From NCBI RefSeq assembly GCF_023571765.1, contig NZ_JAMJXC010000004.1, positions 62,001 through 126,000 of the forward strand: a DNA stretch of 64,000 bases, read 5' to 3'. Under the pieces are notes generated by a model. That model searched no databases. It worked only from the letters and a program-made list of their open reading frames with translations, and was not told the DNA's origin. This document shows positions 1-64,000 of the stretch, piece after piece. Made by a program: the position numbers and the translations under genes. The DNA is from Xanthobacter aminoxidans. GTDB taxonomy: Bacteria > Pseudomonadota > Alphaproteobacteria > Rhizobiales > Xanthobacteraceae. How positions within the stretch are numbered: position 1 is the first letter of the stretch; each line of letters begins with the position of its first letter.

Positions 1-288
1 GAACCGGCCATGGTCGCCACCGGCAGCGCCTATCTGCGCATCGTCGGGCCGTTCTACGGCTTCTTCGGCATCGGGCTGGCGCTCTATTTCGCGGCGCAGG
101 GCACGGGGCGGCTGTTCTGGCCGGTGGTGGCCGGCTTCCTGCGCGTCGCCATCGCCCTCGGCGGCGGGCTGATCGCCCTGCGGCTCACCGGCTCCATCGA
201 GGCCCTGTTTGCCGCCCTCTCCGTAGCGCTGATCGTCTACGCCGCGACCGTCCTGACGGCGGTGAAGACGGGGGCGTGGCTGCGGTAG
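1..288 (+). CDS. MATE family efflux transporter, C-terminal fragment
   Basis: The frame is open from the first base of the window and ends with TAG at 286-288, so only the last 95 or so residues are present. It is very hydrophobic, with three membrane segments and a loop containing ALYFAAQGTGR and then FWPVVAGFLR, typical of the last helices of MATE drug/sodium antiporters. The substrate cannot be told. The 5' part lies outside the window. Confidence 0.7.
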   Translation, partial: EPAMVATGSAYLRIVGPFYGFFGIGLALYFAAQGTGRLFWPVVAGFLRVAIALGGGLIALRLTGSIEALFAALSVALIVYAATVLTAVKTGAWLR

Positions 289-744
289 GGGCTGGCCCTC
301 ACCGCACCGTCCGAACCGTCGCCCGCGCAGAGGGGGCCGCGATCCGCCAGGAGCCCGCTTGAACAGTGAGCCCGCCTGACTGGGGCCGGGCCGACGCCGC
401 CTGCCGTCGCGGCGCGGATCATCGCCCCGCGTCGGGTGACAGCGGGCAGCCCTCCCCGCCCCAGACCTTTCCCACTGCCCCGCGCCCGTCCTGTCCAGAT
501 GCGTCGCGCCCCTCCCGAAGGGGAAGGTCTCCGCGCGCGATCCAGCCCGTCCACCCCCTGAACGGCTCCTCCGTCCGGGCCGACGCCGCGCGCCCGCCGC
601 ACCATGAAACCTCTCGCGTTTGGTCGTTGTGGTTGGACCAAAATATTCGATTACAATTCCATTTGACTTCCATTTCTGAATTAGGCAGTACCAATTCAAA
701 CTATCGGCAATTTTGGTAGTACCAAATAACAAGAGGGGGATAAC
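289..744. promoter_or_regulatory. Intergenic region carrying the lldP promoter region
   Basis: This 456-bp stretch has no convincing gene. The left two thirds is GC-rich and featureless. From about 600 the composition becomes AT-richer, as expected of a promoter. It holds TTTGGT at 619-624, TTGGACCAA at 633-641, a half-site AGTACCAA near 688-695, and a perfect dyad at 712-726. A strong purine-rich ribosome site (AGAGGGGGA, about 731-740) precedes the GTG start at 745. Confidence 0.6.
712..726. promoter_or_regulatory. Operator-like dyad for an FCD/GntR regulator
   Basis: TTTGGTAGTACCAAA is a perfect inverted repeat (TTTGGT, 3-nt spacer, ACCAAA). It matches the TTGGTnnnACCAA form bound by the PdhR/LldR branch of FadR-type regulators. 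It lies just ahead of the permease ribosome site, where binding would block transcription. The regulator gene at 2613 is of that branch. The binding itself is inferred. Confidence 0.6.
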
Positions 745-2436
745 GTGGAGGCCTGGAACCAGATTTATGACCCGATGGGGAACATGTGGCTGTCGAGCCT
801 CGGCGCCGCGATCCCGATCATCTTCTTTTTCGTCGCCCTGACCCGGCTCAAGCTGAAAGGTTATGTGGCGGGAACCATCACGGTTCTTCTTGCGCTCGCC
901 GTTGCTATCCTGCTCTACGGCATGCCGGTGCAGATGGCCCTGGCCGCTGGCGTATTCGGTTTCTTCTACGGACTGTGGCCGATCGCCTGGATCATCATCG
1001 GCGCGGTCTTTCTCTACAAGATTTCCGTCGAGACAGGCCAGTTCGAGATCATCCGCCGGTCCATCCTCTCCGTTACGGAAGACCAGCGCCTGCAACTGCT
1101 CCTCGTGGGCTTCGCATTCGGCGCCTTCCTCGAGGGCGCGGCGGGCTTCGGGGCGCCGGTGGCCATCACCGCCGCGCTGCTCGTGGGCCTCGGCTTCAAG
1201 CCGCTCTATGCCGCCGGCCTCTGCCTGATCGCCAACACCGCGCCGGTCGCCTTCGGTGCCATGGGCATCCCGATCATCGTCGCCGGGCAGGTCACGGGGC
1301 TCGACCCCTTCCACATCGGCCAGATGGCCGGCCGCCAGCTCCCCTTCCTCTCGGTGCTGGTGCCGTTCTGGCTCATCCTCATCATGGACGGCACACGCGG
1401 CGTGCGTGAGACATGGCCCGCGATCCTCGTCGCCGGCGGCTCCTTCGCCACCGTGCAGTTCCTGACCGCCAACTTCGTCGGTCCCGAACTGCCCGACATC
1501 ACCGCGGCGCTCGCCACCCTCATCACCCTGCCGCTGTTCCTGCGCTTCTGGCAGCCCCGCCGCATCTTCCGCTTCGAGACGGAAGCGAAAAGCAAGGGCG
1601 GGCTGGACCACGGCGCCGCTCCGGCGCCCGCGGCCGCCGCCATCGAGCCGGCCGTAACCTACACCGCCGGCCAGATCGCCCGCGCCTGGTCGCCGTTCCT
1701 GATCCTCACGGTGTTCGTGACCATCTGGAGCATCCCGCCCTTCAAGGCCCTGTTCGCTGCGGGCGGCGCCCTGGACGGATTGGTCGCCCATGTCAGCGTG
1801 CCGTTCCTGCACAACATGGTGGTCAAGCTGCCGCCCATCGTCACCGCCGCGAAGCCGTTTGCCGCCGACTACAAGTTCGACTGGCTCTCGGCCACCGGCA
1901 CGGCGATCTTCCTGTCCGCCATCGTGTCGATCGTCTTCCTCGGCATGAAGCCGTCGCGGGCGGTGGCGACCTTCGCCTCGACCATCAAGGGCCTGCTGAT
2001 CCCGATCTACTCCATCGGCATGGTGCTGGCCTTCGCCTTCATCGCCAACTATTCGGGCCTCTCCTCCACCCTCGGCCTCGCGCTGTCGGCGAGCGGGCCG
2101 AGCTTCACCTTCTTCTCGCCCTTCCTCGGCTGGCTGGGCGTGTTCCTCACCGGCTCGGACACCTCGGCCAACGCGCTGTTCGCCTCGCTGCAGGCCACCA
2201 CCGCGCACCAGATCGGGGTGAGCGACGTGCTCCTCGTGGCGGTCAACACCACGGGCGGCGTCACCGGCAAGATGATCTCGCCCCAGTCCATCGCCATCGC
2301 CTGCGCGGCGGCCGGGCTGATCGGCCGGGAGTCGGACCTGTTCCGCTTCACCGTCAAGCACAGCCTCGCGCTGGCGGCCATCGTCGGCATCATGACCACC
2401 ATTCAGGCCTACCTGACACCGTGGATGATCCCCTAG
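745..2436 (+). CDS. lldP: L-lactate/glycolate permease, LctP family
   Basis: This 563-residue, highly hydrophobic inner-membrane protein is the usual length for LctP (LldP/GlcA) proton symporters of lactate and glycolate. The family-like loops [20 protein letters not shown] (about residues 128-147) and [17 protein letters not shown] (about 470-486) are present. A short Ala/Pro-rich linker near residue 290 separates the two halves. The start is GTG at 745, preceded by a strong purine-rich ribosome site. The next gene is an FCD regulator, as with LldR, but no lactate or glycolate dehydrogenase lies nearby, so the substrate choice is open. Confidence 0.88.
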
Positions 2437-2470
2437 GCAGCGAGGAGCGGAAGACTTCGACTGCCTGGGC

Positions 2471-2504
2471 CATCGTCCCGGTGCCCCGCAGCACCGGGAC
2501 GATG
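2471..2504 (+). terminator. Stem-loop downstream of lldP
   Basis: A perfect 14-bp stem (CATCGTCCCGGTGC at 2471-2484 with its complement at 2491-2504) encloses a 6-nt loop. It starts 34 nt after the permease stop. There is no T-run, so it may be a weak or Rho-assisted terminator or an mRNA-stabilising hairpin. It would separate lldP from the regulator gene. Confidence 0.5.
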
Positions 2505-2612
2505 CGCGTTGCGGGCTGGAAGTCCGTGCGACGGTCCGACATAGTGGGCGCGATCGCAGCCGGCTGGTCCGGCCCGATCCTCATCTGATCGGACCAAGGC
2601 AGGCTTTCACCG

Positions 2613-3395
2613 ATGGCGTCGGCCCCCTCCCCTTCCTCTGCGCAGCGCGTGGCCGACCGGGTCGAGCTCGCCATCGAGGCGCTGATCGAGGCGCGCGGCC
2701 TTGGCGTGGGCGACCGGCTTCCCTCCGAGCGCGCCCTCTCCGAAATGCTGGGTGCCTCGCGCAACACCCTGCGCGAAGCCCTGATGCGCCTTGGCGCGCG
2801 CGGGCGCATCACCATACGCAAGGGGGGCAACATCATCGCCGAGCCGGCCGAGGCGCGCTGGACGGCCGCCGCCATCGCCGATCCGCTGGCCTCGGTGGTG
2901 GCCGGCAATCCGGGCTTCGGCCATGACGTTCTGGAGGTGCGCCGGGGGCTGGAAGGGCAAGCCGCCTACCACGCCGCGCTCCGGGCGACGCCGGACGATC
3001 TCGACGCCATCCGGCGCTGCATGGACCAGCTCGCGGCCAATCACGAGAAGGGCGACGCGGTGGCCGAGGCCCATGCGGACGCCGCCTTCCACCTTGCCAT
3101 TGCGGACGCCTCGCACAACGCGGTGCTGCGCTCGGTCATGTCGAGCATGTTCGGGCTGCTCCAGAGCAGCATCTCCGAGAGCCTCGACAAGCTCTATATC
3201 GTGCCCCGCACCTATGAGCGGCTCTCCGCCCAGCACCAGACGCTGATGGACACCATCGCCGCCGGCGAGGCCGACGCCGCCCGCCGGTCCTCCGACGATC
3301 ATCTCGCCTTCGTCGCCCAGACCATCCGCACCATCGACGAGGAGCGCGCCCGCCGCGAACGCGCCGACACCCTGCGCCGGACGGCGGGGATCTAG
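2613..3395 (+). CDS. GntR-family transcriptional regulator with FCD domain
   Basis: The product has 260 residues. An N-terminal winged helix (GDRLPSERALSEMLGASRNT, about 29-48) is followed by an all-helical FCD domain with the metal/ligand residues of the class: an Asp and His around AFHLAIADASHN (about 154-165) and a later HQTLMDT plus DDHLAF. FadR/LldR/PdhR-type proteins are usually effector-released repressors. Position beside lldP and the TTGGTnnnACCAA site at 712 suggest it controls the permease in response to lactate, glycolate or a related acid. Its TAG stop overlaps the TAG of the convergent aldolase gene in the palindrome CTAG (3392-3395). Confidence 0.85.
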   Translation: MASAPSPSSAQRVADRVELAIEALIEARGLGVGDRLPSERALSEMLGASRNTLREALMRLGARGRITIRKGGNIIAEPAEARWTAAAIADPLASVVAGNPGFGHDVLEVRRGLEGQAAYHAALRATPDDLDAIRRCMDQLAANHEKGDAVAEAHADAAFHLAIADASHNAVLRSVMSSMFGLLQSSISESLDKLYIVPRTYERLSAQHQTLMDTIAAGEADAARRSSDDHLAFVAQTIRTIDEERARRERADTLRRTAGI

Positions 3396-4021
3396 CGGCC
3401 GAACACCTCGCGCGCCGTAGCCACCAGCGCATGCGCGTCGGCCGCGATAGCTTCCACCGCCTTGCCCGGCTTGAACAGCGCCGAGCCGATGCCGAAGCCC
3501 TCGGCCCCGGCCGCGCGGTAGGCGGCCATGTTGGTGGTGTCGATGCCGCCCACGGGCAGGAGGGGAATGTCGGTGAGCACCGCGCGCCACGCCTTCACGA
3601 GGTGGGGCGGGATGCCTTCTGCCGGAAACAGCTTCAGCGCGTCGGCCCCGGCGGCGCGGGCGGCGAAGGCTTCGGTGGGGGTGGCGACACCCGGCGTGCA
3701 GACGAGGCCGGCGGCCTTGGCGGCGCGGATCACGGCGAGGTCGGCATGGGGCATCACGATGAGCCGGCCACCCGCCGCCTTCACCGCGTCCACGTCCTGC
3801 GGCGTCAGCACCGTGCCGGCGCCGATCAGCGCGCGGTCGCCGAAGGCGTCGGCGAGGATACGGATGGACTCCAACGGCTGCGGCGAGTTGAGCGGCACCT
3901 CGATGATGGTAAAGCCCGCCCCCACCAGCGCCGCGCCGATGTCTAGCGCCTCGTCCGGCTTCAGCCCGCGCAGGATGGCGACGAGGGGGCAGGCGGCAAG
4001 GGCATCCTTGAAAGCGGGCAT
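3392..4021 (-). CDS. dgoA: 2-dehydro-3-deoxy-6-phosphogalactonate aldolase
   Basis: This 209-residue class I aldolase cleaves KDPGal to pyruvate and glyceraldehyde-3-phosphate in the De Ley-Doudoroff galactonate route. Lys130 in GADALKLFPAE is the Schiff-base lysine and Glu41 in IIEVPLNSPQPLESI is the acid/base residue. The EVPLNSP form, rather than the EVTLRTP form of KDPG aldolase, points to the galacto epimer. The open frame continues upstream, but ATG at 4021 is the natural start for this fold. It is the last gene of a minus-strand operon, 17 nt after dgoK. Confidence 0.9.
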   Translation of the reverse strand: MPAFKDALAACPLVAILRGLKPDEALDIGAALVGAGFTIIEVPLNSPQPLESIRILADAFGDRALIGAGTVLTPQDVDAVKAAGGRLIVMPHADLAVIRAAKAAGLVCTPGVATPTEAFAARAAGADALKLFPAEGIPPHLVKAWRAVLTDIPLLPVGGIDTTNMAAYRAAGAEGFGIGSALFKPGKAVEAIAADAHALVATAREVFGR

Positions 4022-4038
4022 GGATCGCACTCCTGAAA

Positions 4039-4944
4039 TCAGATGAAGCCGGCCGCTTTGGCCACGGCGTGCTGTCCGGCCGGGCCGCAGCCCTCCGGCG
4101 CGCAAGCGTGGGGCAGGCCGAGAAGGGTCGCGGCTTCGGCATAGCGCGCGGAAAGGGCGGGGTTTGCCACCAGCGTAAAGGGCTCGCCGGCCGAGGCATC
4201 GCGCAGTTCGGCACCGATGAGAAGGCCGGAGAGCATGTCCGCGCTGTCCGCCCCCGCCAGCCGCCCGGTAAGGCCCAGCGCGCGCAGCGAGAACAGCCGG
4301 CCGAGCAAGGCCCCCGGTCCCTCGAGTTCCGCCGCCGCGTCCACACCCCGGCGGAAGCCATCGGCGGAAAAGGCCCCTTCCTCCATCATGCGGCCGAGGA
4401 TGGTATGGCCCTTGAGCGCGGCGAACACCTCGCCCGTCATGTAGGTGGCGAAGGTGGCGATGCGGCCCGCTTCCACCCGCACCCATTTGGAATGGGTGCC
4501 CGGCAGCACGAACAGACCGTCCGCGACGCCGAGGCGTGCGAGGGCGCCGAGCACTTCCACCTCCTCGCCGCGGATCACGTCCGGCGCCCGATCGTCATCT
4601 TTCAGCACGCCGGGCACGATGGCGATGCGGCCGAACCCGGGCTGCGGGGGCACCTCCGCGAGGGCAGCGGCGAGGTCCGGAAGGCCGGCGGGGCAGCGGG
4701 CATAGGGCGCCTCAACCCAACCCTGCCGGCTGCCCACCATGCCGGAGAGCAGCACCGGGAGCGGGCCGTGGTCGCGCGTCCAGTCGCTCGCGATGGCGGC
4801 GAGCACCCCGGGAAAGCTCAAGCCGCCCAACGCCATGATGCCCTGCCCGCTCGCCCGGCTGGCAAGCACCTGTCCGTCCGCCGCCATGAGATAGGCGCGG
4901 AGCGAGGAGGTGCCCCAGTCGCAGGTGATGAGCGCGGGTGTCAT
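4039..4944 (-). CDS. dgoK: 2-dehydro-3-deoxygalactonokinase
   Basis: The 301-residue sugar-acid kinase phosphorylates 2-dehydro-3-deoxy-D-galactonate, the substrate of the next gene's aldolase after phosphorylation. The N-terminal CDWGTSSLRAYLM is the phosphate-binding loop of the DgoK family, and LFVLPGTHSKWV (about residues 145-156) is its second signature. Length and order (dgoK then dgoA) fit the family. No galactonate dehydratase (dgoD) is present in the window, so the upstream step must be encoded elsewhere or the entering substrate differs. Confidence 0.9.
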   Translation of the reverse strand: MTPALITCDWGTSSLRAYLMAADGQVLASRASGQGIMALGGLSFPGVLAAIASDWTRDHGPLPVLLSGMVGSRQGWVEAPYARCPAGLPDLAAALAEVPPQPGFGRIAIVPGVLKDDDRAPDVIRGEEVEVLGALARLGVADGLFVLPGTHSKWVRVEAGRIATFATYMTGEVFAALKGHTILGRMMEEGAFSADGFRRGVDAAAELEGPGALLGRLFSLRALGLTGRLAGADSADMLSGLLIGAELRDASAGEPFTLVANPALSARYAEAATLLGLPHACAPEGCGPAGQHAVAKAAGFI

Positions 4945-4950
4945 CTGGCG

Positions 4951-5733
<783 letters not shown>

Positions 5734-5791
5734 GGCTAGGCCCTTCTCGTGTCTGTCGATGTCCGCGTCGGACGCCGGTCTTATATGTGCT

Positions 5792-5960
5792 GTCATGCCC
5801 CGGCTTGTCCGGGGCATCCACGGCCCCGCCTGTCGGGTGGCCGAAGTCCGAAAGCCAGCCCGGCCGCAGGGTGGATCCCCCGGAACCCGGCCATTGCCGG
5901 GTTCCACCCTGACAACCGGGAGTCGGCAACAGCCGACTTCCGGACAAGCCGGGGGATGAC
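5792..5960. repeat. Palindromic intergenic repeat, copy A
   Basis: The element begins GTCATGCCCCGGCTTGTCC and ends with the near inverse GGACAAGCCGGGGGATGAC. An internal hairpin AGTCGGCAACAGCCGACT lies near 5931. Copies B (20737) and C (30171) share the ends, and B shares the internal hairpin. It lies inside an operon, between the substrate-binding gene (stop at 5998) and the ATPase gene. It looks like a non-coding REP/MITE-type element. Confidence 0.8.
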
Positions 5961-5997
5961 GCTTGCGTAGACCGGGCATGACGACGGCTGAGGACGT

Positions 5998-6813
5998 TCA
6001 AAACGTCGGCATCGTCGGCAGCGGCACCTTGAACCACTTCTGGTTGATGGCGTCGAGCTCGCCATTGTTCTTCACGAAGTAGAGGAAGGTGTTGATCCAC
6101 TGGAGAAAATCGGTGGAACCCCGGCGCACGGTGATGCCGTTGTACTGGCTGCGCAGGGTGATCTTCTTCTCGATGCCCATGTCCGGGTTCGCCTCGGCGA
6201 GCTGGGTGCCGACGAGGTTGTTGGCGCCGAGCAGGTCCACCTGACCGGAGAGGAAAGCCTGGGCGGCGGTGGCGTCGTCGTCGAAGCGCATGATGGTGGC
6301 GCCCTTGGGCACGGCGGCGGTGAGCGCCGTATCCTGGGTGGAGGCGCGGGCCACCGCGATCTTCTTGCCCACCGTCTGGTCCATGCTCTTGATCTCGGTC
6401 TTCTTGGGGCCGATCAGCTGGATCTCGATGGTGGAATAGGGGATGGAGAACATCACCTGCTTGGCGCGCTCGGGCGTGATGCCGAACACCGCCACCAGCA
6501 CGTCCACCTTGTTGGTGAGCAGGTACGGGATGCGGTTCGGGCCGGTCACGGGCACCAGCTCCACCTCGACGCCGAGGTACTTGCCCATGAGGCGGGCGAC
6601 GTCGGCATCATAGCCTTCCGGCTTGCCCTGGGTGTCGAGCAGGCCGAAGGGGGCCACGTCCACCAGCATGCCGACGGTGAGCTTCTTCTTCGACAGGATG
6701 TCGTCGATGCTCTGCGCCGAGGCGCCGTGGGAGAGGCCGGTGGCGGCGAGCGCCGCGAGGCCCAGCGCCGCGACGGCGCCGCGCGCGCTCTTCAGGATGG
6801 TGCCGAAAGTCAT
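5998..6813 (-). CDS. ABC transporter substrate-binding protein, polar-amino-acid type
   Basis: A 271-residue periplasmic binding protein (SBP_bac_3 fold) starting at ATG 6813, which has GGAGG 8 nt upstream; an in-frame ATG at 6867 lacks this. The signal peptide ends around LSHGASAQ (about residue 34). Core motifs include LTVGMLVDVAPFG and GYDADVARLMGKYLGVEVELVPV (read in two parts), typical of the GlnH/HisJ family. The class normally binds amino acids, but this copy is bound to a sugar-acid catabolic operon, so the ligand may be an acidic sugar derivative. That is inference. Confidence 0.88.
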   Translation of the reverse strand: MTFGTILKSARGAVAALGLAALAATGLSHGASAQSIDDILSKKKLTVGMLVDVAPFGLLDTQGKPEGYDADVARLMGKYLGVEVELVPVTGPNRIPYLLTNKVDVLVAVFGITPERAKQVMFSIPYSTIEIQLIGPKKTEIKSMDQTVGKKIAVARASTQDTALTAAVPKGATIMRFDDDATAAQAFLSGQVDLLGANNLVGTQLAEANPDMGIEKKITLRSQYNGITVRRGSTDFLQWINTFLYFVKNNGELDAINQKWFKVPLPTMPTF

Positions 6814-6876
6814 CGTCTCTTCCTCCATCTGTGCCGCATGCGGGGCGGCCTTGGTCTTGAGGGTCAACCTGAACCG

Positions 6877-7530
6877 TCACCGCGACACGGTGCCGAAACG
6901 CTTTTCGAGGTGGCGGGCATAAAGCGAGAGCGGCCAGCACAGGGCGAAGTAGATGGCCGCGACGATGCCGAACACGAGGAACGGCCGGAAGGTCGCGTTG
7001 TTCACGATCTGCCCGGCGCGGGTCAGCTCCACGAAGCCGATGATGGAGGCGAGCGACGTGCTCTTCACCAGCATCACCAGGAAGCCGACCGTGGGGGCCA
7101 CCGCGATCTTCGCCGCCTGTGGCAGGATGATCTCGCGCATCCGCGTCACATAATGCAGGCCGAGCGCGGTGGAGGCCTCCCACTGGCCCTTCGGGATGGC
7201 CTGGATGCAGCCGCGCCAGATTTCGCCGAGGAAGGCGGCGGCATTCAGCGTGAGGCCGATGGCGGCGGCCGCCAGCGGGTCCACCGAGGCGCCGACCATG
7301 GTGGCGCCGAAGAACACGAGGAACAGCTGCATCAGCAGCGGCGTGCCCTGGAAGACGAGGATGTAGGCCCCGGCCGTCGCCCTGAGCCATTGCCACGGCG
7401 CGGTGCGCGCGAGCGCCACGAGGAGCCCCAGCGCCGCCCCGCCCGCGAAGGCGATGGCCGAGAGCAGCAGCGTCCAGCGCACGGCGGAGAGCAGGAAGAA
7501 GAATTCGGCGGAGGTGAACTGGCGGATCAT
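6877..7530 (-). CDS. ABC transporter permease, polar-amino-acid type
   Basis: This 217-residue HisM/GlnP-family permease carries the family motif around FQGTPLLMQLFLVFFG (about residues 55-70) and the coupling EAA loop near EASTALGLHYVTRMREIILPQ (read as EASTALGLH then MREIILPQ). It forms a pair with the next upstream permease, as is usual for heteromeric PAAT systems. The gene lies between the second permease and the binding-protein gene, 13 nt and 63 nt away. Confidence 0.9.
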   Translation of the reverse strand: MIRQFTSAEFFFLLSAVRWTLLLSAIAFAGGAALGLLVALARTAPWQWLRATAGAYILVFQGTPLLMQLFLVFFGATMVGASVDPLAAAAIGLTLNAAAFLGEIWRGCIQAIPKGQWEASTALGLHYVTRMREIILPQAAKIAVAPTVGFLVMLVKSTSLASIIGFVELTRAGQIVNNATFRPFLVFGIVAAIYFALCWPLSLYARHLEKRFGTVSR

Positions 7531-7543
7531 GTCGCTCCCCTCC

Positions 7544-8218
7544 TCAGCGTGCGGCGTCAGTGCGCGCGAACACCGCGCGGTAGATGAGCGCGAAGGCGCC
7601 GGCGAACATCAGCGACATGGCGAAATACATGCCCGTCACCACGATGTAGATCTCGAACGAGCGGAAGGTCTGCGATTGCAGGTTGTTCGCCACCGCCGTC
7701 AATTCCTCGGCCGAGATGGCGGAGACGACGGAGGAGGTCAGCATCAAAAGGATGAACTGGCTGGTGAGTGACGGGTAGATCGCCTTCAGCGCCGGGAACA
7801 GCACCACATAGAGGAAGATCTGCAATCGCTTGAGGCCCAGCGCCAGCCCGGCCTCGATCTGCCCCTTGTGGATGGTCTCGATGCCGGCGCGCACGATCTC
7901 GGTGCAATAGGCGCCGGCGTTGATGACCATGGCCAGCAGCGCCGCCTCGTTGGCATCGAGCCGGATGCCGGCACGCGGCAGGCCGAAGAAGATGATGAAG
8001 ATCTGCACCAGGAAGGGCGTGTTGCGGATCACTTCCACATAGACATCCACCAGCCAGCGCACCGGGCGCGGCCCCTGCGTCTTGCCCAGCGCACAGAGCA
8101 CCGCCACGGCGAGCCCCAGCAGCATGGCGAGGCCCGAGAGGCGGATCGTCAGCCAGGCGCCGAGCAGCAGCTCGGGCCAGGCATTGAAGACGTCTCCGAA
8201 CTGGAAGACGTAGTTCAT
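7544..8218 (-). CDS. ABC transporter permease, polar-amino-acid type
   Basis: The 224-residue permease has the family motif RNTPFLVQIFIIFFGLPRAG (about 70-89) and EAA loop EAGLALGLKRLQIF. ATG at 8218 is preceded by AGGAGG at good spacing and overlaps the TGA of the LacI-family gene (ATGA), so the two are probably translationally coupled. Together with the 6877 permease it should form the membrane channel of the importer. Confidence 0.92.
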   Translation of the reverse strand: MNYVFQFGDVFNAWPELLLGAWLTIRLSGLAMLLGLAVAVLCALGKTQGPRPVRWLVDVYVEVIRNTPFLVQIFIIFFGLPRAGIRLDANEAALLAMVINAGAYCTEIVRAGIETIHKGQIEAGLALGLKRLQIFLYVVLFPALKAIYPSLTSQFILLMLTSSVVSAISAEELTAVANNLQSQTFRSFEIYIVVTGMYFAMSLMFAGAFALIYRAVFARTDAAR

Positions 8219-9393
8219 CTTGCGCCTCCTGTCGGGCGATGGGCGGGCGGGCGGCGGACGGCGGGTGTATCGGCAGCTTTCCCCGCGCCGCACGACTGGC
8301 GGATGACGAGGCGGGGCGGCACGATGATTTCTTCCCGCGGGCGCTCGGGATGGGCGATGCGACGCAGCAGCAGCCGCGCGGCCTCGCGCCCGACCACGCG
8401 GGGATCGGTGGTGAAGGTGGTGAGCGCGGGGCGGTGCAGGCCCGCCTCGTCCACGTCGTCGCAGCCCACCACGGCCACGTCCCGGCCCGGCACGAGACCG
8501 TGCTCGTCGAGGGCGAGCATGACGCCGAAGGCCACCACGTCGTTGTAGCAGACGATGGCCGAGGGGATGTCGCCCTTGGCCAGAAGTTCACGGGCCAGGA
8601 ACTCGCGCGCGGCGGCATAGCCGGAGGAGCGGTCGATCACCGCGCAGGGCACCACCGGCCCGCTCTTCAGCTTGTGGCGGCGCAGGGCGCGGTGGAAGCC
8701 GGCCATGCGCTCGGTGAGCGGCGCGATGCGACGCACGCCGCCGATGAAGGCGATGTTGCGATGCCCGAGCGAAATCAGGTGCTCGGTGATGAGTTCCATG
8801 CCGGCGCCATAGTCCGGGCCGACATAATCGGCGGGAAAGCCCTCCACGCGGCGCTGCGCGAGCACGCAGGGCATGCGCGCGCAGGCCCCCTCCTCCAGCG
8901 CATCGGCGCGGGTGTTCTCGGATGCGACCACCACGAGCCCGTCCACGCCGTGCTCCTGCATCCGCAGCAGCACCTCGCGCTGGCGGGTGGCATCTTCCGC
9001 GGCGTTGCCGATGAAGGCCATGTAGCCTTCGGTGCCCAGCACCTCGTCGATGCCGGCGGTGAACTGGGCGAAGTTGGGGGTGATGATCTCGCACAGCACG
9101 AGCCCGACCGTCCGCGAGGCGCCGGAGCGCAAATTGGCGGCGCTGCGATTGTAGACATAGCCGAGGCCGGCCATGGCCTCCTCAACCTTGGCGCGGGTTT
9201 CCGCCTTCACCAGCGGGCTCTTGCGCAGGACGAGGGAGACGGTGGCGCGGGAGACGCCGGCATGGACCGCCACATCCTTCAGCCGCACGCGCAGGCCACC
9301 GGCGAGCGGCGCCTCGTCCGGCAGATCGGCCGGCTCGGCAGCATCGCGGGCGGCCGGCAAGCGGCGGCCCTGTGGCCCCTTGGCACCCTCCAC
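8215..9393 (-). CDS. LacI-family transcriptional regulator
   Basis: The product has 392 residues. A LacI helix-turn-helix (VRLKDVAVHAGVSRATVSLV, about 36-55) follows a roughly 35-residue extension, longer than in most family members. A periplasmic-binding-protein-like effector domain follows. The GTG start at 9393 has GAGGAGG 6 nt upstream. As the first gene of the operon it probably represses its own transcription through the palindrome at 9480-9497. The effector is probably a sugar acid or intermediate of the DgoK/DgoA route (inferred). Confidence 0.9.
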   Translation of the reverse strand: MEGAKGPQGRRLPAARDAAEPADLPDEAPLAGGLRVRLKDVAVHAGVSRATVSLVLRKSPLVKAETRAKVEEAMAGLGYVYNRSAANLRSGASRTVGLVLCEIITPNFAQFTAGIDEVLGTEGYMAFIGNAAEDATRQREVLLRMQEHGVDGLVVVASENTRADALEEGACARMPCVLAQRRVEGFPADYVGPDYGAGMELITEHLISLGHRNIAFIGGVRRIAPLTERMAGFHRALRRHKLKSGPVVPCAVIDRSSGYAAAREFLARELLAKGDIPSAIVCYNDVVAFGVMLALDEHGLVPGRDVAVVGCDDVDEAGLHRPALTTFTTDPRVVGREAARLLLRRIAHPERPREEIIVPPRLVIRQSCGAGKAADTPAVRRPPAHRPTGGAR

Positions 9394-9479
9394 GCGCAGC
9401 CTCCTCGCCGGTAATGGGTTCTTAACGAACCTCTCGACGGCCCATGTCTAGGAGACTGCGCAGGGTGCGGTCAACGAAA

Positions 9480-9497
9480 ATTTAGATCGATCTAAAT
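9480..9497. promoter_or_regulatory. 18-bp perfect palindrome, probable LacI-family operator
   Basis: ATTTAGATCGATCTAAAT is a perfect 18-bp palindrome with the central CG typical of LacI-family operators. It lies 87 nt upstream of the GTG start of the lacI-like gene at 9393, in the only AT-rich stretch of that intergenic region. It is likely the autoregulatory operator of the 3392-9393 operon. Confidence 0.65.
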
Positions 9498-9545
9498 GCT
9501 GCGCCGCAATGCTCGCGGCCGGCGCGCCGAAGCGTTGCCTTAGGG

Positions 9546-10022
9546 TCAGGCGATGGCGATGACTTCCACCTCGCGCCCGGCCACCAGCGCCACATCGCCC
9601 ACGGCCTTGCCCATCACGGCGGCGGCGAGCGGCGAGACATAGGACACGGAGCCCTTGGCCGGATCGGCCTCGTCCTCGCCGACGATACGGAAGGTCTGGC
9701 GGCGGCCGTCCTCGCGGTCGAGGGTCACGGTGGTGCCGAACTGGACGGTCTCGGGATTGGGAGGAGTCTCGATGAGCTGGGCGGTGGCACGGCGGGCGCC
9801 GTAATAGCGCAGGTCGCGGGTGGCGCGGGCCATGGCCATGCGGTCGGCCTGCACGTCGCCCATCTGCGCCTCGGAATAGGCGGCGCGCGCCTCCGTCAGC
9901 GCCGCATCGAGCGCGGCGAGGCCGCTCGCCGTCACAAGGTTCGGATGCGGCGAGATGGGCCGGTCCGGCAGGTCGGCGGCGGTGGCTTCGAGGTCGGTCT
10001 CACGCGTGAAGGCAACGGACAT
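9546..10022 (-). CDS. GreA/GreB-family transcription elongation factor
   Basis: The 158-residue protein has an N-terminal helical hairpin (about 30-85) and a C-terminal FKBP-like GreA domain: FGTTVTLDREDGRRQTFRIV (about 95-114), then SYVSPLAAAVMGKAVGDV. It should bind the RNA polymerase secondary channel and affect backtracked complexes. The N-terminal 25 residues diverge from canonical GreA, so this may be an accessory paralogue. It stands alone. Confidence 0.8.
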   Translation of the reverse strand: MSVAFTRETDLEATAADLPDRPISPHPNLVTASGLAALDAALTEARAAYSEAQMGDVQADRMAMARATRDLRYYGARRATAQLIETPPNPETVQFGTTVTLDREDGRRQTFRIVGEDEADPAKGSVSYVSPLAAAVMGKAVGDVALVAGREVEVIAIA

Positions 10023-10140
10023 TCAAAAGCAAATCCCGGAGCTTGAGGCATCGTCCCCCAAAGTCAGGAGGAGCATTGACCTAAGCATCCGGGACCAAGC
10101 TTGCAACCGGCCGCCGTCGCGCGGTAGCCGGCGGTGCCAT

Positions 10141-10638
10141 TCACTTGAGCTGGGATTCGACCTTGGCGATGGCGGCGAGCGCGCAGGCCTCGTCGAGGTT
10201 GCCGCCGGGCGCGCCGCCGATGCCGACCGCGCCGATGGTCTCGTTGCCCACCTTCACCGGCACGCCTCCACCCAGCACCAGAAAGCCGTCGATGGCCACG
10301 AGCTGCGCAGAGGCGGGGTTCTTCTGCACGTTCTCGACGATCACCGTGGTCGGGGTGCGGGTGGAGGCGGAGGTGAAGGCCTTGCGGCGCGCCGCCTCGA
10401 CCGTGTGCGGGCCGGCATTGTCGGCGCGGGCGAAGGCCCTCAGGACGCCGGCGCGATCCACCACCGCCACCGACACGTTGTAGCCCTGCGCCGCGCAGGC
10501 CGCGACGCCCTCCCGGGCGATGTCGAGGGCGATCGCCAGCGGCATGTTCCGCTCCTGCAGCGCCTGGGCCGCGACGGGGCCGGCGAGCGTGGCGAAGGTG
10601 GCGGAGGCAGCGGCGGCGAGGAGGAGGCGTTTCATCAT
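10141..10638 (-). CDS. Exported GlcG/HbpS-like (DUF336) protein
   Basis: A 165-residue protein with a clear signal peptide (MKRLLLAAAAS to PVAAQA, about 1-25) and a full HbpS/GlcG domain. Motifs include NVSVAVVDRAGVLRAFARAD and FLVLGGGVPVKVGNETIGAVG (read as two pieces). Members bind haem or small molecules or sit in glycolate or diol operons, but the role here is unknown. It has no close operon partner. The two-component genes upstream end at 10743. Confidence 0.82.
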   Translation of the reverse strand: MMKRLLLAAAASATFATLAGPVAAQALQERNMPLAIALDIAREGVAACAAQGYNVSVAVVDRAGVLRAFARADNAGPHTVEAARRKAFTSASTRTPTTVIVENVQKNPASAQLVAIDGFLVLGGGVPVKVGNETIGAVGIGGAPGGNLDEACALAAIAKVESQLK

Positions 10639-10742
10639 CGGCCCTTTCTTGGTGGCCGCGCGAGCGACCGGAGATTTTTCCGCGCCGGGCGATGGCGCTG
10701 AGCCTCTCTAGGCCGGGAGAGCCGCGCGCTGAATCCGTCGCC

Positions 10743-11363
10743 TCACCGGGCAGGATCGGTAGAACTACCTAGGACGCGGGCGTTCAGCGTCATCCGCACG
10801 AAATCCGCCACGGAGGAAGTACCAAGCTTTTCGGCGATGTTCGCCCGATGGGCGTCGATGGTGCGCGGGGAAACGCTGAGCGCGGCAGCGACTTCCTTGG
10901 TCGCCCAGCCGCGGCACACCATGTCCAGCACCTCGCGCTCGCGCTCGGTGAGGCTGGCGAGGAGGGAAGCCGCCTCGCGCCGCTCCATGAGGGCATCGAG
11001 GGCGCGGGCGGCGGTGCCGAGGGCATCGAGCAGCACCTGCTCGTCCACCGGCTTGGTCAGGAAATCCACCATCCCGGCGCGGAACGCCCGTCGGCAGGCG
11101 TTGACGTCGCCATGGCCGGTAATCATCACCGCCGGCCAGTCGATGCCCCGCGCGGCCAGCTTCTCCTTGAGCTGGATGCCGGAGATCATGGGCATCCTCA
11201 GGTCGAGCAGGAGGCAGCCGGGGCGCGCCGGGTCCACATGGGCGAGGAAGGTCTCGGGATCGGCGAAGGCTTCCACCGTCATGCCGTAGGTGGAAAGAAG
11301 CAGCGTGAGGGCCTGCCGCACGGCGGCATCGTCATCGACGAGATAGACGCGGGGAGCGCTCAC
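10743..11363 (-). CDS. Two-component response regulator, FixJ/LuxR type
   Basis: The 206-residue protein has a receiver domain with phospho-acceptor Asp54 in LLLDLRMP, conserved Thr in MITGHGD and Lys in FLTKPVD, then a LuxR helix-turn-helix (LTEREREVLDMVCRGWATKE, then VSPRTIDAHRANI). GTG at 11363 overlaps the kinase stop as GTGA, so the kinase and regulator are coupled. The FixJ/TodT architecture suggests activation of transport or catabolic genes. Target genes are not evident here. Confidence 0.9.
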   Translation of the reverse strand: MSAPRVYLVDDDAAVRQALTLLLSTYGMTVEAFADPETFLAHVDPARPGCLLLDLRMPMISGIQLKEKLAARGIDWPAVMITGHGDVNACRRAFRAGMVDFLTKPVDEQVLLDALGTAARALDALMERREAASLLASLTEREREVLDMVCRGWATKEVAAALSVSPRTIDAHRANIAEKLGTSSVADFVRMTLNARVLGSSTDPAR

Positions 11364-12937
11364 TGCGCCGCCAGCCGGCGTTCGGCCAAAGCGGGAAGGC
11401 TGATGAGGAAGGATGCCCCCTCCCCCGGCCGCGCCTCGGCCTCGATGGTGCCGCTCGCCCGCTCCACCAGCGTGGCGCACAGGGAAAGGCCCAGCCCCAT
11501 GCCCTCGCTCTTGGTGGTGAAGAAGGGTTCGAACAGCCGGGGCAGGACGTCCGCCGAAATGCCCTTGCCGGTATCGCTGACGCGGATCGCCACCGTCTCG
11601 CCGGCATCGAAGGTGCGGATCAGGATGCGCTTGTCCGGCCCGTCGCGCTCCTCGAGGCTGTCCGCCGCATTGCGGATGAGATTGTGCAGCACCTGCTCCA
11701 GCTCCACCGGATCCGCGTTGGCCAGCGGCATGGGGCGTTCCAGATCCAGTTCCAGCGCGATGCCGCGACGGGCGAGGTCGGCGCGGGCGAGAGTCGCGGC
11801 GTCGTCCACCACGTCGCTGATGTCCACCGCCGTGCGCTCGCTGGCCCGGCGGGCGATATAATCGCGCATCCGCCGGAGGATCTCACCGGCCCGGCGCGCC
11901 TCCCGCACATTGGCGTCGAGCGCCTCGGAGAGCCGCACGGGGTCGCCCTCTGGACCGGACAGGCGCAGCGCCGCCTGGCTCTGGCTCAACAGGGCGGTGA
12001 GCGGCTGGGTGAGCTCGTGGGCGATGCCGGAGGCGAGCTCGCCCAGCGAGTTGACCCGCGCGGCATGGGCGAGCTGCGTCTCGCGCTCCAGCAGGCGGCT
12101 GCGCTCCTCCGCCAGCGCGGCGAGCTGCTGGGAGTGGCGGGCCTCGTGCCGCTGGATCAGCGTGTAGCGCCCGGCGAACAAGGCAAGGAGCGAGAACAGG
12201 GCGAAGGCCGCGACCGGCACCGGGGCGACGGCCCTGTAAAATGAGACCGGCCGCTCGATGCCGAGATTGACCGGTTGGGTGGTGCTGTCCGCCGGGCGGA
12301 AGAAGGTGAGCGTCGCGAAGGCGCCGGGCTCGGCCACGGGCGGGCGACCGGTCAGCGCGTACGGCCCGAGGCTCAGGCTGATGCGGTCGCTGGAGAGCCG
12401 CTCCTCCGGCGTCAGCAGGCCGTTGGGATCGATCTCCAGGATGATGGCGAGGCGCCGGTCGCTGCCCGCGCGCTTGCCGAGGAAATAGTGCTCGGGGTGA
12501 TCGGCTTCCACATAATAGCGCGCCTCCCCCGCCCTCTGGCCGAAGACGAGCTGGGCGAACCGGGGCATCACCGTGCCCTCCATCTCGGCCGGCACGGCGA
12601 CCAGCGTCTCGATGACCTGATCGGGGGTCATCTCCAGCACCCGGATGGAGAGGATGCGGCGGTAATAGCGCATGATGCCGGTCGCCACCTGCCGGACCGT
12701 CTCGGCCGGCGGCGGATCGCTCGCCTGCACCAGCGCGGCGAGGCTGGTGAGATGGGCGTCGTGCTGGGCGACCCGCTGGGACAGGAGCCGATGCAGGGCG
12801 ACGCCCTCGGCCTCGACCTCCGCATCGGCACGCGAAAGGTTGCTCCGGATCATCAACATCGCGAAAACCGCGACGAGGCCGACCCAGACCAGAAGGAGAG
12901 CAGCGACGGACCTGAACGCGAAGGTACGCCGGATCAC
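11360..12937 (-). CDS. Membrane sensor histidine kinase, DctB-like
   Basis: This 525-residue kinase has two membrane segments (about 9-31 and 237-257) flanking a roughly 205-residue periplasmic sensor region. The phospho-acceptor is His307 in GELASGIAHELTQPL, followed by N-box IRNAADSLEE and G-boxes VSDTGKGIS and GMGLGLS. The layout resembles DctB/TodS-type kinases that sense small organic ligands. It is the partner of the overlapping response regulator. The stimulus is unknown. Confidence 0.9.
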   Translation of the reverse strand: MIRRTFAFRSVAALLLVWVGLVAVFAMLMIRSNLSRADAEVEAEGVALHRLLSQRVAQHDAHLTSLAALVQASDPPPAETVRQVATGIMRYYRRILSIRVLEMTPDQVIETLVAVPAEMEGTVMPRFAQLVFGQRAGEARYYVEADHPEHYFLGKRAGSDRRLAIILEIDPNGLLTPEERLSSDRISLSLGPYALTGRPPVAEPGAFATLTFFRPADSTTQPVNLGIERPVSFYRAVAPVPVAAFALFSLLALFAGRYTLIQRHEARHSQQLAALAEERSRLLERETQLAHAARVNSLGELASGIAHELTQPLTALLSQSQAALRLSGPEGDPVRLSEALDANVREARRAGEILRRMRDYIARRASERTAVDISDVVDDAATLARADLARRGIALELDLERPMPLANADPVELEQVLHNLIRNAADSLEERDGPDKRILIRTFDAGETVAIRVSDTGKGISADVLPRLFEPFFTTKSEGMGLGLSLCATLVERASGTIEAEARPGEGASFLISLPALAERRLAAQ

Positions 12938-13091
12938 TGCTTCGACCTCCCTCCCCCTGGGGGCTGATTTGCCGGCTCGAACTTCAGCCTTCTAGCACCG
13001 GTTGAAGGGCGCGGAAATCGACGAGGGGCGTGCGCGCGGAAATTTCAATACGGCCGGTAAGGGGTGCCGCAACGGCACAATCGAGGGCCGC

Positions 13092-14000
13092 TCAGTGGCG
13101 CAAGGTCAGCAGGTCTTCCGGCAACCCGCGGCAGATGTCGGCCACCTGATGCAGCAATTGCCCCAGCGCCGAGGTCTTGCGCCAGAGCAGCGCGATCTGC
13201 CGGCTGGGGCGGGAATCCGAAAAGGCGAGCAGGTGGATATTCTGGGCCGGAGGCACCGGATTGCGCGTCGCGAGCATGGGCAGGAGCGTGATGCCGACGC
13301 CCGCCGCCACCATCTGGCGCAGGGTTTCCAGGCTGGTGGCGCGGAACTCGGACTTCTCCCGCGCGCCGGACTGGTGGCACACGTCCAGCGCCTGATCGCG
13401 CAGGCAGTGCCCCTCCTCCAGCAGCATCAGGTTCTGGCCAGCAAGCTCCGCGACCCCCAGCGTGTCCCGCCCGGCGAGGCTGTGACTGCCCGGGACCGCG
13501 AGGAGAAACGGCTCCTCGAACAGGAATTCACTGTGGAAATGGCTGTCATGCACCGGCAGCGCGAGGAATGCGGCATCCAGCGTGCCGAGGTTCAGCCGCT
13601 GGATGAGGTTGGCGCTCTTTTCCTCGAACAGCAGCAGCTCCAGCTCGGGAAACCGCTGGCGGATCAGCGGCACCACATGGGGCAGCAGGTACGGGCCGAG
13701 AGTGGGGAACACGCCGAGCTTCAGCGCCCCGCCCTCCGCATGGCGGCTGCGGTGGGCCGCCTCCTTGAGCTGCTCCACCTCGGTGAGGATGCGCCGCGCG
13801 CGTTCCACCGCGTCGCGGCCGGCGGGGGTGAGCATGGCCTTGCGCGGCGTGCGCTCGATGAGGGCCACGCCCAGCTCCTCCTCCAGCTTGCGGATCTGGG
13901 TGGAGAGGGTGGGCTGGCTGACGCTGCACAGCTCCGCCGCCCGGCGGAAGCTGCGGGTGTCGGCGAGGGCGAGGAGATATTGCAGCTCGCGCAGGGTCAT
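13092..14000 (-). CDS. oxyR: Hydrogen-peroxide-sensing LysR regulator OxyR
   Basis: The 302-residue protein has an N-terminal LysR helix-turn-helix (FRRAAELCSVSQPTLSTQIR, about 18-37) and a regulatory domain with the OxyR redox pair Cys199 and Cys208 in GHCLRDQALDVC, at the same numbering as in E. coli. Oxidation by H2O2 forms the disulfide and switches the tetramer to activator. ATG at 14000 is the natural start. It lies 38 nt downstream of ahpF, in the same direction, so part of its expression may come from the ahp transcript. Confidence 0.95.
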   Translation of the reverse strand: MTLRELQYLLALADTRSFRRAAELCSVSQPTLSTQIRKLEEELGVALIERTPRKAMLTPAGRDAVERARRILTEVEQLKEAAHRSRHAEGGALKLGVFPTLGPYLLPHVVPLIRQRFPELELLLFEEKSANLIQRLNLGTLDAAFLALPVHDSHFHSEFLFEEPFLLAVPGSHSLAGRDTLGVAELAGQNLMLLEEGHCLRDQALDVCHQSGAREKSEFRATSLETLRQMVAAGVGITLLPMLATRNPVPPAQNIHLLAFSDSRPSRQIALLWRKTSALGQLLHQVADICRGLPEDLLTLRH

Positions 14001-14038
14001 GGTGTCCGGCCCGCCGCCGGTCCGGTCATGCGGCCCAA

Positions 14039-15628
14039 TCAGGCGGCCCTGACGGCCGCCTCCTTGTCCTCGGCGGGGGCGCTGGTGCGGATCAGGTGAT
14101 CGAAGGCGGACAGCGAGGCCTTCGCCCCCTCGCCCAGCGCGATCACGATCTGCTTGTAAGGCACGGTGGTGCAGTCGCCGGCCGCGAACACGCCAGGAAC
14201 CGAGGTCTGGCCATGGGCATCCACGACGATCTCGCCGCGCGGAGAGAGGTCCACCACGCCCTTCAGCCACTCGGTGTTGGGCAGGAGGCCGATCTGCACG
14301 AAGATGCCTTCCAGCTCCACCGTGTGGATGTCGCCGGTGTTGCGGTTCTCGTAGGTGAGGCCGCTCACCTTCTGCCCGTCGCCGAGCACCTCGGTGGTGC
14401 GGGCGGAGGTGAGGATGGTGACGTTGGCGAGGCTCTTGAGCTTGCGCTGGAGCACATCGTCGGCGCGCAGCTGGCTGTCGAACTCGATCAGCGTCACATG
14501 GGAAACGATGCCGGCGAGGTCGATGGCCGCTTCCACGCCGGAATTGCCGCCGCCGATGACCGCCACGCGCTTGCCCTTGAACAGCGGACCGTCGCAATGG
14601 GGGCAGTAGGCCACACCCTTGTTGCGATAGGCGTCCTCGCCGGGCACGTTCATCTGCCGCCAGCGGGCGCCGGTGGCGAGGATGACAGTGCGCGAGCGCA
14701 GGCTGGCGCCGTTGGCGAATTCCACCTCCACCACGTCCTTGCCCGGAACGAGCTTGACGGCGCGCTGGAGGTTCAGGATCTCCACCTCATACTCGCGCAC
14801 ATGCTGCTCCAGCGCGGCGGCGAGCTTCGGCCCCTCGGTGTAGGGGACGGAGATGAAATTCTCGATGGCCATGGTGTCCAGCACCTGCCCGCCGAAGCGC
14901 TCGGCAGCGACGCCGGTGCGGATGCCCTTGCGGGCGGCATAGATGGCGGCCGTCGCGCCGGCCGGGCCACCGCCCACCACCAGCACGTCGAAGCGGTTCA
15001 TCTCGCCCATGCGCTTGGCGTCGCGGGCGGCCGCGCCGGTGTCGAGCTTGGCGACGATCTCCTCGATGCCCATGCGGCCCTGTCCGAAGACCTCGCCGTT
15101 GAGATAGACGGTGGGCACGCTCATCACCTGACGTGCATCCACCTCCGCCTGGAACAGGGCGCCGTCGACGGCCACATGCTTCACCCGCGGGTTCAGCACG
15201 GCCATGAGGTTCAGCGCCTGCACCACGTCCGGGCAGTTCTGGCAGGACTGGGAGAAATAGGTCTCGAACACGAAGTCGCCGTCGAGCGCCTTCACCTGCT
15301 CGATCACGGCCTCCTCAACCTTGGGCGGATAGCCGCCGACCTGGAGCAGCGCCAGCACGAGGGAGGTGAATTCGTGGCCCATGGGCAGGCCGGCGAAGGT
15401 AAGGGAAATGTCGTGGCCGGGGCTCGACAGGGAGAAGGATGGCACGCGCGCGCCCGGCTCCTGGTGCTCCCGCACGGTGATCTTGTCGGACAGCCCGGCG
15501 ATATCGGCCAGAAGCTCGCTCATTTCCTTCGACTTCGGCCCGCCATCCACTGCGGCGGTGATTTCGACGGGGCGGACCACGCGCTCCAGATAGGCCTTGA
15601 GCTGGGTCTTCATGGCAGAGTCGAGCAT
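14039..15628 (-). CDS. ahpF: Alkyl hydroperoxide reductase subunit F
   Basis: A 529-residue flavoprotein disulfide reductase that passes NADH electrons to AhpC. It has the N-terminal double thioredoxin-like domain with [12 protein letters not shown], an FAD-binding segment [19 protein letters not shown], the catalytic pair in [20 protein letters not shown] (CPHC) and the NAD-binding GGGNSG. ATG at 15628 has GGAGG six nt upstream. It is downstream of ahpC, behind a strong hairpin. Confidence 0.96.
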
Positions 15629-15688
15629 GGCAATCCTCCGGCAGAAAAACGCGCCGGATCAATGAGCCGGCGGGGTACAAAAGGGCCA

Positions 15689-15720
15689 CGTCCGCCGCTG
15701 GCCAAAGGCCGCGGCGGACG
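15689..15720 (-). terminator. ahpC-ahpF intercistronic hairpin (attenuator)
   Basis: CGTCCGCCGC at 15689-15698 pairs with 15711-15720, extended inward by GGCC/GGCC around an AAA loop (one bulged base). On the minus strand the stem is followed by TGGCCCTTTTG, a partial T-run. A second imperfect dyad lies at about 15752-15778. This is the arrangement expected for partial termination after ahpC, giving more AhpC than AhpF. Confidence 0.55.
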
Positions 15721-15795
15721 GTCGGGGCGCCTCCCTTTCGGGAGCCGGTGGGGCCTCAAGGCAAACGCCTCAAGGCCGGATCGGGTCGTAAAACC

Positions 15796-16359
15796 TCAGA
15801 TCTTGCCGACGAGATCGAGGGAGGGCGCCAGCGTCTTCTCGCCTTCCTGCCACTTGGCAGGGCAGACCTCGCCAGGATGGGAGGCGACGTACTGGGCAGC
15901 CTTGATCTTCCGCAACAGGTCGGCGGCGTCACGGCCGATGCCCTCGGCGGTGACTTCCACGGCCTGGATGACGCCGTTCGGGTCCACCACGAAGGTGCCG
16001 CGGTCGGCGAGGCCCTGACCTTCGCGCATGACGCCGAAGTTGTTGGTGATCACGCCGGCCGGGTCGCCGAGCATGGTGTACTTCACCTTGCCGATGGTCT
16101 CGGAGGAATCGTGCCACGCCTTGTGGGTGAAGTGGGTGTCGGTGGAGACCGAGTAGATCTCGACGCCGAGCTTCTGGAACTCGCCATAGTGATCGGCCAG
16201 ATCGCCCAGCTCAGTGGGGCAGACGAAGGTGAAGTCGGCCGGATAGAAGAAGAAGACGGCCCACTTGCCGGCAAGATCGGTGTCCGAAACCTGGATGAAC
16301 TTGCCATCCTTGAAAGCCTGCGTCGTGAAAGGCTTGATCTTAGTATTGACGAGCGACAT
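15796..16359 (-). CDS. ahpC: Alkyl hydroperoxide reductase subunit C (peroxiredoxin)
   Basis: The 187-residue typical 2-Cys peroxiredoxin has peroxidatic Cys47 in DFTFVCPTE and resolving Cys166 in GEVCPAKW, the standard spacing and length for AhpC. It reduces H2O2 and organic peroxides with AhpF as electron donor. The ATG at 16359 is preceded by a GAGGAA ribosome site. An OxyR box lies about 80-120 nt upstream. Confidence 0.97.
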
Positions 16360-16662
16360 GGCAATTCCTCGATGGGGTGTTTGCGCTACGACGGGCCGAA
16401 GCCATCGCAGTGCAACATATGGGGGCGGATGCCATATGTGAAATAGATAAGTTACGCGATATCGATAGTCTCAATCTATCAATCAGGCCGCAGGAACCCT
16501 GATTTCGCGCAGGAAACAAGAGGTTGGCTGCCGAGAGCCCCACGGCCCGGCTGACGTTGACGCGCTGCGACAGAAGCGCGCATTTTACCATCAGCCATGG
16601 GGGAGCGCGGCCGTGCTCGCGCGGATCGAAGGCGCGTGCCGAATCCCGCCGCTGGAGGGCGC
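16360..16662. promoter_or_regulatory. ahpC upstream region between marR and ahpC
   Basis: This 303-bp stretch holds the ahpC promoter region. An AT-rich segment at about 16420-16490 contains the OxyR box described separately. The part nearer the marR stop (16500-16662) is GC-rich and shows no gene or obvious terminator. Confidence 0.6.
16443..16479 (-). promoter_or_regulatory. OxyR-binding site upstream of ahpC
   Basis: The OxyR consensus is four elements, ATAG-N7-CTAT-N7-ATAG-N7-CTAT. Here ATAG is at 16443, the second element is degenerate (ACGC at 16454), ATAG is at 16465 and CTAT at 16476, all in exact register. The right half, GATAGTCTCAATCTATC (16464-16480), is a perfect inverted repeat. 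The position fits activation of ahpC by the oxyR product encoded downstream. Confidence 0.75.
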
Positions 16663-17241
16663 CTACCGCAACCGGTCCAGCAGCTTCAGCAGCATGGCGC
16701 GCTCGGCGGCATCCAGCGGCGCCAGCGTCTCTTCGGTGATGGCGAAGGCGTTCACGCTGGCGCGGGCAACCGCCTCCTCGCCGGCGGCGGTCAGCACCGC
16801 CACCAGCAGCCGGCCGTCCTCGGTGTCCGGGCGGGTCTCCACGAAGCCGCGGCGCACGAGGCGGTCCACCACGCCCTTGATGGTGGCGGCATCCATGGCC
16901 GTGAGGCGGCCGAGCAGGTTCTGCGAGCAGGGGCCGGTCTCGGCCAGCTTCGACAGGGCCGCCCACTGGGTCATGGTCAGGTCGTCGCCGATGCGCGCAG
17001 CGAAGATGGCGGCATGGCGCTGGCCCACCTGCCGCAGGATGAAACCCACCTGCTCGTCCAGCACATAGGGCGTGTTCGCCCGCGAGCGGCGCACGGGGCG
17101 GCGCACCTGCATGGGGGGTGTGGATTTGGGCGGTGTGGCTTTGGAGGGCGTGGCTTTCGGGGGCGTGGCATCGGCCACCTCGGGCGTTGCCACCTTCCGG
17201 GGCGCGCGGGGCGTCCGCAGGGCCTTGGGCTCCGACGCCAT
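16663..17241 (-). CDS. MarR-family regulator, probable repressor of nicotinate genes
   Basis: The 192-residue protein has a low-complexity N-terminus (residues about 20-45, repeating PPKATP-like units), then a MarR winged helix: LSKLAETGPCSQNLLGRLTA, and wing region RPDTEDGRLLVAVLT. It is the last gene of the operon that starts with hnr, 3 nt after livF. MarR regulators (NicR, BpsR) control nicotinate degradation in other proteobacteria with 6-hydroxynicotinate as ligand. By position this is the likely repressor acting on the four shared operator sites. Confidence 0.8.
   Translation of the reverse strand: MASEPKALRTPRAPRKVATPEVADATPPKATPSKATPPKSTPPMQVRRPVRRSRANTPYVLDEQVGFILRQVGQRHAAIFAARIGDDLTMTQWAALSKLAETGPCSQNLLGRLTAMDAATIKGVVDRLVRRGFVETRPDTEDGRLLVAVLTAAGEEAVARASVNAFAITEETLAPLDAAERAMLLKLLDRLR
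17117..17176. repeat. 15-bp tandem repeat inside marR
   Basis: Four imperfect 15-bp units (such as GGTGTGGCTTTGGAG and GGCGTGGCTTTCGGG on the plus strand) encode the Ala/Thr/Pro/Pro/Lys repeats of the MarR N-terminus. Such in-frame repeats can change copy number by slippage without frameshift. Confidence 0.75.
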
Positions 17242-17244
17242 GGC

Positions 17245-17949
17245 TCAGACCGCCAGATAGGCGTCGCGGATTTCCGGATTGGCCTCCAGATCCGCGATGG
17301 TGCCGGAAAAGCGGATGCGCCCCTTCTCAATGATGTAGGCGCGATCCGAGATCAGCTTGGCGAAGTGCAAATTCTGCTCGGAGATGACCACCGAAAGCCC
17401 CTCCCCCTTCATGGCGAGGATGGCGTCGGCCATCTGCTCCACGATCTTGGGCGCCAGGCCCTCCGAGGGCTCGTCCAGCAGCACGAGGGAGGGGTTGCCC
17501 ATCAGGGTGCGCCCGATGGTGAGCATCTGCTGCTCGCCGCCGCTCATCTGCCCGCCGGGGCGCTTGCGCATCTCGCCGAGGTTCGGGAACAGCTTGTAGA
17601 GCATGTCCGGCGTCCAGGTGGCGACGCCCGGGCGCGGCGCCTGTCGGCCCACCTCGAAATTCTCCTCCACCGTGAGATGGCTGAAGATGCGCCGGTCCTC
17701 CGGCACATAGCCGAGGCCGCGCCGCACGATCTCGTAGGTTGGCAGGCGCGAGACGTCGGCGCCGTCGAACATCACCGTGCCCGCGCGCTGGGGCACGAGG
17801 CCGACGATGGAGCGGAAGGTCGTGCTCTTGCCCGCCCCGTTGCGGCCGAGCAGCGCCACCACCTCGCCGGCGCCGATCTCGAGGCCCACGTCGTAGAGGA
17901 TATGGGCGGGGCCGTAGTGGCTGTTGAGGTTCGAGACCTGAAGTTTCAT
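17245..17949 (-). CDS. livF: HAAT-type ABC transporter ATP-binding protein
   Basis: A 234-residue LivF-type ATPase: Walker A LLGRNGAGKST, signature MSGGEQQMLTIGRTL, Walker B LVLLDEPSEGLAP. The short form without a C-terminal extension is typical of LivF. The start overlaps the livG stop as ATGA. It works with LivG, the fused LivHM permease and the binding protein upstream. The ligand is inferred as nicotinate or a pyridine acid from operon context, since branched-chain amino acids are the default for the family. Confidence 0.92.
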   Translation of the reverse strand: MKLQVSNLNSHYGPAHILYDVGLEIGAGEVVALLGRNGAGKSTTFRSIVGLVPQRAGTVMFDGADVSRLPTYEIVRRGLGYVPEDRRIFSHLTVEENFEVGRQAPRPGVATWTPDMLYKLFPNLGEMRKRPGGQMSGGEQQMLTIGRTLMGNPSLVLLDEPSEGLAPKIVEQMADAILAMKGEGLSVVISEQNLHFAKLISDRAYIIEKGRIRFSGTIADLEANPEIRDAYLAV

Positions 17950-18728
17950 GCCGCAGTCCCCTCGCGGTGCCGTGCGTCGTAGAGCAGCCCTTCGCCGAGA
18001 TAGATGGCGCGGACTTGCGGGTCGCGCCGCACCTCGGCCGGGGTGCCGCGGGCGATGAGCTGGCCGCGGTTGAGCACCATCACCTCGTCGGCGTGCTCGA
18101 ACACCACGTCCATGTCGTGCTCGGTGAAGAGCACGCCGATGCCCTTGGCGCGGGCGATCTCGGCGGTGAGGCGCATCAGCTCCACCCGCTCGCGCGGCGC
18201 CATGCCGGCGGTGGGCTCATCCATGAGGAGGAGGCGCGGCTCATTGGCCAGCGCCACCGCCAATTCCAAGCGCTTGAGGTCGCCATAGGCCAGCTCGCCG
18301 CACGGCCGCTCCGCCTGCGTGGTGAGGCCGACGAGGGCGAGCAGCGCATCCGCCTCCGCCCGGCAGGCCGCGCCAGCGAAGCCGAACACGCGGGAGATGC
18401 GCCCGTGGAAGGAGAGGAGCGCCACCTGCACGTTCTCGCGCACCGTCATGGAGGCGAAGGTGGCGGTGATCTGGAAGGTACGGCCGACGCCGAGCCGCCA
18501 CACGGCGCGCGGCGGCAGGCCCTTGATGTCCCGGCCCTCGATCAGAACCGTGCCGGCATCGGGCGGGATCTGGCCGTTCAGCATGTTGAAGCAGGTGCTC
18601 TTGCCCGCCCCGTTGGGTCCGATGAGGGCGAGCATCTGCCCCGCTTCCACCGTGAAGGACACGCCCCGCACGGCATGGACGCCGCCATAGGACTTCATCA
18701 GGTCTTTGACTTCGAGCAGCGGGCTCAT
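17946..18728 (-). CDS. livG: HAAT-type ABC transporter ATP-binding protein
   Basis: A 260-residue LivG-type ATPase with Walker A LIGPNGAGKST, signature LAYGDLKRLELAVALA (the LivG form of the LSGGQ loop) and Walker B LLLMDEPTAGM, plus the BCA_ABC_TP_C tail (YLGEGL). I chose ATG at 18728, which shares its A with the permease stop TGA; a GTG one codon earlier is possible. It is the second ATPase of the importer. Confidence 0.92.
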   Translation of the reverse strand: MSPLLEVKDLMKSYGGVHAVRGVSFTVEAGQMLALIGPNGAGKSTCFNMLNGQIPPDAGTVLIEGRDIKGLPPRAVWRLGVGRTFQITATFASMTVRENVQVALLSFHGRISRVFGFAGAACRAEADALLALVGLTTQAERPCGELAYGDLKRLELAVALANEPRLLLMDEPTAGMAPRERVELMRLTAEIARAKGIGVLFTEHDMDVVFEHADEVMVLNRGQLIARGTPAEVRRDPQVRAIYLGEGLLYDARHREGTAA

Positions 18729-20611
18729 CACGCGGCCTCAGCTTTGGTGGCGCCAACGGTTGCGCCGTTGCCCTTGCGGGGCCAGCGGTGGCGCAGATCC
18801 TCGATGAAGCCCACGACCCCCTTGGGAAACGCGAGCACGATGACGACGATGACGCCGCCCAGCACCAGCTTGGAGAGATCGGTCTGGCTCATCAGCCAGA
18901 TGGCCAGCGCCTTGTAGAGCACCGCACCCACCACCGCGCCGGAGACCGTCTCCACGCCGCCGAGCAGCACCATCACGAGCCCGTCCACCGAGGTGGGAAT
19001 GGCCATGTAGTCCGGAAACACCGAGCCCTTGAGGAAGGCGAACAGCGCACCCGCCAGCCCGGCGAAGGTGCCGGCGACGATGAAGGCGGCCCACTGCATC
19101 CGCTGCCGGTTGAGGCCGATGGCCTCCGAGCGCAGCGCGCTGTCACGCACCGCCCTCAGCCCATAGCCGAACGGCGAGAACACCAGCATCCTGAGCACGC
19201 CGACACCCACCACCGCGATGCCCAGCGCCAGCCAGAAGAAGCCCGCCGGTCGCGAGGCCCACGTCGCCGGCCAGATGCCGAGCAGGCCGTTGTCGCCGCC
19301 GGTCACGTCCACCCACTGGAAGGCGATGGACCAGGCGATCTGCGCGAAGGCCAGCGTTAGCATGGCGAAATAGACGCCCGAGAGCCGCACGCAGAACCAG
19401 CCGAACAGCACCGCCCCGGCGAGGCCCAGGAGCGGCCCGACGATGAGCGCCGCCTCCATGGGCGCGCCCATGTATTTGACGAGGAAGGCCGCGCCATATG
19501 CGCCGAGGCCGAAATAGGCGGCATGGCCGAACGAGGCGAGGCCGCCCACCGTCATCATGAAATGCAGGCTCGCCGCGAACAGCACGTAGATGAGGATTTC
19601 CGCGCCCACCGTGAGGGCATAATTGCCGAGGAAGAAGGGCAGCGCAGCCACCGCGACCACCACCAGCGCCACGCCGGCCCGCTCAACTTGCGTGAACGGG
19701 CGCCAGGGCCGGATGGTGAGGCCGGCGGCGGCGCGGGGGGCGCTTTCCGGCTTGCCGAACAGGCCCCAGGGCCGCACCACCAGAACCACCGCCATCACCA
19801 GGAACACGGTGATGAGCGAGATCTGCGGCAGGATGAGAATGCCGAAGGCGTTCAGCTCCGCGACGATGATGGCCGCCACGAACGCCCCGAACACCGATCC
19901 GAGGCCGCCGATGACCACCACCACGAACACTTCCACGATGATGGAGAGGTCCATGGCATGGGTCACAGTGGTGCGGGGGATCTGCAGCGCGCCACCCAGC
20001 GCGGCGAGGAAAACGCCCAGCGCGAACACGCCGGTGAACAGCCATTTCTGGTTCACGCCCAGCGCCGCGACCATCTCGCGGTCCTGCGTCGCGGCGCGCA
20101 CCAGCACGCCCCACCGGGTTTTGTGGAACAGCAGCCACAGGATGCCGAGCACCACCGGGCCGAGGGTCATCATGAACAGGTCGTAGGTCGGCACCATGCG
20201 GCCGAACAGGCTGATGGCGCCGGTGAAGCCGGGGGCGCGCGGGCCGAGCAGGTCTTCCGGCCCCCAGATCACCACCACGAGGTCCTGCACCATCAGCGTC
20301 ACGCCGAAGGTGGCGAGGAGCTGGAAGAGTTCGGGCGCCTGATAGATGCGCCGCAGCAGCACCATCTCCATCAGCGCGCCGAGCAAAGCGACGATGATCG
20401 CCGCGGCGACGATGGCGCCCCAGAAGCCGAACGGGCCGGCAAAGCGCGTCGTCAGCGTGTAGGCCACATAGGCGCCCAGCATGTAGAAGGCGCCATGGGC
20501 GAAGTTCACGATGCGCGTGACGCCGAAGATGATCGACAGCCCCGACGCCACCAGAAACAGCGACGCGGCGCTGGCGAGCCCGCTCAGGGCCTGGACCAGA
20601 AGAAATTCCAC
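18728..20611 (-). CDS. Fused LivH-LivM ABC transporter permease
   Basis: This 627-residue protein joins both HAAT permeases in one chain. Residues about 1-290 are LivH-like (SGLSIIFGVTRIVNFAHGAF, then the EAA-like region) and about 320-615 are LivM-like (GGLASFGHAAYFGLGAYGAA, and AVRDSALRSEAIGLN). I chose GTG at 20611 (VEFLLVQ), because the frame upstream is a Pro/Arg-rich non-homologous run. Single-chain LivHM fusions are known but less common than two genes. The gene is followed directly by livG. Confidence 0.88.
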   Translation of the reverse strand: MEFLLVQALSGLASAASLFLVASGLSIIFGVTRIVNFAHGAFYMLGAYVAYTLTTRFAGPFGFWGAIVAAAIIVALLGALMEMVLLRRIYQAPELFQLLATFGVTLMVQDLVVVIWGPEDLLGPRAPGFTGAISLFGRMVPTYDLFMMTLGPVVLGILWLLFHKTRWGVLVRAATQDREMVAALGVNQKWLFTGVFALGVFLAALGGALQIPRTTVTHAMDLSIIVEVFVVVVIGGLGSVFGAFVAAIIVAELNAFGILILPQISLITVFLVMAVVLVVRPWGLFGKPESAPRAAAGLTIRPWRPFTQVERAGVALVVVAVAALPFFLGNYALTVGAEILIYVLFAASLHFMMTVGGLASFGHAAYFGLGAYGAAFLVKYMGAPMEAALIVGPLLGLAGAVLFGWFCVRLSGVYFAMLTLAFAQIAWSIAFQWVDVTGGDNGLLGIWPATWASRPAGFFWLALGIAVVGVGVLRMLVFSPFGYGLRAVRDSALRSEAIGLNRQRMQWAAFIVAGTFAGLAGALFAFLKGSVFPDYMAIPTSVDGLVMVLLGGVETVSGAVVGAVLYKALAIWLMSQTDLSKLVLGGVIVVIVLAFPKGVVGFIEDLRHRWPRKGNGATVGATKAEAA

Positions 20612-20921
20612 GGCTTCAGCCTCTCGTTCACCTGCTGGAAGTTTTGATCTTTTTGGGCCACCCGCCGTCGAGGGCGGGGGCCGAATGCGGGGGCGGCTGA
20701 CTGGCGCCGCCCGCGCTTTGTTCAAGCATTCGGTCCGTCATGCCCGGGCTTGTCCCGGGCATCCACGTCGGGCCGCAGGAATAATCCTGCGAAGGAAATA
20801 CCCGGCCGGACCACGTGGATGGCCGGAACCCGCATGTTTGCGGGTTCCGTTTTTGAGGGCGGAAGTCGGCAACAGCCGACTTCCGGGACAAGCCCGGCCA
20901 TGACGGGCGGAAAAATCCGCC
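20612..20921. other. Intercistronic gap holding repeat copy B
   Basis: This 310-bp gap inside the transporter operon has no gene. Most of it is the palindromic repeat at 20737-20904. The remainder next to the permease start (20612-20736) is GC-rich and unremarkable apart from a GAGAGG ribosome site. Confidence 0.7.
20737..20904. repeat. Palindromic intergenic repeat, copy B
   Basis: Begins GTCATGCCCGGGCTTGTCC and ends GGACAAGCCCGGCCATGAC, which are near-inverse ends. A 9-bp hairpin GAAGTCGGC-AACA-GCCGACTTC lies before the right end. It starts 17 nt after the end of the substrate-binding gene. The shared parts with copy A include the AACAGCCGACTTCC core. Confidence 0.85.
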
Positions 20922-22118
20922 TCAGTTCGCCGGACGCAGCTTCGCGGCCTCAGCCTCGGGCGGCAGGTAGTCGGCGCCGGGCTTGAACTGGAAGTTCACC
21001 ATGATGCCCTGCCCGTCCTTCTGCGAGGTCGTGCCGATATAGGCGCCCATGGTCGACTGGTGGTCGGCCGCGCGGTAGACCACATCGCCGAAGGGAGTGG
21101 AGACCTTGAGGTTCTTCATCGCCTTGAGAAGGCCGGCGGTGGAGTAGTCGTCGGTCGCCTTCAGCGCCGCGGCGATGGACTTCACCGTGGAGTAGCCGAC
21201 GATGGAGCCGAGGCGCGGATAGTCCTTGTGGAGCTGCTGGTAGGCGTCGAGGAAGGCCTGATGCTCGGTGGTCTTGATGCCGTACCAGGGATAGCCGGTG
21301 ACGATCCAGCCCTCGGGGGTCTCGGTCTTCAGCGGGTCGAGATATTCCGGCTCGCCGGTGAGATAGCTGACCACCACGCGGTTCTTGAAGATGCCGCGGG
21401 TGTTGCCCTCACGCACCAGCTTCACGAGGTCGCCGGCGAAGGTGGCGTTGAGGATGGCCTCGGGATTGGCGGCGTCGATGGCCTGGAGCACCGGGCCGGC
21501 GTCGATCTTGTTCAGCGGCGGCCACTGCTCGGCCACGAACTCCACGTCCGGCTTGCGCTTCTTCAGGAGTTCCTTGAACACCGCGACGAAGGACTGGCCG
21601 AACTCGTAGTTGGGGGCGATGGTCGCCCAGCGCTTGGCCGGGAGCTTCGCCGCCTCTTCCGCCAGCATGGCGGCCTGCATGTAGTTCGAGGTGCGCAGGC
21701 GGAAGGTGTAGTCGTTGCCCTTGGACCAGACGAGCGCGTCGGTGAGCGGCTCGGCGGCCAGGTACATCACCTGCTTCTGCTTGGCGAAGTCGGCGAGCGC
21801 GAGGCCGACATTGGAGAGGAAGCCGCCGGCGATCATCACAACGCCGTCGCGCGAGACCAGCTCGTTGGCGGCGGTGAGCGCATCGGCCGGCTTGCCGCCA
21901 TCGTCCTTGGAGATGATGACGAGCTTCTTGCCCTTGATGCCGCCGGCATCGTTCACTTCCTTCAGCGCCAGATCCATCCCCTTGCGATAGGGATCGAGGA
22001 AGGCGGGCAGCGCCGAATAGGAATTGATTTCGCCTACCTTGATCTCGCCCTGCTGCGCCCGCGCCCCGCCTGCGGCGAGGAGGAGAGCGGCGAGGGATGC
22101 CGCGACCAGCTTCTTCAT
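20922..22118 (-). CDS. HAAT-type ABC transporter substrate-binding protein
   Basis: A 398-residue type I periplasmic binding protein of the LivJ/AmiC class, with signal peptide MKKLVAASLAALLLAAGGARA. ATG at 22118 has GGGGA six nt upstream; ATGs at 22124 and 22145 are less well placed. Motifs include VNDAGGIKGKKLVIISKDDG and the late GDVVYRAADHQ typical of the amide/aromatic-acid subgroup. The operon context (hnr, DUF1185 pair) suggests nicotinate or a related carboxylated ring as ligand (inferred). Confidence 0.85.
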   Translation of the reverse strand: MKKLVAASLAALLLAAGGARAQQGEIKVGEINSYSALPAFLDPYRKGMDLALKEVNDAGGIKGKKLVIISKDDGGKPADALTAANELVSRDGVVMIAGGFLSNVGLALADFAKQKQVMYLAAEPLTDALVWSKGNDYTFRLRTSNYMQAAMLAEEAAKLPAKRWATIAPNYEFGQSFVAVFKELLKKRKPDVEFVAEQWPPLNKIDAGPVLQAIDAANPEAILNATFAGDLVKLVREGNTRGIFKNRVVVSYLTGEPEYLDPLKTETPEGWIVTGYPWYGIKTTEHQAFLDAYQQLHKDYPRLGSIVGYSTVKSIAAALKATDDYSTAGLLKAMKNLKVSTPFGDVVYRAADHQSTMGAYIGTTSQKDGQGIMVNFQFKPGADYLPPEAEAAKLRPAN

Positions 22119-22170
22119 GTCCATTCCCCTTTTATGATGTCCCATGAACCGTCCGCGCGCGGGGCGTGGC

Positions 22171-22755
22171 CTATCTCAGCCCGTCCTCGCCCTTGATCTC
22201 GTCCTTCTTCAGCCCGCCGACGCGCGGCAGCGGACGTCCGGAATCCGTGACCGCCACAGCAACCACGATCTCGTTGGCGCGCGGGGCATCCGACACGCTC
22301 ACGATCATGCCGTCGAAATGGCTGCGCACGAAGGCCGCATCCTTATGGCCGAGCGGGATGTCGAGATCCGCCCCGAGGCCGCCCCGCCGCTTGGATGAGG
22401 GGATGAGCGCCGCACCCTTGCCGAGCACCGCGCGCACCGGCGCCCCCATCTTGGGGTGCAGCAGGGCCGCAGCGTGCTCCAGCTCGCCATTCTCGCCCAC
22501 CAGCGCCGCCTTGCCGTAGCTCTCGGCGGAAGGCCCCTCGATGCCGAGGGCCTCCACCGCCTTCTGCGTCAGAAGCCCGCCCAGCTCCTCGCCCATGGCG
22601 ATGAGGTCGGAAAGGTCTTCCACATAACGGCCGGCAAACGGATTCTCGATCACCGCGATGGCCGCCGCCCGCCGGGTGGGCGGGGAGACGGGGCGGCCCA
22701 TCTCGGTCTGCGTCTCTTCGACGATGGTGACGATCTTGCGGATGTTGGCGCTCAT
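22171..22755 (-). CDS. DUF1185 (AA_synth) family protein, second of a pair
   Basis: A 194-residue protein of the PF06684 'amino acid synthesis' family, whose biochemical function is not established. It has ENPFAGRYVEDLSDLI (about 38-53), a VRSHFDGMIVSVSDAPRANE stretch, and a conserved end KGEDGLR. It is a paralogue of the neighbour at 22752 with the same length and end. Start ATG overlaps the neighbour's stop (ATGA), so the two are co-translated and may form one complex. An unknown step of nicotinate degradation is the likely role, by position only. Confidence 0.82.
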   Translation of the reverse strand: MSANIRKIVTIVEETQTEMGRPVSPPTRRAAAIAVIENPFAGRYVEDLSDLIAMGEELGGLLTQKAVEALGIEGPSAESYGKAALVGENGELEHAAALLHPKMGAPVRAVLGKGAALIPSSKRRGGLGADLDIPLGHKDAAFVRSHFDGMIVSVSDAPRANEIVVAVAVTDSGRPLPRVGGLKKDEIKGEDGLR

Positions 22756-23336
22756 CGCAGGCCGTCCTCGCCCTTGATGGCTTCCGCCGCGAGGCCGCCG
22801 ACGCGGGCATGGACGCGCGGGCCGCAGGTCATGACCAGCACGAGGGCGATCTCGTCGGCCTTGGGGGCATCGGACACGCCCACTTCCATGGCGTCGAAAT
22901 GCGAGCGCACGTAGGAGGCGTTCACATGGGTCACCGGCACGTCGAGCCGCGTGCCCGGCCCGCCCACCTTCTTGGTGGAGGGCACGATGGCCTTGGCATC
23001 GCCCAGCGCCTCGCGCATGGCGTAGCCGCCCGGCACGTGCCAGAGAGCGCCGTGCTCGATCTCGCCGGCGGCGCCGACGATGGCGCCCTTGCCGTAGCCG
23101 TCGATCGCCTTGGCGTCGCCGCCGAGGGCCGCGAGCAGTTCCTTGGCCATGGCCGCGCCCAGCGGCTTCAGGTCTTCCATGAAGCCGGCGATGTCTTCCA
23201 CATAGCGGCCGGCGAACGGGTTCTCGATCACCGTCACGATGGCGCCGCGCTTGCGCGGGGTGGCTGCGGCGGGGCCGCCCTCGTGGAAGATCTCCTCCAG
23301 AATGCGGACCTGCTTGCGGATCTTGACCTCAGGCAT
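22752..23336 (-). CDS. DUF1185 (AA_synth) family protein, first of a pair
   Basis: A 194-residue PF06684 protein. Shared with its neighbour are ENPFAGRYVEDIAGFM, the YGKGAIVG block, YVRSHFDAMEVGVSDAPKAD and the GEDGLR end. It also carries a GGPGTRLDVPVTHVNASYVR stretch. I chose ATG at 23336, which overlaps the end of the UPF0280 gene by 8 nt. Tight overlaps on both sides show operon membership with hnr. The family name is historical and should not be taken as function. Confidence 0.83.
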   Translation of the reverse strand: MPEVKIRKQVRILEEIFHEGGPAAATPRKRGAIVTVIENPFAGRYVEDIAGFMEDLKPLGAAMAKELLAALGGDAKAIDGYGKGAIVGAAGEIEHGALWHVPGGYAMREALGDAKAIVPSTKKVGGPGTRLDVPVTHVNASYVRSHFDAMEVGVSDAPKADEIALVLVMTCGPRVHARVGGLAAEAIKGEDGLR

Positions 23337-24303
23337 GGGCGACGCCTCTTTCTTGTTCTGCGGCAAGGGAAATCGGACGGGATGACAGGGGTGCATCCCC
23401 CACCGGACAGGTGGAGACGCTGGCGCCCTGCAGATGCAGCGCGGCGGCGGTGATGAGGCCGCGCGCCACCAGCGCGCCGGCGCAGGCGAGGCCTTCGGCC
23501 AGCGCCTCGTCCCGCTCGGCGGGTGTCAGTTCAGGCACGTGGCGCGTCACTTTCAGCAGGCCGAGGTCGCTGTCGGGCAGCACCTCGCGCGCCGGGACGC
23601 GGACGATACCGGGATGGCCCGGCAGGTTCACCGCATTGGCGATGACGGTCGCCGCCGCATCCGCCGCCGCCGCGCTGGGCGCGAGCACGGTCACGGCATC
23701 GGCGATGCCGAGGGAAAAGCTGCGCCCGCGCCAGCCCGAGGTGGCGATGCCGCGCACCGGGCCGTCCGCCGTGATGCGGGCTGAACCGACCACGCGGGGG
23801 CGGTCCGGCCGGTCCACGATGCCCGCCACCAGCTCGGCGCCGGGCGAGAGATAGAGCGCGATGTCGCCGCCATTGTTGACGAAGGCGCGGGTGAGGCCGG
23901 GCCGCACCATGGCGGCGAGCACCTCCTCCGCCACGGCGCCTGCGACGGCGGCCATGGGGGTGATGAAACCAGCGCGCGCATGGGGCGACACCGCCGCCCA
24001 CATGCGCCGCGCCACCGGACCCTGAAGGGGGCAGGGCCCGGGATGGGCAGGCCGGCGGAGCAGGGAGAGTTCGCCGCACAACGTGTCCAGAAGGCCTGCG
24101 AGGCGTTCGGTCGCCGCGCCATAGGCGGCGGCCACCACATCCGCCGGGCCATCGGCCTCGATAACGAGGTCGATGGGGCCGTCGTTCAGATGCAGCCGAC
24201 GCCCGTCCGCCAGAAGCCCCGCCTGCGGCAGGCGCCGCTGCACCGGCATCGCGGGCGTCGCGACGCGGGGCGCTGGAGCGGGGATGTCGGCGGGGCGCAG
24301 CAT
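23329..24303 (-). CDS. UPF0280 (ApbE-like) protein, candidate flavin transferase
   Basis: A 324-residue protein of the UPF0280 family, whose fold belongs to the ApbE-like superfamily. Seen are AFVNNGGDIALYL (about 187-199), the ApbE-type NxGGD motif, GIATSGWRGRSFSLGIADAV (about 231-250) and a DAAATVIANAV helix, matching the conserved core of FMN transferases. It starts 4 nt after hnr. Because the Eubacterium hnr product is reported to carry covalent flavin, flavinylating the reductase is an attractive role. That link is inference and no standard ApbE target motif is obvious in the reductase. Confidence 0.8.
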   Translation of the reverse strand: MLRPADIPAPAPRVATPAMPVQRRLPQAGLLADGRRLHLNDGPIDLVIEADGPADVVAAAYGAATERLAGLLDTLCGELSLLRRPAHPGPCPLQGPVARRMWAAVSPHARAGFITPMAAVAGAVAEEVLAAMVRPGLTRAFVNNGGDIALYLSPGAELVAGIVDRPDRPRVVGSARITADGPVRGIATSGWRGRSFSLGIADAVTVLAPSAAAADAAATVIANAVNLPGHPGIVRVPAREVLPDSDLGLLKVTRHVPELTPAERDEALAEGLACAGALVARGLITAAALHLQGASVSTCPVGDAPLSSRPISLAAEQERGVAHA

Positions 24304-24307
24304 GGTC

Positions 24308-25789
24308 TCAGCCCTGCGACCGGGCCGCCAACGGCCACGGAATATCGGAGAAGGGCGCCATCTCGCGCACCGCCTCACGCTCGATCACCGAGGTGGCCGG
24401 GCGCACATGGTCCATATGACCGCCCAGCGCCGCATAGGCGGCGAGCGGCAAGGTGAACTCGATGGGCGCCACCAGCGCCGGGGTCGGCACGTAGCCGAAG
24501 CCGTTCTCCGGCACGCGGGTGACATCCACCATGAAGGTGATGCCGCCGCCCGGCCAGACATAGACAGGCGCGCCGCCACAGGTGACGCGGGTGATGGAAT
24601 CCTTCACCGAGCGGGTGAGCCGCACCGGATTTTCCGTCACCCCCGCGCGCAGTGAGCCGCCCGCGCCGGCCATGAACAGCACGGAGGAGAGCGCCGGCTC
24701 GCAATTCTCGCGGATGCGCTCCACCGAGGGATAGAGATCGGCGGGGACCTCGGTCTCCACGGGCACCAGATGCTCGTCGAGAACGTAATAGCCGTAGTGC
24801 TCGCCGGTGGTGGACACCAGCAGCAGCCGCAGGCCGGGCCACGCCAGCTTGGCGTCGAATGGGGAGAGGATGGAGAGCGGATCGGAAATGTTGGTGCCGC
24901 CCCAGCCGAGGCCCGGCTCGGCCACCTGGAAATAGCGGCCGGGGGTGGAGCGGCGCCCCTTCATGCGGATGCCGGTGTCGCGGATGCCCAAGAGCTTGCC
25001 GGCCTGATGCTCGGAGAGGACGCCGGTGATGTGGTCGTCCACCACCACCACCTCGTCCACCTTGCCGTGCCACTGCTTGGCGAACATGCCGATGGTGGCG
25101 GAGCCGCAGCCCACCCGCATGCGCGCCTCCTCGGCGCCGTTGACGATGGGCGGCCGGCCGGCCTGCACCACGAGGGTGGCGCCCCCGTCGATGGCGAGTT
25201 CCACGGCCTTGCCGTTGCACAGCTCCAGCAGCGCCTCGCAGGTGACGCGGCCTTCCTTCTTGGAGCCACCGGTGAGGTGATGCACGCCGCCGAGCGACAG
25301 CATCTGCGAGCCGTATTCCGAGGTGGTGACATGGCCCACCGCCTCGCCGTCCACCCGGACCGCCGACTGCTCGGGGCCGAGGAAGCGATCGGTGTCGATC
25401 TTCACCTTCGCGCCAGCGTAGCTGAAGATGCCCTCGGTGACGACGGTCACCATGTCCACGCCGTCCACCTCGGCGGAGACGATGAAGGGCGCGGGCTTGT
25501 AATCGGGATAGGTGGTGCCAGAGCCCACGGCGGTGACGAAGGACTCACCGCCCGAGACAAGCCGCCCATCCCAGTCGCCGCCGCGATCGAAGGGCACGAC
25601 CTTGCCGCCCTGCGCCAGCGTGCGGTCGAGGACGATGTGGGGATCAACGCGGATCAGTTCGCCGTCGCGGTTGGCGTAGCGGTCGCAGGCGCCGGTGAGG
25701 CCGGGCCGGATGTAACACATGACCGGGCACGCATCGCAGCGGATCTTGTCATCCTCGGCGCGGGCGGTGATGGTGGACTCTTCGGCCAT
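24308..25789 (-). CDS. hnr: 6-hydroxynicotinate reductase
   Basis: A 493-residue protein resembling the reductase that converts 6-hydroxynicotinate to 1,4,5,6-tetrahydro-6-oxonicotinate in Eubacterium barkeri. The N-terminus has four cysteines in the pattern C18-x2-C21-x3-C25-x9-C35, a likely [4Fe-4S] site. Further Cys residues lie in RVTCEALLELC, RVGCGSAT, IRENCEPAL and ITRVTCGG. ATG at 25789 is preferred; ATG at 25822 would overlap the operator. It heads the long minus-strand operon. Ferredoxin and Fpr genes nearby could supply electrons. The specific activity rests on similarity and context. Confidence 0.82.
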   Translation of the reverse strand: MAEESTITARAEDDKIRCDACPVMCYIRPGLTGACDRYANRDGELIRVDPHIVLDRTLAQGGKVVPFDRGGDWDGRLVSGGESFVTAVGSGTTYPDYKPAPFIVSAEVDGVDMVTVVTEGIFSYAGAKVKIDTDRFLGPEQSAVRVDGEAVGHVTTSEYGSQMLSLGGVHHLTGGSKKEGRVTCEALLELCNGKAVELAIDGGATLVVQAGRPPIVNGAEEARMRVGCGSATIGMFAKQWHGKVDEVVVVDDHITGVLSEHQAGKLLGIRDTGIRMKGRRSTPGRYFQVAEPGLGWGGTNISDPLSILSPFDAKLAWPGLRLLLVSTTGEHYGYYVLDEHLVPVETEVPADLYPSVERIRENCEPALSSVLFMAGAGGSLRAGVTENPVRLTRSVKDSITRVTCGGAPVYVWPGGGITFMVDVTRVPENGFGYVPTPALVAPIEFTLPLAAYAALGGHMDHVRPATSVIEREAVREMAPFSDIPWPLAARSQG

Positions 25790-25828
25790 GGGACCCCGGC
25801 TCCGGCCCCGCGTCGGGGGCATCCGATT

Positions 25829-25846
25829 TCATATGTACACTAATGA
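25829..25846 (-). promoter_or_regulatory. Operator-like site 1, hnr promoter
   Basis: TCATATGTACACTAATGA is a TCAT-N10-ATGA dyad inside a larger imperfect palindrome (25826-25851). On the minus strand it reads TCATTAGTGTACATATGA and matches sites 2-4. It overlaps a promoter-like pair on the minus strand (TTGACA at 25871-25866 and TTTCAT 17 nt later), about 40 nt before the hnr start. Confidence 0.7.
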
Positions 25847-26010
25847 AAATCGCGTCGGCCCCGAGTGTCAAGCACAAGGAACGGGCAGGCCGCACGAAGA
25901 GGCAGCATTGCTGTCATTCTTTTGCACTTGCAGCATTTTTTCGCCGTCTCCGCGCTTGGGGCGGCGGCCGGGAGCCTGTGTTTTGAGCGTCCCGCGCGCT
26001 TGACGCTCGA

Positions 26011-26029
26011 TCATTAGTATAGAAACAAT
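26011..26029 (+). promoter_or_regulatory. Operator-like site 2, nicAB promoter
   Basis: TCATTAGTATAGAAACAAT shares the TCATnnGT...AnA layout of sites 1, 3 and 4, and its first half is identical to the minus-strand reading of site 1. It lies about 65 nt upstream of nicA, just after a TTGACG. It and site 1 flank the 160-bp divergent promoter region. Confidence 0.65.
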
Positions 26030-26094
26030 CCACTCTGTGGCGGGCCGGTCCCGGTCCCGGTTTCTTGCGGCAAAGGCTGAGCGGTTCCTTCGAG

Positions 26095-26583
26095 ATGTCC
26101 GCCCCCATCCTACTCCAGGTCAATGGCGAAACCCACGCCTTCGCGTTGCCGCGCGAGACGCCGCTGATCTACGTGCTGCGCAACGACCTCGGGCTGAACG
26201 GCCCCAAGTTCGGCTGCGGCCTCGGGGAGTGTGGCGCCTGCACGGTGCTGATGGATGGCCGCGCCACGCGCTCCTGCGTCACCACGCTGGGCACGGCCGA
26301 GGGGCGCGCGGTGACGACGCTGGAGGGGCTCGCGACGCAGGGCACGCTGCACCCGGTGCAAGCGGCCTTCATCGCCGAGCAGGCGGCCCAGTGCGGCTAT
26401 TGTCTCAACGGCATGATCATGACCACGGTCGCTTTCCTCGCGCGCAATCCCTCCCCGACCGAGGCAGAGGCCCGCGCGGCGCTGCGCTACAACCTGTGCC
26501 GTTGCGGGACGCATGTGGAGATCCTGCGCGCGGTCCTGCGCGCCGCTGCCGGCTCCGACGAGAGCATGGAGGCCCAGCCGTGA
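26095..26583 (+). CDS. nicA: Nicotinate hydroxylase small (2x[2Fe-2S]) subunit
   Basis: A 162-residue iron-sulfur subunit of the xanthine-dehydrogenase superfamily. The plant-type ferredoxin domain has GCGLGECGACTVLMDG plus a later Cys (SCVTT). The helical domain has QCGYCLNGMIM and LCRCGTH. This is the IorA/NicA layout. It passes electrons from the molybdenum centre to the haem domains of the partner. ATG at 26095 begins the canonical sequence. Its stop overlaps the GTG of nicB (GTGA). Confidence 0.9.
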   Translation: MSAPILLQVNGETHAFALPRETPLIYVLRNDLGLNGPKFGCGLGECGACTVLMDGRATRSCVTTLGTAEGRAVTTLEGLATQGTLHPVQAAFIAEQAAQCGYCLNGMIMTTVAFLARNPSPTEAEARAALRYNLCRCGTHVEILRAVLRAAAGSDESMEAQP

Positions 26584-29500
26584 GCGAGCCGCGGCCCGAT
26601 CCCGCGGCGCTGCTCGCCGCCACCGGCAATCTCGCCATCCTGCGGCCGGCGCAGGTGGTGCACGGCCTCGTGCCGAGCGCGGCGCCGAAGGACGGTGCCC
26701 TCGACCTGTTCCTGCTGGTGGACGATACCGGCACCGTCACCGCCTTCAACGGCCACGTGGACCTCGGCACCGGCATCCGCACGGCGCTGGCCCAGATCGT
26801 CGCCGAGGAGCTGGATGTGGCGCTCGATCGCGTCACCATGGTGCTCGGCCATACCGGCGTCGCGCCGAACCAGGGCGGCACCATCGCCTCCGATTCCATC
26901 CAGGTCTCGGCCCGCCCGCTGCGCCACGCGGCGGCACAGGCCCGCGCCCATCTGGTGGCGCTCGCGGCCAAGGCATTGGGCATTCCGGCGGACGAGCTGG
27001 AGGTTGAGGAGGGCATCGTCCGCCCCAGGGACGGGCGTAACACCGGCCTCTCCTATGCAGACCTGCTCAAGGGCCGCGCCGACCGTCTGATGCTCCATCA
27101 GGAAACCGCGGTGAAGCCGGCGAGCGAGCACCGCATCGTCGGCCGCCGCGTGCCGCGGGTGGATATTCCAGCCAAGGCGACGGGCACCTTCACCTATGTC
27201 CACGACGTGCGCGTGCCGGGCATGCTGCACGGCCGCGTGGTGCGCCCGCCCTATGCCGGCATCGATGCCGGCCCGTTCGTGGGCAAGAGCCTGATCCGGG
27301 TGGACGAGCACTCCGTCGCCCATGTTCCGGGCGTGGTAGCGGTCGTCACCATGGGCGACTTCATCGGCGTCGTCGCCGAGCGCGAGGAGCAGGCGGCCGA
27401 GGCGGCCCGCGTGCTGAAGACCGAATGGCGCGACACCCCTGCCCTGCCCGACCTCTCCCGCACCGAGGAAGCCCTGCGCGGGGCCGAGAAGGCCAAGACC
27501 CGCCTCCTCCACGAGCAGGGCAACCTCGACACCGCCCGCGCAGACGCCGCGCAGGTGCTGGAGGCGACCTATGTCTGGCCCTACCAGATGCACGCCTCCA
27601 TCGGCCCCTCCTGCGCCGTCGCCGACGTGCGCGAGGACAGCGCGACCATCTGGGCGGGCACGCAGAACCCCTATTGGCTGCGCACCGACATCTCCCTGCT
27701 GCTCGGCCTGCCTGAGGAAGACATCGAGATCGTCCGCTTCGAGGCGGCGGGCTGCTATGGCCGCAACTGCGCGGATGATGTGGCGGCCGACGCCGCCTTG
27801 CTCTCCCGCGCCGTAGGGCGGCCGGTGCGGGTGCAACTCACCCGCGAGCAGGAGCACGCCTGGGAGCCCAAGGGCGCCGGCCAGCTCATGGAGGTGAAGG
27901 GCGGCATCAACGCCGACGGCACGCCCGCTTTCTACGACTTCCTCACCCGCTACCCCTCCAACGCCGCCGTCACGCTGGCGCTGCTGCTCACCGGCCGCGT
28001 GCCGGCGGACAATCCCGTCTACGAGATGGGCGACCGCACGGCGATCCCACCCTATGCCTATGACGTGATGCGCGTGGCGGTGGATGACGTGGCGCCCATC
28101 GTGCGTGCCTCCTGGCTGCGCGGCGTCTCGGCGCTGCCCAACAGCTTTGCCCACGAGAGCTATGTGGATGAGCTGGCCGCCGCCGCCGGTGTCGATCCGG
28201 TGGATTATCGCCTGCGCCACCTCCACGACCCGCGCGCCGTGGACCTCGTGAAGGCCACCGCCGAGCGCGCCGGCTGGCAGAAGCGCACCGGTCCCCGGCA
28301 GGAGGTGGTGGAGGGCGACATCGTGCGCGGGCAGGGCTTCGCCTATGCCCTCTATGTCCACTCCAAATTCCCCGGCTACGGCGCCGCATGGTCCGCCTGG
28401 GTGGCGGATGTGGAGGTGAACACCGCGACCGGCGACGTGGCGGTGAAGCGCGTCACCGTGGGCCAGGATTCCGGGCTGATGATCAACCCGGCCGGCATCG
28501 AGCACCAGATCCACGGCAACGTCATCCAGTCCACCTCCCGCGCGCTCAAGGAGCAGGTGACCTTCGACGAGCAGGCGGTGACAAGCCGGGAGTGGGGCGC
28601 CTACCCCATCCTCACCTTCCCGGAAGTGCCCGTCATCAACGTGGTGCTGATGCCCCGGCCGGACGATCCGCCTTTGGGCTCGGGCGAATCCGCCTCGGTG
28701 CCCAGCGCGGCGGCCATCGCCAATGCCATCTTCGACGCCACCGGCGTGCGCCTGCGCGAACCGCCCTTCACGCCCGACCGCGTGCGCGCGGCTTTGGCCG
28801 GCGAGGCGCCGCCCCGCCCGGTGAAGGAGAAGACGCGCAAGCCGTGGCTCGCCATGGCGGGCGCCGCGCTGGCCGGTGCCTTGGGCATGGCGACGCTGGC
28901 GCTGCCCATTCGCGGCGCCATCGCGCCCATCGCCCCGCCTGATCCTTCGGCTTTCTCCGCCGACATGATCGCCCGCGGCAAGGTGCTGGCTGCGCTGGGG
29001 GATTGTGCGGTCTGCCATACGGCGAACGGCGGCATCGCCAATGCCGGCGGACAGCCGCTGCACACGCCCTTCGGCACGGTCTATTCCACCAATCTGACGC
29101 CGGATGCTGAGACGGGCATCGGCACATGGTCCTATGCCGCCTTCGAGCGCGCCATGCGCGAGGGCATCGGGCGGGACGGGCGGCACCTCTACCCCGCCTT
29201 CCCCTACACCGCCTTCAGCCGCATCAGCGATGCCGACATGCAGGCGCTTTACGCCTTCCTCATGTCCCAGCCGGCGGTGACGGCGGCACCGCCCGAAAAC
29301 CGGATGACCTTCCCCTTCAATATCCGCCCGCTGATGGCCGGCTGGAACATGCTGTTCCACCGCCCCGGCCAGCTTCAGGCGGAGCCGGCGCAGTCTCCGC
29401 AGTGGAACCGGGGGCGCTACCTCGTGGAAGGCCTCGGCCATTGCGGCGCGTGCCATACGCCGCGCAATGCGCTGGCGGCAGAAAAGGGCGGCGCGGCCTA

Positions 29501-30128
29501 CCTTGCCGGCGGCTTCGCCGATGGCTGGGAGGCGCCGGCACTGACGGAGCTGTCCAAGGCGCCCATTCCGTGGACCGAGGACGAGCTGTTCACCTATCTG
29601 CGCACCGGCTTCTCCCGCTTCCACGGCACCGCCGCCGGCCCCATGGCGCCGGTGGTGCATGCGCTGTCCGAAGTGCCGGATGCCGACGTGCGCGCCATGG
29701 CGGTCTATCTCGCCTCGCTTTCGGGCCCCGCCATCGCCGATCCGGTCGCGGCGGCGGCGACGTTGGAAGCCAAGGCCGAAGCCTCTCTCCGCCCCATGGA
29801 CACGGTGGGCGGCCGCCTCTTCGCCGGCGCCTGCGCCGCCTGCCATGCGCCGGAGGGGCCGACCCTGTTCGGCGCGCGGCCGGCGCTGGCGCTGAATACC
29901 AATGTCCATGCGGCGCGGCCCGACAATCTCATCCGCGTCATCCTCGAAGGCATCCCCAAGCCCGCCGTCCCGGAGCTGGGCGACATGCCCGCCTTCCGCG
30001 ACAGCCTCAATGATGCGCAGGTGGCCGACCTCGTCCGCTACATGCGCGCCAAGTTCGCGCCGGATGCTCCCGCATGGGAGGGGCTTGAGGGCACGGTGGC
30101 GCGGCTGAGGGCGGCGCCGACGCATTAG
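26580..30128 (+). CDS. nicB: Nicotinate hydroxylase large subunit fused to cytochrome c domains
   Basis: A 1182-residue fusion. Residues about 1-740 form the molybdenum-cofactor part of the isoquinoline/nicotinate hydroxylase type, with Moco-contact regions EAAGCYGRNCADDVAADAAL and a Glu in PLGSGESASVPSAAA as probable catalytic base. A hydrophobic segment (about 752-775) follows, then three c-type haem motifs: CAVCH (about 809), CGACH (about 954), CAACH (about 1084). Pseudomonas putida NicB has the same plan and size. It hydroxylates nicotinate to 6-hydroxynicotinate with cytochrome as acceptor. Substrate is assigned from hnr and ena next door; other N-heterocycles are possible. Confidence 0.88.
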   Translation: MSEPRPDPAALLAATGNLAILRPAQVVHGLVPSAAPKDGALDLFLLVDDTGTVTAFNGHVDLGTGIRTALAQIVAEELDVALDRVTMVLGHTGVAPNQGGTIASDSIQVSARPLRHAAAQARAHLVALAAKALGIPADELEVEEGIVRPRDGRNTGLSYADLLKGRADRLMLHQETAVKPASEHRIVGRRVPRVDIPAKATGTFTYVHDVRVPGMLHGRVVRPPYAGIDAGPFVGKSLIRVDEHSVAHVPGVVAVVTMGDFIGVVAEREEQAAEAARVLKTEWRDTPALPDLSRTEEALRGAEKAKTRLLHEQGNLDTARADAAQVLEATYVWPYQMHASIGPSCAVADVREDSATIWAGTQNPYWLRTDISLLLGLPEEDIEIVRFEAAGCYGRNCADDVAADAALLSRAVGRPVRVQLTREQEHAWEPKGAGQLMEVKGGINADGTPAFYDFLTRYPSNAAVTLALLLTGRVPADNPVYEMGDRTAIPPYAYDVMRVAVDDVAPIVRASWLRGVSALPNSFAHESYVDELAAAAGVDPVDYRLRHLHDPRAVDLVKATAERAGWQKRTGPRQEVVEGDIVRGQGFAYALYVHSKFPGYGAAWSAWVADVEVNTATGDVAVKRVTVGQDSGLMINPAGIEHQIHGNVIQSTSRALKEQVTFDEQAVTSREWGAYPILTFPEVPVINVVLMPRPDDPPLGSGESASVPSAAAIANAIFDATGVRLREPPFTPDRVRAALAGEAPPRPVKEKTRKPWLAMAGAALAGALGMATLALPIRGAIAPIAPPDPSAFSADMIARGKVLAALGDCAVCHTANGGIANAGGQPLHTPFGTVYSTNLTPDAETGIGTWSYAAFERAMREGIGRDGRHLYPAFPYTAFSRISDADMQALYAFLMSQPAVTAAPPENRMTFPFNIRPLMAGWNMLFHRPGQLQAEPAQSPQWNRGRYLVEGLGHCGACHTPRNALAAEKGGAAYLAGGFADGWEAPALTELSKAPIPWTEDELFTYLRTGFSRFHGTAAGPMAPVVHALSEVPDADVRAMAVYLASLSGPAIADPVAAAATLEAKAEASLRPMDTVGGRLFAGACAACHAPEGPTLFGARPALALNTNVHAARPDNLIRVILEGIPKPAVPELGDMPAFRDSLNDAQVADLVRYMRAKFAPDAPAWEGLEGTVARLRAAPTH

Positions 30129-30170
30129 GGTCGGGCGGGTTGGACGGCGACGTTACTCTATCTCTCCGCC

Positions 30171-30278
30171 GTCATGCCCGGGCTTGTCCCGGGCATCCAC
30201 GTCGTTCCGATGGCCCAATGATCCCAGAGAGGTTCCCAGCCGTTCCGCGTGGATGGCCGGGACAAGCCCGGCCATGAC
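30171..30278. repeat. Palindromic intergenic repeat, copy C (short form)
   Basis: Begins GTCATGCCCGGGCTTGTCC and ends GGACAAGCCCGGCCATGAC. It is about 108 bp, without the AACAGCCGACTTC hairpin of copies A and B, but with the same near-inverse ends and a central CCACGT/CGCGTGG pair. It begins 43 nt after the nicB stop. Confidence 0.8.
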
Positions 30279-30419
30279 GACGGGGCAGTTGGCCCCCGCG
30301 ATGACCTTGCCCGTCATCAGCCTCCCCTCCCCTGCCCAAAATATCCCGCCTCGCTGCCCAAAAGACCCGCATCCTGCCCGTGACAAGCCGTTGACAGCCT
30401 TCGCGGCCCGACTCTATTT

Positions 30420-30438
30420 TCATTTGTACACAAACAAT
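30420..30438 (+). promoter_or_regulatory. Operator-like site 3, fdxA-fpr promoter
   Basis: TCATTTGTACACAAACAAT contains the near-palindrome TTTGTACACAAA and matches sites 1, 2 and 4. It begins at the last T of the -10 (TATTTT, 30415-30420; -35 TTGACA at 30391), so a bound repressor would cover the start point. Confidence 0.75.
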
Positions 30439-30455
30439 ATGCCGAGGGCGTTCCC

Positions 30456-30788
30456 ATGGCCTATGTCGTCACCGAGGGCTGCATCCGCTGCACCTACATG
30501 GATTGCGTCGCGGTGTGCCCGGTGGATTGCTTCTATGCCGGCGCGAACATGCTGGTGATCCACCCGGACGAGTGCATCGACTGCGGCGTCTGCGAGCCGG
30601 AATGCCCGGCGGCGGCCATCTTCCCGGACAGCGACCCGCGCGCCGCCGAATGGGCCGCCCTCAATGCCCAATACGCGGCAGTGTGGCCCAACATCACCGA
30701 GAAGGGTCCGCCGCCGACCGATGCCGATGCCTGGAAGGACACGCCGGACAAGCGCGCCCTCCTCTCCGCCGATCCTGCCAGCCTCTAG
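30456..30788 (+). CDS. fdxA: 7Fe ferredoxin FdxA
   Basis: A 110-residue FdxA-type ferredoxin with [3Fe-4S] and [4Fe-4S] clusters. Cys9, Cys17, Cys21 and the C40-x2-C43-x2-C46-x3-C50-P set are present, and the C-terminal extension is of normal length. It lies 18 nt before the ferredoxin reductase gene, under operator site 3. The likely job is low-potential electron supply to 6-hydroxynicotinate reductase; FdxA proteins also serve elsewhere, so the assignment is contextual. Confidence 0.92.
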
Positions 30789-30806
30789 AACCGCCCCGAG
30801 ACCACC

Positions 30807-31580
30807 ATGAGCAATTTCTTCGAGGAGCAGGTGCTCAGCGTCCACCACTGGACCGATCGCCTGTTCAGCTTCACCACCACCCGCGATCCCGGCTTCCGCT
30901 TCCGCACCGGCGAATTCACCATGATCGGCCTGAAGGTGGACGGCCGTCCGCTGCTGCGCGCCTATTCGGTGGTGAGCCCGGCCTGGGCGGAGACGCTGGA
31001 ATTCTTCTCCATCAAGGTGCCCAACGGCCCCCTCACCTCCCGCCTCCAGCACATCCAGGTGGGCGACGCCATCACGGTGGGCCGCAAGGCCACCGGCACG
31101 CTGGTGATGGACAATCTTCTGCCCGGCAAGAACCTCTATCTCCTCGGCACGGGCACCGGCCTTGCGCCCTTCCTCTCGGTGATCCGCGATCCCGAGACCT
31201 ACGAGCGCTTCGAGAAGGTGGTGCTGGTGCACGGCTGCCGGCATGTGGCCGACCTCGCCTACGAGGATCTGATCACCAAGGAACTGCCGGCCCACGAATT
31301 CCTCGGCGAGGAGATCGCCGCCAAGCTCCTCTATTACCCGACCGTGACGCGCGAACCCTTCCGCAATACGGGCCGCATCTCCACCCTGCTGGAGAGCGGC
31401 AAGCTCTGCGCGGATGTGGGCCTGCCGCCGCTGGATGCCGCTGCCGACCGGGTGATGATCTGCGGCTCGCCGGCCATGATGGTGGACCTCAAGACGCTGC
31501 TGGAATCCCGCGGCTTCACCGAGGGCTCGGGCAGCGAGCCCGGTCATTTCGTGATCGAAAAGGCTTTCGCCGAGCGGTGA
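30807..31580 (+). CDS. fpr: Ferredoxin-NADP(+) reductase
   Basis: A 257-residue FAD protein of the bacterial Fpr subclass. The FAD site is LLRAYSVVSPAW (RxYS, about residues 51-62), the nucleotide site is LLGTGTGLAPFLSVIRDP, and the C-terminus VIEKAFAER resembles the bacterial FPR tail. It should reduce FdxA with NADPH. Pairing with fdxA in a transcript with the nicotinate operator suggests the NADPH-Fpr-FdxA chain feeds Hnr. Confidence 0.92.
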   Translation: MSNFFEEQVLSVHHWTDRLFSFTTTRDPGFRFRTGEFTMIGLKVDGRPLLRAYSVVSPAWAETLEFFSIKVPNGPLTSRLQHIQVGDAITVGRKATGTLVMDNLLPGKNLYLLGTGTGLAPFLSVIRDPETYERFEKVVLVHGCRHVADLAYEDLITKELPAHEFLGEEIAAKLLYYPTVTREPFRNTGRISTLLESGKLCADVGLPPLDAAADRVMICGSPAMMVDLKTLLESRGFTEGSGSEPGHFVIEKAFAER

Positions 31581-31626
31581 AATCCGCCCCGCGCCCGGTT
31601 TTCAGGGGCGTGGAGCGAGCGTAATC

Positions 31627-31644
31627 TCATATGCCTACAAACAG
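31627..31644 (+). promoter_or_regulatory. Operator-like site 4, enamidase promoter
   Basis: TCATATGCCTACAAACAG matches the other three sites. As with site 3 it begins at the last base of a -10-like TAATCT (31622-31627), which lies 17 nt after TTTTCA (31599). Position relative to the enamidase start (31684) fits repression. Confidence 0.65.
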
Positions 31645-31683
31645 AAAGGCGCGCGTCGCCGCGCCCCCTCCGGAGACGAGAGC

Positions 31684-32883
31684 ATGGCCCACGACGCGCC
31701 AACCGGTCCCGCCGGCCCCACCAAGCTGGTGATCCGCAATATCGGCCTCCTCCTCAGCGGCGACCTGACGAAGCCCATTCTGGACGCCGACACGGTGGTG
31801 GCGCTGGACGGGCGCATCACCGCCATTGGCCGCGAGAAGGACGTGGACACCGAGGGCGCGACCACCCTCATCGACGCCAACGGCACCACCCTCACCCCCG
31901 GCCTCATCGACAGCCACGTCCACCCCGTGGCGGGCGACTGGACGCCCCGGCAGAGCCAGATCAACTGGATCGATTCCTCCCTCCACGGCGGCGTCACCAC
32001 CATGATCTCCGCCGGTGAGGTGCATTATCCCGGCCGCGCCCGCGACGTGGTGGGGGTGAAGGCCCTCGCCATCACCGCCCAGCGCGCGTTTTCGGCCTTC
32101 CGCCCATCGGGCGTGAAGGTCCATGCAGGTGCCCCCGTCATCGAGAACGAGATGGTGGAGGACGATTTCAAGGAGCTGGCCGCCGCCGGCGTGAAGCTGC
32201 TCGGCGAGGTCGGCCTCGGCGGCGTGAAGGATGGCCCCACCGCCCGCAAGATGGTGGGATGGGCGCGCAAGTACGGCATCCAGTCCACCATCCACACCGG
32301 CGGCCCCTCCATCCCCGGCTCCGGCCTCATCGACAAGGACGTGGTGCTGGAAGCCGACACGGACGTGGTGGGCCATATCAACGGCGGCCACACCGCGCTG
32401 CCGGACAACCAGATCCGCTGCATCTGCGAGGGCTGCAAGCGCGGCCTCGAGATCGTCCATAACGGCAACGAGCGCTCGGCCCTCTACACGCTGCGTCTCG
32501 CCCGCGAACTGGGAGAACTCCAGCGCGTCATCCTCGGCACGGATGGGCCGGCCGGCTCCGGCGTGCAGCCGCTCGGTATCCTGCGCATGGTGTCCATGCT
32601 CTCCTCCCTCGGCGAACTGCCGGCCGAAGAGGCCTTCTGCCTCGCCACCGGCAACACGGCACGGATGCGGGCGCTCGATTCCGGCCTGATCGAAGTGGGA
32701 CGCGCGGCGGATTTCGTGCTGATGGACAAGGCGCAGCATTCCCCCGGCACCACGCTGCTCGACAGCGTGCGCCTCGGCGACCTGCCGGGCGTTTGCATGA
32801 CCATCATCGACGGCATCGTGCGCACCCAGCGCTCGCGCAACACGCCGCCCGCCACGCGCATGCCCATTGTCGTGAGAGGCTGA
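31684..32883 (+). CDS. ena: Enamidase (amidohydrolase opening tetrahydro-6-oxonicotinate)
   Basis: A 399-residue amidohydrolase-superfamily protein. Metal ligands are His78 and His80 in DSHVHP, then Glu175 (LLGEVG), His204 (TIHTGG), His231 (VGHINGG) and Asp287 (LGTDGPAG). E. barkeri enamidase is a metal amidohydrolase that hydrolyses 1,4,5,6-tetrahydro-6-oxonicotinate to ammonia and 2-formylglutarate; length and ligand pattern fit. Location beside hnr, fdxA-fpr and nicAB supports the role, though generic amidohydrolase cannot be excluded by sequence alone. Confidence 0.85.
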   Translation: MAHDAPTGPAGPTKLVIRNIGLLLSGDLTKPILDADTVVALDGRITAIGREKDVDTEGATTLIDANGTTLTPGLIDSHVHPVAGDWTPRQSQINWIDSSLHGGVTTMISAGEVHYPGRARDVVGVKALAITAQRAFSAFRPSGVKVHAGAPVIENEMVEDDFKELAAAGVKLLGEVGLGGVKDGPTARKMVGWARKYGIQSTIHTGGPSIPGSGLIDKDVVLEADTDVVGHINGGHTALPDNQIRCICEGCKRGLEIVHNGNERSALYTLRLARELGELQRVILGTDGPAGSGVQPLGILRMVSMLSSLGELPAEEAFCLATGNTARMRALDSGLIEVGRAADFVLMDKAQHSPGTTLLDSVRLGDLPGVCMTIIDGIVRTQRSRNTPPATRMPIVVRG

Positions 32884-32889
32884 GGCGCC

Positions 32890-33816
32890 TCACACCACGG
32901 GCGGCGCCGGGTTCGGCCGCAGCACCAGCAGCACGCCGGCGAGCACCAGCGCGATGCCGCCGGCGGACACCAGCGTCCAGTGGTAGTCCTCGAACACGGT
33001 GGAGATGGCGAGCGCCACCAGCGGGAACACCACCGTGCCATAGCCGGCGCGGTTCGGCCCGATGCGCCGCACCAGCGTGTTGTAGACGGCGAATCCCGCC
33101 AGCGTCTGCACGAGGATGAGGCAGGCAAGGGAGCCCACATAAACGGGGCTCCAGTCGAAGATGAACGGCACGCCGTGGATGAGGGCGATCACCAGCAGGA
33201 TGATCATGCCGTAGAAGAAGCCCCAGGTGGTCAGCGAGGCGATGGGATATTGCCGCCGCCCGGCGATGCCGGTCAGCAGGCTGCCCACCGAGAAGGAGAG
33301 CGTTCCGGCGAGCCCCAGCGCCAGCCCTTCCCCAGCCCCGTCGATGCCGCGTCCGTCGGCGAGGCTCGGGCCGAACACCAGCGCCAGCCCCACAACGCCG
33401 GCCAGTGCCCCGCCGATGATCTGGCGGCGCAGCGGCACGCGCAGGAACAGCGCGGAGAGCACGGGAATGATGATGGCGGAGAGGGCGAAGATGACGGACA
33501 TCAGCCCTGAGGGCAGATGATAGCCGGCATAATAGAAGCTGACGAAATTCAGTGAGAACAGCGTCGCGCCGAGCCCCGCGAACAGCAGATGGTCGCGCCA
33601 GCCGAAGACGAGCCGCCCGCCGGTGACGAGCACGTAGACCAGCATCACCGAACCCGCGACCAGGAAGCGCCAAACACCGGAGACCTCCGGTGCGACCACG
33701 CCCAGTTGCAGCTTCAGCGGCAGCCAGCCCGTGCCGAAGATGAGCACGCAGACCGCGTAAAGCAGAAGCTCGCGCGGGCCGAGCGGTCCGTCGGTGCGGG
33801 GCGGTGGGGCATGCAT
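32890..33816 (-). CDS. EamA/DMT-family transporter
   Basis: A 308-residue membrane protein with about ten helices and two EamA repeats (about 20-150 and 165-295). The conserved WLPLKLQLGVVAPEVSGVWRF-type first loop is present in shortened form. It is probably an exporter of amino acids or metabolites. It ends 6 nt from the end of the enamidase gene on the opposite strand and has no operator-like site of the nicotinate set, so involvement is doubtful. Confidence 0.85.
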   Translation of the reverse strand: MHAPPPRTDGPLGPRELLLYAVCVLIFGTGWLPLKLQLGVVAPEVSGVWRFLVAGSVMLVYVLVTGGRLVFGWRDHLLFAGLGATLFSLNFVSFYYAGYHLPSGLMSVIFALSAIIIPVLSALFLRVPLRRQIIGGALAGVVGLALVFGPSLADGRGIDGAGEGLALGLAGTLSFSVGSLLTGIAGRRQYPIASLTTWGFFYGMIILLVIALIHGVPFIFDWSPVYVGSLACLILVQTLAGFAVYNTLVRRIGPNRAGYGTVVFPLVALAISTVFEDYHWTLVSAGGIALVLAGVLLVLRPNPAPPVV

Positions 33817-34009
33817 GGAGGGGAATCCGGAGGGTGATGCACCCTATGCGGTCGCCCTGCCCCCGGCAACGCGCGGCGGCCGGTGGGAAAAGCGTGAGCC
33901 GGGCCTTGCCGATCGAGGCCCTGCAAGCCCCGGTGGGCCAAGTGAAGCCCCCAGCATCAGCCATGCCCGGAACGCATGGCAGCCCTGCGCATCGACGGTG
34001 CGACGCGCC

Positions 34010-35380
34010 TCAGTAGGCGAGCGCGTCGAAAGCCGGCTCCACGGAGCCGTTCCACGGGCCGTGGTACAGCTCCAGCAGCTCCTCGGCCGGCACACGGCCG
34101 GAGAGCAGCGTCTGCTCCAGTGGCTCCAGGAAGCGCGTCTCGTCGCGGCCGAGCCGGTCATGGAAGCCGCGCCGCTTCAGGCCGGCCTGCGAGAGCTTGA
34201 GCACCTCTTTCGCCACGTCGCGCAATGCGCGTCCGCGAATCTCGGCCTTGAGGGCCAGACGGGGCACGTCGTCCCGCAGGGTCTGGCGCTCCTCGGCGGT
34301 CCAGTCCTTCACCAGATCCCAGGCGGCATCGAGGCTCTGCTGGTCGTAGAGCAGGCCCACCCAGAAGGCCGGCAGGGCGCAGAGGTTGATGGAGGGGCCG
34401 GCGTCCGCGCCGCGCATCTCCAGGAAGCGCTTCAGGCGCACCTCGGGGAAGATGGTGGAGAGGTGGTTGATCCAGTCGGAGAGCGTCGCCGTCTCACCCG
34501 GCAGCAGCGGATTGCGGCCGGCGAGCAGGTCGCGGAAGGAGGAGCCGGCCACGTCGATGTAATGGTCGCCGCGCTTCACGAAATACATGGGCACGTCGAG
34601 CGCGTAGTCCACATAGCGCTCGAAGCCGACCCCCTCCTCGAAGGCGAAGGGCAGCATGCCGGAGCGGGCATTGTCCGTGTCGCGCCAGATCTCGGAGCGG
34701 AAGGAGAGGAAGCCGTTGGGCTTGCCCTCGGTGAAGGGCGAGTTGGCGAAGAGGGCGGTGGCCACCGGCTGGAGCGCCAGGCCCACCCGCATCTTCTTCA
34801 CCATGTCGGCTTCGGAGGAGAAGTCGAGGTTCACCTGCACGGTGCAGGTGCGGAACATCATGTCGAGGCCGAGGGTGCCCACCTTCGGCATGTAGTTGGA
34901 CATGATCTTGTAGCGGCCCTTGGGCATCACCGGCGTCTCGGAGCGCGACCACTTGGGGCTCATTCCGATGGCGAGGAAGCCGATTCCGAGGGGTGTCGCC
35001 ACTTCGCGCACCTGCGCGAGGTGAGCGTTCAGCTCCGAGCAGGTCTCGTGAATGGTGCGCAGCGGCGCGCCGGACAGCTCGAACTGGCCACCGGGCTCCA
35101 GCGAGATGGCCCCGCCGCCGGTCACATCCGCGAGGCCGATGATGGTCTCGCCTTCCATGATCGGCTCCCAGCCGAGCAGGGAGCGCATGCCCTCCAGAAG
35201 CTTGCGGATGCCCTTCGGCCCCTCATAGGGCACGGGCTCGTGACGGCCCATGGTGAAGGGGATCTTCTCGTGCTCGGTGCCGATCCGGAAGGACCGCTCG
35301 GGTTTCGCGCCCTCTTCCATCCAGGCGACGAGTTCGCCGCGGTCGGAAATCGGGGTCGCGTCGAGCGTGTCGCGGGCCAT
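34010..35380 (-). CDS. gshA: Glutamate-cysteine ligase, plant/alphaproteobacterial type
   Basis: A 456-residue GCS2-type ligase making gamma-glutamylcysteine, the first step of glutathione synthesis. The N-terminus has the nucleotide-binding [11 protein letters not shown] (about 31-41), and the [17 protein letters not shown] block (about 91-107) is the family signature. I chose ATG at 35380 (MARDTL); the frame is open further up but without homology-like character. The gene stands alone. Confidence 0.94.
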
Positions 35381-35554
35381 CAGGAAGCTCTTCAAGCGGA
35401 GGGGCGCGAGACCATACACGGCACCTCGGTCAAGGCAAGCGCATGGGGTCGGCACGGAAGGTGGCGGGGAAAGGCGGAACTTCAGGCAGGCAGAAAGGCA
35501 GGGCCGGCCCTGTTCCGCACGCCGCACCGCACGGAAGGAAGGCCAAGGTTCCGC

Positions 35555-36421
35555 TCAGATGGTGACGGGATTTGCTTTCGCAACCGCGTCGAACGCCTGA
35601 AGGGTGGTAATCAACGCCTCCAGCTTCGCCAGGGGCACCATATTCGGCCCGTCGGAGGGCGCCTTGTCCGGGTCCGGATGGGTCTCGATGAACACCGCCG
35701 CCACGCCGACGGCCACCGCCGCGCGCGCCAGAACCGGCACGAACTCGCGCTGACCGCCGGAGGATGTCCCCTGCCCGCCCGGCTGCTGCACCGAATGGGT
35801 GGCATCGAACACGACAGGCGCGCCGGTGGTCTTGGCCAGGATCGGCAGGCCGCGCATGTCGGAGACGAGGGTGTTGTAGCCGAAGGAGACGCCCCGCTCC
35901 GTCACCAGCACGCGGCCATTACCGGCGCCGGTGAGCTTGTTGACCACGTTCGCCATGTCCCACGGTGCGAGGAACTGGCCCTTCTTCACGTTCACCACCC
36001 GGCCCGTGCGGGCGGCGGCGACGAGAAGGTCGGTCTGGCGGCAGAGGAAGGCGGGAATCTGCAGCACGTCCACCACCTCGGCGGCAGCGGCGCACTGGTC
36101 GATCTCGTGCACGTCGGTGAGCACCGGCAGGCCGAGGCTCTCCTTGATCTCGCCGAACACCGGCAGCGCCGCCTGGAGCCCGAGGCCGCGCGCGGCTGAG
36201 AGGGACGTGCGGTTCGCCTTGTCGAAGGAGGTCTTGAAGACGAGGCCGATGTTGCGGCGCACCGCGATCTCCTTGAGCGCGGCGGCGACCTCCAGCGCAT
36301 GGGCACGGCTTTCCATCTGGCAGGGGCCGGCGATGAGCGTCAGCGGCAGGGCATTGCCGAAGCGCACGGAGCCGGCCTCGACGATGCTCTGCGGGGCGAC
36401 GGGCGGCGGTGCGGCGGTCAT
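35555..36421 (-). CDS. kdsA: 3-deoxy-8-phosphooctulonate synthase
   Basis: A 288-residue KDO-8-phosphate synthase condensing phosphoenolpyruvate with arabinose-5-phosphate for lipopolysaccharide. Motifs: [10 protein letters not shown] (about 30-39), [12 protein letters not shown], and [14 protein letters not shown] at 36421 has GAGGGA upstream; an in-frame ATG at 36454 exists. In alphaproteobacteria kdsA often follows pyrG; here gdx and a VOC gene are interposed. Confidence 0.96.
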
Positions 36422-36577
36422 GGGCGATCCCTCAACGGCTCCGAGGATCGCCACCAGCAGACCGGAAGCGTCCTTAAGCCTCAGAATAAATTCAGCTTTC
36501 CGGCCGCCACACGGGGCGACGCTGCCGGAGCGCGCCCTTGATAGAGCATTTTCCCCATTTCGCTAAATCGCGAATGC

Positions 36578-36612
36578 GCGTGGTCCGGCGCTGCGCGCAG
36601 GCCGGACCACGC
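36578..36612 (-). terminator. Stem-loop downstream of gdx
   Basis: GCGTGGTCCGGC at 36578-36589 pairs perfectly with 36601-36612 around an 11-nt GC-rich loop. It follows the gdx stop (36635) and precedes kdsA. No clear T-run follows on the minus strand (ATTCGCGATTTAGCG), so termination strength is uncertain. Confidence 0.4.
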
Positions 36613-36634
36613 AAAAGCCGATCGGGAAGGCCGT

Positions 36635-36952
36635 TCAGGGCGTGACCAGCTTGAGCCCGACAATGCCGGCGGCGATGAGGCCGATGGAGGCGAGGCGCAG
36701 CAGGTCGGTCGATTCGGAGAAGAACAGGATGCCGGCGACCGCCGTGCCGACGGTGCCGATTCCCGCCCATACCGCATAGGCGGTCCCGATGGGGATCCCC
36801 CGGAGCGCGAGGGACAGGAGCAGCAGGCTCACCCCGATGGCGCCAAGCGTGAACAGGCTCGGCCACAGCCGGGTAAACCCTTCCGATTGCTTCATTCCGA
36901 TGGCCCACGCGATTTCGGTGAGGCCGGCGATGAACAGATAGACCCATGCCAT
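36635..36952 (-). CDS. gdx: Guanidinium exporter (SMR family)
   Basis: A 105-residue four-helix small multidrug resistance protein. It closely follows the Gdx/SugE pattern: ITAGLTEIAWAIGMK-type helix 1 with Glu13, and GTAYAVWAGIGTVGTA in helix 3, unlike the Qac subtype. Such proteins export guanidinium in exchange for protons as antiparallel dimers. The presence of a guanidine-II riboswitch just upstream supports this subtype strongly. Confidence 0.93.
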   Translation of the reverse strand: MAWVYLFIAGLTEIAWAIGMKQSEGFTRLWPSLFTLGAIGVSLLLLSLALRGIPIGTAYAVWAGIGTVGTAVAGILFFSESTDLLRLASIGLIAAGIVGLKLVTP

Positions 36953-36970
36953 GGGCAGACACCACGAGAG

Positions 36971-37019
36971 GCGGGGTCGTCCCCGCCGCGCGACAAGAAG
37001 GGAGCACGGTCGTCCGTGC
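36971..37019 (-). promoter_or_regulatory. Guanidine-II (mini-ykkC) riboswitch
   Basis: On the minus strand two hairpins, GCACGG-ACGA-CCGTGC (37019-37004) and GCGGGG-ACGA-CCCCGC (36986-36971), each carry the ACGR tetraloop that defines mini-ykkC. They are separated by a 17-nt linker and lie about 18 nt before the gdx start. Two ACGA-capped stems right before an SMR gene are the hallmark of this class, in which guanidinium brings the loops together and frees translation. Confidence 0.92.
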
Positions 37020-37085
37020 CCGGGGGCGGTGACCTCCGCCCTACCTCATGTAATAGATTTTTCCTGAGAGTGAAACCGATGCGGT

Positions 37086-37958
37086 TCAGCCCGGTGTCAA
37101 CTCGAACACCAGCGTGGCGCCCAGCGCAGCGCGGGGCGGCACGACCACGATGCCCTCAATGGTCTCTTCCACCATGCGGCGCGCGGCCAGCGAGCGGCGC
37201 AGCTCCGGCGCACCGGGCGTCGAGAACCGCACGGCAGCGAGGCGCAGGCCCGGCCCACCCGGCGCCGGCACGCCATAGCGCTCGGTGAACAGTTCGCGGG
37301 ACATGACGTCGATGGAACCGCGCGGCGTCTGCGCCACGTACCAGGCATCGAGCGCGCGCTGAACCTGACAGCCGGAGAAAGTTTCGAGAAACGCCTGATG
37401 CTCGGCCGGCGCATCGGCCACCAGCACCACGCCGGCGACGCCCGTCACCTGATTGGAATGGCGCTGAAGGTCCGGCGACCAGAAATTCTCGGGATTGAGC
37501 TGGGTGCAGGCGAAGGCGCCGAAGTCCGGGCTGGCGGGATCGCGGGCGAAGGCGAGGCGGAAGCCCACGTCCACTTCCTGCCCGTCCGGCCGGCGCGCCT
37601 TGCGGGCGAAATCGAAGATGTCGAAGCCGCCGAAGCCGTCCGCATCGAAGGCGGCCTTCTCGTGGGTCGCGTCCGAGCCCTCCAGCACCAGCATGGAGAG
37701 GCCTTCGCCCATGCGGGCGAGGAAATCCTGATTGAAGGCGCCGAAGGAGAAGGCCTCGCCCTGCGCGGCGGGAATCTTGTCGGGCTCGACGATCTGCAGC
37801 AGCTCGATGAAGAAGCCGGGCGTCTGGATGATGCGGTTTTCCGTGCCCCACGGGTGGCGATTGCGGGCACCCACGGTGAAGCCCAGGAGGTCGTAGATTT
37901 CGCCAGCTGCGTCGAGATCGCGGACGAGGTGCACAACGTGGTCGAGGCCGCGTCGCAT
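37086..37958 (-). CDS. VOC superfamily (glyoxalase-like domain) protein
   Basis: A 290-residue protein with N-terminal GLDHVVHLVRDLDAAGEIYDLLGF-type beta-alpha-beta (read in short: GLDHVVHLVRDL) typical of the Glyoxalase_3 family, and a second VOC half (TGVAGVVLVADAPAEHQAFL). ATG at 37958 has AGGAG five nt upstream. The substrate is unknown; members may be dioxygenases or isomerases or have lost metal sites. It lies between pyrG and gdx in the same direction. Confidence 0.82.
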   Translation of the reverse strand: MRRGLDHVVHLVRDLDAAGEIYDLLGFTVGARNRHPWGTENRIIQTPGFFIELLQIVEPDKIPAAQGEAFSFGAFNQDFLARMGEGLSMLVLEGSDATHEKAAFDADGFGGFDIFDFARKARRPDGQEVDVGFRLAFARDPASPDFGAFACTQLNPENFWSPDLQRHSNQVTGVAGVVLVADAPAEHQAFLETFSGCQVQRALDAWYVAQTPRGSIDVMSRELFTERYGVPAPGGPGLRLAAVRFSTPGAPELRRSLAARRMVEETIEGIVVVPPRAALGATLVFELTPG

Positions 37959-38182
37959 GGCTTCTCCTCTCATCGGGCCGATGCTGCGACCCCATCGGGC
38001 GCGCATTCCGCAACGGCAGAATCATGGGAAGGAACGCTACGGCAAGGGGCCGCGCGTCGCCTGGTTGGCGGGCGCATCCCCCCGGCGGCCCGGCCGGAGC
38101 TTAGTGCGTTTTGACGCGACGTGGCTACCGCCCGGAGGAAGAAATCCCGGGACGGCGCCCTAAGCCATTGCAAAGAAACGGC

Positions 38183-39826
<1,644 letters not shown>

Positions 39827-39938
39827 CTAATGCAAACGCGATTCGGCGAGGGCGAAACCGGGATCGGCCTCGCCTCGCCTGTGGAGAAGAAACGGCGCGG
39901 CCGAAGCCGCGTCGCGTCAATGGATCACCAGAACAGGA

Positions 39939-40382
39939 TCACTTGGACTGCGGAACCTGGGGACCGGACGGCGCCGCCGGCTCGGCCGGGGTGGCAGGAA
40001 CCGGAGTGGCAGGCGCCGGGGCAGAGGTACCCTGCGGGGCCTGCTGGCGCAGCTGGTCGAGAATCGACCCGCCGCTCTGCGGCACCTGCGGCCCGCCCTG
40101 GTTCTGCTGCGCCGGCGGCAGGATGGAGCGCGGGGCGCGACCCCAGCCGGCCACGATGGTCAGCGAAAGCGAAGTGATGAAGAAGATCAGCGCGAGAATC
40201 GCGGTGGCGCGGGTGAGCACGTTGGCCGTGCCGCGCGCCGTGAAGAAGCCGCCGCCCGAACCGCCGCCGCCCCCGCCGATGCCGAGGCCGCCGCCTTCCG
40301 AGCGCTGGATGAGCACCACGCCAATGAGCGCGAGCACCACCATCAGGTGAATTACGATGAGAACCGTCTGCATGGAATCCAT
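39939..40382 (-). CDS. secG: Preprotein translocase subunit SecG
   Basis: A 147-residue SecG with two membrane helices (about 6-25 and 55-78) joined by the LIQRSEGGGLGIGGGG loop. A long Pro/Ala/Gln-rich C-terminal tail follows, as in many alphaproteobacteria. The start could be ATG at 40382 (MDSMQT) or at 40373 (MQTVLI); neither has a strong ribosome site. SecG forms the SecYEG channel. Confidence 0.92.
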   Translation of the reverse strand: MDSMQTVLIVIHLMVVLALIGVVLIQRSEGGGLGIGGGGGGSGGGFFTARGTANVLTRATAILALIFFITSLSLTIVAGWGRAPRSILPPAQQNQGGPQVPQSGGSILDQLRQQAPQGTSAPAPATPVPATPAEPAAPSGPQVPQSK

Positions 40383-40750
40383 CACGTTCGCGCCAGAGCG
40401 GTGCCCCGGCGCGCAGGTCGCGGGTTCCCTACACGATCGGGCGGCAGGAGGGAAGAGCGGGAGGGCGGCGGCCTTCCCTATGCCCCCCCATCGCGGCGAG
40501 GCCTGCCGCGACCAGCGGCAAGGCGTCGCGCCGGGCGCGCCATCGGGGCCCCAATGCCGGGCTGAAGATTTTTCTTGTTCGCTGCGGTAGGCGGTTCGTC
40601 TAGAATTGCTGCAGTGCCCTCGCTCGGTTTGGGTTCGCAGACGGGTTCCCTTCGCCGGGAGCGTCGTCGCGGTCCCCAAGATTGTCCCATCAGGACCTTA
40701 ATCCTATTATTCTCGCCTGCCTCAGCAGGCTCGCGCCGGAGGCGATACGC
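40383..40750. promoter_or_regulatory. Divergent intergenic region, secG and FkbM gene
   Basis: This 368-bp gap is GC-rich near secG and drops in GC from about 40560. It holds presumed promoters for both divergent genes; no convincing gene or RNA structure is seen. A GGAGG at about 40738-40742 is the ribosome site for the methyltransferase. Confidence 0.5.
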
Positions 40751-41566
40751 ATGGACCTGTCCCGCAAGTTGCATAATTCGAAGGCTGGTCTTCGCGCGAT
40801 CATGCACTTCGATAATCGCTGGGAGGTTGTGGCCACGAGATTGCTGTTCCGTGGTACCGGCATGATTACCTACCGGAAGAACGGTATGGAATTCGTGATC
40901 GACCACCATGGCGGTGACGAGACAGGGACGCGAGCCTGTCTTACCAGTCCGATGTACCGTCTCCTGATCCCCCAGATGGCGCTCAAGGGTCCCCTGACGC
41001 TGGTCGATATTGGCTCGAACGGTGGTGGATTCCCCATTCTTCTTTCCGACATGGGTTTCGCGCTCCGGAAGATTGTTGCCGTGGAAATGAACCCACGGGT
41101 GTTCGCGCGAATGCAGCTCAATCTCGTTCAGAACTTCGACGCCGAGCTCAAACTGTTCAATTGCGCCATCTCCGGCCAGGCTGGAACGATCAATGCGGAC
41201 TTCGGAAGGGGAAGCACGGGTGAATCGATCTCCGGATCCCTCGGGCACAGCTCGCATGGCGTGCGGCGCCATGCGGCGATCGAGGCAATTACCTTCGATG
41301 ACCTGATCGGACGGTCGCTGTCCGAGAACGAGGTGGTCGATCTTTGCAAGATCGATATCGAAGGGTCAGAATACGAGATCTTCGCCTCGGGCAGTTGCTC
41401 ATCGCTGCGGCGTTGCCGCAATCTGGTCATCGAAATCCACGCTGTGGCCGGCAAGAAGCCCGAGCAGGTGGTGTCCGCGATCTGCGATCTCGGATTTGCG
41501 GAAATCCCCCGGCCAGCGGGCGGCGAACTGGACGTTTACTGCTTCCGTAACCTGCAGCTCAGCTGA
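40751..41566 (+). CDS. FkbM-family methyltransferase
   Basis: A 271-residue SAM-dependent methyltransferase of the FkbM class. Motif I is LVDIGSNGGGFPILL, the FkbM-specific KIDIEGSEYEIFASG is present, and VVAVEMNPRVFARMQLN-like motif II follows (as IVAVEMNPR). ATG at 40751 with GGAGG upstream is chosen; a TTG at 40682 would add 23 residues. The base composition is lower in GC, with more ATT, GAT and TCG codons than flanking genes, which suggests later acquisition. Target is unknown, possibly a glycan. Confidence 0.85.
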   Translation: MDLSRKLHNSKAGLRAIMHFDNRWEVVATRLLFRGTGMITYRKNGMEFVIDHHGGDETGTRACLTSPMYRLLIPQMALKGPLTLVDIGSNGGGFPILLSDMGFALRKIVAVEMNPRVFARMQLNLVQNFDAELKLFNCAISGQAGTINADFGRGSTGESISGSLGHSSHGVRRHAAIEAITFDDLIGRSLSENEVVDLCKIDIEGSEYEIFASGSCSSLRRCRNLVIEIHAVAGKKPEQVVSAICDLGFAEIPRPAGGELDVYCFRNLQLS

Positions 41567-41603
41567 CGTCTGGGCGGCCCGGACGCGCCCTGCCCCGTGC
41601 CGC

Positions 41604-42902
41604 CTATTCGATCGCCAGCAGCACTGCCGACGCGATCGCGATTACCCACACCGCGCCGCTGATGCGCCGCCAGCGGCCGGCGATGAGGTTCACCGCCACA
41701 TAGGTGATGAAGCCGAGGCCGATTCCCGTGGCGATGGAGAAGGTGAAGACCACCGCCAGCGCCGTCGCGGCGGCGGGGAAGGCCTCGGCGGCATCATCCC
41801 ACGGAAGGTCGCCCATGGCGCCGATCATGGCGAGGGCCACCACCAGCAGCGCCGGCGCGGTCGCATACCCCGGCACCGCCAGCGCCAGAGGCGCGAACAG
41901 CAGGCAGGCGAGGAACATGAGCGCCACCACCACGGCGGTAAGCCCGGTGCGCCCGCCCGCCTCGATGCCGGCGGCGCTCTCGATGTAGGAAGTGAGCGTG
42001 GAGGTGCCCAGCGCCGAGCCGACGATGGCGCCGCCCGAATCGGCGATCAGCACCCGGCCGAGGCGCGGCACGGAGCCATCCTCCCGCATTAGACCGCCCT
42101 TGTAGAGGGTGGCGATGAGCGTGCCCATGTTGTCCAGCAGCACGAGCAGGAACAGCGCCGCGATCACCCCGGTCATGGAGAGGCGCAGAACGCCCGCGAT
42201 GTCGAGCTGGAGCAGCGTCGGCGCCAGCGAGGGCGGGGCCGAGACGATGCCCGAGAAGGAGACGAGGCCGAACGGCACCCCGGCCAATGTCGCCGCCGCA
42301 ATGCCGATGAGGATCGCCCCCGGCACGCCCCGCGCCGCAAGGCCGCTCATGAGCAGGAAGCCGCCGCAGGCGATGAAGGTGGGCGGGGCGGCAAGGTTGC
42401 CCAGCGCCACCAGCGTCACCGGGCTTGCCACCACTACACCCATGCCCTTGAGGCCGAGCAGCGCGAGAAACAGGCCGATGCCCGTGCCCATTCCGAGCTT
42501 CAGCGACATGGGGATGGAATTGAGCAGCCACTCCCGCACCTTGAACAGGCTGAGCGCCAGGAACAGCACGCCCGAGACGAACACTGCCCCCAGCGCCTGC
42601 TGCCACGGCACGCCCATGCCCAGCACCACGGTGAAGGTGAAATAGGCGTTGATGCCCATGGCCGGCGCGACGGCAATGGGATAGTTGGCGATGATCCCCA
42701 TCATGGCCGAGCCGAACGCCGCCGAGAGGCAGGTGGCGGTGAAGGCCGCGCCGGCGTCGATGCCCGCCTGCGCCATGATCTGCGGGTTCACCACCACGAT
42801 ATAGGCCATGGTGAGAAACGTGGTGATGCCCGCCACCACCTCGGTCGGGATGGTGGTGCCGTGCGCTTCCAACTGGAAGACGCGCTCGATCAGTCCGCGC
42901 AT
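41604..42902 (-). CDS. NCS2-family purine permease (AzgA-like)
   Basis: A 432-residue membrane protein of the AzgA branch: EVVAGITTFLTMAYIVVVNP near the start (about 21-40), APAMGINAYFTF (about 79-90), and GTSTLTSYIESAAGIEAGGR. Such carriers import guanine, hypoxanthine or adenine with protons. It is preceded by the TRIC-family gene in the same direction with a 62-bp gap. Confidence 0.92.
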   Translation of the reverse strand: MRGLIERVFQLEAHGTTIPTEVVAGITTFLTMAYIVVVNPQIMAQAGIDAGAAFTATCLSAAFGSAMMGIIANYPIAVAPAMGINAYFTFTVVLGMGVPWQQALGAVFVSGVLFLALSLFKVREWLLNSIPMSLKLGMGTGIGLFLALLGLKGMGVVVASPVTLVALGNLAAPPTFIACGGFLLMSGLAARGVPGAILIGIAAATLAGVPFGLVSFSGIVSAPPSLAPTLLQLDIAGVLRLSMTGVIAALFLLVLLDNMGTLIATLYKGGLMREDGSVPRLGRVLIADSGGAIVGSALGTSTLTSYIESAAGIEAGGRTGLTAVVVALMFLACLLFAPLALAVPGYATAPALLVVALAMIGAMGDLPWDDAAEAFPAAATALAVVFTFSIATGIGLGFITYVAVNLIAGRWRRISGAVWVIAIASAVLLAIE

Positions 42903-42964
42903 GTGAAGCCGCCCTGCCCCGTATCCGGGAAGAGGCTAGCAGCAACGTTCGCGCCATGCAGGCG

Positions 42965-43606
42965 CTAATGCAGATCCTGCGTGTAGACGAATTTCGGCAT
43001 GCTCCAGCCGAAGCGCAGGGCCAGCAGGCGCAGGGTCAGGCCGGCGGCCATGGCGATGGCCATGGTGAGCGGCTGCGGCAGCCCGGCCAGCGGCCCGGCC
43101 ACGTAGAGCAGCCCCGTCAGGATCGAGACAGTGGCATAAAGCTCGGCGCGGAACAGCAGCGGCACCTCGTTGCACAGCACGTCCCGCAGCACGCCGCCGA
43201 CGCAGCCGGTGATCATGCCCGCCGCGATCACCACGATGACCGGCAGCCCCAGCCCGATGGCCACGTTGCAGCCGATGACGGTGAACACCACGAGGCCCAC
43301 CGCATCGAGAAAGAGGAACACCTGCCGCAGATGGTCCATGACGCGGGCGAGGAAGACGGTGCCCAGCGCCGCCCCGCCGGTGACGATGAGGTAGGAGGGG
43401 TGCGCCACCCACGAGAGCGGGTAGTTGCCGAGCAGCACGTCCCGCACCGAGCCGCCGCCCAGCGCGGTGACACAGCCGAGCAGGAACACGCCCACCCAGT
43501 CCATTTCCCGCCGTCCGGCGGCGAGCGCCGCCGTCATCGCCTCAGCCACGATGGCGACGAGATAGAGGATGTGGAGCAGGGTCTGCGGCGTGATGTAGGA
43601 ACTCAG
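42965..43606 (-). CDS. TRIC/UPF0126-family membrane protein
   Basis: A 213-residue protein with seven membrane helices in two UPF0126 repeats; GCVTALGGGSVRDVLLGNYP (about 48-67) and GCVGGVLRDVLCNEVPLLFR mark the family. Prokaryotic members are cation or anion channels. No ATG, GTG or TTG lies in frame early enough to include helix 1; the best candidate is CTG at 43606, which follows GGGGGG at good distance and begins only 16 nt after the hppA terminator. ATG at about 43531 would cut helix 1. The start is thus uncertain. Confidence 0.82.
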   Translation of the reverse strand: MSSYITPQTLLHILYLVAIVAEAMTAALAAGRREMDWVGVFLLGCVTALGGGSVRDVLLGNYPLSWVAHPSYLIVTGGAALGTVFLARVMDHLRQVFLFLDAVGLVVFTVIGCNVAIGLGLPVIVVIAAGMITGCVGGVLRDVLCNEVPLLFRAELYATVSILTGLLYVAGPLAGLPQPLTMAIAMAAGLTLRLLALRFGWSMPKFVYTQDLH

Positions 43607-43621
43607 GATAGCCCCCCGCGC

Positions 43622-43655
43622 AAAAACGCCGCCTGCCCCGGCAGGGACAGGCGGC
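43622..43655 (-). terminator. Rho-independent terminator of hppA
   Basis: On the minus strand a 12-bp stem (one G-T type mismatch), GCCGCCTGTCCC-TGCC-GGGGCAGGCGGC, is followed by GTTTTTG. It starts 31 nt after the hppA stop codon. Confidence 0.85.
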
Positions 43656-43686
43656 CTTGGTGTTAACCCCGGCGAACCGGGGCGGT

Positions 43687-45828
43687 TCAGTGCCCCAGCA
43701 CCGCCAGCAGCAGCAGCGCGACGATGTTGGTGATCTTGATCATGGGGTTCACGGCGGGGCCCGCCGTGTCCTTGTAGGGATCGCCCACGGTATCGCCGGT
43801 GACGGAGGCCTTGTGGGCTTCCGAGCCCTTCATGTGGCGCACGCCATCCTTGTCCACGAAGCCGTCCTCGAACGACTTCTTGGCATTGTCCCACGCGCCG
43901 CCGCCCGACGTCATGGAGATGGCGACGAACAGGCCGGTGACGATGACGCCGAGCAGCATCGCCCCCACCGCCGAGAAGGCCGCCGACTTGCCCGCCACGC
44001 CGCCGCCCGCCACGAAGTAGATGGCGAAGTAGCAGAAGATGGGCGAGAGCACCGGCAGCAGCGAGGGGATGATCATCTCCTTGATGGCCGCCTTGGTCAG
44101 CATGTCCACCGCGCGGGAATAGTCCGGCTTCTCGGTGCCGGCCATGATGCCCGGCTTTTCGCGGAACTGCCGGCGCACCTCCTCCACGATGGCGCCCGCC
44201 GCGCGGCCCACCGCCGTCATGCCCATGGCGGCGAACAGGAAGGGCAAGAGGCCGCCGAACAGCAGGCCCACCACCACGTAAGGGTTCTCGAGCGAGAAGT
44301 TGGGCGTGACGCCGGCGAAGTAGGAGCCCGGCGCTGCCTGCGCGATGAAGAACTTGAGGTCCTGGCTGTAGGCGGCGAACAGCACCAGCGCGCCGAGGCC
44401 GGCGGAGCCGATGGCGTAGCCCTTCGTCACCGCCTTGGTGGTGTTGCCCACCGCGTCGAGGGCGTCGGTGGACTGGCGCACCTCCTTCGGAAGGCCCGCC
44501 ATCTCGGCGATGCCGCCAGCATTGTCCGTCACCGGGCCGAAGGCATCGAGAGCCACGATCATGCCGGCGACGCCGAGCATGGTGGTGGCGGCGATGGCGA
44601 TGCCGAACAGGCCGGCGAGGCCATAGGCGCACAGGATGCCGGCGATGATGACGATGGTGGGCAGCGCCGTCGATTCCAGCGAGACGGCGAGGCCCTGGAT
44701 GATGTTGGTGCCGTGGCCCGTGACCGACGCCTGGGCGATGGACACCACCGGGCGATAGCCGGTGCCGGTGTAATACTCGGTGATGACCACGATGGCCCCC
44801 GTCACCGCAAGGCCGACGAGGCCGCACAGGAACAGGCTCGTGCCCGAATAGGCCACCCCCTGGATCGGCCCGAAGCCCGGCAGCAGCCATGTCACCACGG
44901 CAAGCGCGATGATGGAGAAGCCCGCCGTCGCCATGAGGCCCTTGTAGAGCGCGCCCATGATGGAGGAGTTCGCCCCCAGCCGCACGAAATAGGTGCCGGC
45001 GATGGAGGTGAGGATGCACGCCCCGCCGATGGCCAGCGGATAGACGATCATGGTGGCGAGCGTCGCCGGATTGGCGGCGAAGAAGATGGCCGCGAGCACC
45101 ATGGTGGCGACCACCGTCACCGCATAGGTCTCGAACAGGTCGGCCGCCATGCCCGCGCAGTCGCCGACATTGTCGCCCACGTTGTCGGCGATGGTGGCCG
45201 GGTTACGCGGGTCGTCTTCGGGAATGCCGGCTTCCACCTTGCCGACGAGATCGCCGCCCACATCCGCACCCTTGGTGAAGATGCCGCCGCCGAGACGGGC
45301 GAAGATGGAGATGAGCGAGGCGCCGAAGCCCAGCGCCACAAGTGCATCCACCACCGTGCGGCTGTTCGGCGCGAAACCGAGGAAGCCGGTGAGGATGAGG
45401 TAGTAGACGCTGACGCCGAGCAGCGCGAGGCCGGCCACCAGAAGGCCGGTGACGGCGCCCGCCTTGAAGGCGAGGTCGAGTCCGCCGGCCAGCGAGAGCG
45501 TCGCCGCCTGCGCGGTGCGCACGTTCGCCCGCACCGACACATTCATGCCGATGAAGCCGGCAAGGCCGGAGAGGATGGCCCCCAGCGCGAAGCCGATGGC
45601 CACCAGCCAGCCGAGGAACACGCCCACGAGGATGAAGATGACGGCACCCACGATGCCGATGGTGGTGTATTGCCGGCGCAGATAGGCCTGCGCGCCTTCA
45701 GCGATGGCGGATGCGATCTCCTGCATCCTGGCGGTTCCCGGATCCGCCTCCATCAACCCTTTGATCGTCCATACGCCGTACGCCACGGCCAAGAGGCCGC
45801 AGGCGATGATGAGCACCAGAGCCAGCAT
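43687..45828 (-). CDS. hppA: Membrane-bound proton-translocating pyrophosphatase
   Basis: A 713-residue membrane pyrophosphatase. Substrate-site motifs are present: [20 protein letters not shown] (about 196-215) and [19 protein letters not shown]. The [17 protein letters not shown] motif has Lys after GNTT, the signature of the potassium-independent proton-pumping type. It couples pyrophosphate hydrolysis to proton export. Terminated by the hairpin at 43622. Confidence 0.96.
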
Positions 45829-46021
45829 CTATCCCACCCTCAATTCGTTTCCTGCCAATTATGTTTATGGGCCGGGAGTGTGAGGGGTGCCGTGGGCCAT
45901 CGCAAGGGGCGTTTGGGCAAAGCGTCGCACCTTGGGGCGGTTTCATGAGACCGTCGCACGATTGCCCCATGGGCGGGGCTTCCACTTTCGCCTCCCCCGT
46001 CCCGTCGGGGCATTGGAAGGG

Positions 46022-49000
46022 CTATCGAGTCGGTGGCGTTCCGGTCGAATCGCGGAATTCGAAGATCTTGCGCAGGAAGCCCGGCGCCACGGCCGAGATG
46101 GGGTTGATGCGCAGGGTCGGACCGGTGGACAGCGGGCCGACGACCTCGAAGGTCACGCCCACCAGGCCCTCGTTGGGCCCGCCGCCGAGGAACAGGCCGA
46201 TGACCGGAAGCTTGGAGAAGATGTTGTTGAGGGCGTAGGCCGGCACGAAGGTGCCGCGCATGTTGATGCGGTCGGCGGCGAAATCCAGCGAACCGTCGAA
46301 GGTCGCGCCCACGGAGGGGCCCCAGATGGCGCCTTCCTTGAAGACGATCTTGCCGGTGGAGCGGGAGAACTGGGCCTGCGCCTTCTCGAAGGCGGCGGTG
46401 CCGTTCTCGATGCGGCCGGAGCTGTCGCGGGCGGCGCTGGAGAGGCGCTCGAGGCCGGGCTCGCCCTTGATGGAGAAGTCACTCAGGTGCAGCACGCCTT
46501 CCTGCGGCGTGTTGTCGCTGCGCGGGGGGTCAACCACCAGCCACGCCTCGCCGCCCTGCATCTTGGCGTAGATGTCTAGGAAGCGGAACAGCGCGCCAGC
46601 GTCCGAGGTGGTGATCTGCAGCGCCCGCTCGCGGCCCTGCCAGGTGCGCATCTCGCCGGCCACCGTGCCGTCCCGACCCGTCTTGGCGGTGAGGGTGAAA
46701 TCCCGCATCTCGACGCCGCGCCGCGTAGTGGAGAGATCGAACTGGCGCAGCACCTCGCCGTTGTTGCCGGTAAGCGCACCGATGCGCGCCTCCACGTCCA
46801 CGTCCTGCGACTTGCGCTTGTCGGTGGGGGGGCCGCTGACGAGGCTTTTCATGATGCCGCGGGCATCCATCACCTCGCCGGTGATGCGGATCTTCAGCAC
46901 CGATCCGACACGCTCCGCCTTGGCCGAGGCCTTGTCACCGTCGGAGAGCTGGAAGGTCGGGAAGTTCGCGCCCATCAGGTCGCCGCTGTCGGCCAGCTCG
47001 ATGTTGCCCTTGAGTAGGGTGCCCGAGCCGTCGATCACCATGTCGTCGAGGCGGACGGAGTTGCCCTTGTCGTTCACGGTGAAGCGCGCCTTGAGCGGCT
47101 TGCCGGCGGGCTTGCTGAGGCCGGGAATGAGATCGGCGATCCGCGCCTGGGTCAGGTCGCCTTCGATGCTCGCCCGCGTGTCCTTGTTGTTGGTGGTGCC
47201 CACCACCCGCACGCCCACGGGGCCGCTGACGCCGGGAATGTCCACGCCCAGCTTGCCGCGGGCGGCATCGTCGAGGGTGGCGGAGACGCGGATGTCCGAA
47301 TCGGCCACGTCCTTCTTCTTCTCGTACTCGAAGGCGAGCGGCGCCCCGGCGAGCTTGCCCTCGCCGCGCAGAACGATGCCGGCGGGCGAGGCGAACGCCT
47401 TCACCGTCGCGCCCTCCAGCCTCTGGCCGCGGAACACCTTGTCCACGCCGAAGTCGGTGAGGTTCGCCTCCAGCGAATAGTCGAGATCCTCCGGCAGCGG
47501 CACCTTGCGGAAGATCATGTTCACCTGCAGCAGCGCCGAGAGGCGGCCGCGCGTGGTGGAGGGATCGAAGGCGGTGCCCTGCGGCCCCTTCAGGGGCTCC
47601 ATGCCCAGCACTTCGATGCCGGCGTCGGCGGGGCCGTTGAAATTCACCCGGATCTGCGCGGAGGGCTCGCGCGGGAAATAATCGGGAATCAGCATCACGC
47701 CGTCACTCACCGCGATCTTGCGGTTCTGCGGCGTCACCACTGTGCCGTCGGGCATGGTGATGCGCACCGAGCGGCCGGTGACGAGGATGGCGAGGCTGGA
47801 ATTGGTGATGGGCGGCAGTCCCTTCACCGGCCGGATCGTCACGCCCTTGCCGGTGATGGTGAAGCGCACGCCGTCCTCAGGCAGCGGCACCTGCTTCTGG
47901 CCGATGAGGTCGAGCGGCAGCTTCACCGCGACCGCGATGCCTTCCGCCGTGCCGCCGGAGACGTTCTCCACCGCGAACTGACGGGCGGGAGGCGCAATGT
48001 TCACCGGCCAGAAGCGCTTCACCGTCGCCACCGGCATGGGAGAGGCGACGCCGTCGAACTTCAGGTAAGGGATCGGTACGCCGAAATCGAACAGCGCCGT
48101 GAAGCTGAAGCTGGCGGTGGAGGCGCCCAGCAGGCCCTGGTCCACCACGATCTGGCGGCTGGGCGGATCGAACCGGCCGGACACGTCCACCTTGGTGATG
48201 ACGAGGGGCGGCTCGGGCATCTCTGGCCCCTGAAACACGACCTGCTTCGGCCCCATCTGGAACGGCCACGGTTCCTGCGCCTTGGCCGGCACGCGGATCT
48301 CACCCGCCAGCTCGATGATGTTCTGGCTCTTCACCGCCTCGATGGGAGCGACCACGATCACACGCCGCGCCACATCCAGCTTGGCCACGATGCGGGCGCG
48401 GTCGATGACGAAGCGCTCTTCCGGGTCCTCGCCACTGCCGAGGGCGCCGGCGCCGAGATCGAGGCTCGCATCCGCGGACGTGAGCGCGCCGTCGAGGGCG
48501 AGGCGGGCGGAGAAGGAGGCGTTGAGGGGGGTGTCGATATAGAAGCGCCGCTGGTCCTGCACGAAGGCGTGCAGCAGGTCGCGGGTCGAGACGTTCCGGA
48601 TGGCCACGTCCATGGCGCGCTCGCCATTGCTGACCGGGCTGATGCGCGCGACAGCGGTGGCGACGCCCTGCGGCGACTGGGTGGTGAAGGTCAGCACCGC
48701 ACCGCCACCCGGCGGCCGCGCGAGCCGGACGCTCATGTGCTGGAAGACGATTCGGCGGCCGGCGCCCTCGTTCTCCACGATCACGGTGCCGTCCTTGAGG
48801 CCCACGTCCGCGAGCGCGCCGCCGTCGAAGCCGGCGGTTTCGAGGTCCGCCATCCAGCGGGCAAGCGCGACGGGCTTGAGCGGATCGAAATCCGCGCCAG
48901 CGGCATCGGCGGCCTGTTGCGCCTTGTCCGGCGGCGAGGCAGGAGCGGAGGCCGGGGTCGCAGTCTGGGATGCAGCGGGTGCCGCCGCGGAGCGGGCGGT

Positions 49001-49525
49001 GGAGCTGGCGGGGATCGCCTTGGCGCCGCGGCCGGTAGCCACCGCCACCTGACCGGTCGGGGCGATTCGCACCGTCATTTCCGCGCCCACGAGGTCGATG
49101 CGCCGCGCCTTGGGCATGAGCGAGAGGATGGAGCCTTCCAGTTCCACCTCGGCGCTCGGTGCGCTGGCGACGAGCTGGCCGTCGGGGCCGGTGACGCGGA
49201 TGTCGTGGACCACTACGGCAGTGGCGCCATGGCCCACCGTCTCCATGGTGGTGGCGCCGATGCTGACTTGGTGGCCTCCACCGATGCGCTCCTCCAGCGC
49301 CCGCTCGATATAGGGCGTGGCGAGGTTGGCGGTGACCATGCCGGTGGCGATGAGCGCGTAAAGGGTGACGGCAGCGACGCCGCCGAGGGCGATCAGGACG
49401 AGGCACAGGCCGGTAAAAAGGCGCGCGGCACGGCTGCGCGGCGTCAGCGCACCGACAATGCCCCGGAAGCGGGACCGCTTAGGCTCGCGCCGCGCCCCCG
49501 CCGGCCTCTCCTGCCGAAACTCCAT
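46022..49525 (-). CDS. Large AsmA/YhdP-like (DUF3971) envelope protein
   Basis: A 1167-residue protein with one N-terminal membrane segment (about 35-62) and a long periplasmic, beta-rich remainder. Opening ATPYIERALEERIGGGHQV-like region and the AsmA-type C-terminal section (about 930-1130, with FLDIYAKMQGGEAWLVV and the GTIVFKEG-like strand) match AsmA_2/DUF3971. A Pro/Ala/Ser low-complexity patch lies at about 170-215. YhdP and relatives are thought to move phospholipids to the outer membrane. It is divergent from the peroxiredoxin gene at 49785. Confidence 0.85.
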   Translation of the reverse strand: MEFRQERPAGARREPKRSRFRGIVGALTPRSRAARLFTGLCLVLIALGGVAAVTLYALIATGMVTANLATPYIERALEERIGGGHQVSIGATTMETVGHGATAVVVHDIRVTGPDGQLVASAPSAEVELEGSILSLMPKARRIDLVGAEMTVRIAPTGQVAVATGRGAKAIPASSTARSAAAPAASQTATPASAPASPPDKAQQAADAAGADFDPLKPVALARWMADLETAGFDGGALADVGLKDGTVIVENEGAGRRIVFQHMSVRLARPPGGGAVLTFTTQSPQGVATAVARISPVSNGERAMDVAIRNVSTRDLLHAFVQDQRRFYIDTPLNASFSARLALDGALTSADASLDLGAGALGSGEDPEERFVIDRARIVAKLDVARRVIVVAPIEAVKSQNIIELAGEIRVPAKAQEPWPFQMGPKQVVFQGPEMPEPPLVITKVDVSGRFDPPSRQIVVDQGLLGASTASFSFTALFDFGVPIPYLKFDGVASPMPVATVKRFWPVNIAPPARQFAVENVSGGTAEGIAVAVKLPLDLIGQKQVPLPEDGVRFTITGKGVTIRPVKGLPPITNSSLAILVTGRSVRITMPDGTVVTPQNRKIAVSDGVMLIPDYFPREPSAQIRVNFNGPADAGIEVLGMEPLKGPQGTAFDPSTTRGRLSALLQVNMIFRKVPLPEDLDYSLEANLTDFGVDKVFRGQRLEGATVKAFASPAGIVLRGEGKLAGAPLAFEYEKKKDVADSDIRVSATLDDAARGKLGVDIPGVSGPVGVRVVGTTNNKDTRASIEGDLTQARIADLIPGLSKPAGKPLKARFTVNDKGNSVRLDDMVIDGSGTLLKGNIELADSGDLMGANFPTFQLSDGDKASAKAERVGSVLKIRITGEVMDARGIMKSLVSGPPTDKRKSQDVDVEARIGALTGNNGEVLRQFDLSTTRRGVEMRDFTLTAKTGRDGTVAGEMRTWQGRERALQITTSDAGALFRFLDIYAKMQGGEAWLVVDPPRSDNTPQEGVLHLSDFSIKGEPGLERLSSAARDSSGRIENGTAAFEKAQAQFSRSTGKIVFKEGAIWGPSVGATFDGSLDFAADRINMRGTFVPAYALNNIFSKLPVIGLFLGGGPNEGLVGVTFEVVGPLSTGPTLRINPISAVAPGFLRKIFEFRDSTGTPPTR

Positions 49526-49784
49526 TCCGTCTGGACCTTCCCTCTACCGCTTCGGCCGTTCCCGGCCGTTCGTCCGCAACCCGGCGATGGTCCCGCGGTG
49601 CCCTCCGGAGTGCGCTTCGATTCGCCGCCGGCCCGCAAGAAATGACCCTAACCTGCCCTTGTCTCGTAAAGATGAGGTGGATCAACTCCCTTGATGATAC
49701 CATCTGGCCCAAGAACGCGGCCATCTTGTGGGCTTGCATTTGAGCAGCCCCGTATGGCGCCGAACACGTCGAAAGGAAGGCGGA

Positions 49785-50258
49785 ATGTCCAGTTTCCCGG
49801 AGGTTGGCGCCAAGGCGCCTGCTTTCTCGCTCACCCGTGATGGGGGCGGTACCGTTTCATTGAAGGATTTCAAGGGCCGCAAGCTGGTGGTCTATTTCTA
49901 CCCCAAGGCTGACACGCCCGGCTGCACCAAGGAAGCCATTGCCTTCAACGGCCTGAAGGCGGAATTCGCCGCCGCCGACACCGACATCCTCGGTGTCTCC
50001 GCCGACGAGGTGAAGGCGCAGGACAAGTTCCGCGACAAGTACAGCCTCGGCTTCGCGCTGGGCTCGGACCCCGACAAGGCCATGCTGGAGGCCTATGGCG
50101 TGTGGGTGGAAAAGAGCATGTACGGGCGCAAGTACATGGGCGTCGAGCGCGCCACCCTCCTCATCGGCCGCGACGGCAAGGTGGCGAAGACCTGGCCCAA
50201 GGTGAAAGTGGACGGCCACGCCGCCGAGGTGCTGAAGGCCGCTCAAGAACTGGGCTAA
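49785..50258 (+). CDS. bcp: BCP/PrxQ-type peroxiredoxin (thioredoxin-dependent)
   Basis: A 157-residue peroxiredoxin starting at ATG 49785 (GGAAGG upstream). Peroxidatic Cys47 lies in ADTPGCTKEA. The usual resolving Cys five residues on is Ile here, and no other cysteine exists in the protein, so it must act as a 1-Cys enzyme. An upstream in-frame start (49728) adds non-conserved residues. Confidence 0.93.
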   Translation: MSSFPEVGAKAPAFSLTRDGGGTVSLKDFKGRKLVVYFYPKADTPGCTKEAIAFNGLKAEFAAADTDILGVSADEVKAQDKFRDKYSLGFALGSDPDKAMLEAYGVWVEKSMYGRKYMGVERATLLIGRDGKVAKTWPKVKVDGHAAEVLKAAQELG

Positions 50259-50267
50259 GCCCAGTTC
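50247..50267. terminator. Hairpin between convergent bcp and hmuV
   Basis: GAACTGGGC-TAA-GCCCAGTTC is a perfect 9-bp stem whose loop is the bcp stop codon. A GGGCTGAGCCC dyad follows near 50284. It lies between convergent genes and lacks a T-run, so it is only a probable terminator. Confidence 0.45.
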
Positions 50268-50314
50268 AAAGCTACGCCCACGCTGGGCTGAGCCCGGCTC
50301 CCCCCTGCCTGCCC

Positions 50315-51091
50315 CTACTCAGCCGCCTGCACGTTCTGCGGCAGGATGAAGGGGCCGGGCGGGGCCACCCCGATTCGCAGGCGGATGCCGAAGGCGTCCG
50401 CCAGCACCGGCTCTGTCAGCACCTCCGCCACCGGCCCCGCCGCGCGGACCCGCCCTCCCGCGAGCACCACGATCTCGTCGGCCACCATGGCGGCAAGGTT
50501 CAGGTCGTGCAGCACCGCCAGCACGCCCCCGCCCGCATCCGCATGGGCGCGGGCAATGTTGAGCACGGTGAGCTGGTGGGCGAGATCGAGGCTGGCGGTG
50601 GGCTCGTCGAGGAAGAGATAGCCCGGTGCATCCGGCTTTCCCGCATCCAGCTGGGCGAGAATGCGGGCGAGCTGCACCCGCTGCCGCTCGCCGCCCGACA
50701 GGCTGTCATAGCGCCGGTCGGCGAAGCCGGGCAGGTCCACCCGCGCCAGCAGGCGCAGGATGCGGGCGCGGTCATGCCCCTCCCCCGCCATGAGGCCGGC
50801 GGTGATGACCTCGGCGGCGGTGAACGGAAAGGCCACCTCCGCCGCCTGCGGCAGCACCGCCCGGCGCCGCGCCAGTTCCAGCGGCCGCATGTCATGGATG
50901 GAGATACCGTCCAGCGTCACCCGCCCGGTGGCGAGCCGATGCTCGCCGGACATGGCCTTGAGCAGGGTGGACTTGCCGGCGCCGTTCGGCCCTACCAGCA
51001 CAGTGACGCGCCCCGGCCGAACGGTGAGGCTCGCGCCATCCACGAGGCGACGGCCGGAAGCAGTGACGGTGACATTCTCTGCGCGATACAT
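50315..51091 (-). CDS. hmuV: Haem ABC transporter ATP-binding protein
   Basis: A 258-residue ATPase: Walker A LVGPNGAGKST, signature LSGGERQRVQLARIL, Walker B YLFLDEPTASLD. The FecE/HmuV subtype is indicated by VLPQAAEVAFPFTAAEVITA (about 78-97), typical of HmuV. Start at 51091, two nt after hmuU. It powers haem import into the cytoplasm with HmuT and HmuU. Confidence 0.94.
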   Translation of the reverse strand: MYRAENVTVTASGRRLVDGASLTVRPGRVTVLVGPNGAGKSTLLKAMSGEHRLATGRVTLDGISIHDMRPLELARRRAVLPQAAEVAFPFTAAEVITAGLMAGEGHDRARILRLLARVDLPGFADRRYDSLSGGERQRVQLARILAQLDAGKPDAPGYLFLDEPTASLDLAHQLTVLNIARAHADAGGGVLAVLHDLNLAAMVADEIVVLAGGRVRAAGPVAEVLTEPVLADAFGIRLRIGVAPPGPFILPQNVQAAE

Positions 51092-51093
51092 GC

Positions 51094-52179
51094 TCACCCC
51101 ACGAAGGCGCGACGCTTCAGCAGCAGCCACAGGAAGAAAGGCGCGCCCACCAGAGCGGTGACGACGCCCAGCGGCAGTTCGGCGGGCGCCGCGATCATGC
51201 GGGCGAGGATGTCCGCGCCGAGCAGCACCGCCGCTCCGAGCAGCGCCGAGGCCGGCACCAGCGCGCGGTGGGACGGCCCGATCACCAGCCGCGCGAGATG
51301 CGGCACCACCAGCCCGACGAAGCCGACGACACCGGTGGCCGCCACCGCAGCCCCCACCCCCGCCGCGACGGCGACGACGGCGGTGCGCTTCAGTCGCTCC
51401 ACGCTGACGCCCGCGTGAAACGCCTCCGCCTCGCCCAGCGCCAGCGCATCGAGCCCGCGGGCGAGGCCGACGGCGATGGCCAGCAGCCCCAGCACGAAGG
51501 GCGCGGCCAGCGCCGCCTTCATCCAAGTGGCGCCGCCGAGGCTGCCGAGGGTCCAGAACAGGAAATCCCGCGTCTGCTGTTCGGAGGCGAGGAACACCAT
51601 CACCCCCGTGCCGGCGCTCGCTAGCGCGCCCAGCGCGAGACCTGCAAAGAGCAGCGTCGCCACCGAAGTGCGCCCGTCATGCTCCGCGAGCCGCGCGATG
51701 ACGAGGGTGGTGACGAGCCCTCCTGCGAAAGCGGCGAGCGGCAGCCCGACCACCTGCAGCGGCTGCGGCAGCAAGGCGACGAGCGGCGCGCCGAACACGA
51801 CGAACGCCACCGCCGCCAGCGCGGCCCCCGGCGCCACGCCCACGAGGCTGGGATCGGCGAGCGGATTGCGGAACACGCCCTGCATCAGCGCCCCCGCCAC
51901 GGCCATGCCCGAGCCGGCCAGCGCGCCGACGAGCGCGCGGGGCAGGCGCACGTCCAGCACCACGATGCGCTCGCGCAGGGAGCCGGCCGGCGCCGCGCCG
52001 GTGATCCAGTCCCACAGCACGGCGAACACCCGGCCGGGGGCGATGGTGAAGGGTCCGATGGCGAGCGCGCCCACGAAGGCCGCAACCGCCAGCACAGCGA
52101 ACAGGGTCAGCCCCGCCGTCACCGGACGCCCGCGCGTTCCCGCCTCCGCCGTGGCCATGGCAATGCCTTCCATGCTCAT
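51094..52179 (-). CDS. hmuU: Haem ABC transporter permease
   Basis: A 361-residue FecCD-type permease with about ten helices. Motifs: RLPRALVGALAGSGMAVAGA (about 94-113), GVFRNPLADPSLVGVAPGAAL-like stretch and GFVGLVVPHLARLVIG. The start overlaps the hmuT stop (ATGA); internal ATG codons at about 52173 and 52158 are alternatives. Part of hmuTUV. Confidence 0.94.
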   Translation of the reverse strand: MSMEGIAMATAEAGTRGRPVTAGLTLFAVLAVAAFVGALAIGPFTIAPGRVFAVLWDWITGAAPAGSLRERIVVLDVRLPRALVGALAGSGMAVAGALMQGVFRNPLADPSLVGVAPGAALAAVAFVVFGAPLVALLPQPLQVVGLPLAAFAGGLVTTLVIARLAEHDGRTSVATLLFAGLALGALASAGTGVMVFLASEQQTRDFLFWTLGSLGGATWMKAALAAPFVLGLLAIAVGLARGLDALALGEAEAFHAGVSVERLKRTAVVAVAAGVGAAVAATGVVGFVGLVVPHLARLVIGPSHRALVPASALLGAAVLLGADILARMIAAPAELPLGVVTALVGAPFFLWLLLKRRAFVG

Positions 52180-53135
52180 TGGTCCGGCTCCGTGCTCCAG
52201 GGTCGGGCCGGCAGCTCCGGCAGCTTCGCGCCCGGGTGCAGCGCCGCCGCGAGATCGCGCGCCGCGCGCGGGGTGCGGGGGCCGAAGCCGAGCAGATAGG
52301 AGCCGGGCAGCGCCACGAGGCGCTTATCCCGCGCGGCGGGTGTTCCGGCGAAGGCGGGCAGCGCGAAGACGGTGGCAGCATCGAGCACCTGCCCGCCGCC
52401 GCGCATCACCACCACCGCCTCCGGCTCCGCCGACATGGCGGCCTCATCCAGCGCCGGCTTGAAACCCTTGATCTCAGCCATGGCATTGGTGAGGCCCGCG
52501 AGTTTCAGAATGGCGTCGGCGCTGGTGTCCGAGCCGCCCACCACCGCCGCGCCGCCCGAGGCGGAGAGCACGAACACCGCGCGCGGCCGCTCCGGCAGCA
52601 CCTTCACCATGGCATCGAGGGCGGCGAAGTCGTCGGAGACCTCTGCGGCGAGCGCCCTGCCCTTTTCCTCCGCGCCCACCGCCTTGGCCACAGCCGCGAT
52701 CTTGTGCAGCACCGCCTCCCTGTCGTGCCCGTCCGGAATGACGACCACGGGCACCGAGGCCTGCTTCAGCACCTCCATGGTGGAGGGCGGCCCGGCGCCT
52801 TCCATGGCGAGGATCAGCGTGGGCCCCACCGAGAGCACGCCCTCCGGCGACAGGGCGCGGGCATAGCCCACATCCGGCAACGCGCGGGCAGCGGCGGGGT
52901 AGCGGCTGGTCTGGTCCACCGCCACCACGCGATCACCCATGCCGAGCGCGAACAGGATCTCGTTCACCGCGCCGCCGATGGAGACGATGCGCAGCGGCGA
53001 AGCCTGCGGCTGGGCCGCAGCAACACGCGGCGCAAGGCCGGCGACGGCAAGAAGGGCAGCGACGACCACGCCAAGGCTGACAAGACGCGCCGCAAGACGG
53101 CACGCGCGGATAGCTTTCTGACGCCGGATCAACAT
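52176..53135 (-). CDS. hmuT: Periplasmic haem-binding protein
   Basis: A 319-residue type III binding protein with a signal region ending near RVAAAQPQ (about 42). Motifs RIVSIGGAVNEILFALG (about 49-65) and GVLSVGPTLIL, and the C-terminal GPRTPRAARDLAAALHPG are standard for HmuT. It delivers haem from the outer-membrane receptor, encoded divergently, to HmuUV. Confidence 0.92.
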   Translation of the reverse strand: MLIRRQKAIRACRLAARLVSLGVVVAALLAVAGLAPRVAAAQPQASPLRIVSIGGAVNEILFALGMGDRVVAVDQTSRYPAAARALPDVGYARALSPEGVLSVGPTLILAMEGAGPPSTMEVLKQASVPVVVIPDGHDREAVLHKIAAVAKAVGAEEKGRALAAEVSDDFAALDAMVKVLPERPRAVFVLSASGGAAVVGGSDTSADAILKLAGLTNAMAEIKGFKPALDEAAMSAEPEAVVVMRGGGQVLDAATVFALPAFAGTPAARDKRLVALPGSYLLGFGPRTPRAARDLAAALHPGAKLPELPARPWSTEPDQ

Positions 53136-53462
53136 GGAATTAGAGCAACTCCATTTTCTGATGGCGAGTCTTCATGAGACCGATTCGCCTCTATTTTATT
53201 TATTCCAATATCGAACGGGCACATATCTACGTGCCAGACACGCAACAGTCTCTGACGTTATTTCAGTTCATTGGCAAGTTGGATGTATTCTTCTTGACGC
53301 TTCCATGGCGCGACGGTAGCCAAATCGTGTCAGGCAAGACGCCTGCTCAGGACATCGCCCGCGCAGGAAATCGCCTGCTCAGGCAGCACGCCTGCGGCCC
53401 GCCACGTCCCCGGTCTCCGGATCGACGCCAGCCAGCCTCCGAACATCAGCCGGGAGAGGATT
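53136..53462. promoter_or_regulatory. Divergent hmuT / haem receptor promoter region
   Basis: This 327-bp region is strikingly AT-richer from 53140 to 53300 than its surroundings and must contain both promoters. A GGCAC-N8-GTGCC dyad lies at about 53219-53236. A direct repeat GCCTGCTCAGG occurs at 53341-53351 and 53373-53383, near the receptor start. No clear Fur, RirA or Irr box was found by eye, though iron control is expected. Confidence 0.55.
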
Positions 53463-55670
53463 ATGGCGGGAGAACCGCAGCGCATTGCCGTGTTCAAGGG
53501 CGAAGGGCATCGCCGCGGGAAAGAGGCGCTGCTCGCGGGCGTCGCGCTCTGCGCCGTCCTCATGGCCACGCCCTTACGCGCCCAGAGCGCACCTGAGGCC
53601 GGCGCGACCGACGACACGACGACCATCTCTCTCGACACCATCACGGTGGCCGCCAGCTTCACGGAAGAGCGCGCCATCGATGCGCTGGCCGCCATCAGCG
53701 TGGTGCGCCCGGACGATCTCGAACAGCTGATGCCGTCGCGGACGCAGGACGTCTTCTTCGGAATGCCGGGCACCACCGTCATCCAGAACGGCAATTCCAC
53801 GCAGGCCTCCATCAACATCCGCGGCATGGAGGACTACGGCCGCGTCGCGGTGTTCGTCGACGGCGCGCGGCAGAACTTCACCCAGCTCGGCCACGGCACC
53901 GGCGCCGGCTCCTTCTTCCTTGAGCCGGGGCTGCTGGCGGACGTGGACGTGGTGCGCGGCCCAGTGGCCAACATCTACGGCTCCGGCGCCATCGGCGGCG
54001 TGGTGACCTTCCGCACCAAGGACGCCAACGACATCATCAGGCCCGGCCAGACCTGGGGCGTGGAATCCGGCGGGGAATTCGGCTCCAACGGGCCGATGGG
54101 CTACGCCGCCCTGTTCGCGGCGGCGAAGGTGAACCCGAACATCGACCTGTTCTTCGGCGGTACCTACCGCTCGCAGGGCGACTATACGGACGGCAACGGC
54201 AACGAGGTGCCCGGCACCGGCTCGGATATCTGGACCGGCATCGCCAAGCTCACCTTCCGGCCGGCCGACCACCATGAGGTGAAGATCACCGGCCTCAACT
54301 ATGATGCCGACTACACCACCTACAACGCCGCGCTGGTGAACAACGACATCCCCGCCGGCTCCACCCAGTACGGCACCACCGTTCTCAACCAGACCCTGAC
54401 GGCGAGCTGGAACTACACCAACCCCGACGACAACATTTTCGACTGGCGCAGCCAGATCTACTGGAACCGGGTGAAGCAGAGCCAGCTGAAGGTGGCGGGC
54501 ACGCCCAGCTCCATCACCGGCTCCATCGGCGACCCCCGCTATTTCACCATCGACACGCTGGGATTCGACCTCAACAACACCTCGCGCTTCACCTTCGCCG
54601 ACATCCGCAACGCCATCACCATCGGCGGCGACTATTTCTACGACGACGTGGACAATATCGACAATTACGGCTTCGGCGACGGCTACAACCCGTCCGGCGA
54701 GCGGGGAGTGGGTGGTGCCTTCATCCAGTGGAAGGCCAATTATTCGACCTGGTTCGAGGCCATCGGCGCGCTGCGCTACGACACCTATAATCTCAGCGGA
54801 GACGGCGTTTCTACCAGCGGCGACCATCTCTCGCCCAAGATCACGGTGGGCCTCACGCCCTGGCAGTGGGTGACGCTCTATGGCACCTTCGCGGAAGGCT
54901 ATCGCGCGCCGGCCGTCACCGAGACGCTGGTGAACGGCGCGCACCCGCCGAACATTCCGCTGGTCTTCTGCCCGGATGGCAGCTTCGGCGTGTTCTGCTT
55001 CGTGCCGAACCCGTATCTCCGGCCGGAAATCGGCAAGAACAAGGAAATCGGCCTGAACTTGCGGTTCGACGACATCTTCACCAAGGGGGACAAGTTCCGC
55101 GCCAAGGCCAACGTCTACCAGAACGACGTGGAGGACTATATCGAGCTGGTGGGCTACGACCGGACGCCGTTCGGCAGCTTCGCCAACTACCAGTATCAGA
55201 ACATCGCCAACGCCCGCCTGCGCGGCTTCGAGTTCGAGAGCAATTACGACGCCGGCCTCTGGTTCGCGGGCTTCAATGCCACCGTGTCCGAGGGCGAGAA
55301 CACCAACAACGGCCAGCCCCTCGCCAACGTGATGCCCAACAACATCGCCGCGACGCTGGGCGCCCGCTTCTTCGAGAACAAGCTCACCGTCTCGGTGCGC
55401 TGGCAGTGGGTGGCGGCGAAGACCGCGGCCGACCTGCCGGCCGATTCCCCCTACGCGGCGACGCCGAGCTTCAACCTCGTGAACGTCTATCTCGGCTACC
55501 AGCCGGACCCGAACGTGCTCGCCCAGCTCTCCGTTGAGAACCTCTTCAACGAGCAGTACGTTCAGTACCAGCAGTTCCTGCCGAGCGCCGGCATCACCGC
55601 GAAGGCCGGCCTCAAGTTCAAGATCGGCGCCGAGACCATCGCGGCGGCGACGCCCTACCCGGTCAAATAG
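53463..55670 (+). CDS. hmuR: TonB-dependent haem receptor
   Basis: A 735-residue outer-membrane receptor. A signal peptide (about residues 20-41, ending TPLRAQ) precedes a TonB-box/plug region (ISVVRPDDLEQLMPSRTQDV, INIRGMEDYGRVAVFVDGAR, VANIYGSGAIGGVV). The barrel holds the haem-receptor motif in variant form: YRAP (about 480) then NPYLRPE, with His and Tyr candidates around it. The barrel ends with typical strands. It faces hmuTUV and is followed by a haem-degrading enzyme gene, so haem is the likely ligand. Confidence 0.92.
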   Translation: MAGEPQRIAVFKGEGHRRGKEALLAGVALCAVLMATPLRAQSAPEAGATDDTTTISLDTITVAASFTEERAIDALAAISVVRPDDLEQLMPSRTQDVFFGMPGTTVIQNGNSTQASINIRGMEDYGRVAVFVDGARQNFTQLGHGTGAGSFFLEPGLLADVDVVRGPVANIYGSGAIGGVVTFRTKDANDIIRPGQTWGVESGGEFGSNGPMGYAALFAAAKVNPNIDLFFGGTYRSQGDYTDGNGNEVPGTGSDIWTGIAKLTFRPADHHEVKITGLNYDADYTTYNAALVNNDIPAGSTQYGTTVLNQTLTASWNYTNPDDNIFDWRSQIYWNRVKQSQLKVAGTPSSITGSIGDPRYFTIDTLGFDLNNTSRFTFADIRNAITIGGDYFYDDVDNIDNYGFGDGYNPSGERGVGGAFIQWKANYSTWFEAIGALRYDTYNLSGDGVSTSGDHLSPKITVGLTPWQWVTLYGTFAEGYRAPAVTETLVNGAHPPNIPLVFCPDGSFGVFCFVPNPYLRPEIGKNKEIGLNLRFDDIFTKGDKFRAKANVYQNDVEDYIELVGYDRTPFGSFANYQYQNIANARLRGFEFESNYDAGLWFAGFNATVSEGENTNNGQPLANVMPNNIAATLGARFFENKLTVSVRWQWVAAKTAADLPADSPYAATPSFNLVNVYLGYQPDPNVLAQLSVENLFNEQYVQYQQFLPSAGITAKAGLKFKIGAETIAAATPYPVK

Positions 55671-55711
55671 GCGGCCGGCTACCTTTCCCATTGCCCATAC
55701 GGAGTGACGAG

Positions 55712-56047
55712 ATGTTCATTGCCACCAACAGGTTCAAGGTGAAGCACGGGTCCGAGGCCGAGTTCGAGCGGGTCTGGCGGGAGCGCGACACCTACATCGC
55801 CAGCGTCCCCGGCTTCGTCGCCTTCGATCTGTGCCGCGGGGCGGAGAAGGAGGAATACACCCTCTACATCTCCCACACCGTGTGGGGCTCCAAGGCCGAT
55901 TTCGAGGCCTGGACCAAGTCGGAGGCCTTCCGCCTCGCCCACCGCGACGCGGGTGCGTCATCCAACCGCGTGAACTATATCGGCGGTCCGGAGTTTGAAG
56001 GATTTGAGTCGGTGCTCTCGCTCACCCCCGGCGAGAAGGCGGCCTGA
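55712..56047 (+). CDS. hmuQ: IsdG/HmuQ-type haem-degrading monooxygenase
   Basis: A 111-residue ABM-domain protein. The IsdG catalytic triad is visible as Asn6 (ATNRF), Trp58 (HTVWGSK) and His77 (RLAHRD), at nearly the same spacing as in IsdG. The ferredoxin-like fold makes a dimer that breaks haem and frees iron. It is 41 nt after the receptor, on the same transcript, ending at a terminator. Similar enzymes (HmuQ/HmuD) are known in Bradyrhizobium. Confidence 0.87.
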   Translation: MFIATNRFKVKHGSEAEFERVWRERDTYIASVPGFVAFDLCRGAEKEEYTLYISHTVWGSKADFEAWTKSEAFRLAHRDAGASSNRVNYIGGPEFEGFESVLSLTPGEKAA

Positions 56048-56080
56048 GGGCCCACCGACCCAAACCACGGTGTTACCTCC

Positions 56081-56119
56081 AGCCCGGCCGGACCCAATGT
56101 CCGCGCCGGGCTTTTCTTT
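56081..56119 (+). terminator. Terminator after hmuQ
   Basis: AGCCCGGC at 56081-56088 pairs with GCCGGGCT at 56105-56112, extended by CGGAC/GTCCG inside with one bulged C, and is followed by TTTCTTTG. It closes the receptor-hmuQ transcript. Confidence 0.85.
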
Positions 56120-56230
56120 GCGACCCGCGCCGCAGGCCCCGCCCTTTCCATGCCCGCTCCGCTTGGCTACCGTCTTGGCCCTTTTCCCGGCCCTTGAATT
56201 CTCCGGCCCCAGAGCCAACAGGATCGCGCC

Positions 56231-57736
<1,506 letters not shown>

Positions 57737-57752
57737 TCGACCGTCCCAACGC

Positions 57753-57782
57753 AAAACGGCCGGGCAGATGCCCGGCCGTTTT
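57753..57782. terminator. Bidirectional terminator
   Basis: AAAACGGCCGGGCA-GA-TGCCCGGCCGTTTT is a perfect 14-bp stem flanked by A-run and T-run, so it can end both the M32 transcript (plus) and the nlpD transcript (minus). Confidence 0.93.
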
Positions 57783-57802
57783 CGTTTGAGATGAAGTTGC
57801 TA

Positions 57803-59041
57803 TCAGAGACCGGCGACGTAGCGGCTCGGATCGACGGGCGTCGACCCCTTGCGGATCTCGAAGTGCAGCTGGGGCGAGGAGACGTTGCCGCTCTGGCCGG
57901 CCTTGGCAACGATCTGGCCGCGCCGCACGGTATCGCCGCGCTTCACCGTCAGCTCGCTGTTGTTGGCATAGGCCGTCACGTAGCCGTCCGCGTGCTTGAT
58001 GAGCACGAGGTTGCCGTACCCCTTCAGCTCGTTGCCGGCATAGGCGACGGTGCCGTCCTCGGCAGCGCGCACCGCAGTGCCTTCGGGGACGGCGAAGTTC
58101 ACGCCGTCATTGTGGGCACCGCCGGGCTTGGGACCGTAGGAGGCGATGACGCGGCCGCGCACCGGGGCGCGGAACTGGGGACCGGAGCCACCGGCGCGCG
58201 GGGCGTCGTCGGCATCGATCACCGGCGACACCTTCGCGGCGGTCTCGACCTTGGGCTCGGGTGCGGCCGACTTGGACACAGCCGCAGTCGGCGCGGAACC
58301 GGCGGGCTTGGCCGCAGCGGTCTGGGTGGGCTTCGCAGCGGGGGCGGCAGCCGGTGCCGGAGCCGGCGTGGCGGCGATCGTCGCGGGCTTGGCCGAGCCG
58401 GGAACCTGCAGCGTGCTGGCGACCGGAGCCGCCGCGGCAAGCTGCGGCGGCTTGGCGGCAGCGGTGGACTGGGCAGCAGCCTGCGCGGCCTTCGCCTGCG
58501 ACGCGCCATTGCCGCCGGGCGGGATGATGAGCGTCTGGCCCGTGCGGACGGTGCCTCCGGCGGGAATGTTGTTGGCGATGGTCAGCGAGGCCACCGAGAC
58601 GTTGTACATGCGCGAGATGGACCCGAGGGTCTCGCCGGCCACCACCACATGGGTCCCGGCAGCCGGGCCGCGGGCGGCCGGAGCCGCAGCGGGCGTCGCC
58701 GCCGCATAGCCGGGCGCTCCGTACAGCGGCTGACCGCCACCGGTTGAGGCATAGGATGAGGCCGGGTAGCCGGGCGCAGCCGCCTGACCCGGCGGCGGGG
58801 CCGGCATGGCCTCCACCCGACCGGAGCCCAGCGAGCCGGTGACGTCCCCGTTGCCGGCGGGCGGATAGCCGCCCGGATGCCCCTGGTAGCCCGCGACGGG
58901 CGCCCCGGCCGGTGGCTGGGGCGAGTCGGCGGCGAAGCGGATCGTATCCGAACTACAGCCTGCAACCGTTCCGGACACGAGCCCGATCAGTGCCAGCCGC
59001 GCGAAGACGTTACGCCCGTGAGTCCCGCAGGAAGTACGCAT
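57803..59041 (-). CDS. nlpD: NlpD-like LysM/LytM lipoprotein
   Basis: A 412-residue protein with lipobox (LVSGTVAGC, Cys about 29). A LysM domain (VVAGETLGSISRMYNVSVAS, about 198-217) is followed by a long Ala/Pro/Lys-rich linker and a C-terminal LytM/M23 domain (about 300-410). The LytM metal ligands look degenerate: HNDGVNF in place of HxGxD, and PQLHFE in place of HLHFE, so it probably activates amidases rather than cutting peptidoglycan. I chose ATG at 59041; it lies downstream of pcm as in other alphaproteobacteria. Confidence 0.9.
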   Translation of the reverse strand: MRTSCGTHGRNVFARLALIGLVSGTVAGCSSDTIRFAADSPQPPAGAPVAGYQGHPGGYPPAGNGDVTGSLGSGRVEAMPAPPPGQAAAPGYPASSYASTGGGQPLYGAPGYAAATPAAAPAARGPAAGTHVVVAGETLGSISRMYNVSVASLTIANNIPAGGTVRTGQTLIIPPGGNGASQAKAAQAAAQSTAAAKPPQLAAAAPVASTLQVPGSAKPATIAATPAPAPAAAPAAKPTQTAAAKPAGSAPTAAVSKSAAPEPKVETAAKVSPVIDADDAPRAGGSGPQFRAPVRGRVIASYGPKPGGAHNDGVNFAVPEGTAVRAAEDGTVAYAGNELKGYGNLVLIKHADGYVTAYANNSELTVKRGDTVRRGQIVAKAGQSGNVSSPQLHFEIRKGSTPVDPSRYVAGL

Positions 59042-59196
59042 GTGACCGAACTCGCACGCAAACATTACGGCCCGCAGTTAAGGGTCCCATGCGTAAACGG
59101 CGGCTTAAATGACGTATCTTCGGCATGGTGCTGCCGAACTTTCGACTCCCACGTGACAAACCTGCAACAGGTCGGCGACCCCGACCTGCCGTTTCG

Positions 59197-60471
59197 TCAG
59201 TTTCCCTTGGGGAGGGCGACCACGCTGGCGCCGCTCTCGGCGGTGTCCGACACCGAGCGGCCCAGCTGGTTCACATGCTGGTTGTAGTGGGAGCGGGTGT
59301 TCTCATCCACCACGGCGACGGGCGCGGCGATGACGAGGCCGGCGGCGGTGCCGACGGTCGCGGCGGCGTCGGAGGTCGCCTTGATGATGTGCTCGCCGAC
59401 GCCGACGCGGGAGTCGGTCATGGTCTGCCCCTCCGCAAGGCGGGCGCCGATGGCCTGCACCACCTTCGGGCTGGCGGCGAACTTGCCGTGGGCGAGGGGA
59501 TCGTTGGTCCTGAGCTTGGTCAGGTCCACCACATTGATGTTGTTCTTCTCGAACTCGGTGCGGAACGGCTCCTGCTCCGGATCCACCGCGCCGACACGGG
59601 GGACGTCACCCCACACCCGGCGGGAGACGGCCAACGCCTTGTCGTCCTGCGAGACGAACAGGGTGAAGGCCGGGCGCTGGCTTGTCTTGCCGATCTCGTT
59701 GAAGAAGGTGGAGAAGACGTCCACGTCCACGTCCGGCGCCGCCAGCATCACATACTTGATCTTGGGCAGGATGCGGCCGTTGCGGATCGCCATCTGCCGC
59801 AGGGCTTCCAGCGTCACGACGTTGCCCATGGAATGGGCAAGGATGGAAATCTCACCCACGTTCGGGTCCTTGGCCATGAAGGTCAGCAGCCGCTCAAGGG
59901 AATCCCTGGAGAAGGACGTGCTTTCGCGGTCATAGCCGTAGGCGAGCAGGCTGCCGCGCGAGGGCCAGGTGAACAGCACCGGCGTCACCGGCGCCTCGGA
60001 ATCGTGGATGATCTGGGCGAAGCGGAACACCGCGTCGTCGAAGCGCTGGTTGTAGCCGTGCACGAACACAAGTGCCTGCCGGCCGGGCGTGCGGCTGATG
60101 CGGTTATGGAACCACACGGTCGCCTGATCCTGCGTCAGGTCGACGAGCTTGGTGGTGACGAAGTCCGTCGCCGGGTTGCCCGGAATGCTCCGCGGCCACT
60201 GCACGTCGCCGATCTTGCGGGCGCCGTCGGGCGGTATGGAAACCTCGATCTCGGCATAGCTCGGCGTGCGGGCGCGCTCGCCGTTGAAGATGTCCGGGCC
60301 ATCGGACCGCTCGCGGACGGTGGCGACCACCATGTCCACGCGGGACGTGCCGGGGATCGTATCGGGCACGGGAATGAGCGCGCCATCGGGGCGCCCGGCG
60401 CAGCCTGAAAGCAGGCCGATCAGCAGCGCACACGCCAGTAACTGCCGCCCGCGGCCGGAAACGCCCTTCAA
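59197..60471 (-). CDS. Lipoprotein alpha/beta hydrolase (DUF900-type)
   Basis: A 424-residue putative esterase with a signal-lipobox (LACALLIGLLSGC) and the DUF900 hydrolase core: VFVHGYNQRFDDAVFR (oxyanion loop), nucleophile Ser in ILAHSMGNVV, Asp in LAAPDVDVDVF. TTG at 60471 is the favoured start since GGGGGA is 7 nt upstream; an ATG-less frame extends to 60531. It sits between pcm and nlpD. The substrate is unknown. Confidence 0.8.
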   Translation of the reverse strand: MKGVSGRGRQLLACALLIGLLSGCAGRPDGALIPVPDTIPGTSRVDMVVATVRERSDGPDIFNGERARTPSYAEIEVSIPPDGARKIGDVQWPRSIPGNPATDFVTTKLVDLTQDQATVWFHNRISRTPGRQALVFVHGYNQRFDDAVFRFAQIIHDSEAPVTPVLFTWPSRGSLLAYGYDRESTSFSRDSLERLLTFMAKDPNVGEISILAHSMGNVVTLEALRQMAIRNGRILPKIKYVMLAAPDVDVDVFSTFFNEIGKTSQRPAFTLFVSQDDKALAVSRRVWGDVPRVGAVDPEQEPFRTEFEKNNINVVDLTKLRTNDPLAHGKFAASPKVVQAIGARLAEGQTMTDSRVGVGEHIIKATSDAAATVGTAAGLVIAAPVAVVDENTRSHYNQHVNQLGRSVSDTAESGASVVALPKGN

Positions 60472-60572
60472 TTCTCGATCCCCCGGAACGCAACTGTCGA
60501 TCCCGATAGCCGAGGGATCGAGCCCCCGCAACGGGCTTCGGCACCAGGGTACGGTGAAAGCGATGCTTTCGC

Positions 60573-61244
60573 TCAGAGTGTGGCCGCGGCGCCCGGAACG
60601 AGCGGTACAAAGCGCACCTTCATCAGGTCGGTGCGGCTGCGGCCCGACTGCTCCTTGACGATGCGGACGAGCGTCTGCACCTCCTCCGGCGCGCCGAGGG
60701 GCGCGACGATGACACCGCCGAGCTTGAGCTGATCCATCAGCGCCGGGGGGATGTCGGGTGCCGCGGCGGTGACGAGGATGCGGTCGAACGGCGCGCGGGC
60801 CGGCATGCCGTTCATGCCGTCGCCCACATAGGCGGTGACGTTGCGCAGGCCGAGCACCTCGAAGCGCGTCTGCGCCTCGCTGACGAGGGAGCGATAGCGG
60901 TCCACCGTCACCACGCGGGCGGCGAGATGGGAGAGCACTGCGGCCTGATAGCCGGAGCCGGTGCCCACCTCCAACACGGTCTGGTCTGCCGTGACGCCGA
61001 GCGCTTCCGTCATGGCGGCGACGAGGCTCGGCTGCGACATGGTCTGGCCGCAGGCGATGGGCAGCGCCACGTCGTCATAGGCGTGGCGGCGCATCATGGG
61101 ATCCACGAACAGCGGCCGCGGCACCAGCTCGATGGCGCGCAGCACCGCGAGATCCCTGATCCCACGCTGACGCAGCCGGAGGATGAAGGCCGCACGTTCC
61201 GCCTGCTCGCCGTCGCCCTCGCCGGTACTCATCCCGGTGTCCAT
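60573..61244 (-). CDS. pcm: Protein-L-isoaspartate O-methyltransferase
   Basis: A 223-residue SAM methyltransferase repairing isoaspartyl residues. Motif I is VLEVGTGSGYQAAVLS, and the pre-motif QTMSQPSLVAAMTEAL and post-motif FDRILVTAAAPDIPPAL are typical. ATG at 61244 or 61232. The surE gene that often precedes it is absent here; recG is divergent. Confidence 0.94.
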   Translation of the reverse strand: MDTGMSTGEGDGEQAERAAFILRLRQRGIRDLAVLRAIELVPRPLFVDPMMRRHAYDDVALPIACGQTMSQPSLVAAMTEALGVTADQTVLEVGTGSGYQAAVLSHLAARVVTVDRYRSLVSEAQTRFEVLGLRNVTAYVGDGMNGMPARAPFDRILVTAAAPDIPPALMDQLKLGGVIVAPLGAPEEVQTLVRIVKEQSGRSRTDLMKVRFVPLVPGAAATL

Positions 61245-61375
61245 CTCCGCCTAACTGTTGAAACCTATAGCAGATTGCCGCCGATCTCCAGCCGGTGCCT
61301 TTCCACCATCTTCCCATCCGGCGCGCGCCGCCCCGGCTTGCGCCGCAACGGCCGATCGGACACCCTCGCGCCGCC

Positions 61376-63469
61376 ATGCGCCCCGACGTCCTGTCCCCCC
61401 TCTTCGCTACCCTCGACAGCCTCTCCGGCATCGGCCCCAAGCTGATGAAGCCGTATGCGCGCCTGCTGGGCCGGGACATGCCGCGGGTGATCGACCTGCT
61501 GTTCCACATGCCGTCCGGCTTCGTGGACCGCCGCGCCCGCCCCCTTCTCTCGGAGGCCATTCCCGAGACCGACGTGACGGTGGAAGTGACGGTGGACGCC
61601 CACCAGCCGCCCCCGCCCGGTAGCCGGGCGCCGCACCGCACCTATGTGTCCGATGCCAGCGGCGATATGGTGGTGGTGCATTTCAAGATCGAGCCCGCGC
61701 GCATCGAGCGGATGCTGCCCGTGGGATCGAAGCGCTGGTTGTGCGGCCGCATCTCCATCTATGACGGGATGCGGCAGATGACCCACCCGGACCGCATCCT
61801 CGATACCGCCGGGGTCGAGCGGCTGCCTGCGGTGGAGCAGGTCTATCCGCTGGTGGAGGGCCTCGCCTCCGGGCATCTGCGCCGGGCTATCGAGGCGGCG
61901 CTCCAGCGCGTGCCCGAGCTGCCCGAATGGATTCCGGACGAATTTCGCGCGGCGCGGGGCTGGCCCTCCTTCCGCGAGGCGCTGATGCGCCTGCACAAGC
62001 CGGCCTCCCCCCACGAGGCGACGCCGGCCGGCGGACCCTGGCGCCGGCTCGCCTTCGACGAGTTGCTGGCCCACCAGCTCACCCTCGCCCTCGTCCGGGC
62101 GCAGGAGGAGAAGGCCGGCGGGCGCGCCACCATCGGGGATGGACACATCTCGGCGCGGCTCGCCGCCGCCCTGCCCTTCCAGCTCACCGGCGCGCAGGAG
62201 CAGGCCATCGCCGCCATTCGCGCGGACTTGGCCGCCGAAACGCGAATGCTACGGCTGCTCCAGGGCGACGTGGGCTCCGGCAAGACGGTGGTCGCCCTGA
62301 TGGCCGCCGCCACGGTGGCCGAGGCTGGGCGGCAGACCGCGCTGATGGCGCCCACCGAGATCCTCGCCCGCCAGCATCACGAGACCATCGCGCCGCTGGC
62401 CGCCGCGGCGGGGCTCTCCACGGCCATCCTCACCGGCCGGGAGAAGGGGCGGGCCCGCGAGGCCGTGCTCACGGAGCTGGCCTTCGGCCGCACCGATCTG
62501 GTGGTGGGCACCCATGCGCTCATCCAGGACGACGTGATCTTCCGCGACCTCGCCCTCGCCGTGGTGGACGAGCAGCATCGCTTCGGCGTCGAGCAGCGCC
62601 TGACGCTGGCCCGCAAGGGAGAGGCGGTGGACATGCTGGTGATGACGGCGACCCCCATCCCGCGCACCCTCGTCCTCACCCTGTTCGGCGATATGGAATC
62701 CAGCGAGCTGCGAGAGAAGCCGCCGGGGCGGCAGGCCATCGACACCCGCGCCTTGCCCCTCGACCGGCTGGACGAGGTGGTGGCGGGCGTCGGGCGCGCA
62801 CTCGCCTCGGGCGCGCGGGCCTACTGGATCTGCCCGCTGGTGGAAGAGACCGACACCTCCGACCTCGCCGCCGCCACAGAGCGCTACGAGACGCTGCAGG
62901 CCGTCTTCGGCGCATCGGTGGGGCTGGTGCACGGGCGCATGTCCGGCGCCGCCAAGGACGACGCCATGGCCCGCTTCGCCCGCGGGGAGACGCGGCTGCT
63001 CGTCGCCACCACGGTGATCGAGGTGGGCGTGAACGTGCCGGAGGCGACCGTCATGGTCATCGAGCATGCCGAGCGCTTCGGCCTCGCCCAGTTGCACCAG
63101 TTGCGTGGGCGGGTGGGGCGCGGCGACAAGCCATCGGTGTGCCTGCTGCTCTACCGTCACCCGCTGGGCGAGACGGCGAAGGCCCGCTTGGCCATCCTGC
63201 GGGAGAGCCAGGACGGGTTCCGCCTCGCCGAGGAGGATCTGCGGCTGCGCGGCGAGGGTGATGTACTGGGCACGCGGCAAAGTGGCCTGCCCGGCTTCCG
63301 CCTCGCCCGCATGGAATGGCACGGCGGCGAGGTGGAGGCCGCCCGCAACGCGGCGGCGGCGCAGGTGCGGGCCGATCCCGACCTTGTCGCCCCCGGCGCG
63401 CGGGTGCTGCACACGCTGCTGCACCTGCAGGAACGGGATGCGGCCGTACGCTTGCTCTCCGCCGGATGA
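61376..63469 (+). CDS. recG: ATP-dependent DNA helicase RecG
   Basis: A 697-residue RecG: N-terminal wedge (RPLLSEAIPETDVTVEVTVD region), Walker A GDVGSGKTVVALM (about 298-310), DEQHRFGVEQR (helicase motif II form), TATPIPRTL, and the TRG-like motif HQLRGRVGRGD. It remodels stalled forks and Holliday junctions. ATG at 61376 is the natural start. Its TGA overlaps the ATG of the next gene. Confidence 0.97.
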   Translation: MRPDVLSPLFATLDSLSGIGPKLMKPYARLLGRDMPRVIDLLFHMPSGFVDRRARPLLSEAIPETDVTVEVTVDAHQPPPPGSRAPHRTYVSDASGDMVVVHFKIEPARIERMLPVGSKRWLCGRISIYDGMRQMTHPDRILDTAGVERLPAVEQVYPLVEGLASGHLRRAIEAALQRVPELPEWIPDEFRAARGWPSFREALMRLHKPASPHEATPAGGPWRRLAFDELLAHQLTLALVRAQEEKAGGRATIGDGHISARLAAALPFQLTGAQEQAIAAIRADLAAETRMLRLLQGDVGSGKTVVALMAAATVAEAGRQTALMAPTEILARQHHETIAPLAAAAGLSTAILTGREKGRAREAVLTELAFGRTDLVVGTHALIQDDVIFRDLALAVVDEQHRFGVEQRLTLARKGEAVDMLVMTATPIPRTLVLTLFGDMESSELREKPPGRQAIDTRALPLDRLDEVVAGVGRALASGARAYWICPLVEETDTSDLAAATERYETLQAVFGASVGLVHGRMSGAAKDDAMARFARGETRLLVATTVIEVGVNVPEATVMVIEHAERFGLAQLHQLRGRVGRGDKPSVCLLLYRHPLGETAKARLAILRESQDGFRLAEEDLRLRGEGDVLGTRQSGLPGFRLARMEWHGGEVEAARNAAAAQVRADPDLVAPGARVLHTLLHLQERDAAVRLLSAG

Positions 63470-63951
63470 GGCGCCATGGTCCCGCGATGGCCGCCGACGA
63501 CGATGCATCCGCCCCTCCTCCGCCTGCCCCTATGGCGCAGAGGGAGCTGACGCAGAGTGAGATGCTGGCCGCAGGGCGCTGGAGCCGCGACGCCATCTAT
63601 CGCAAGCTGCTGTTCGCGGCGGGGTTCGTCTTCCTGGTCATCGGCGCCATCGGCATGGTGGTGCCCATGCTGCCGGGCACGGTCTTCCTGATCCTCGCCG
63701 CCTGGTGCTTCACCCGCTCGTCGCCGAAGTTCGAGGCGTGGCTCCTCAATCACCGCTGGCTCGGCCCCGGCGTGGTGCGCTGGCGCGAGACCGGGGCCAT
63801 CCCGCCCCTGGTGAAGCTGTTCGCGCTGGCAAGCTTCGTCGGCACCTTCACCGGCAGCTGGTATCTCGGCGCGCCGACCTTCGTGCTCGCGTTCCTCGGC
63901 GTGCTGTTCATCCTGCTGGCAATCTTCATCGCGACCCGGCCGAACCGGTAG
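63466..63951 (+). CDS. DUF454 (YbaN-like) membrane protein
   Basis: A 161-residue protein with three or four helices; LLFAAGFVFLVIGAIGMVVPMLPGT and CFTRSSPKFEAWLLNH (read separately) mark the DUF454 family. The start overlaps the recG stop as ATGA (63466); ATG at 63487 is an alternative. The function of the family is unknown. Positional pairing with recG suggests co-expression. Confidence 0.8.
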   Translation: MRRHGPAMAADDDASAPPPPAPMAQRELTQSEMLAAGRWSRDAIYRKLLFAAGFVFLVIGAIGMVVPMLPGTVFLILAAWCFTRSSPKFEAWLLNHRWLGPGVVRWRETGAIPPLVKLFALASFVGTFTGSWYLGAPTFVLAFLGVLFILLAIFIATRPNR

Positions 63952-63962
63952 CGCGAGGTCCC

Positions 63963-64000
63963 TCAACGACGCAGGGGCACCACGTTGTCGGGCAGGAATT
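63963..64000 (-). CDS. Partial gene, last codons only
   Basis: A minus-strand frame entering from the right edge reads ...FLPDNVVPLRR and stops with TGA (63965-63963), 11 bases beyond the DUF454 gene. Twelve codons are too few to identify the product. It may be a real gene 3' end or chance. Confidence 0.3.
   Translation of the reverse strand, partial: FLPDNVVPLRR

Follow-up and report, generated by a model that had tools for sequence, protein, structure and literature searches.

A probable reductive nicotinate gene cluster in Xanthobacter aminoxidans, with UPF0280 as a candidate maturation partner of its ring reductase

The window, that is, the whole stretch of 64,000 nucleotides of DNA from the soil bacterium Xanthobacter aminoxidans that was analyzed, was searched by gene calling and profile scans, and every gene named by the first-pass annotation for positions 16663-32883 was recovered at the boundaries given. 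The MarR protein, HAAT importer, two DUF1185 proteins, UPF0280 and Hnr were found on the minus strand, and NicA-NicB, FdxA, Fpr and enamidase on the plus strand, as had been listed. A separate "hnr-like reductase" besides hnr had also been claimed. This did not hold up, and a second Hnr in the window or the genome was ruled out, the genome giving one match in total. Gene identities, synteny, co-occurrence, operator distribution and an ApbE-like fold were computed here. No Rfam family was found in 13000-37000. The features of the locus were as follows.

16663-17241, minus strand: regulator of the MarR family, at the end of the hnr operon (PF01047/PF12802 over cut-off)
17245-17949, minus strand: HAAT importer ATPase, LivF-like (profile scans)
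17946-18728, minus strand: HAAT importer ATPase, LivG-like (profile scans)
18728-20611, minus strand: fused HAAT permease, LivH/UrtB-like and LivM/UrtC-like (PF02653, two stretches)
20922-22124, minus strand: HAAT periplasmic binding protein, candidate nicotinate binder (PF13458)
22171-22755, minus strand: AA_synth/DUF1185 protein no. 1, AAs1 (PF06684; 2QTP, E 3.7e-84)
22752-23336, minus strand: AA_synth/DUF1185 protein no. 2, AAs2 (PF06684; start uncertain, could reach 23396)
23329-24303, minus strand: UPF0280/COG2122 protein of the ApbE superfamily, proposed Hnr maturase (NF003322, hhalign, Foldseek, co-occurrence)
24308-25789, minus strand: Hnr, 6-hydroxynicotinate reductase candidate, 493 aa (alignment A1, conservation in 81 sequences, identity from PMC3511419)
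25827-25848, no strand: operator O1, a 22-bp imperfect palindrome ahead of the hnr operon (motif searches)
26010-26021, plus strand: partial operator O2 ahead of nicA (1 mismatch to a 12-mer)
26095-26583, plus strand: NicA-like [2Fe-2S] subunit (PF01799, PF00111)
26580-30128, plus strand: NicB-like molybdopterin subunit with fused triple cytochrome c (PF02738, PF20256, PF00034 in three stretches, PF13442)
30418-30439, no strand: operator O3 ahead of fdxA, overlapping a promoter-like site at 30391-30420
30456-30788, plus strand: ferredoxin FdxA, proposed to carry electrons to Hnr (NF045490 over cut-off)
30807-31580, plus strand: Fpr-like ferredoxin-NADP reductase (NF008178, E 1e-50, 172.3 bits against a cut-off of 390)
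31684-32883, plus strand: enamidase (PDB 2VUN, E 8.4e-110)

The block is not a chance arrangement, because Xanthobacter oligotrophicus keeps it complete and in identical gene order. Neighbours were counted in a sample of 80 named hnr loci, after matches covering less than 30% of the query and weaker overlapping matches had been dropped. MarR-like matches were obtained in 58 of the 80 loci and LivF-like ATPase matches in 53, the transporter counts including paralogues. The fused permease of the window was under the cut-off of both the UrtB and the UrtC model. AA_synth matches were obtained in 75 loci; both proteins of the window exceeded the PF06684 cut-off, and AAs1 belonged to the same clade as the solved SPO0826 (2QTP), to which it was 69% identical. 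Furthermore, Fpr-like matches occurred in 32 loci, and FdxA was seen in 4. No obvious glutarate-pathway enzyme was present among the 19 scanned representatives of at least 40 conserved-neighbour clusters outside the gene set of the window.

The hydroxylase had the layout of the NicAB type: a 2x[2Fe-2S] subunit, a MoCo subunit with fused cytochromes c, and no adjoining FAD subunit. The cytochrome part of NicB matched 8gy3_A, and three CxxCH motifs were seen in its translation by eye. NicAB of Pseudomonas putida KT2440 likewise consists of a 2Fe-2S subunit and a MoCo subunit fused to c-type cytochromes. In P. putida the hydroxylase product is oxidised further, whereas here it would be reduced. 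Eubacterium barkeri is said to ferment nicotinate by way of 6-hydroxynicotinate, ring reduction and enamidase, a route attributed to Alhapel in 2006, and these steps would be common to the window. However, the E. barkeri hydroxylase is an FAD/selenium enzyme (NDH) and not of the cytochrome-linked NicAB type. A comparison with E. barkeri ena had been suggested earlier, and a near full-length match to 2VUN was obtained, with residues 13-393 aligned to 2-382, which places the protein in the amidohydrolase superfamily. The HVH, GEVGLG, HTGG, HINGG and GTD/GND blocks aligned by eye and supplied the HxH, E, H, H and D motifs of the enamidase metal site.

O1 was identical across five aligned Xanthobacter-type loci. 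When the 64 kb were searched with the 22-mer at up to 3 mismatches, sites were found before hnr and fdxA only (expected 0.00). The genome-wide search with a 20-mer, also at up to 3 mismatches, gave the same two sites and one on C58, which recurs in G073. O2 was not recovered in searches with the full palindrome. With relaxed palindromes, most sites in the named loci preceded Hnr/NicA, Ena/Fpr or FdxA, and 47 of 57 preceded these or MarR; when each locus was shuffled once by mononucleotides, a single site appeared. At the threshold used, 37 of the 80 named loci gave no operator match. In the sister genome G094, fdxA was absent and the operator lay directly 5' of fpr. Since a common, near-genome-unique palindrome precedes hnr and fdxA-fpr-ena, both form one regulon, and the MarR protein is a candidate reader of its operators. 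Through the operator, the ferredoxin reductase, generic in other respects, is linked with ring reduction. The first-pass annotation had left out this shared operator, as well as the tight partnership with UPF0280 and the likely replacement of enamidase in relatives.

A gene set for nicotinate to 2-formylglutarate with import and regulation, as claimed earlier, was supported by the homology of the enamidase to 2VUN, the NicA/NicB architecture, the conserved clustering in the 80 named loci and the common operator. We consider it highly probable that the cluster is a regulon through which an aerobic-type alphaproteobacterium degrades nicotinate (vitamin B3) reductively. From these data we infer activities, substrates, electron flow, the operator-reading protein and the roles of UPF0280 and DUF1185 as follows. 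The HAAT importer would take up nicotinate or 6-hydroxynicotinate, and NicAB would hydroxylate nicotinate, the electrons entering respiration by way of its fused cytochromes c. Hnr, supplied with electrons from NADPH via Fpr and a ferredoxin, here FdxA, would reduce 6-hydroxynicotinate to 1,4,5,6-tetrahydro-6-oxonicotinate (THON), and enamidase would release 2-formylglutarate and ammonia from THON. The MarR protein, at the TTTCATWWGTRYACWWATGAAA-type operator, would govern both promoters. UPF0280 would serve the dedicated maturation of Hnr, most likely of its flavin, and the paired DUF1185 proteins may have a late role at the enamine or semialdehyde stage, or may act on Hnr.

The cluster is not new. 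It was published for four alphaproteobacteria, namely Azorhizobium caulinodans ORS571, Bradyrhizobium japonicum USDA110, Rhodopseudomonas palustris HaA2 and strain SG-6C, and according to the extracted text of PMC3511419 those clusters likewise hold the genes of the first three steps, an ABC transporter and proteins of unknown function, and follow the THON route. Two proteins were left unexplained in that extract (PMC3511419), whereas the window has UPF0280 and two DUF1185 proteins at this point. The window also differs from the published clusters (PMC3511419) in its Xanthobacter-type order, with fdxA-fpr-ena behind nicAB.

The Hnr candidate matched no NCBIfam or Pfam family in the profile scans. 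At E values up to 10, Pfam gave weak matches to GCV_T_C alone (in all 14 members, best E 0.0025), and this family was set aside as a relative for their weakness. No PDB chain was matched significantly. The AlphaFold model was poor (mean pLDDT 68.3), and with this model as the query no Foldseek match was obtained at E <= 0.001. Hnr of E. barkeri contains one [2Fe-2S] and two [4Fe-4S] clusters and a covalent flavin. The window protein has 9 Cys, too few for this cluster set, which the definition of the reaction does not need. Six of them (18, 21, 25, 35, 228 and 363) were never replaced in both alignments, with gaps at 18 and 21 in 7 of 81 sequences. The target motif of ApbE, DxxS/TGAS/T, and even S/TGAS/T, was absent from all 81 Hnr sequences; the invariant DDHITGV is loosely similar to it at most. 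A distant relationship of Hnr to DUF39/COG1900 is a conjecture suggested by motifs; PF01837 had no match in the 14 Hnr members or in the 200 phylum genomes searched. The name Hnr was given because the SG-6C homologue is 42% identical to E. barkeri Hnr in the extract of PMC3511419, and because of the cluster context. In addition, the window protein was 76-80% identical to Hnr of the named Afipia and Bradyrhizobium loci.

UPF0280 was found inside 79 of the 80 named hnr loci, and elsewhere in the genome for the 80th. In the phylum-wide searches, scoring was confined to the top first-look candidates per genome (3 for Hnr and Hydantoinase A/B, 5 for UPF0280), and the 32 Hnr-positive genomes among 398 were exactly the 32 with UPF0280 over the cut-off. 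The window protein was a clear member of the family, with 408.8 bits against an NF003322 cut-off of 290. It was assigned the ApbE fold by hhalign (probability 86.4, E 4.6e-6 for that one comparison) and by Foldseek, whose matches were FmnB and ApbE (best E 2.7e-5, probability 1.00); over the 16 ApbE-type chains with E <= 0.001, the TM-scores on the query were low, at 0.23-0.45. ApbE flavin transferases use a Ser-His-Asp triad, as given in the extract of PMC12052999. Like FmnB (7ESB) and ApbE (5MGY), UPF0280 has the Ser of TSG and the Asp of ADAxxT (S189 and D215, invariant in 33 sequences of alignment A2), but in the alignment it lacks their invariant catalytic His, and with it the full triad, and their DPxTG loop; it was therefore not filed as ApbE. 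The similarity between COG2122 and ApbE stops short of the flavin-binding region of ApbE, in the passage available from PMC5764234. ApbE over the cut-off was missing from 6 of the 10 Hnr-positive genomes in the ApbE search, so ordinary ApbE would not be the general flavinylator of Hnr.

For UPF0280 as a dedicated Hnr maturase we regard the case as about evenly balanced, and the cofactor matured would most likely be the flavin of Hnr. It seems rather unlikely to us that UPF0280 instead carries sulfur or donates persulfide to Hnr or to the Fe-S cluster of Hnr. Such a role would fit the missing catalytic His, the missing target motif in Hnr and the matches, under cut-off, that the UPF0280 model gave in M. 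jannaschii and M. acetivorans. In D. vulgaris, homocysteine synthesis requires COG2122, DUF39 and NIL/ferredoxin proteins, and persulfide modification or sulfur trafficking has been proposed there (PMC5764234, PMC12068725, both in extract). That system likewise joins a UPF0280 protein to a ferredoxin-linked enzyme, but with another partner and another chemistry as far as the extract of PMC5764234 goes. Against sulfur donation, the Ser and Asp positions of ApbE are retained, and ring reduction should by reasoning want no sulfur beyond general Fe-S assembly.

All 32 Hnr genomes of this sample had enamidase (18) or a Hydantoinase A/B pair (16), with 2 genomes counted under each, and the pair, at E <= 1e-200 with at most 3 first-look candidates scored in each genome, occurred in none of the 366 Hnr-negative genomes. 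Caprolactamase CapAB is such a Hydantoinase A/B pair, as given in the extract of PMC8453981. The pair of the relatives was filed as Hydantoinase A/B only, because its scores of 488 and 339.6 bits fell far short of the NCBIfam caprolactamase cut-offs of 1000 bits each. The caprolactamase-like pair is likely an ATP-dependent replacement for enamidase. It might have another job, its anti-correlation with enamidase reflecting shared ancestry only, and this would agree with most carriers sitting in one branch of the Hnr tree and with the pair being, in about half of the 16 genomes, over 15 kb away from hnr or on a different contig. We consider this quite improbable, however, given the distribution above, two separate capAB branches in a tree of 46 of 57 genomes, and an operator at the capA start in 6 of 7 linked loci. 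It is more improbable still that nicotinate is only a side substrate and that the cluster is for a different substituted pyridine. MoCo hydroxylases of this family vary in substrate, and other hnr loci carry a different, XDH-like type; however, the enamidase is close to that of E. barkeri, and 15 of the 80 loci have a conserved neighbour of hnr from a cluster of which the single scanned member is a nicotinate phosphoribosyltransferase. Moreover, strain SG-6C, with the same cluster, degraded nicotinate and 6-hydroxynicotinate as carbon source, as stated in the extract of PMC3511419.

Taken jointly, UPF0280/COG2122 may be a His-less ApbE relative that fits flavin to ferredoxin-dependent reductases, namely Hnr and, by extension, the DUF39 system that sulfate reducers and methanogens use for homocysteine synthesis, and one family of Hydantoinase A/B enzymes may be an ATP-dependent THON lactamase replacing enamidase in Rhizobium-type and other genomes. 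This joint reading is put forward tentatively, as possible rather than probable.

The cluster adds one genus to a known pathway, and its companion genes matter more. If the alternative pair acts as proposed, a single catabolic step would have two solutions, the second of them ATP-dependent. These data also suggest an origin for the name of DUF1185, in which "amino acid synthesis" probably reflects the transporter genes of such clusters. The main interest lies in UPF0280, a companion of Hnr that may help to mature it, and their exact co-occurrence offers a setting beyond sulfur assimilation in which the function of COG2122 could be learned.

The first-pass annotation had listed for the cluster a nicA-nicB hydroxylase, hnr, fdxA-fpr, an enamidase gene (ena), UPF0280, two DUF1185 genes, a HAAT-type ABC importer and marR, and this list was borne out by gene calling and profile scans. 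The window is part of contig C47 in a genome of 5.8 Mb. On the minus strand, hnr (24308-25789), UPF0280 and the two DUF1185 genes, AAs2 and AAs1, were separated by one 4-nt gap and then by short overlaps; because the genes abut or overlap, translational coupling is suggested. On the plus strand, nicA-nicB was followed by a 327-base gap and then fdxA-fpr-ena. A dispersed palindromic repeat, CGTCATGCCCGGGCTTGTCCCGGGCATCCACGT (20736-20768, 30170-30202 and 30247-30279), occurred in two of the cluster's three larger gaps between genes, and an 11-bp hairpin (20824-20849) separated the binding-protein and permease genes, where it may serve in attenuation of the transporter genes. In addition, oxyR-ahpF-ahpC (13092-16359) directly adjoined the cluster.

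The loci around hnr in other genomes were compared using the best 80 of at least 592 confirmed stretches from a genome-contig scan; these are the 80 most window-like, and all locus counts rest on them. AhpC stood beside hnr in one of them, that of Xanthobacter oligotrophicus. The window Hnr shared 97 and 99% identity with the Hnr of two same-genus genomes and 86% with that of X. oligotrophicus 29k, on which basis the host is taken to be Xanthobacter-like. Of 100 genomes from the same family, 29 had Hnr, as did 32 of 398 from the phylum, and the nicotinate cluster is common rather than exotic. The cluster has already been shown for four alphaproteobacteria (PMC3511419), and PMC9304392 describes the reduction of the ring and its opening by hydrolysis for E. 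barkeri and Azorhizobium. Residue 125 of Hnr was Cys in 79 of 81 sequences and Ala in the window and X. oligotrophicus; this Cys is therefore probably not essential. Contigs from metagenome bins labelled Acidobacteria (L084, L090, L092, L096, L101, L108 and L113) also had Hnr, at 72-76% identity to that of the window, owing to either transfer or misbinning. In G115 (C1:2969817-2971258), Hnr was split into two overlapping matches, which suggests a frameshift or an assembly error.

UPF0280 accompanied Hnr in 79 of the 80 loci, usually less than 100 bases away (exceptions: L103, 8.2 kb; L087, 322 bases; L112, 163 bases), and in the remaining one (L088, Acidisphaera) the UPF0280 match lay on another contig. 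In the 398-genome sample, UPF0280 over the cut-off and Hnr were found in exactly the same 32 genomes (Fisher 6e-48, a value that ignores shared ancestry), and two further genomes had matches below the cut-off. The AlphaFold model of UPF0280 was good (mean pLDDT 90.5, pTM 0.87). Foldseek placed the D. vulgaris structure 2O34 first (E 4.9e-10, TM on query 0.50), followed by flavin transferases of the FmnB and ApbE kinds (best E 2.7e-5); for the 16 chains at E <= 0.001, TM on query was 0.23-0.45. In profile comparison, the TSG and ADAxxT motifs of UPF0280 aligned with the ApbE stretches holding the catalytic Ser and Asp, but the invariant His and DPxTG loop of ApbE were missing. By itself, the ApbE Pfam model gave a weak match, short of its cut-off, where UPF0280 stands next to hnr in three genomes, and no ApbE over cut-off was found in six of the 10 Hnr-positive genomes of the ApbE search.

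Given the ApbE-like fold and motifs, the co-occurrence with Hnr and the six genomes without ApbE over cut-off, a role of UPF0280 in cofactor maturation of Hnr is therefore proposed. The cofactor would most likely be flavin, which in E. barkeri Hnr is reportedly bound covalently. However, the ApbE target motif was absent from all 81 Hnr sequences, which counts against this proposal. A less likely rival is that UPF0280 traffics sulfur, the function suggested for COG2122 in the synthesis of homocysteine (PMC5764234 and PMC12068725). Among the papers listed in the literature searched, which covers few subscription papers, none on a link between UPF0280 and Hnr was found.

DUF1185 (AA_synth) was present in at least one copy in 75 of the 80 loci. 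The 79 UPF0280-bearing loci had two copies in 35 cases, one in 39 and none in five (L051, L105, L112, L096 and L098, the contigs of the last two ending there). The structurally solved protein SPO0826 (2QTP) showed 66-84% identity (median 72%) to 72 hnr-linked AAs1, compared with 40-47% to 36 AAs2, 39% to 3BYQ and 37% to the single unlinked copy compared, which places it by sequence in the AAs1 clade. In PMC2954203, the amino-acid role was based on the resemblance of the fold and on the presence of branched-chain amino-acid (HAAT-type) genes nearby, those next to SPO0826 among them. Since such genes are part of the cluster here, the amino-acid synthesis name is probably misleading. PMC7913881 assigns relatives to the degradation of coumarin and of trigonelline and states that an effect of the coumarin one was sought without success. 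In region L158 of the window genome (contig C19, about 5374-10332), a third DUF1185 gene stood together with genes of aldehyde-dehydrogenase, enol-lactonase-like, Fe-alcohol-dehydrogenase-like and GlnQ-type ABC kinds; this may be a further operon for ring degradation. Our guess is that DUF1185 acts after ring opening, when the intermediate is an enamine or a semialdehyde.

The hnr-nicA intergenic region contained a 22-bp imperfect palindrome (25827-25848), unchanged in all five aligned Xanthobacter-type loci. With up to three mismatches, it occurred in the 64-kb window only there and just before fdxA (30418-30439; expected 0.00). A shorter pattern added a partial copy before nicA (26010-26021), giving three matches against 0.27 expected, a number reached in one of 100 shuffles. 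Genome-wide, at up to three mismatches, the hnr and fdxA sites were joined by one on contig C58, a site found again in G073. Each of the three sister genomes had the hnr site as well as a second one upstream of ena. With the pattern reversed as a control, the number of sites per strand was 0 in the window genome, 1 in G073, 0 in G094 and 3 in G041. In G094, the second site lay directly before fpr without fdxA in between, so the constant part behind it is fpr-ena rather than fdxA. At up to five mismatches, 57 sites were found in 43 of the 80 loci, compared with one in shuffled copies; 47 preceded Hnr, NicA, Ena, Fpr, FdxA or MarR genes and 10 preceded none. This distribution makes it very probable that Hnr shares its regulation with Fpr and enamidase. 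We infer the cluster's MarR as the reader of this operator, in the same way as the importer substrate, the electron route and the functions of UPF0280 and DUF1185.

The hydroxylase module is swapped in some relatives, with one member scanned per cluster for these identities. A FAD-binding subunit (L052, L098, L106, L109, L118 and L128) and/or an XDH-like MoCo protein (L104, L111, L116, L120 and L128) was found, mostly instead of a close cytochrome-fused NicB.

The ring-opening step also differed among relatives. An enamidase orthologue (E below 1e-150) was found in 42 of 57 Hnr-positive genomes, and a close homologue of the Rhizobium rhizogenes Hydantoinase-B/CapB-like protein (E below 1e-250) in 16, at 65-83% identity, the others in the list showing 42-44%. 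Forty genomes had enamidase only, 14 CapB only, two both (G219 and G289) and one neither (G059, 90% complete). In the 398-genome sample, with at most three candidates scored per genome, CapB-like proteins at E <= 1e-200 occurred in 16 genomes, all Hnr-positive, and all 32 Hnr-positive genomes had enamidase or CapB-like. CapA/CapB-like genes lay within seven of the 80 loci, CapB in six of them, and enamidase was not seen in any of the seven:

L110, L114, L118, L121, L122, L124 and L126: CapA/CapB-like loci, genes after the hnr operon

An operator-like site (3-5 mismatches) lay at the called start of capA or immediately ahead of it in six of these, the exception being L118. Such sites occurred in none of 400 shuffled windows, and 18 of 400 unshuffled windows from the loci, real operators included, had up to five mismatches. 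In the Hnr tree (46 of the 57 genomes), which had several long branches, CapB-type genomes fell in two separate places. Among the papers listed in the literature searched, which covers few subscription papers, none linking CapAB to 1,4,5,6-tetrahydro-6-oxonicotinate (THON) was found. The caprolactamase-like Hydantoinase A/B pair would likely be an ATP-dependent replacement of enamidase in these relatives, and the occurrence of two ring-opening solutions, although outside the window, supports THON as the shared intermediate.
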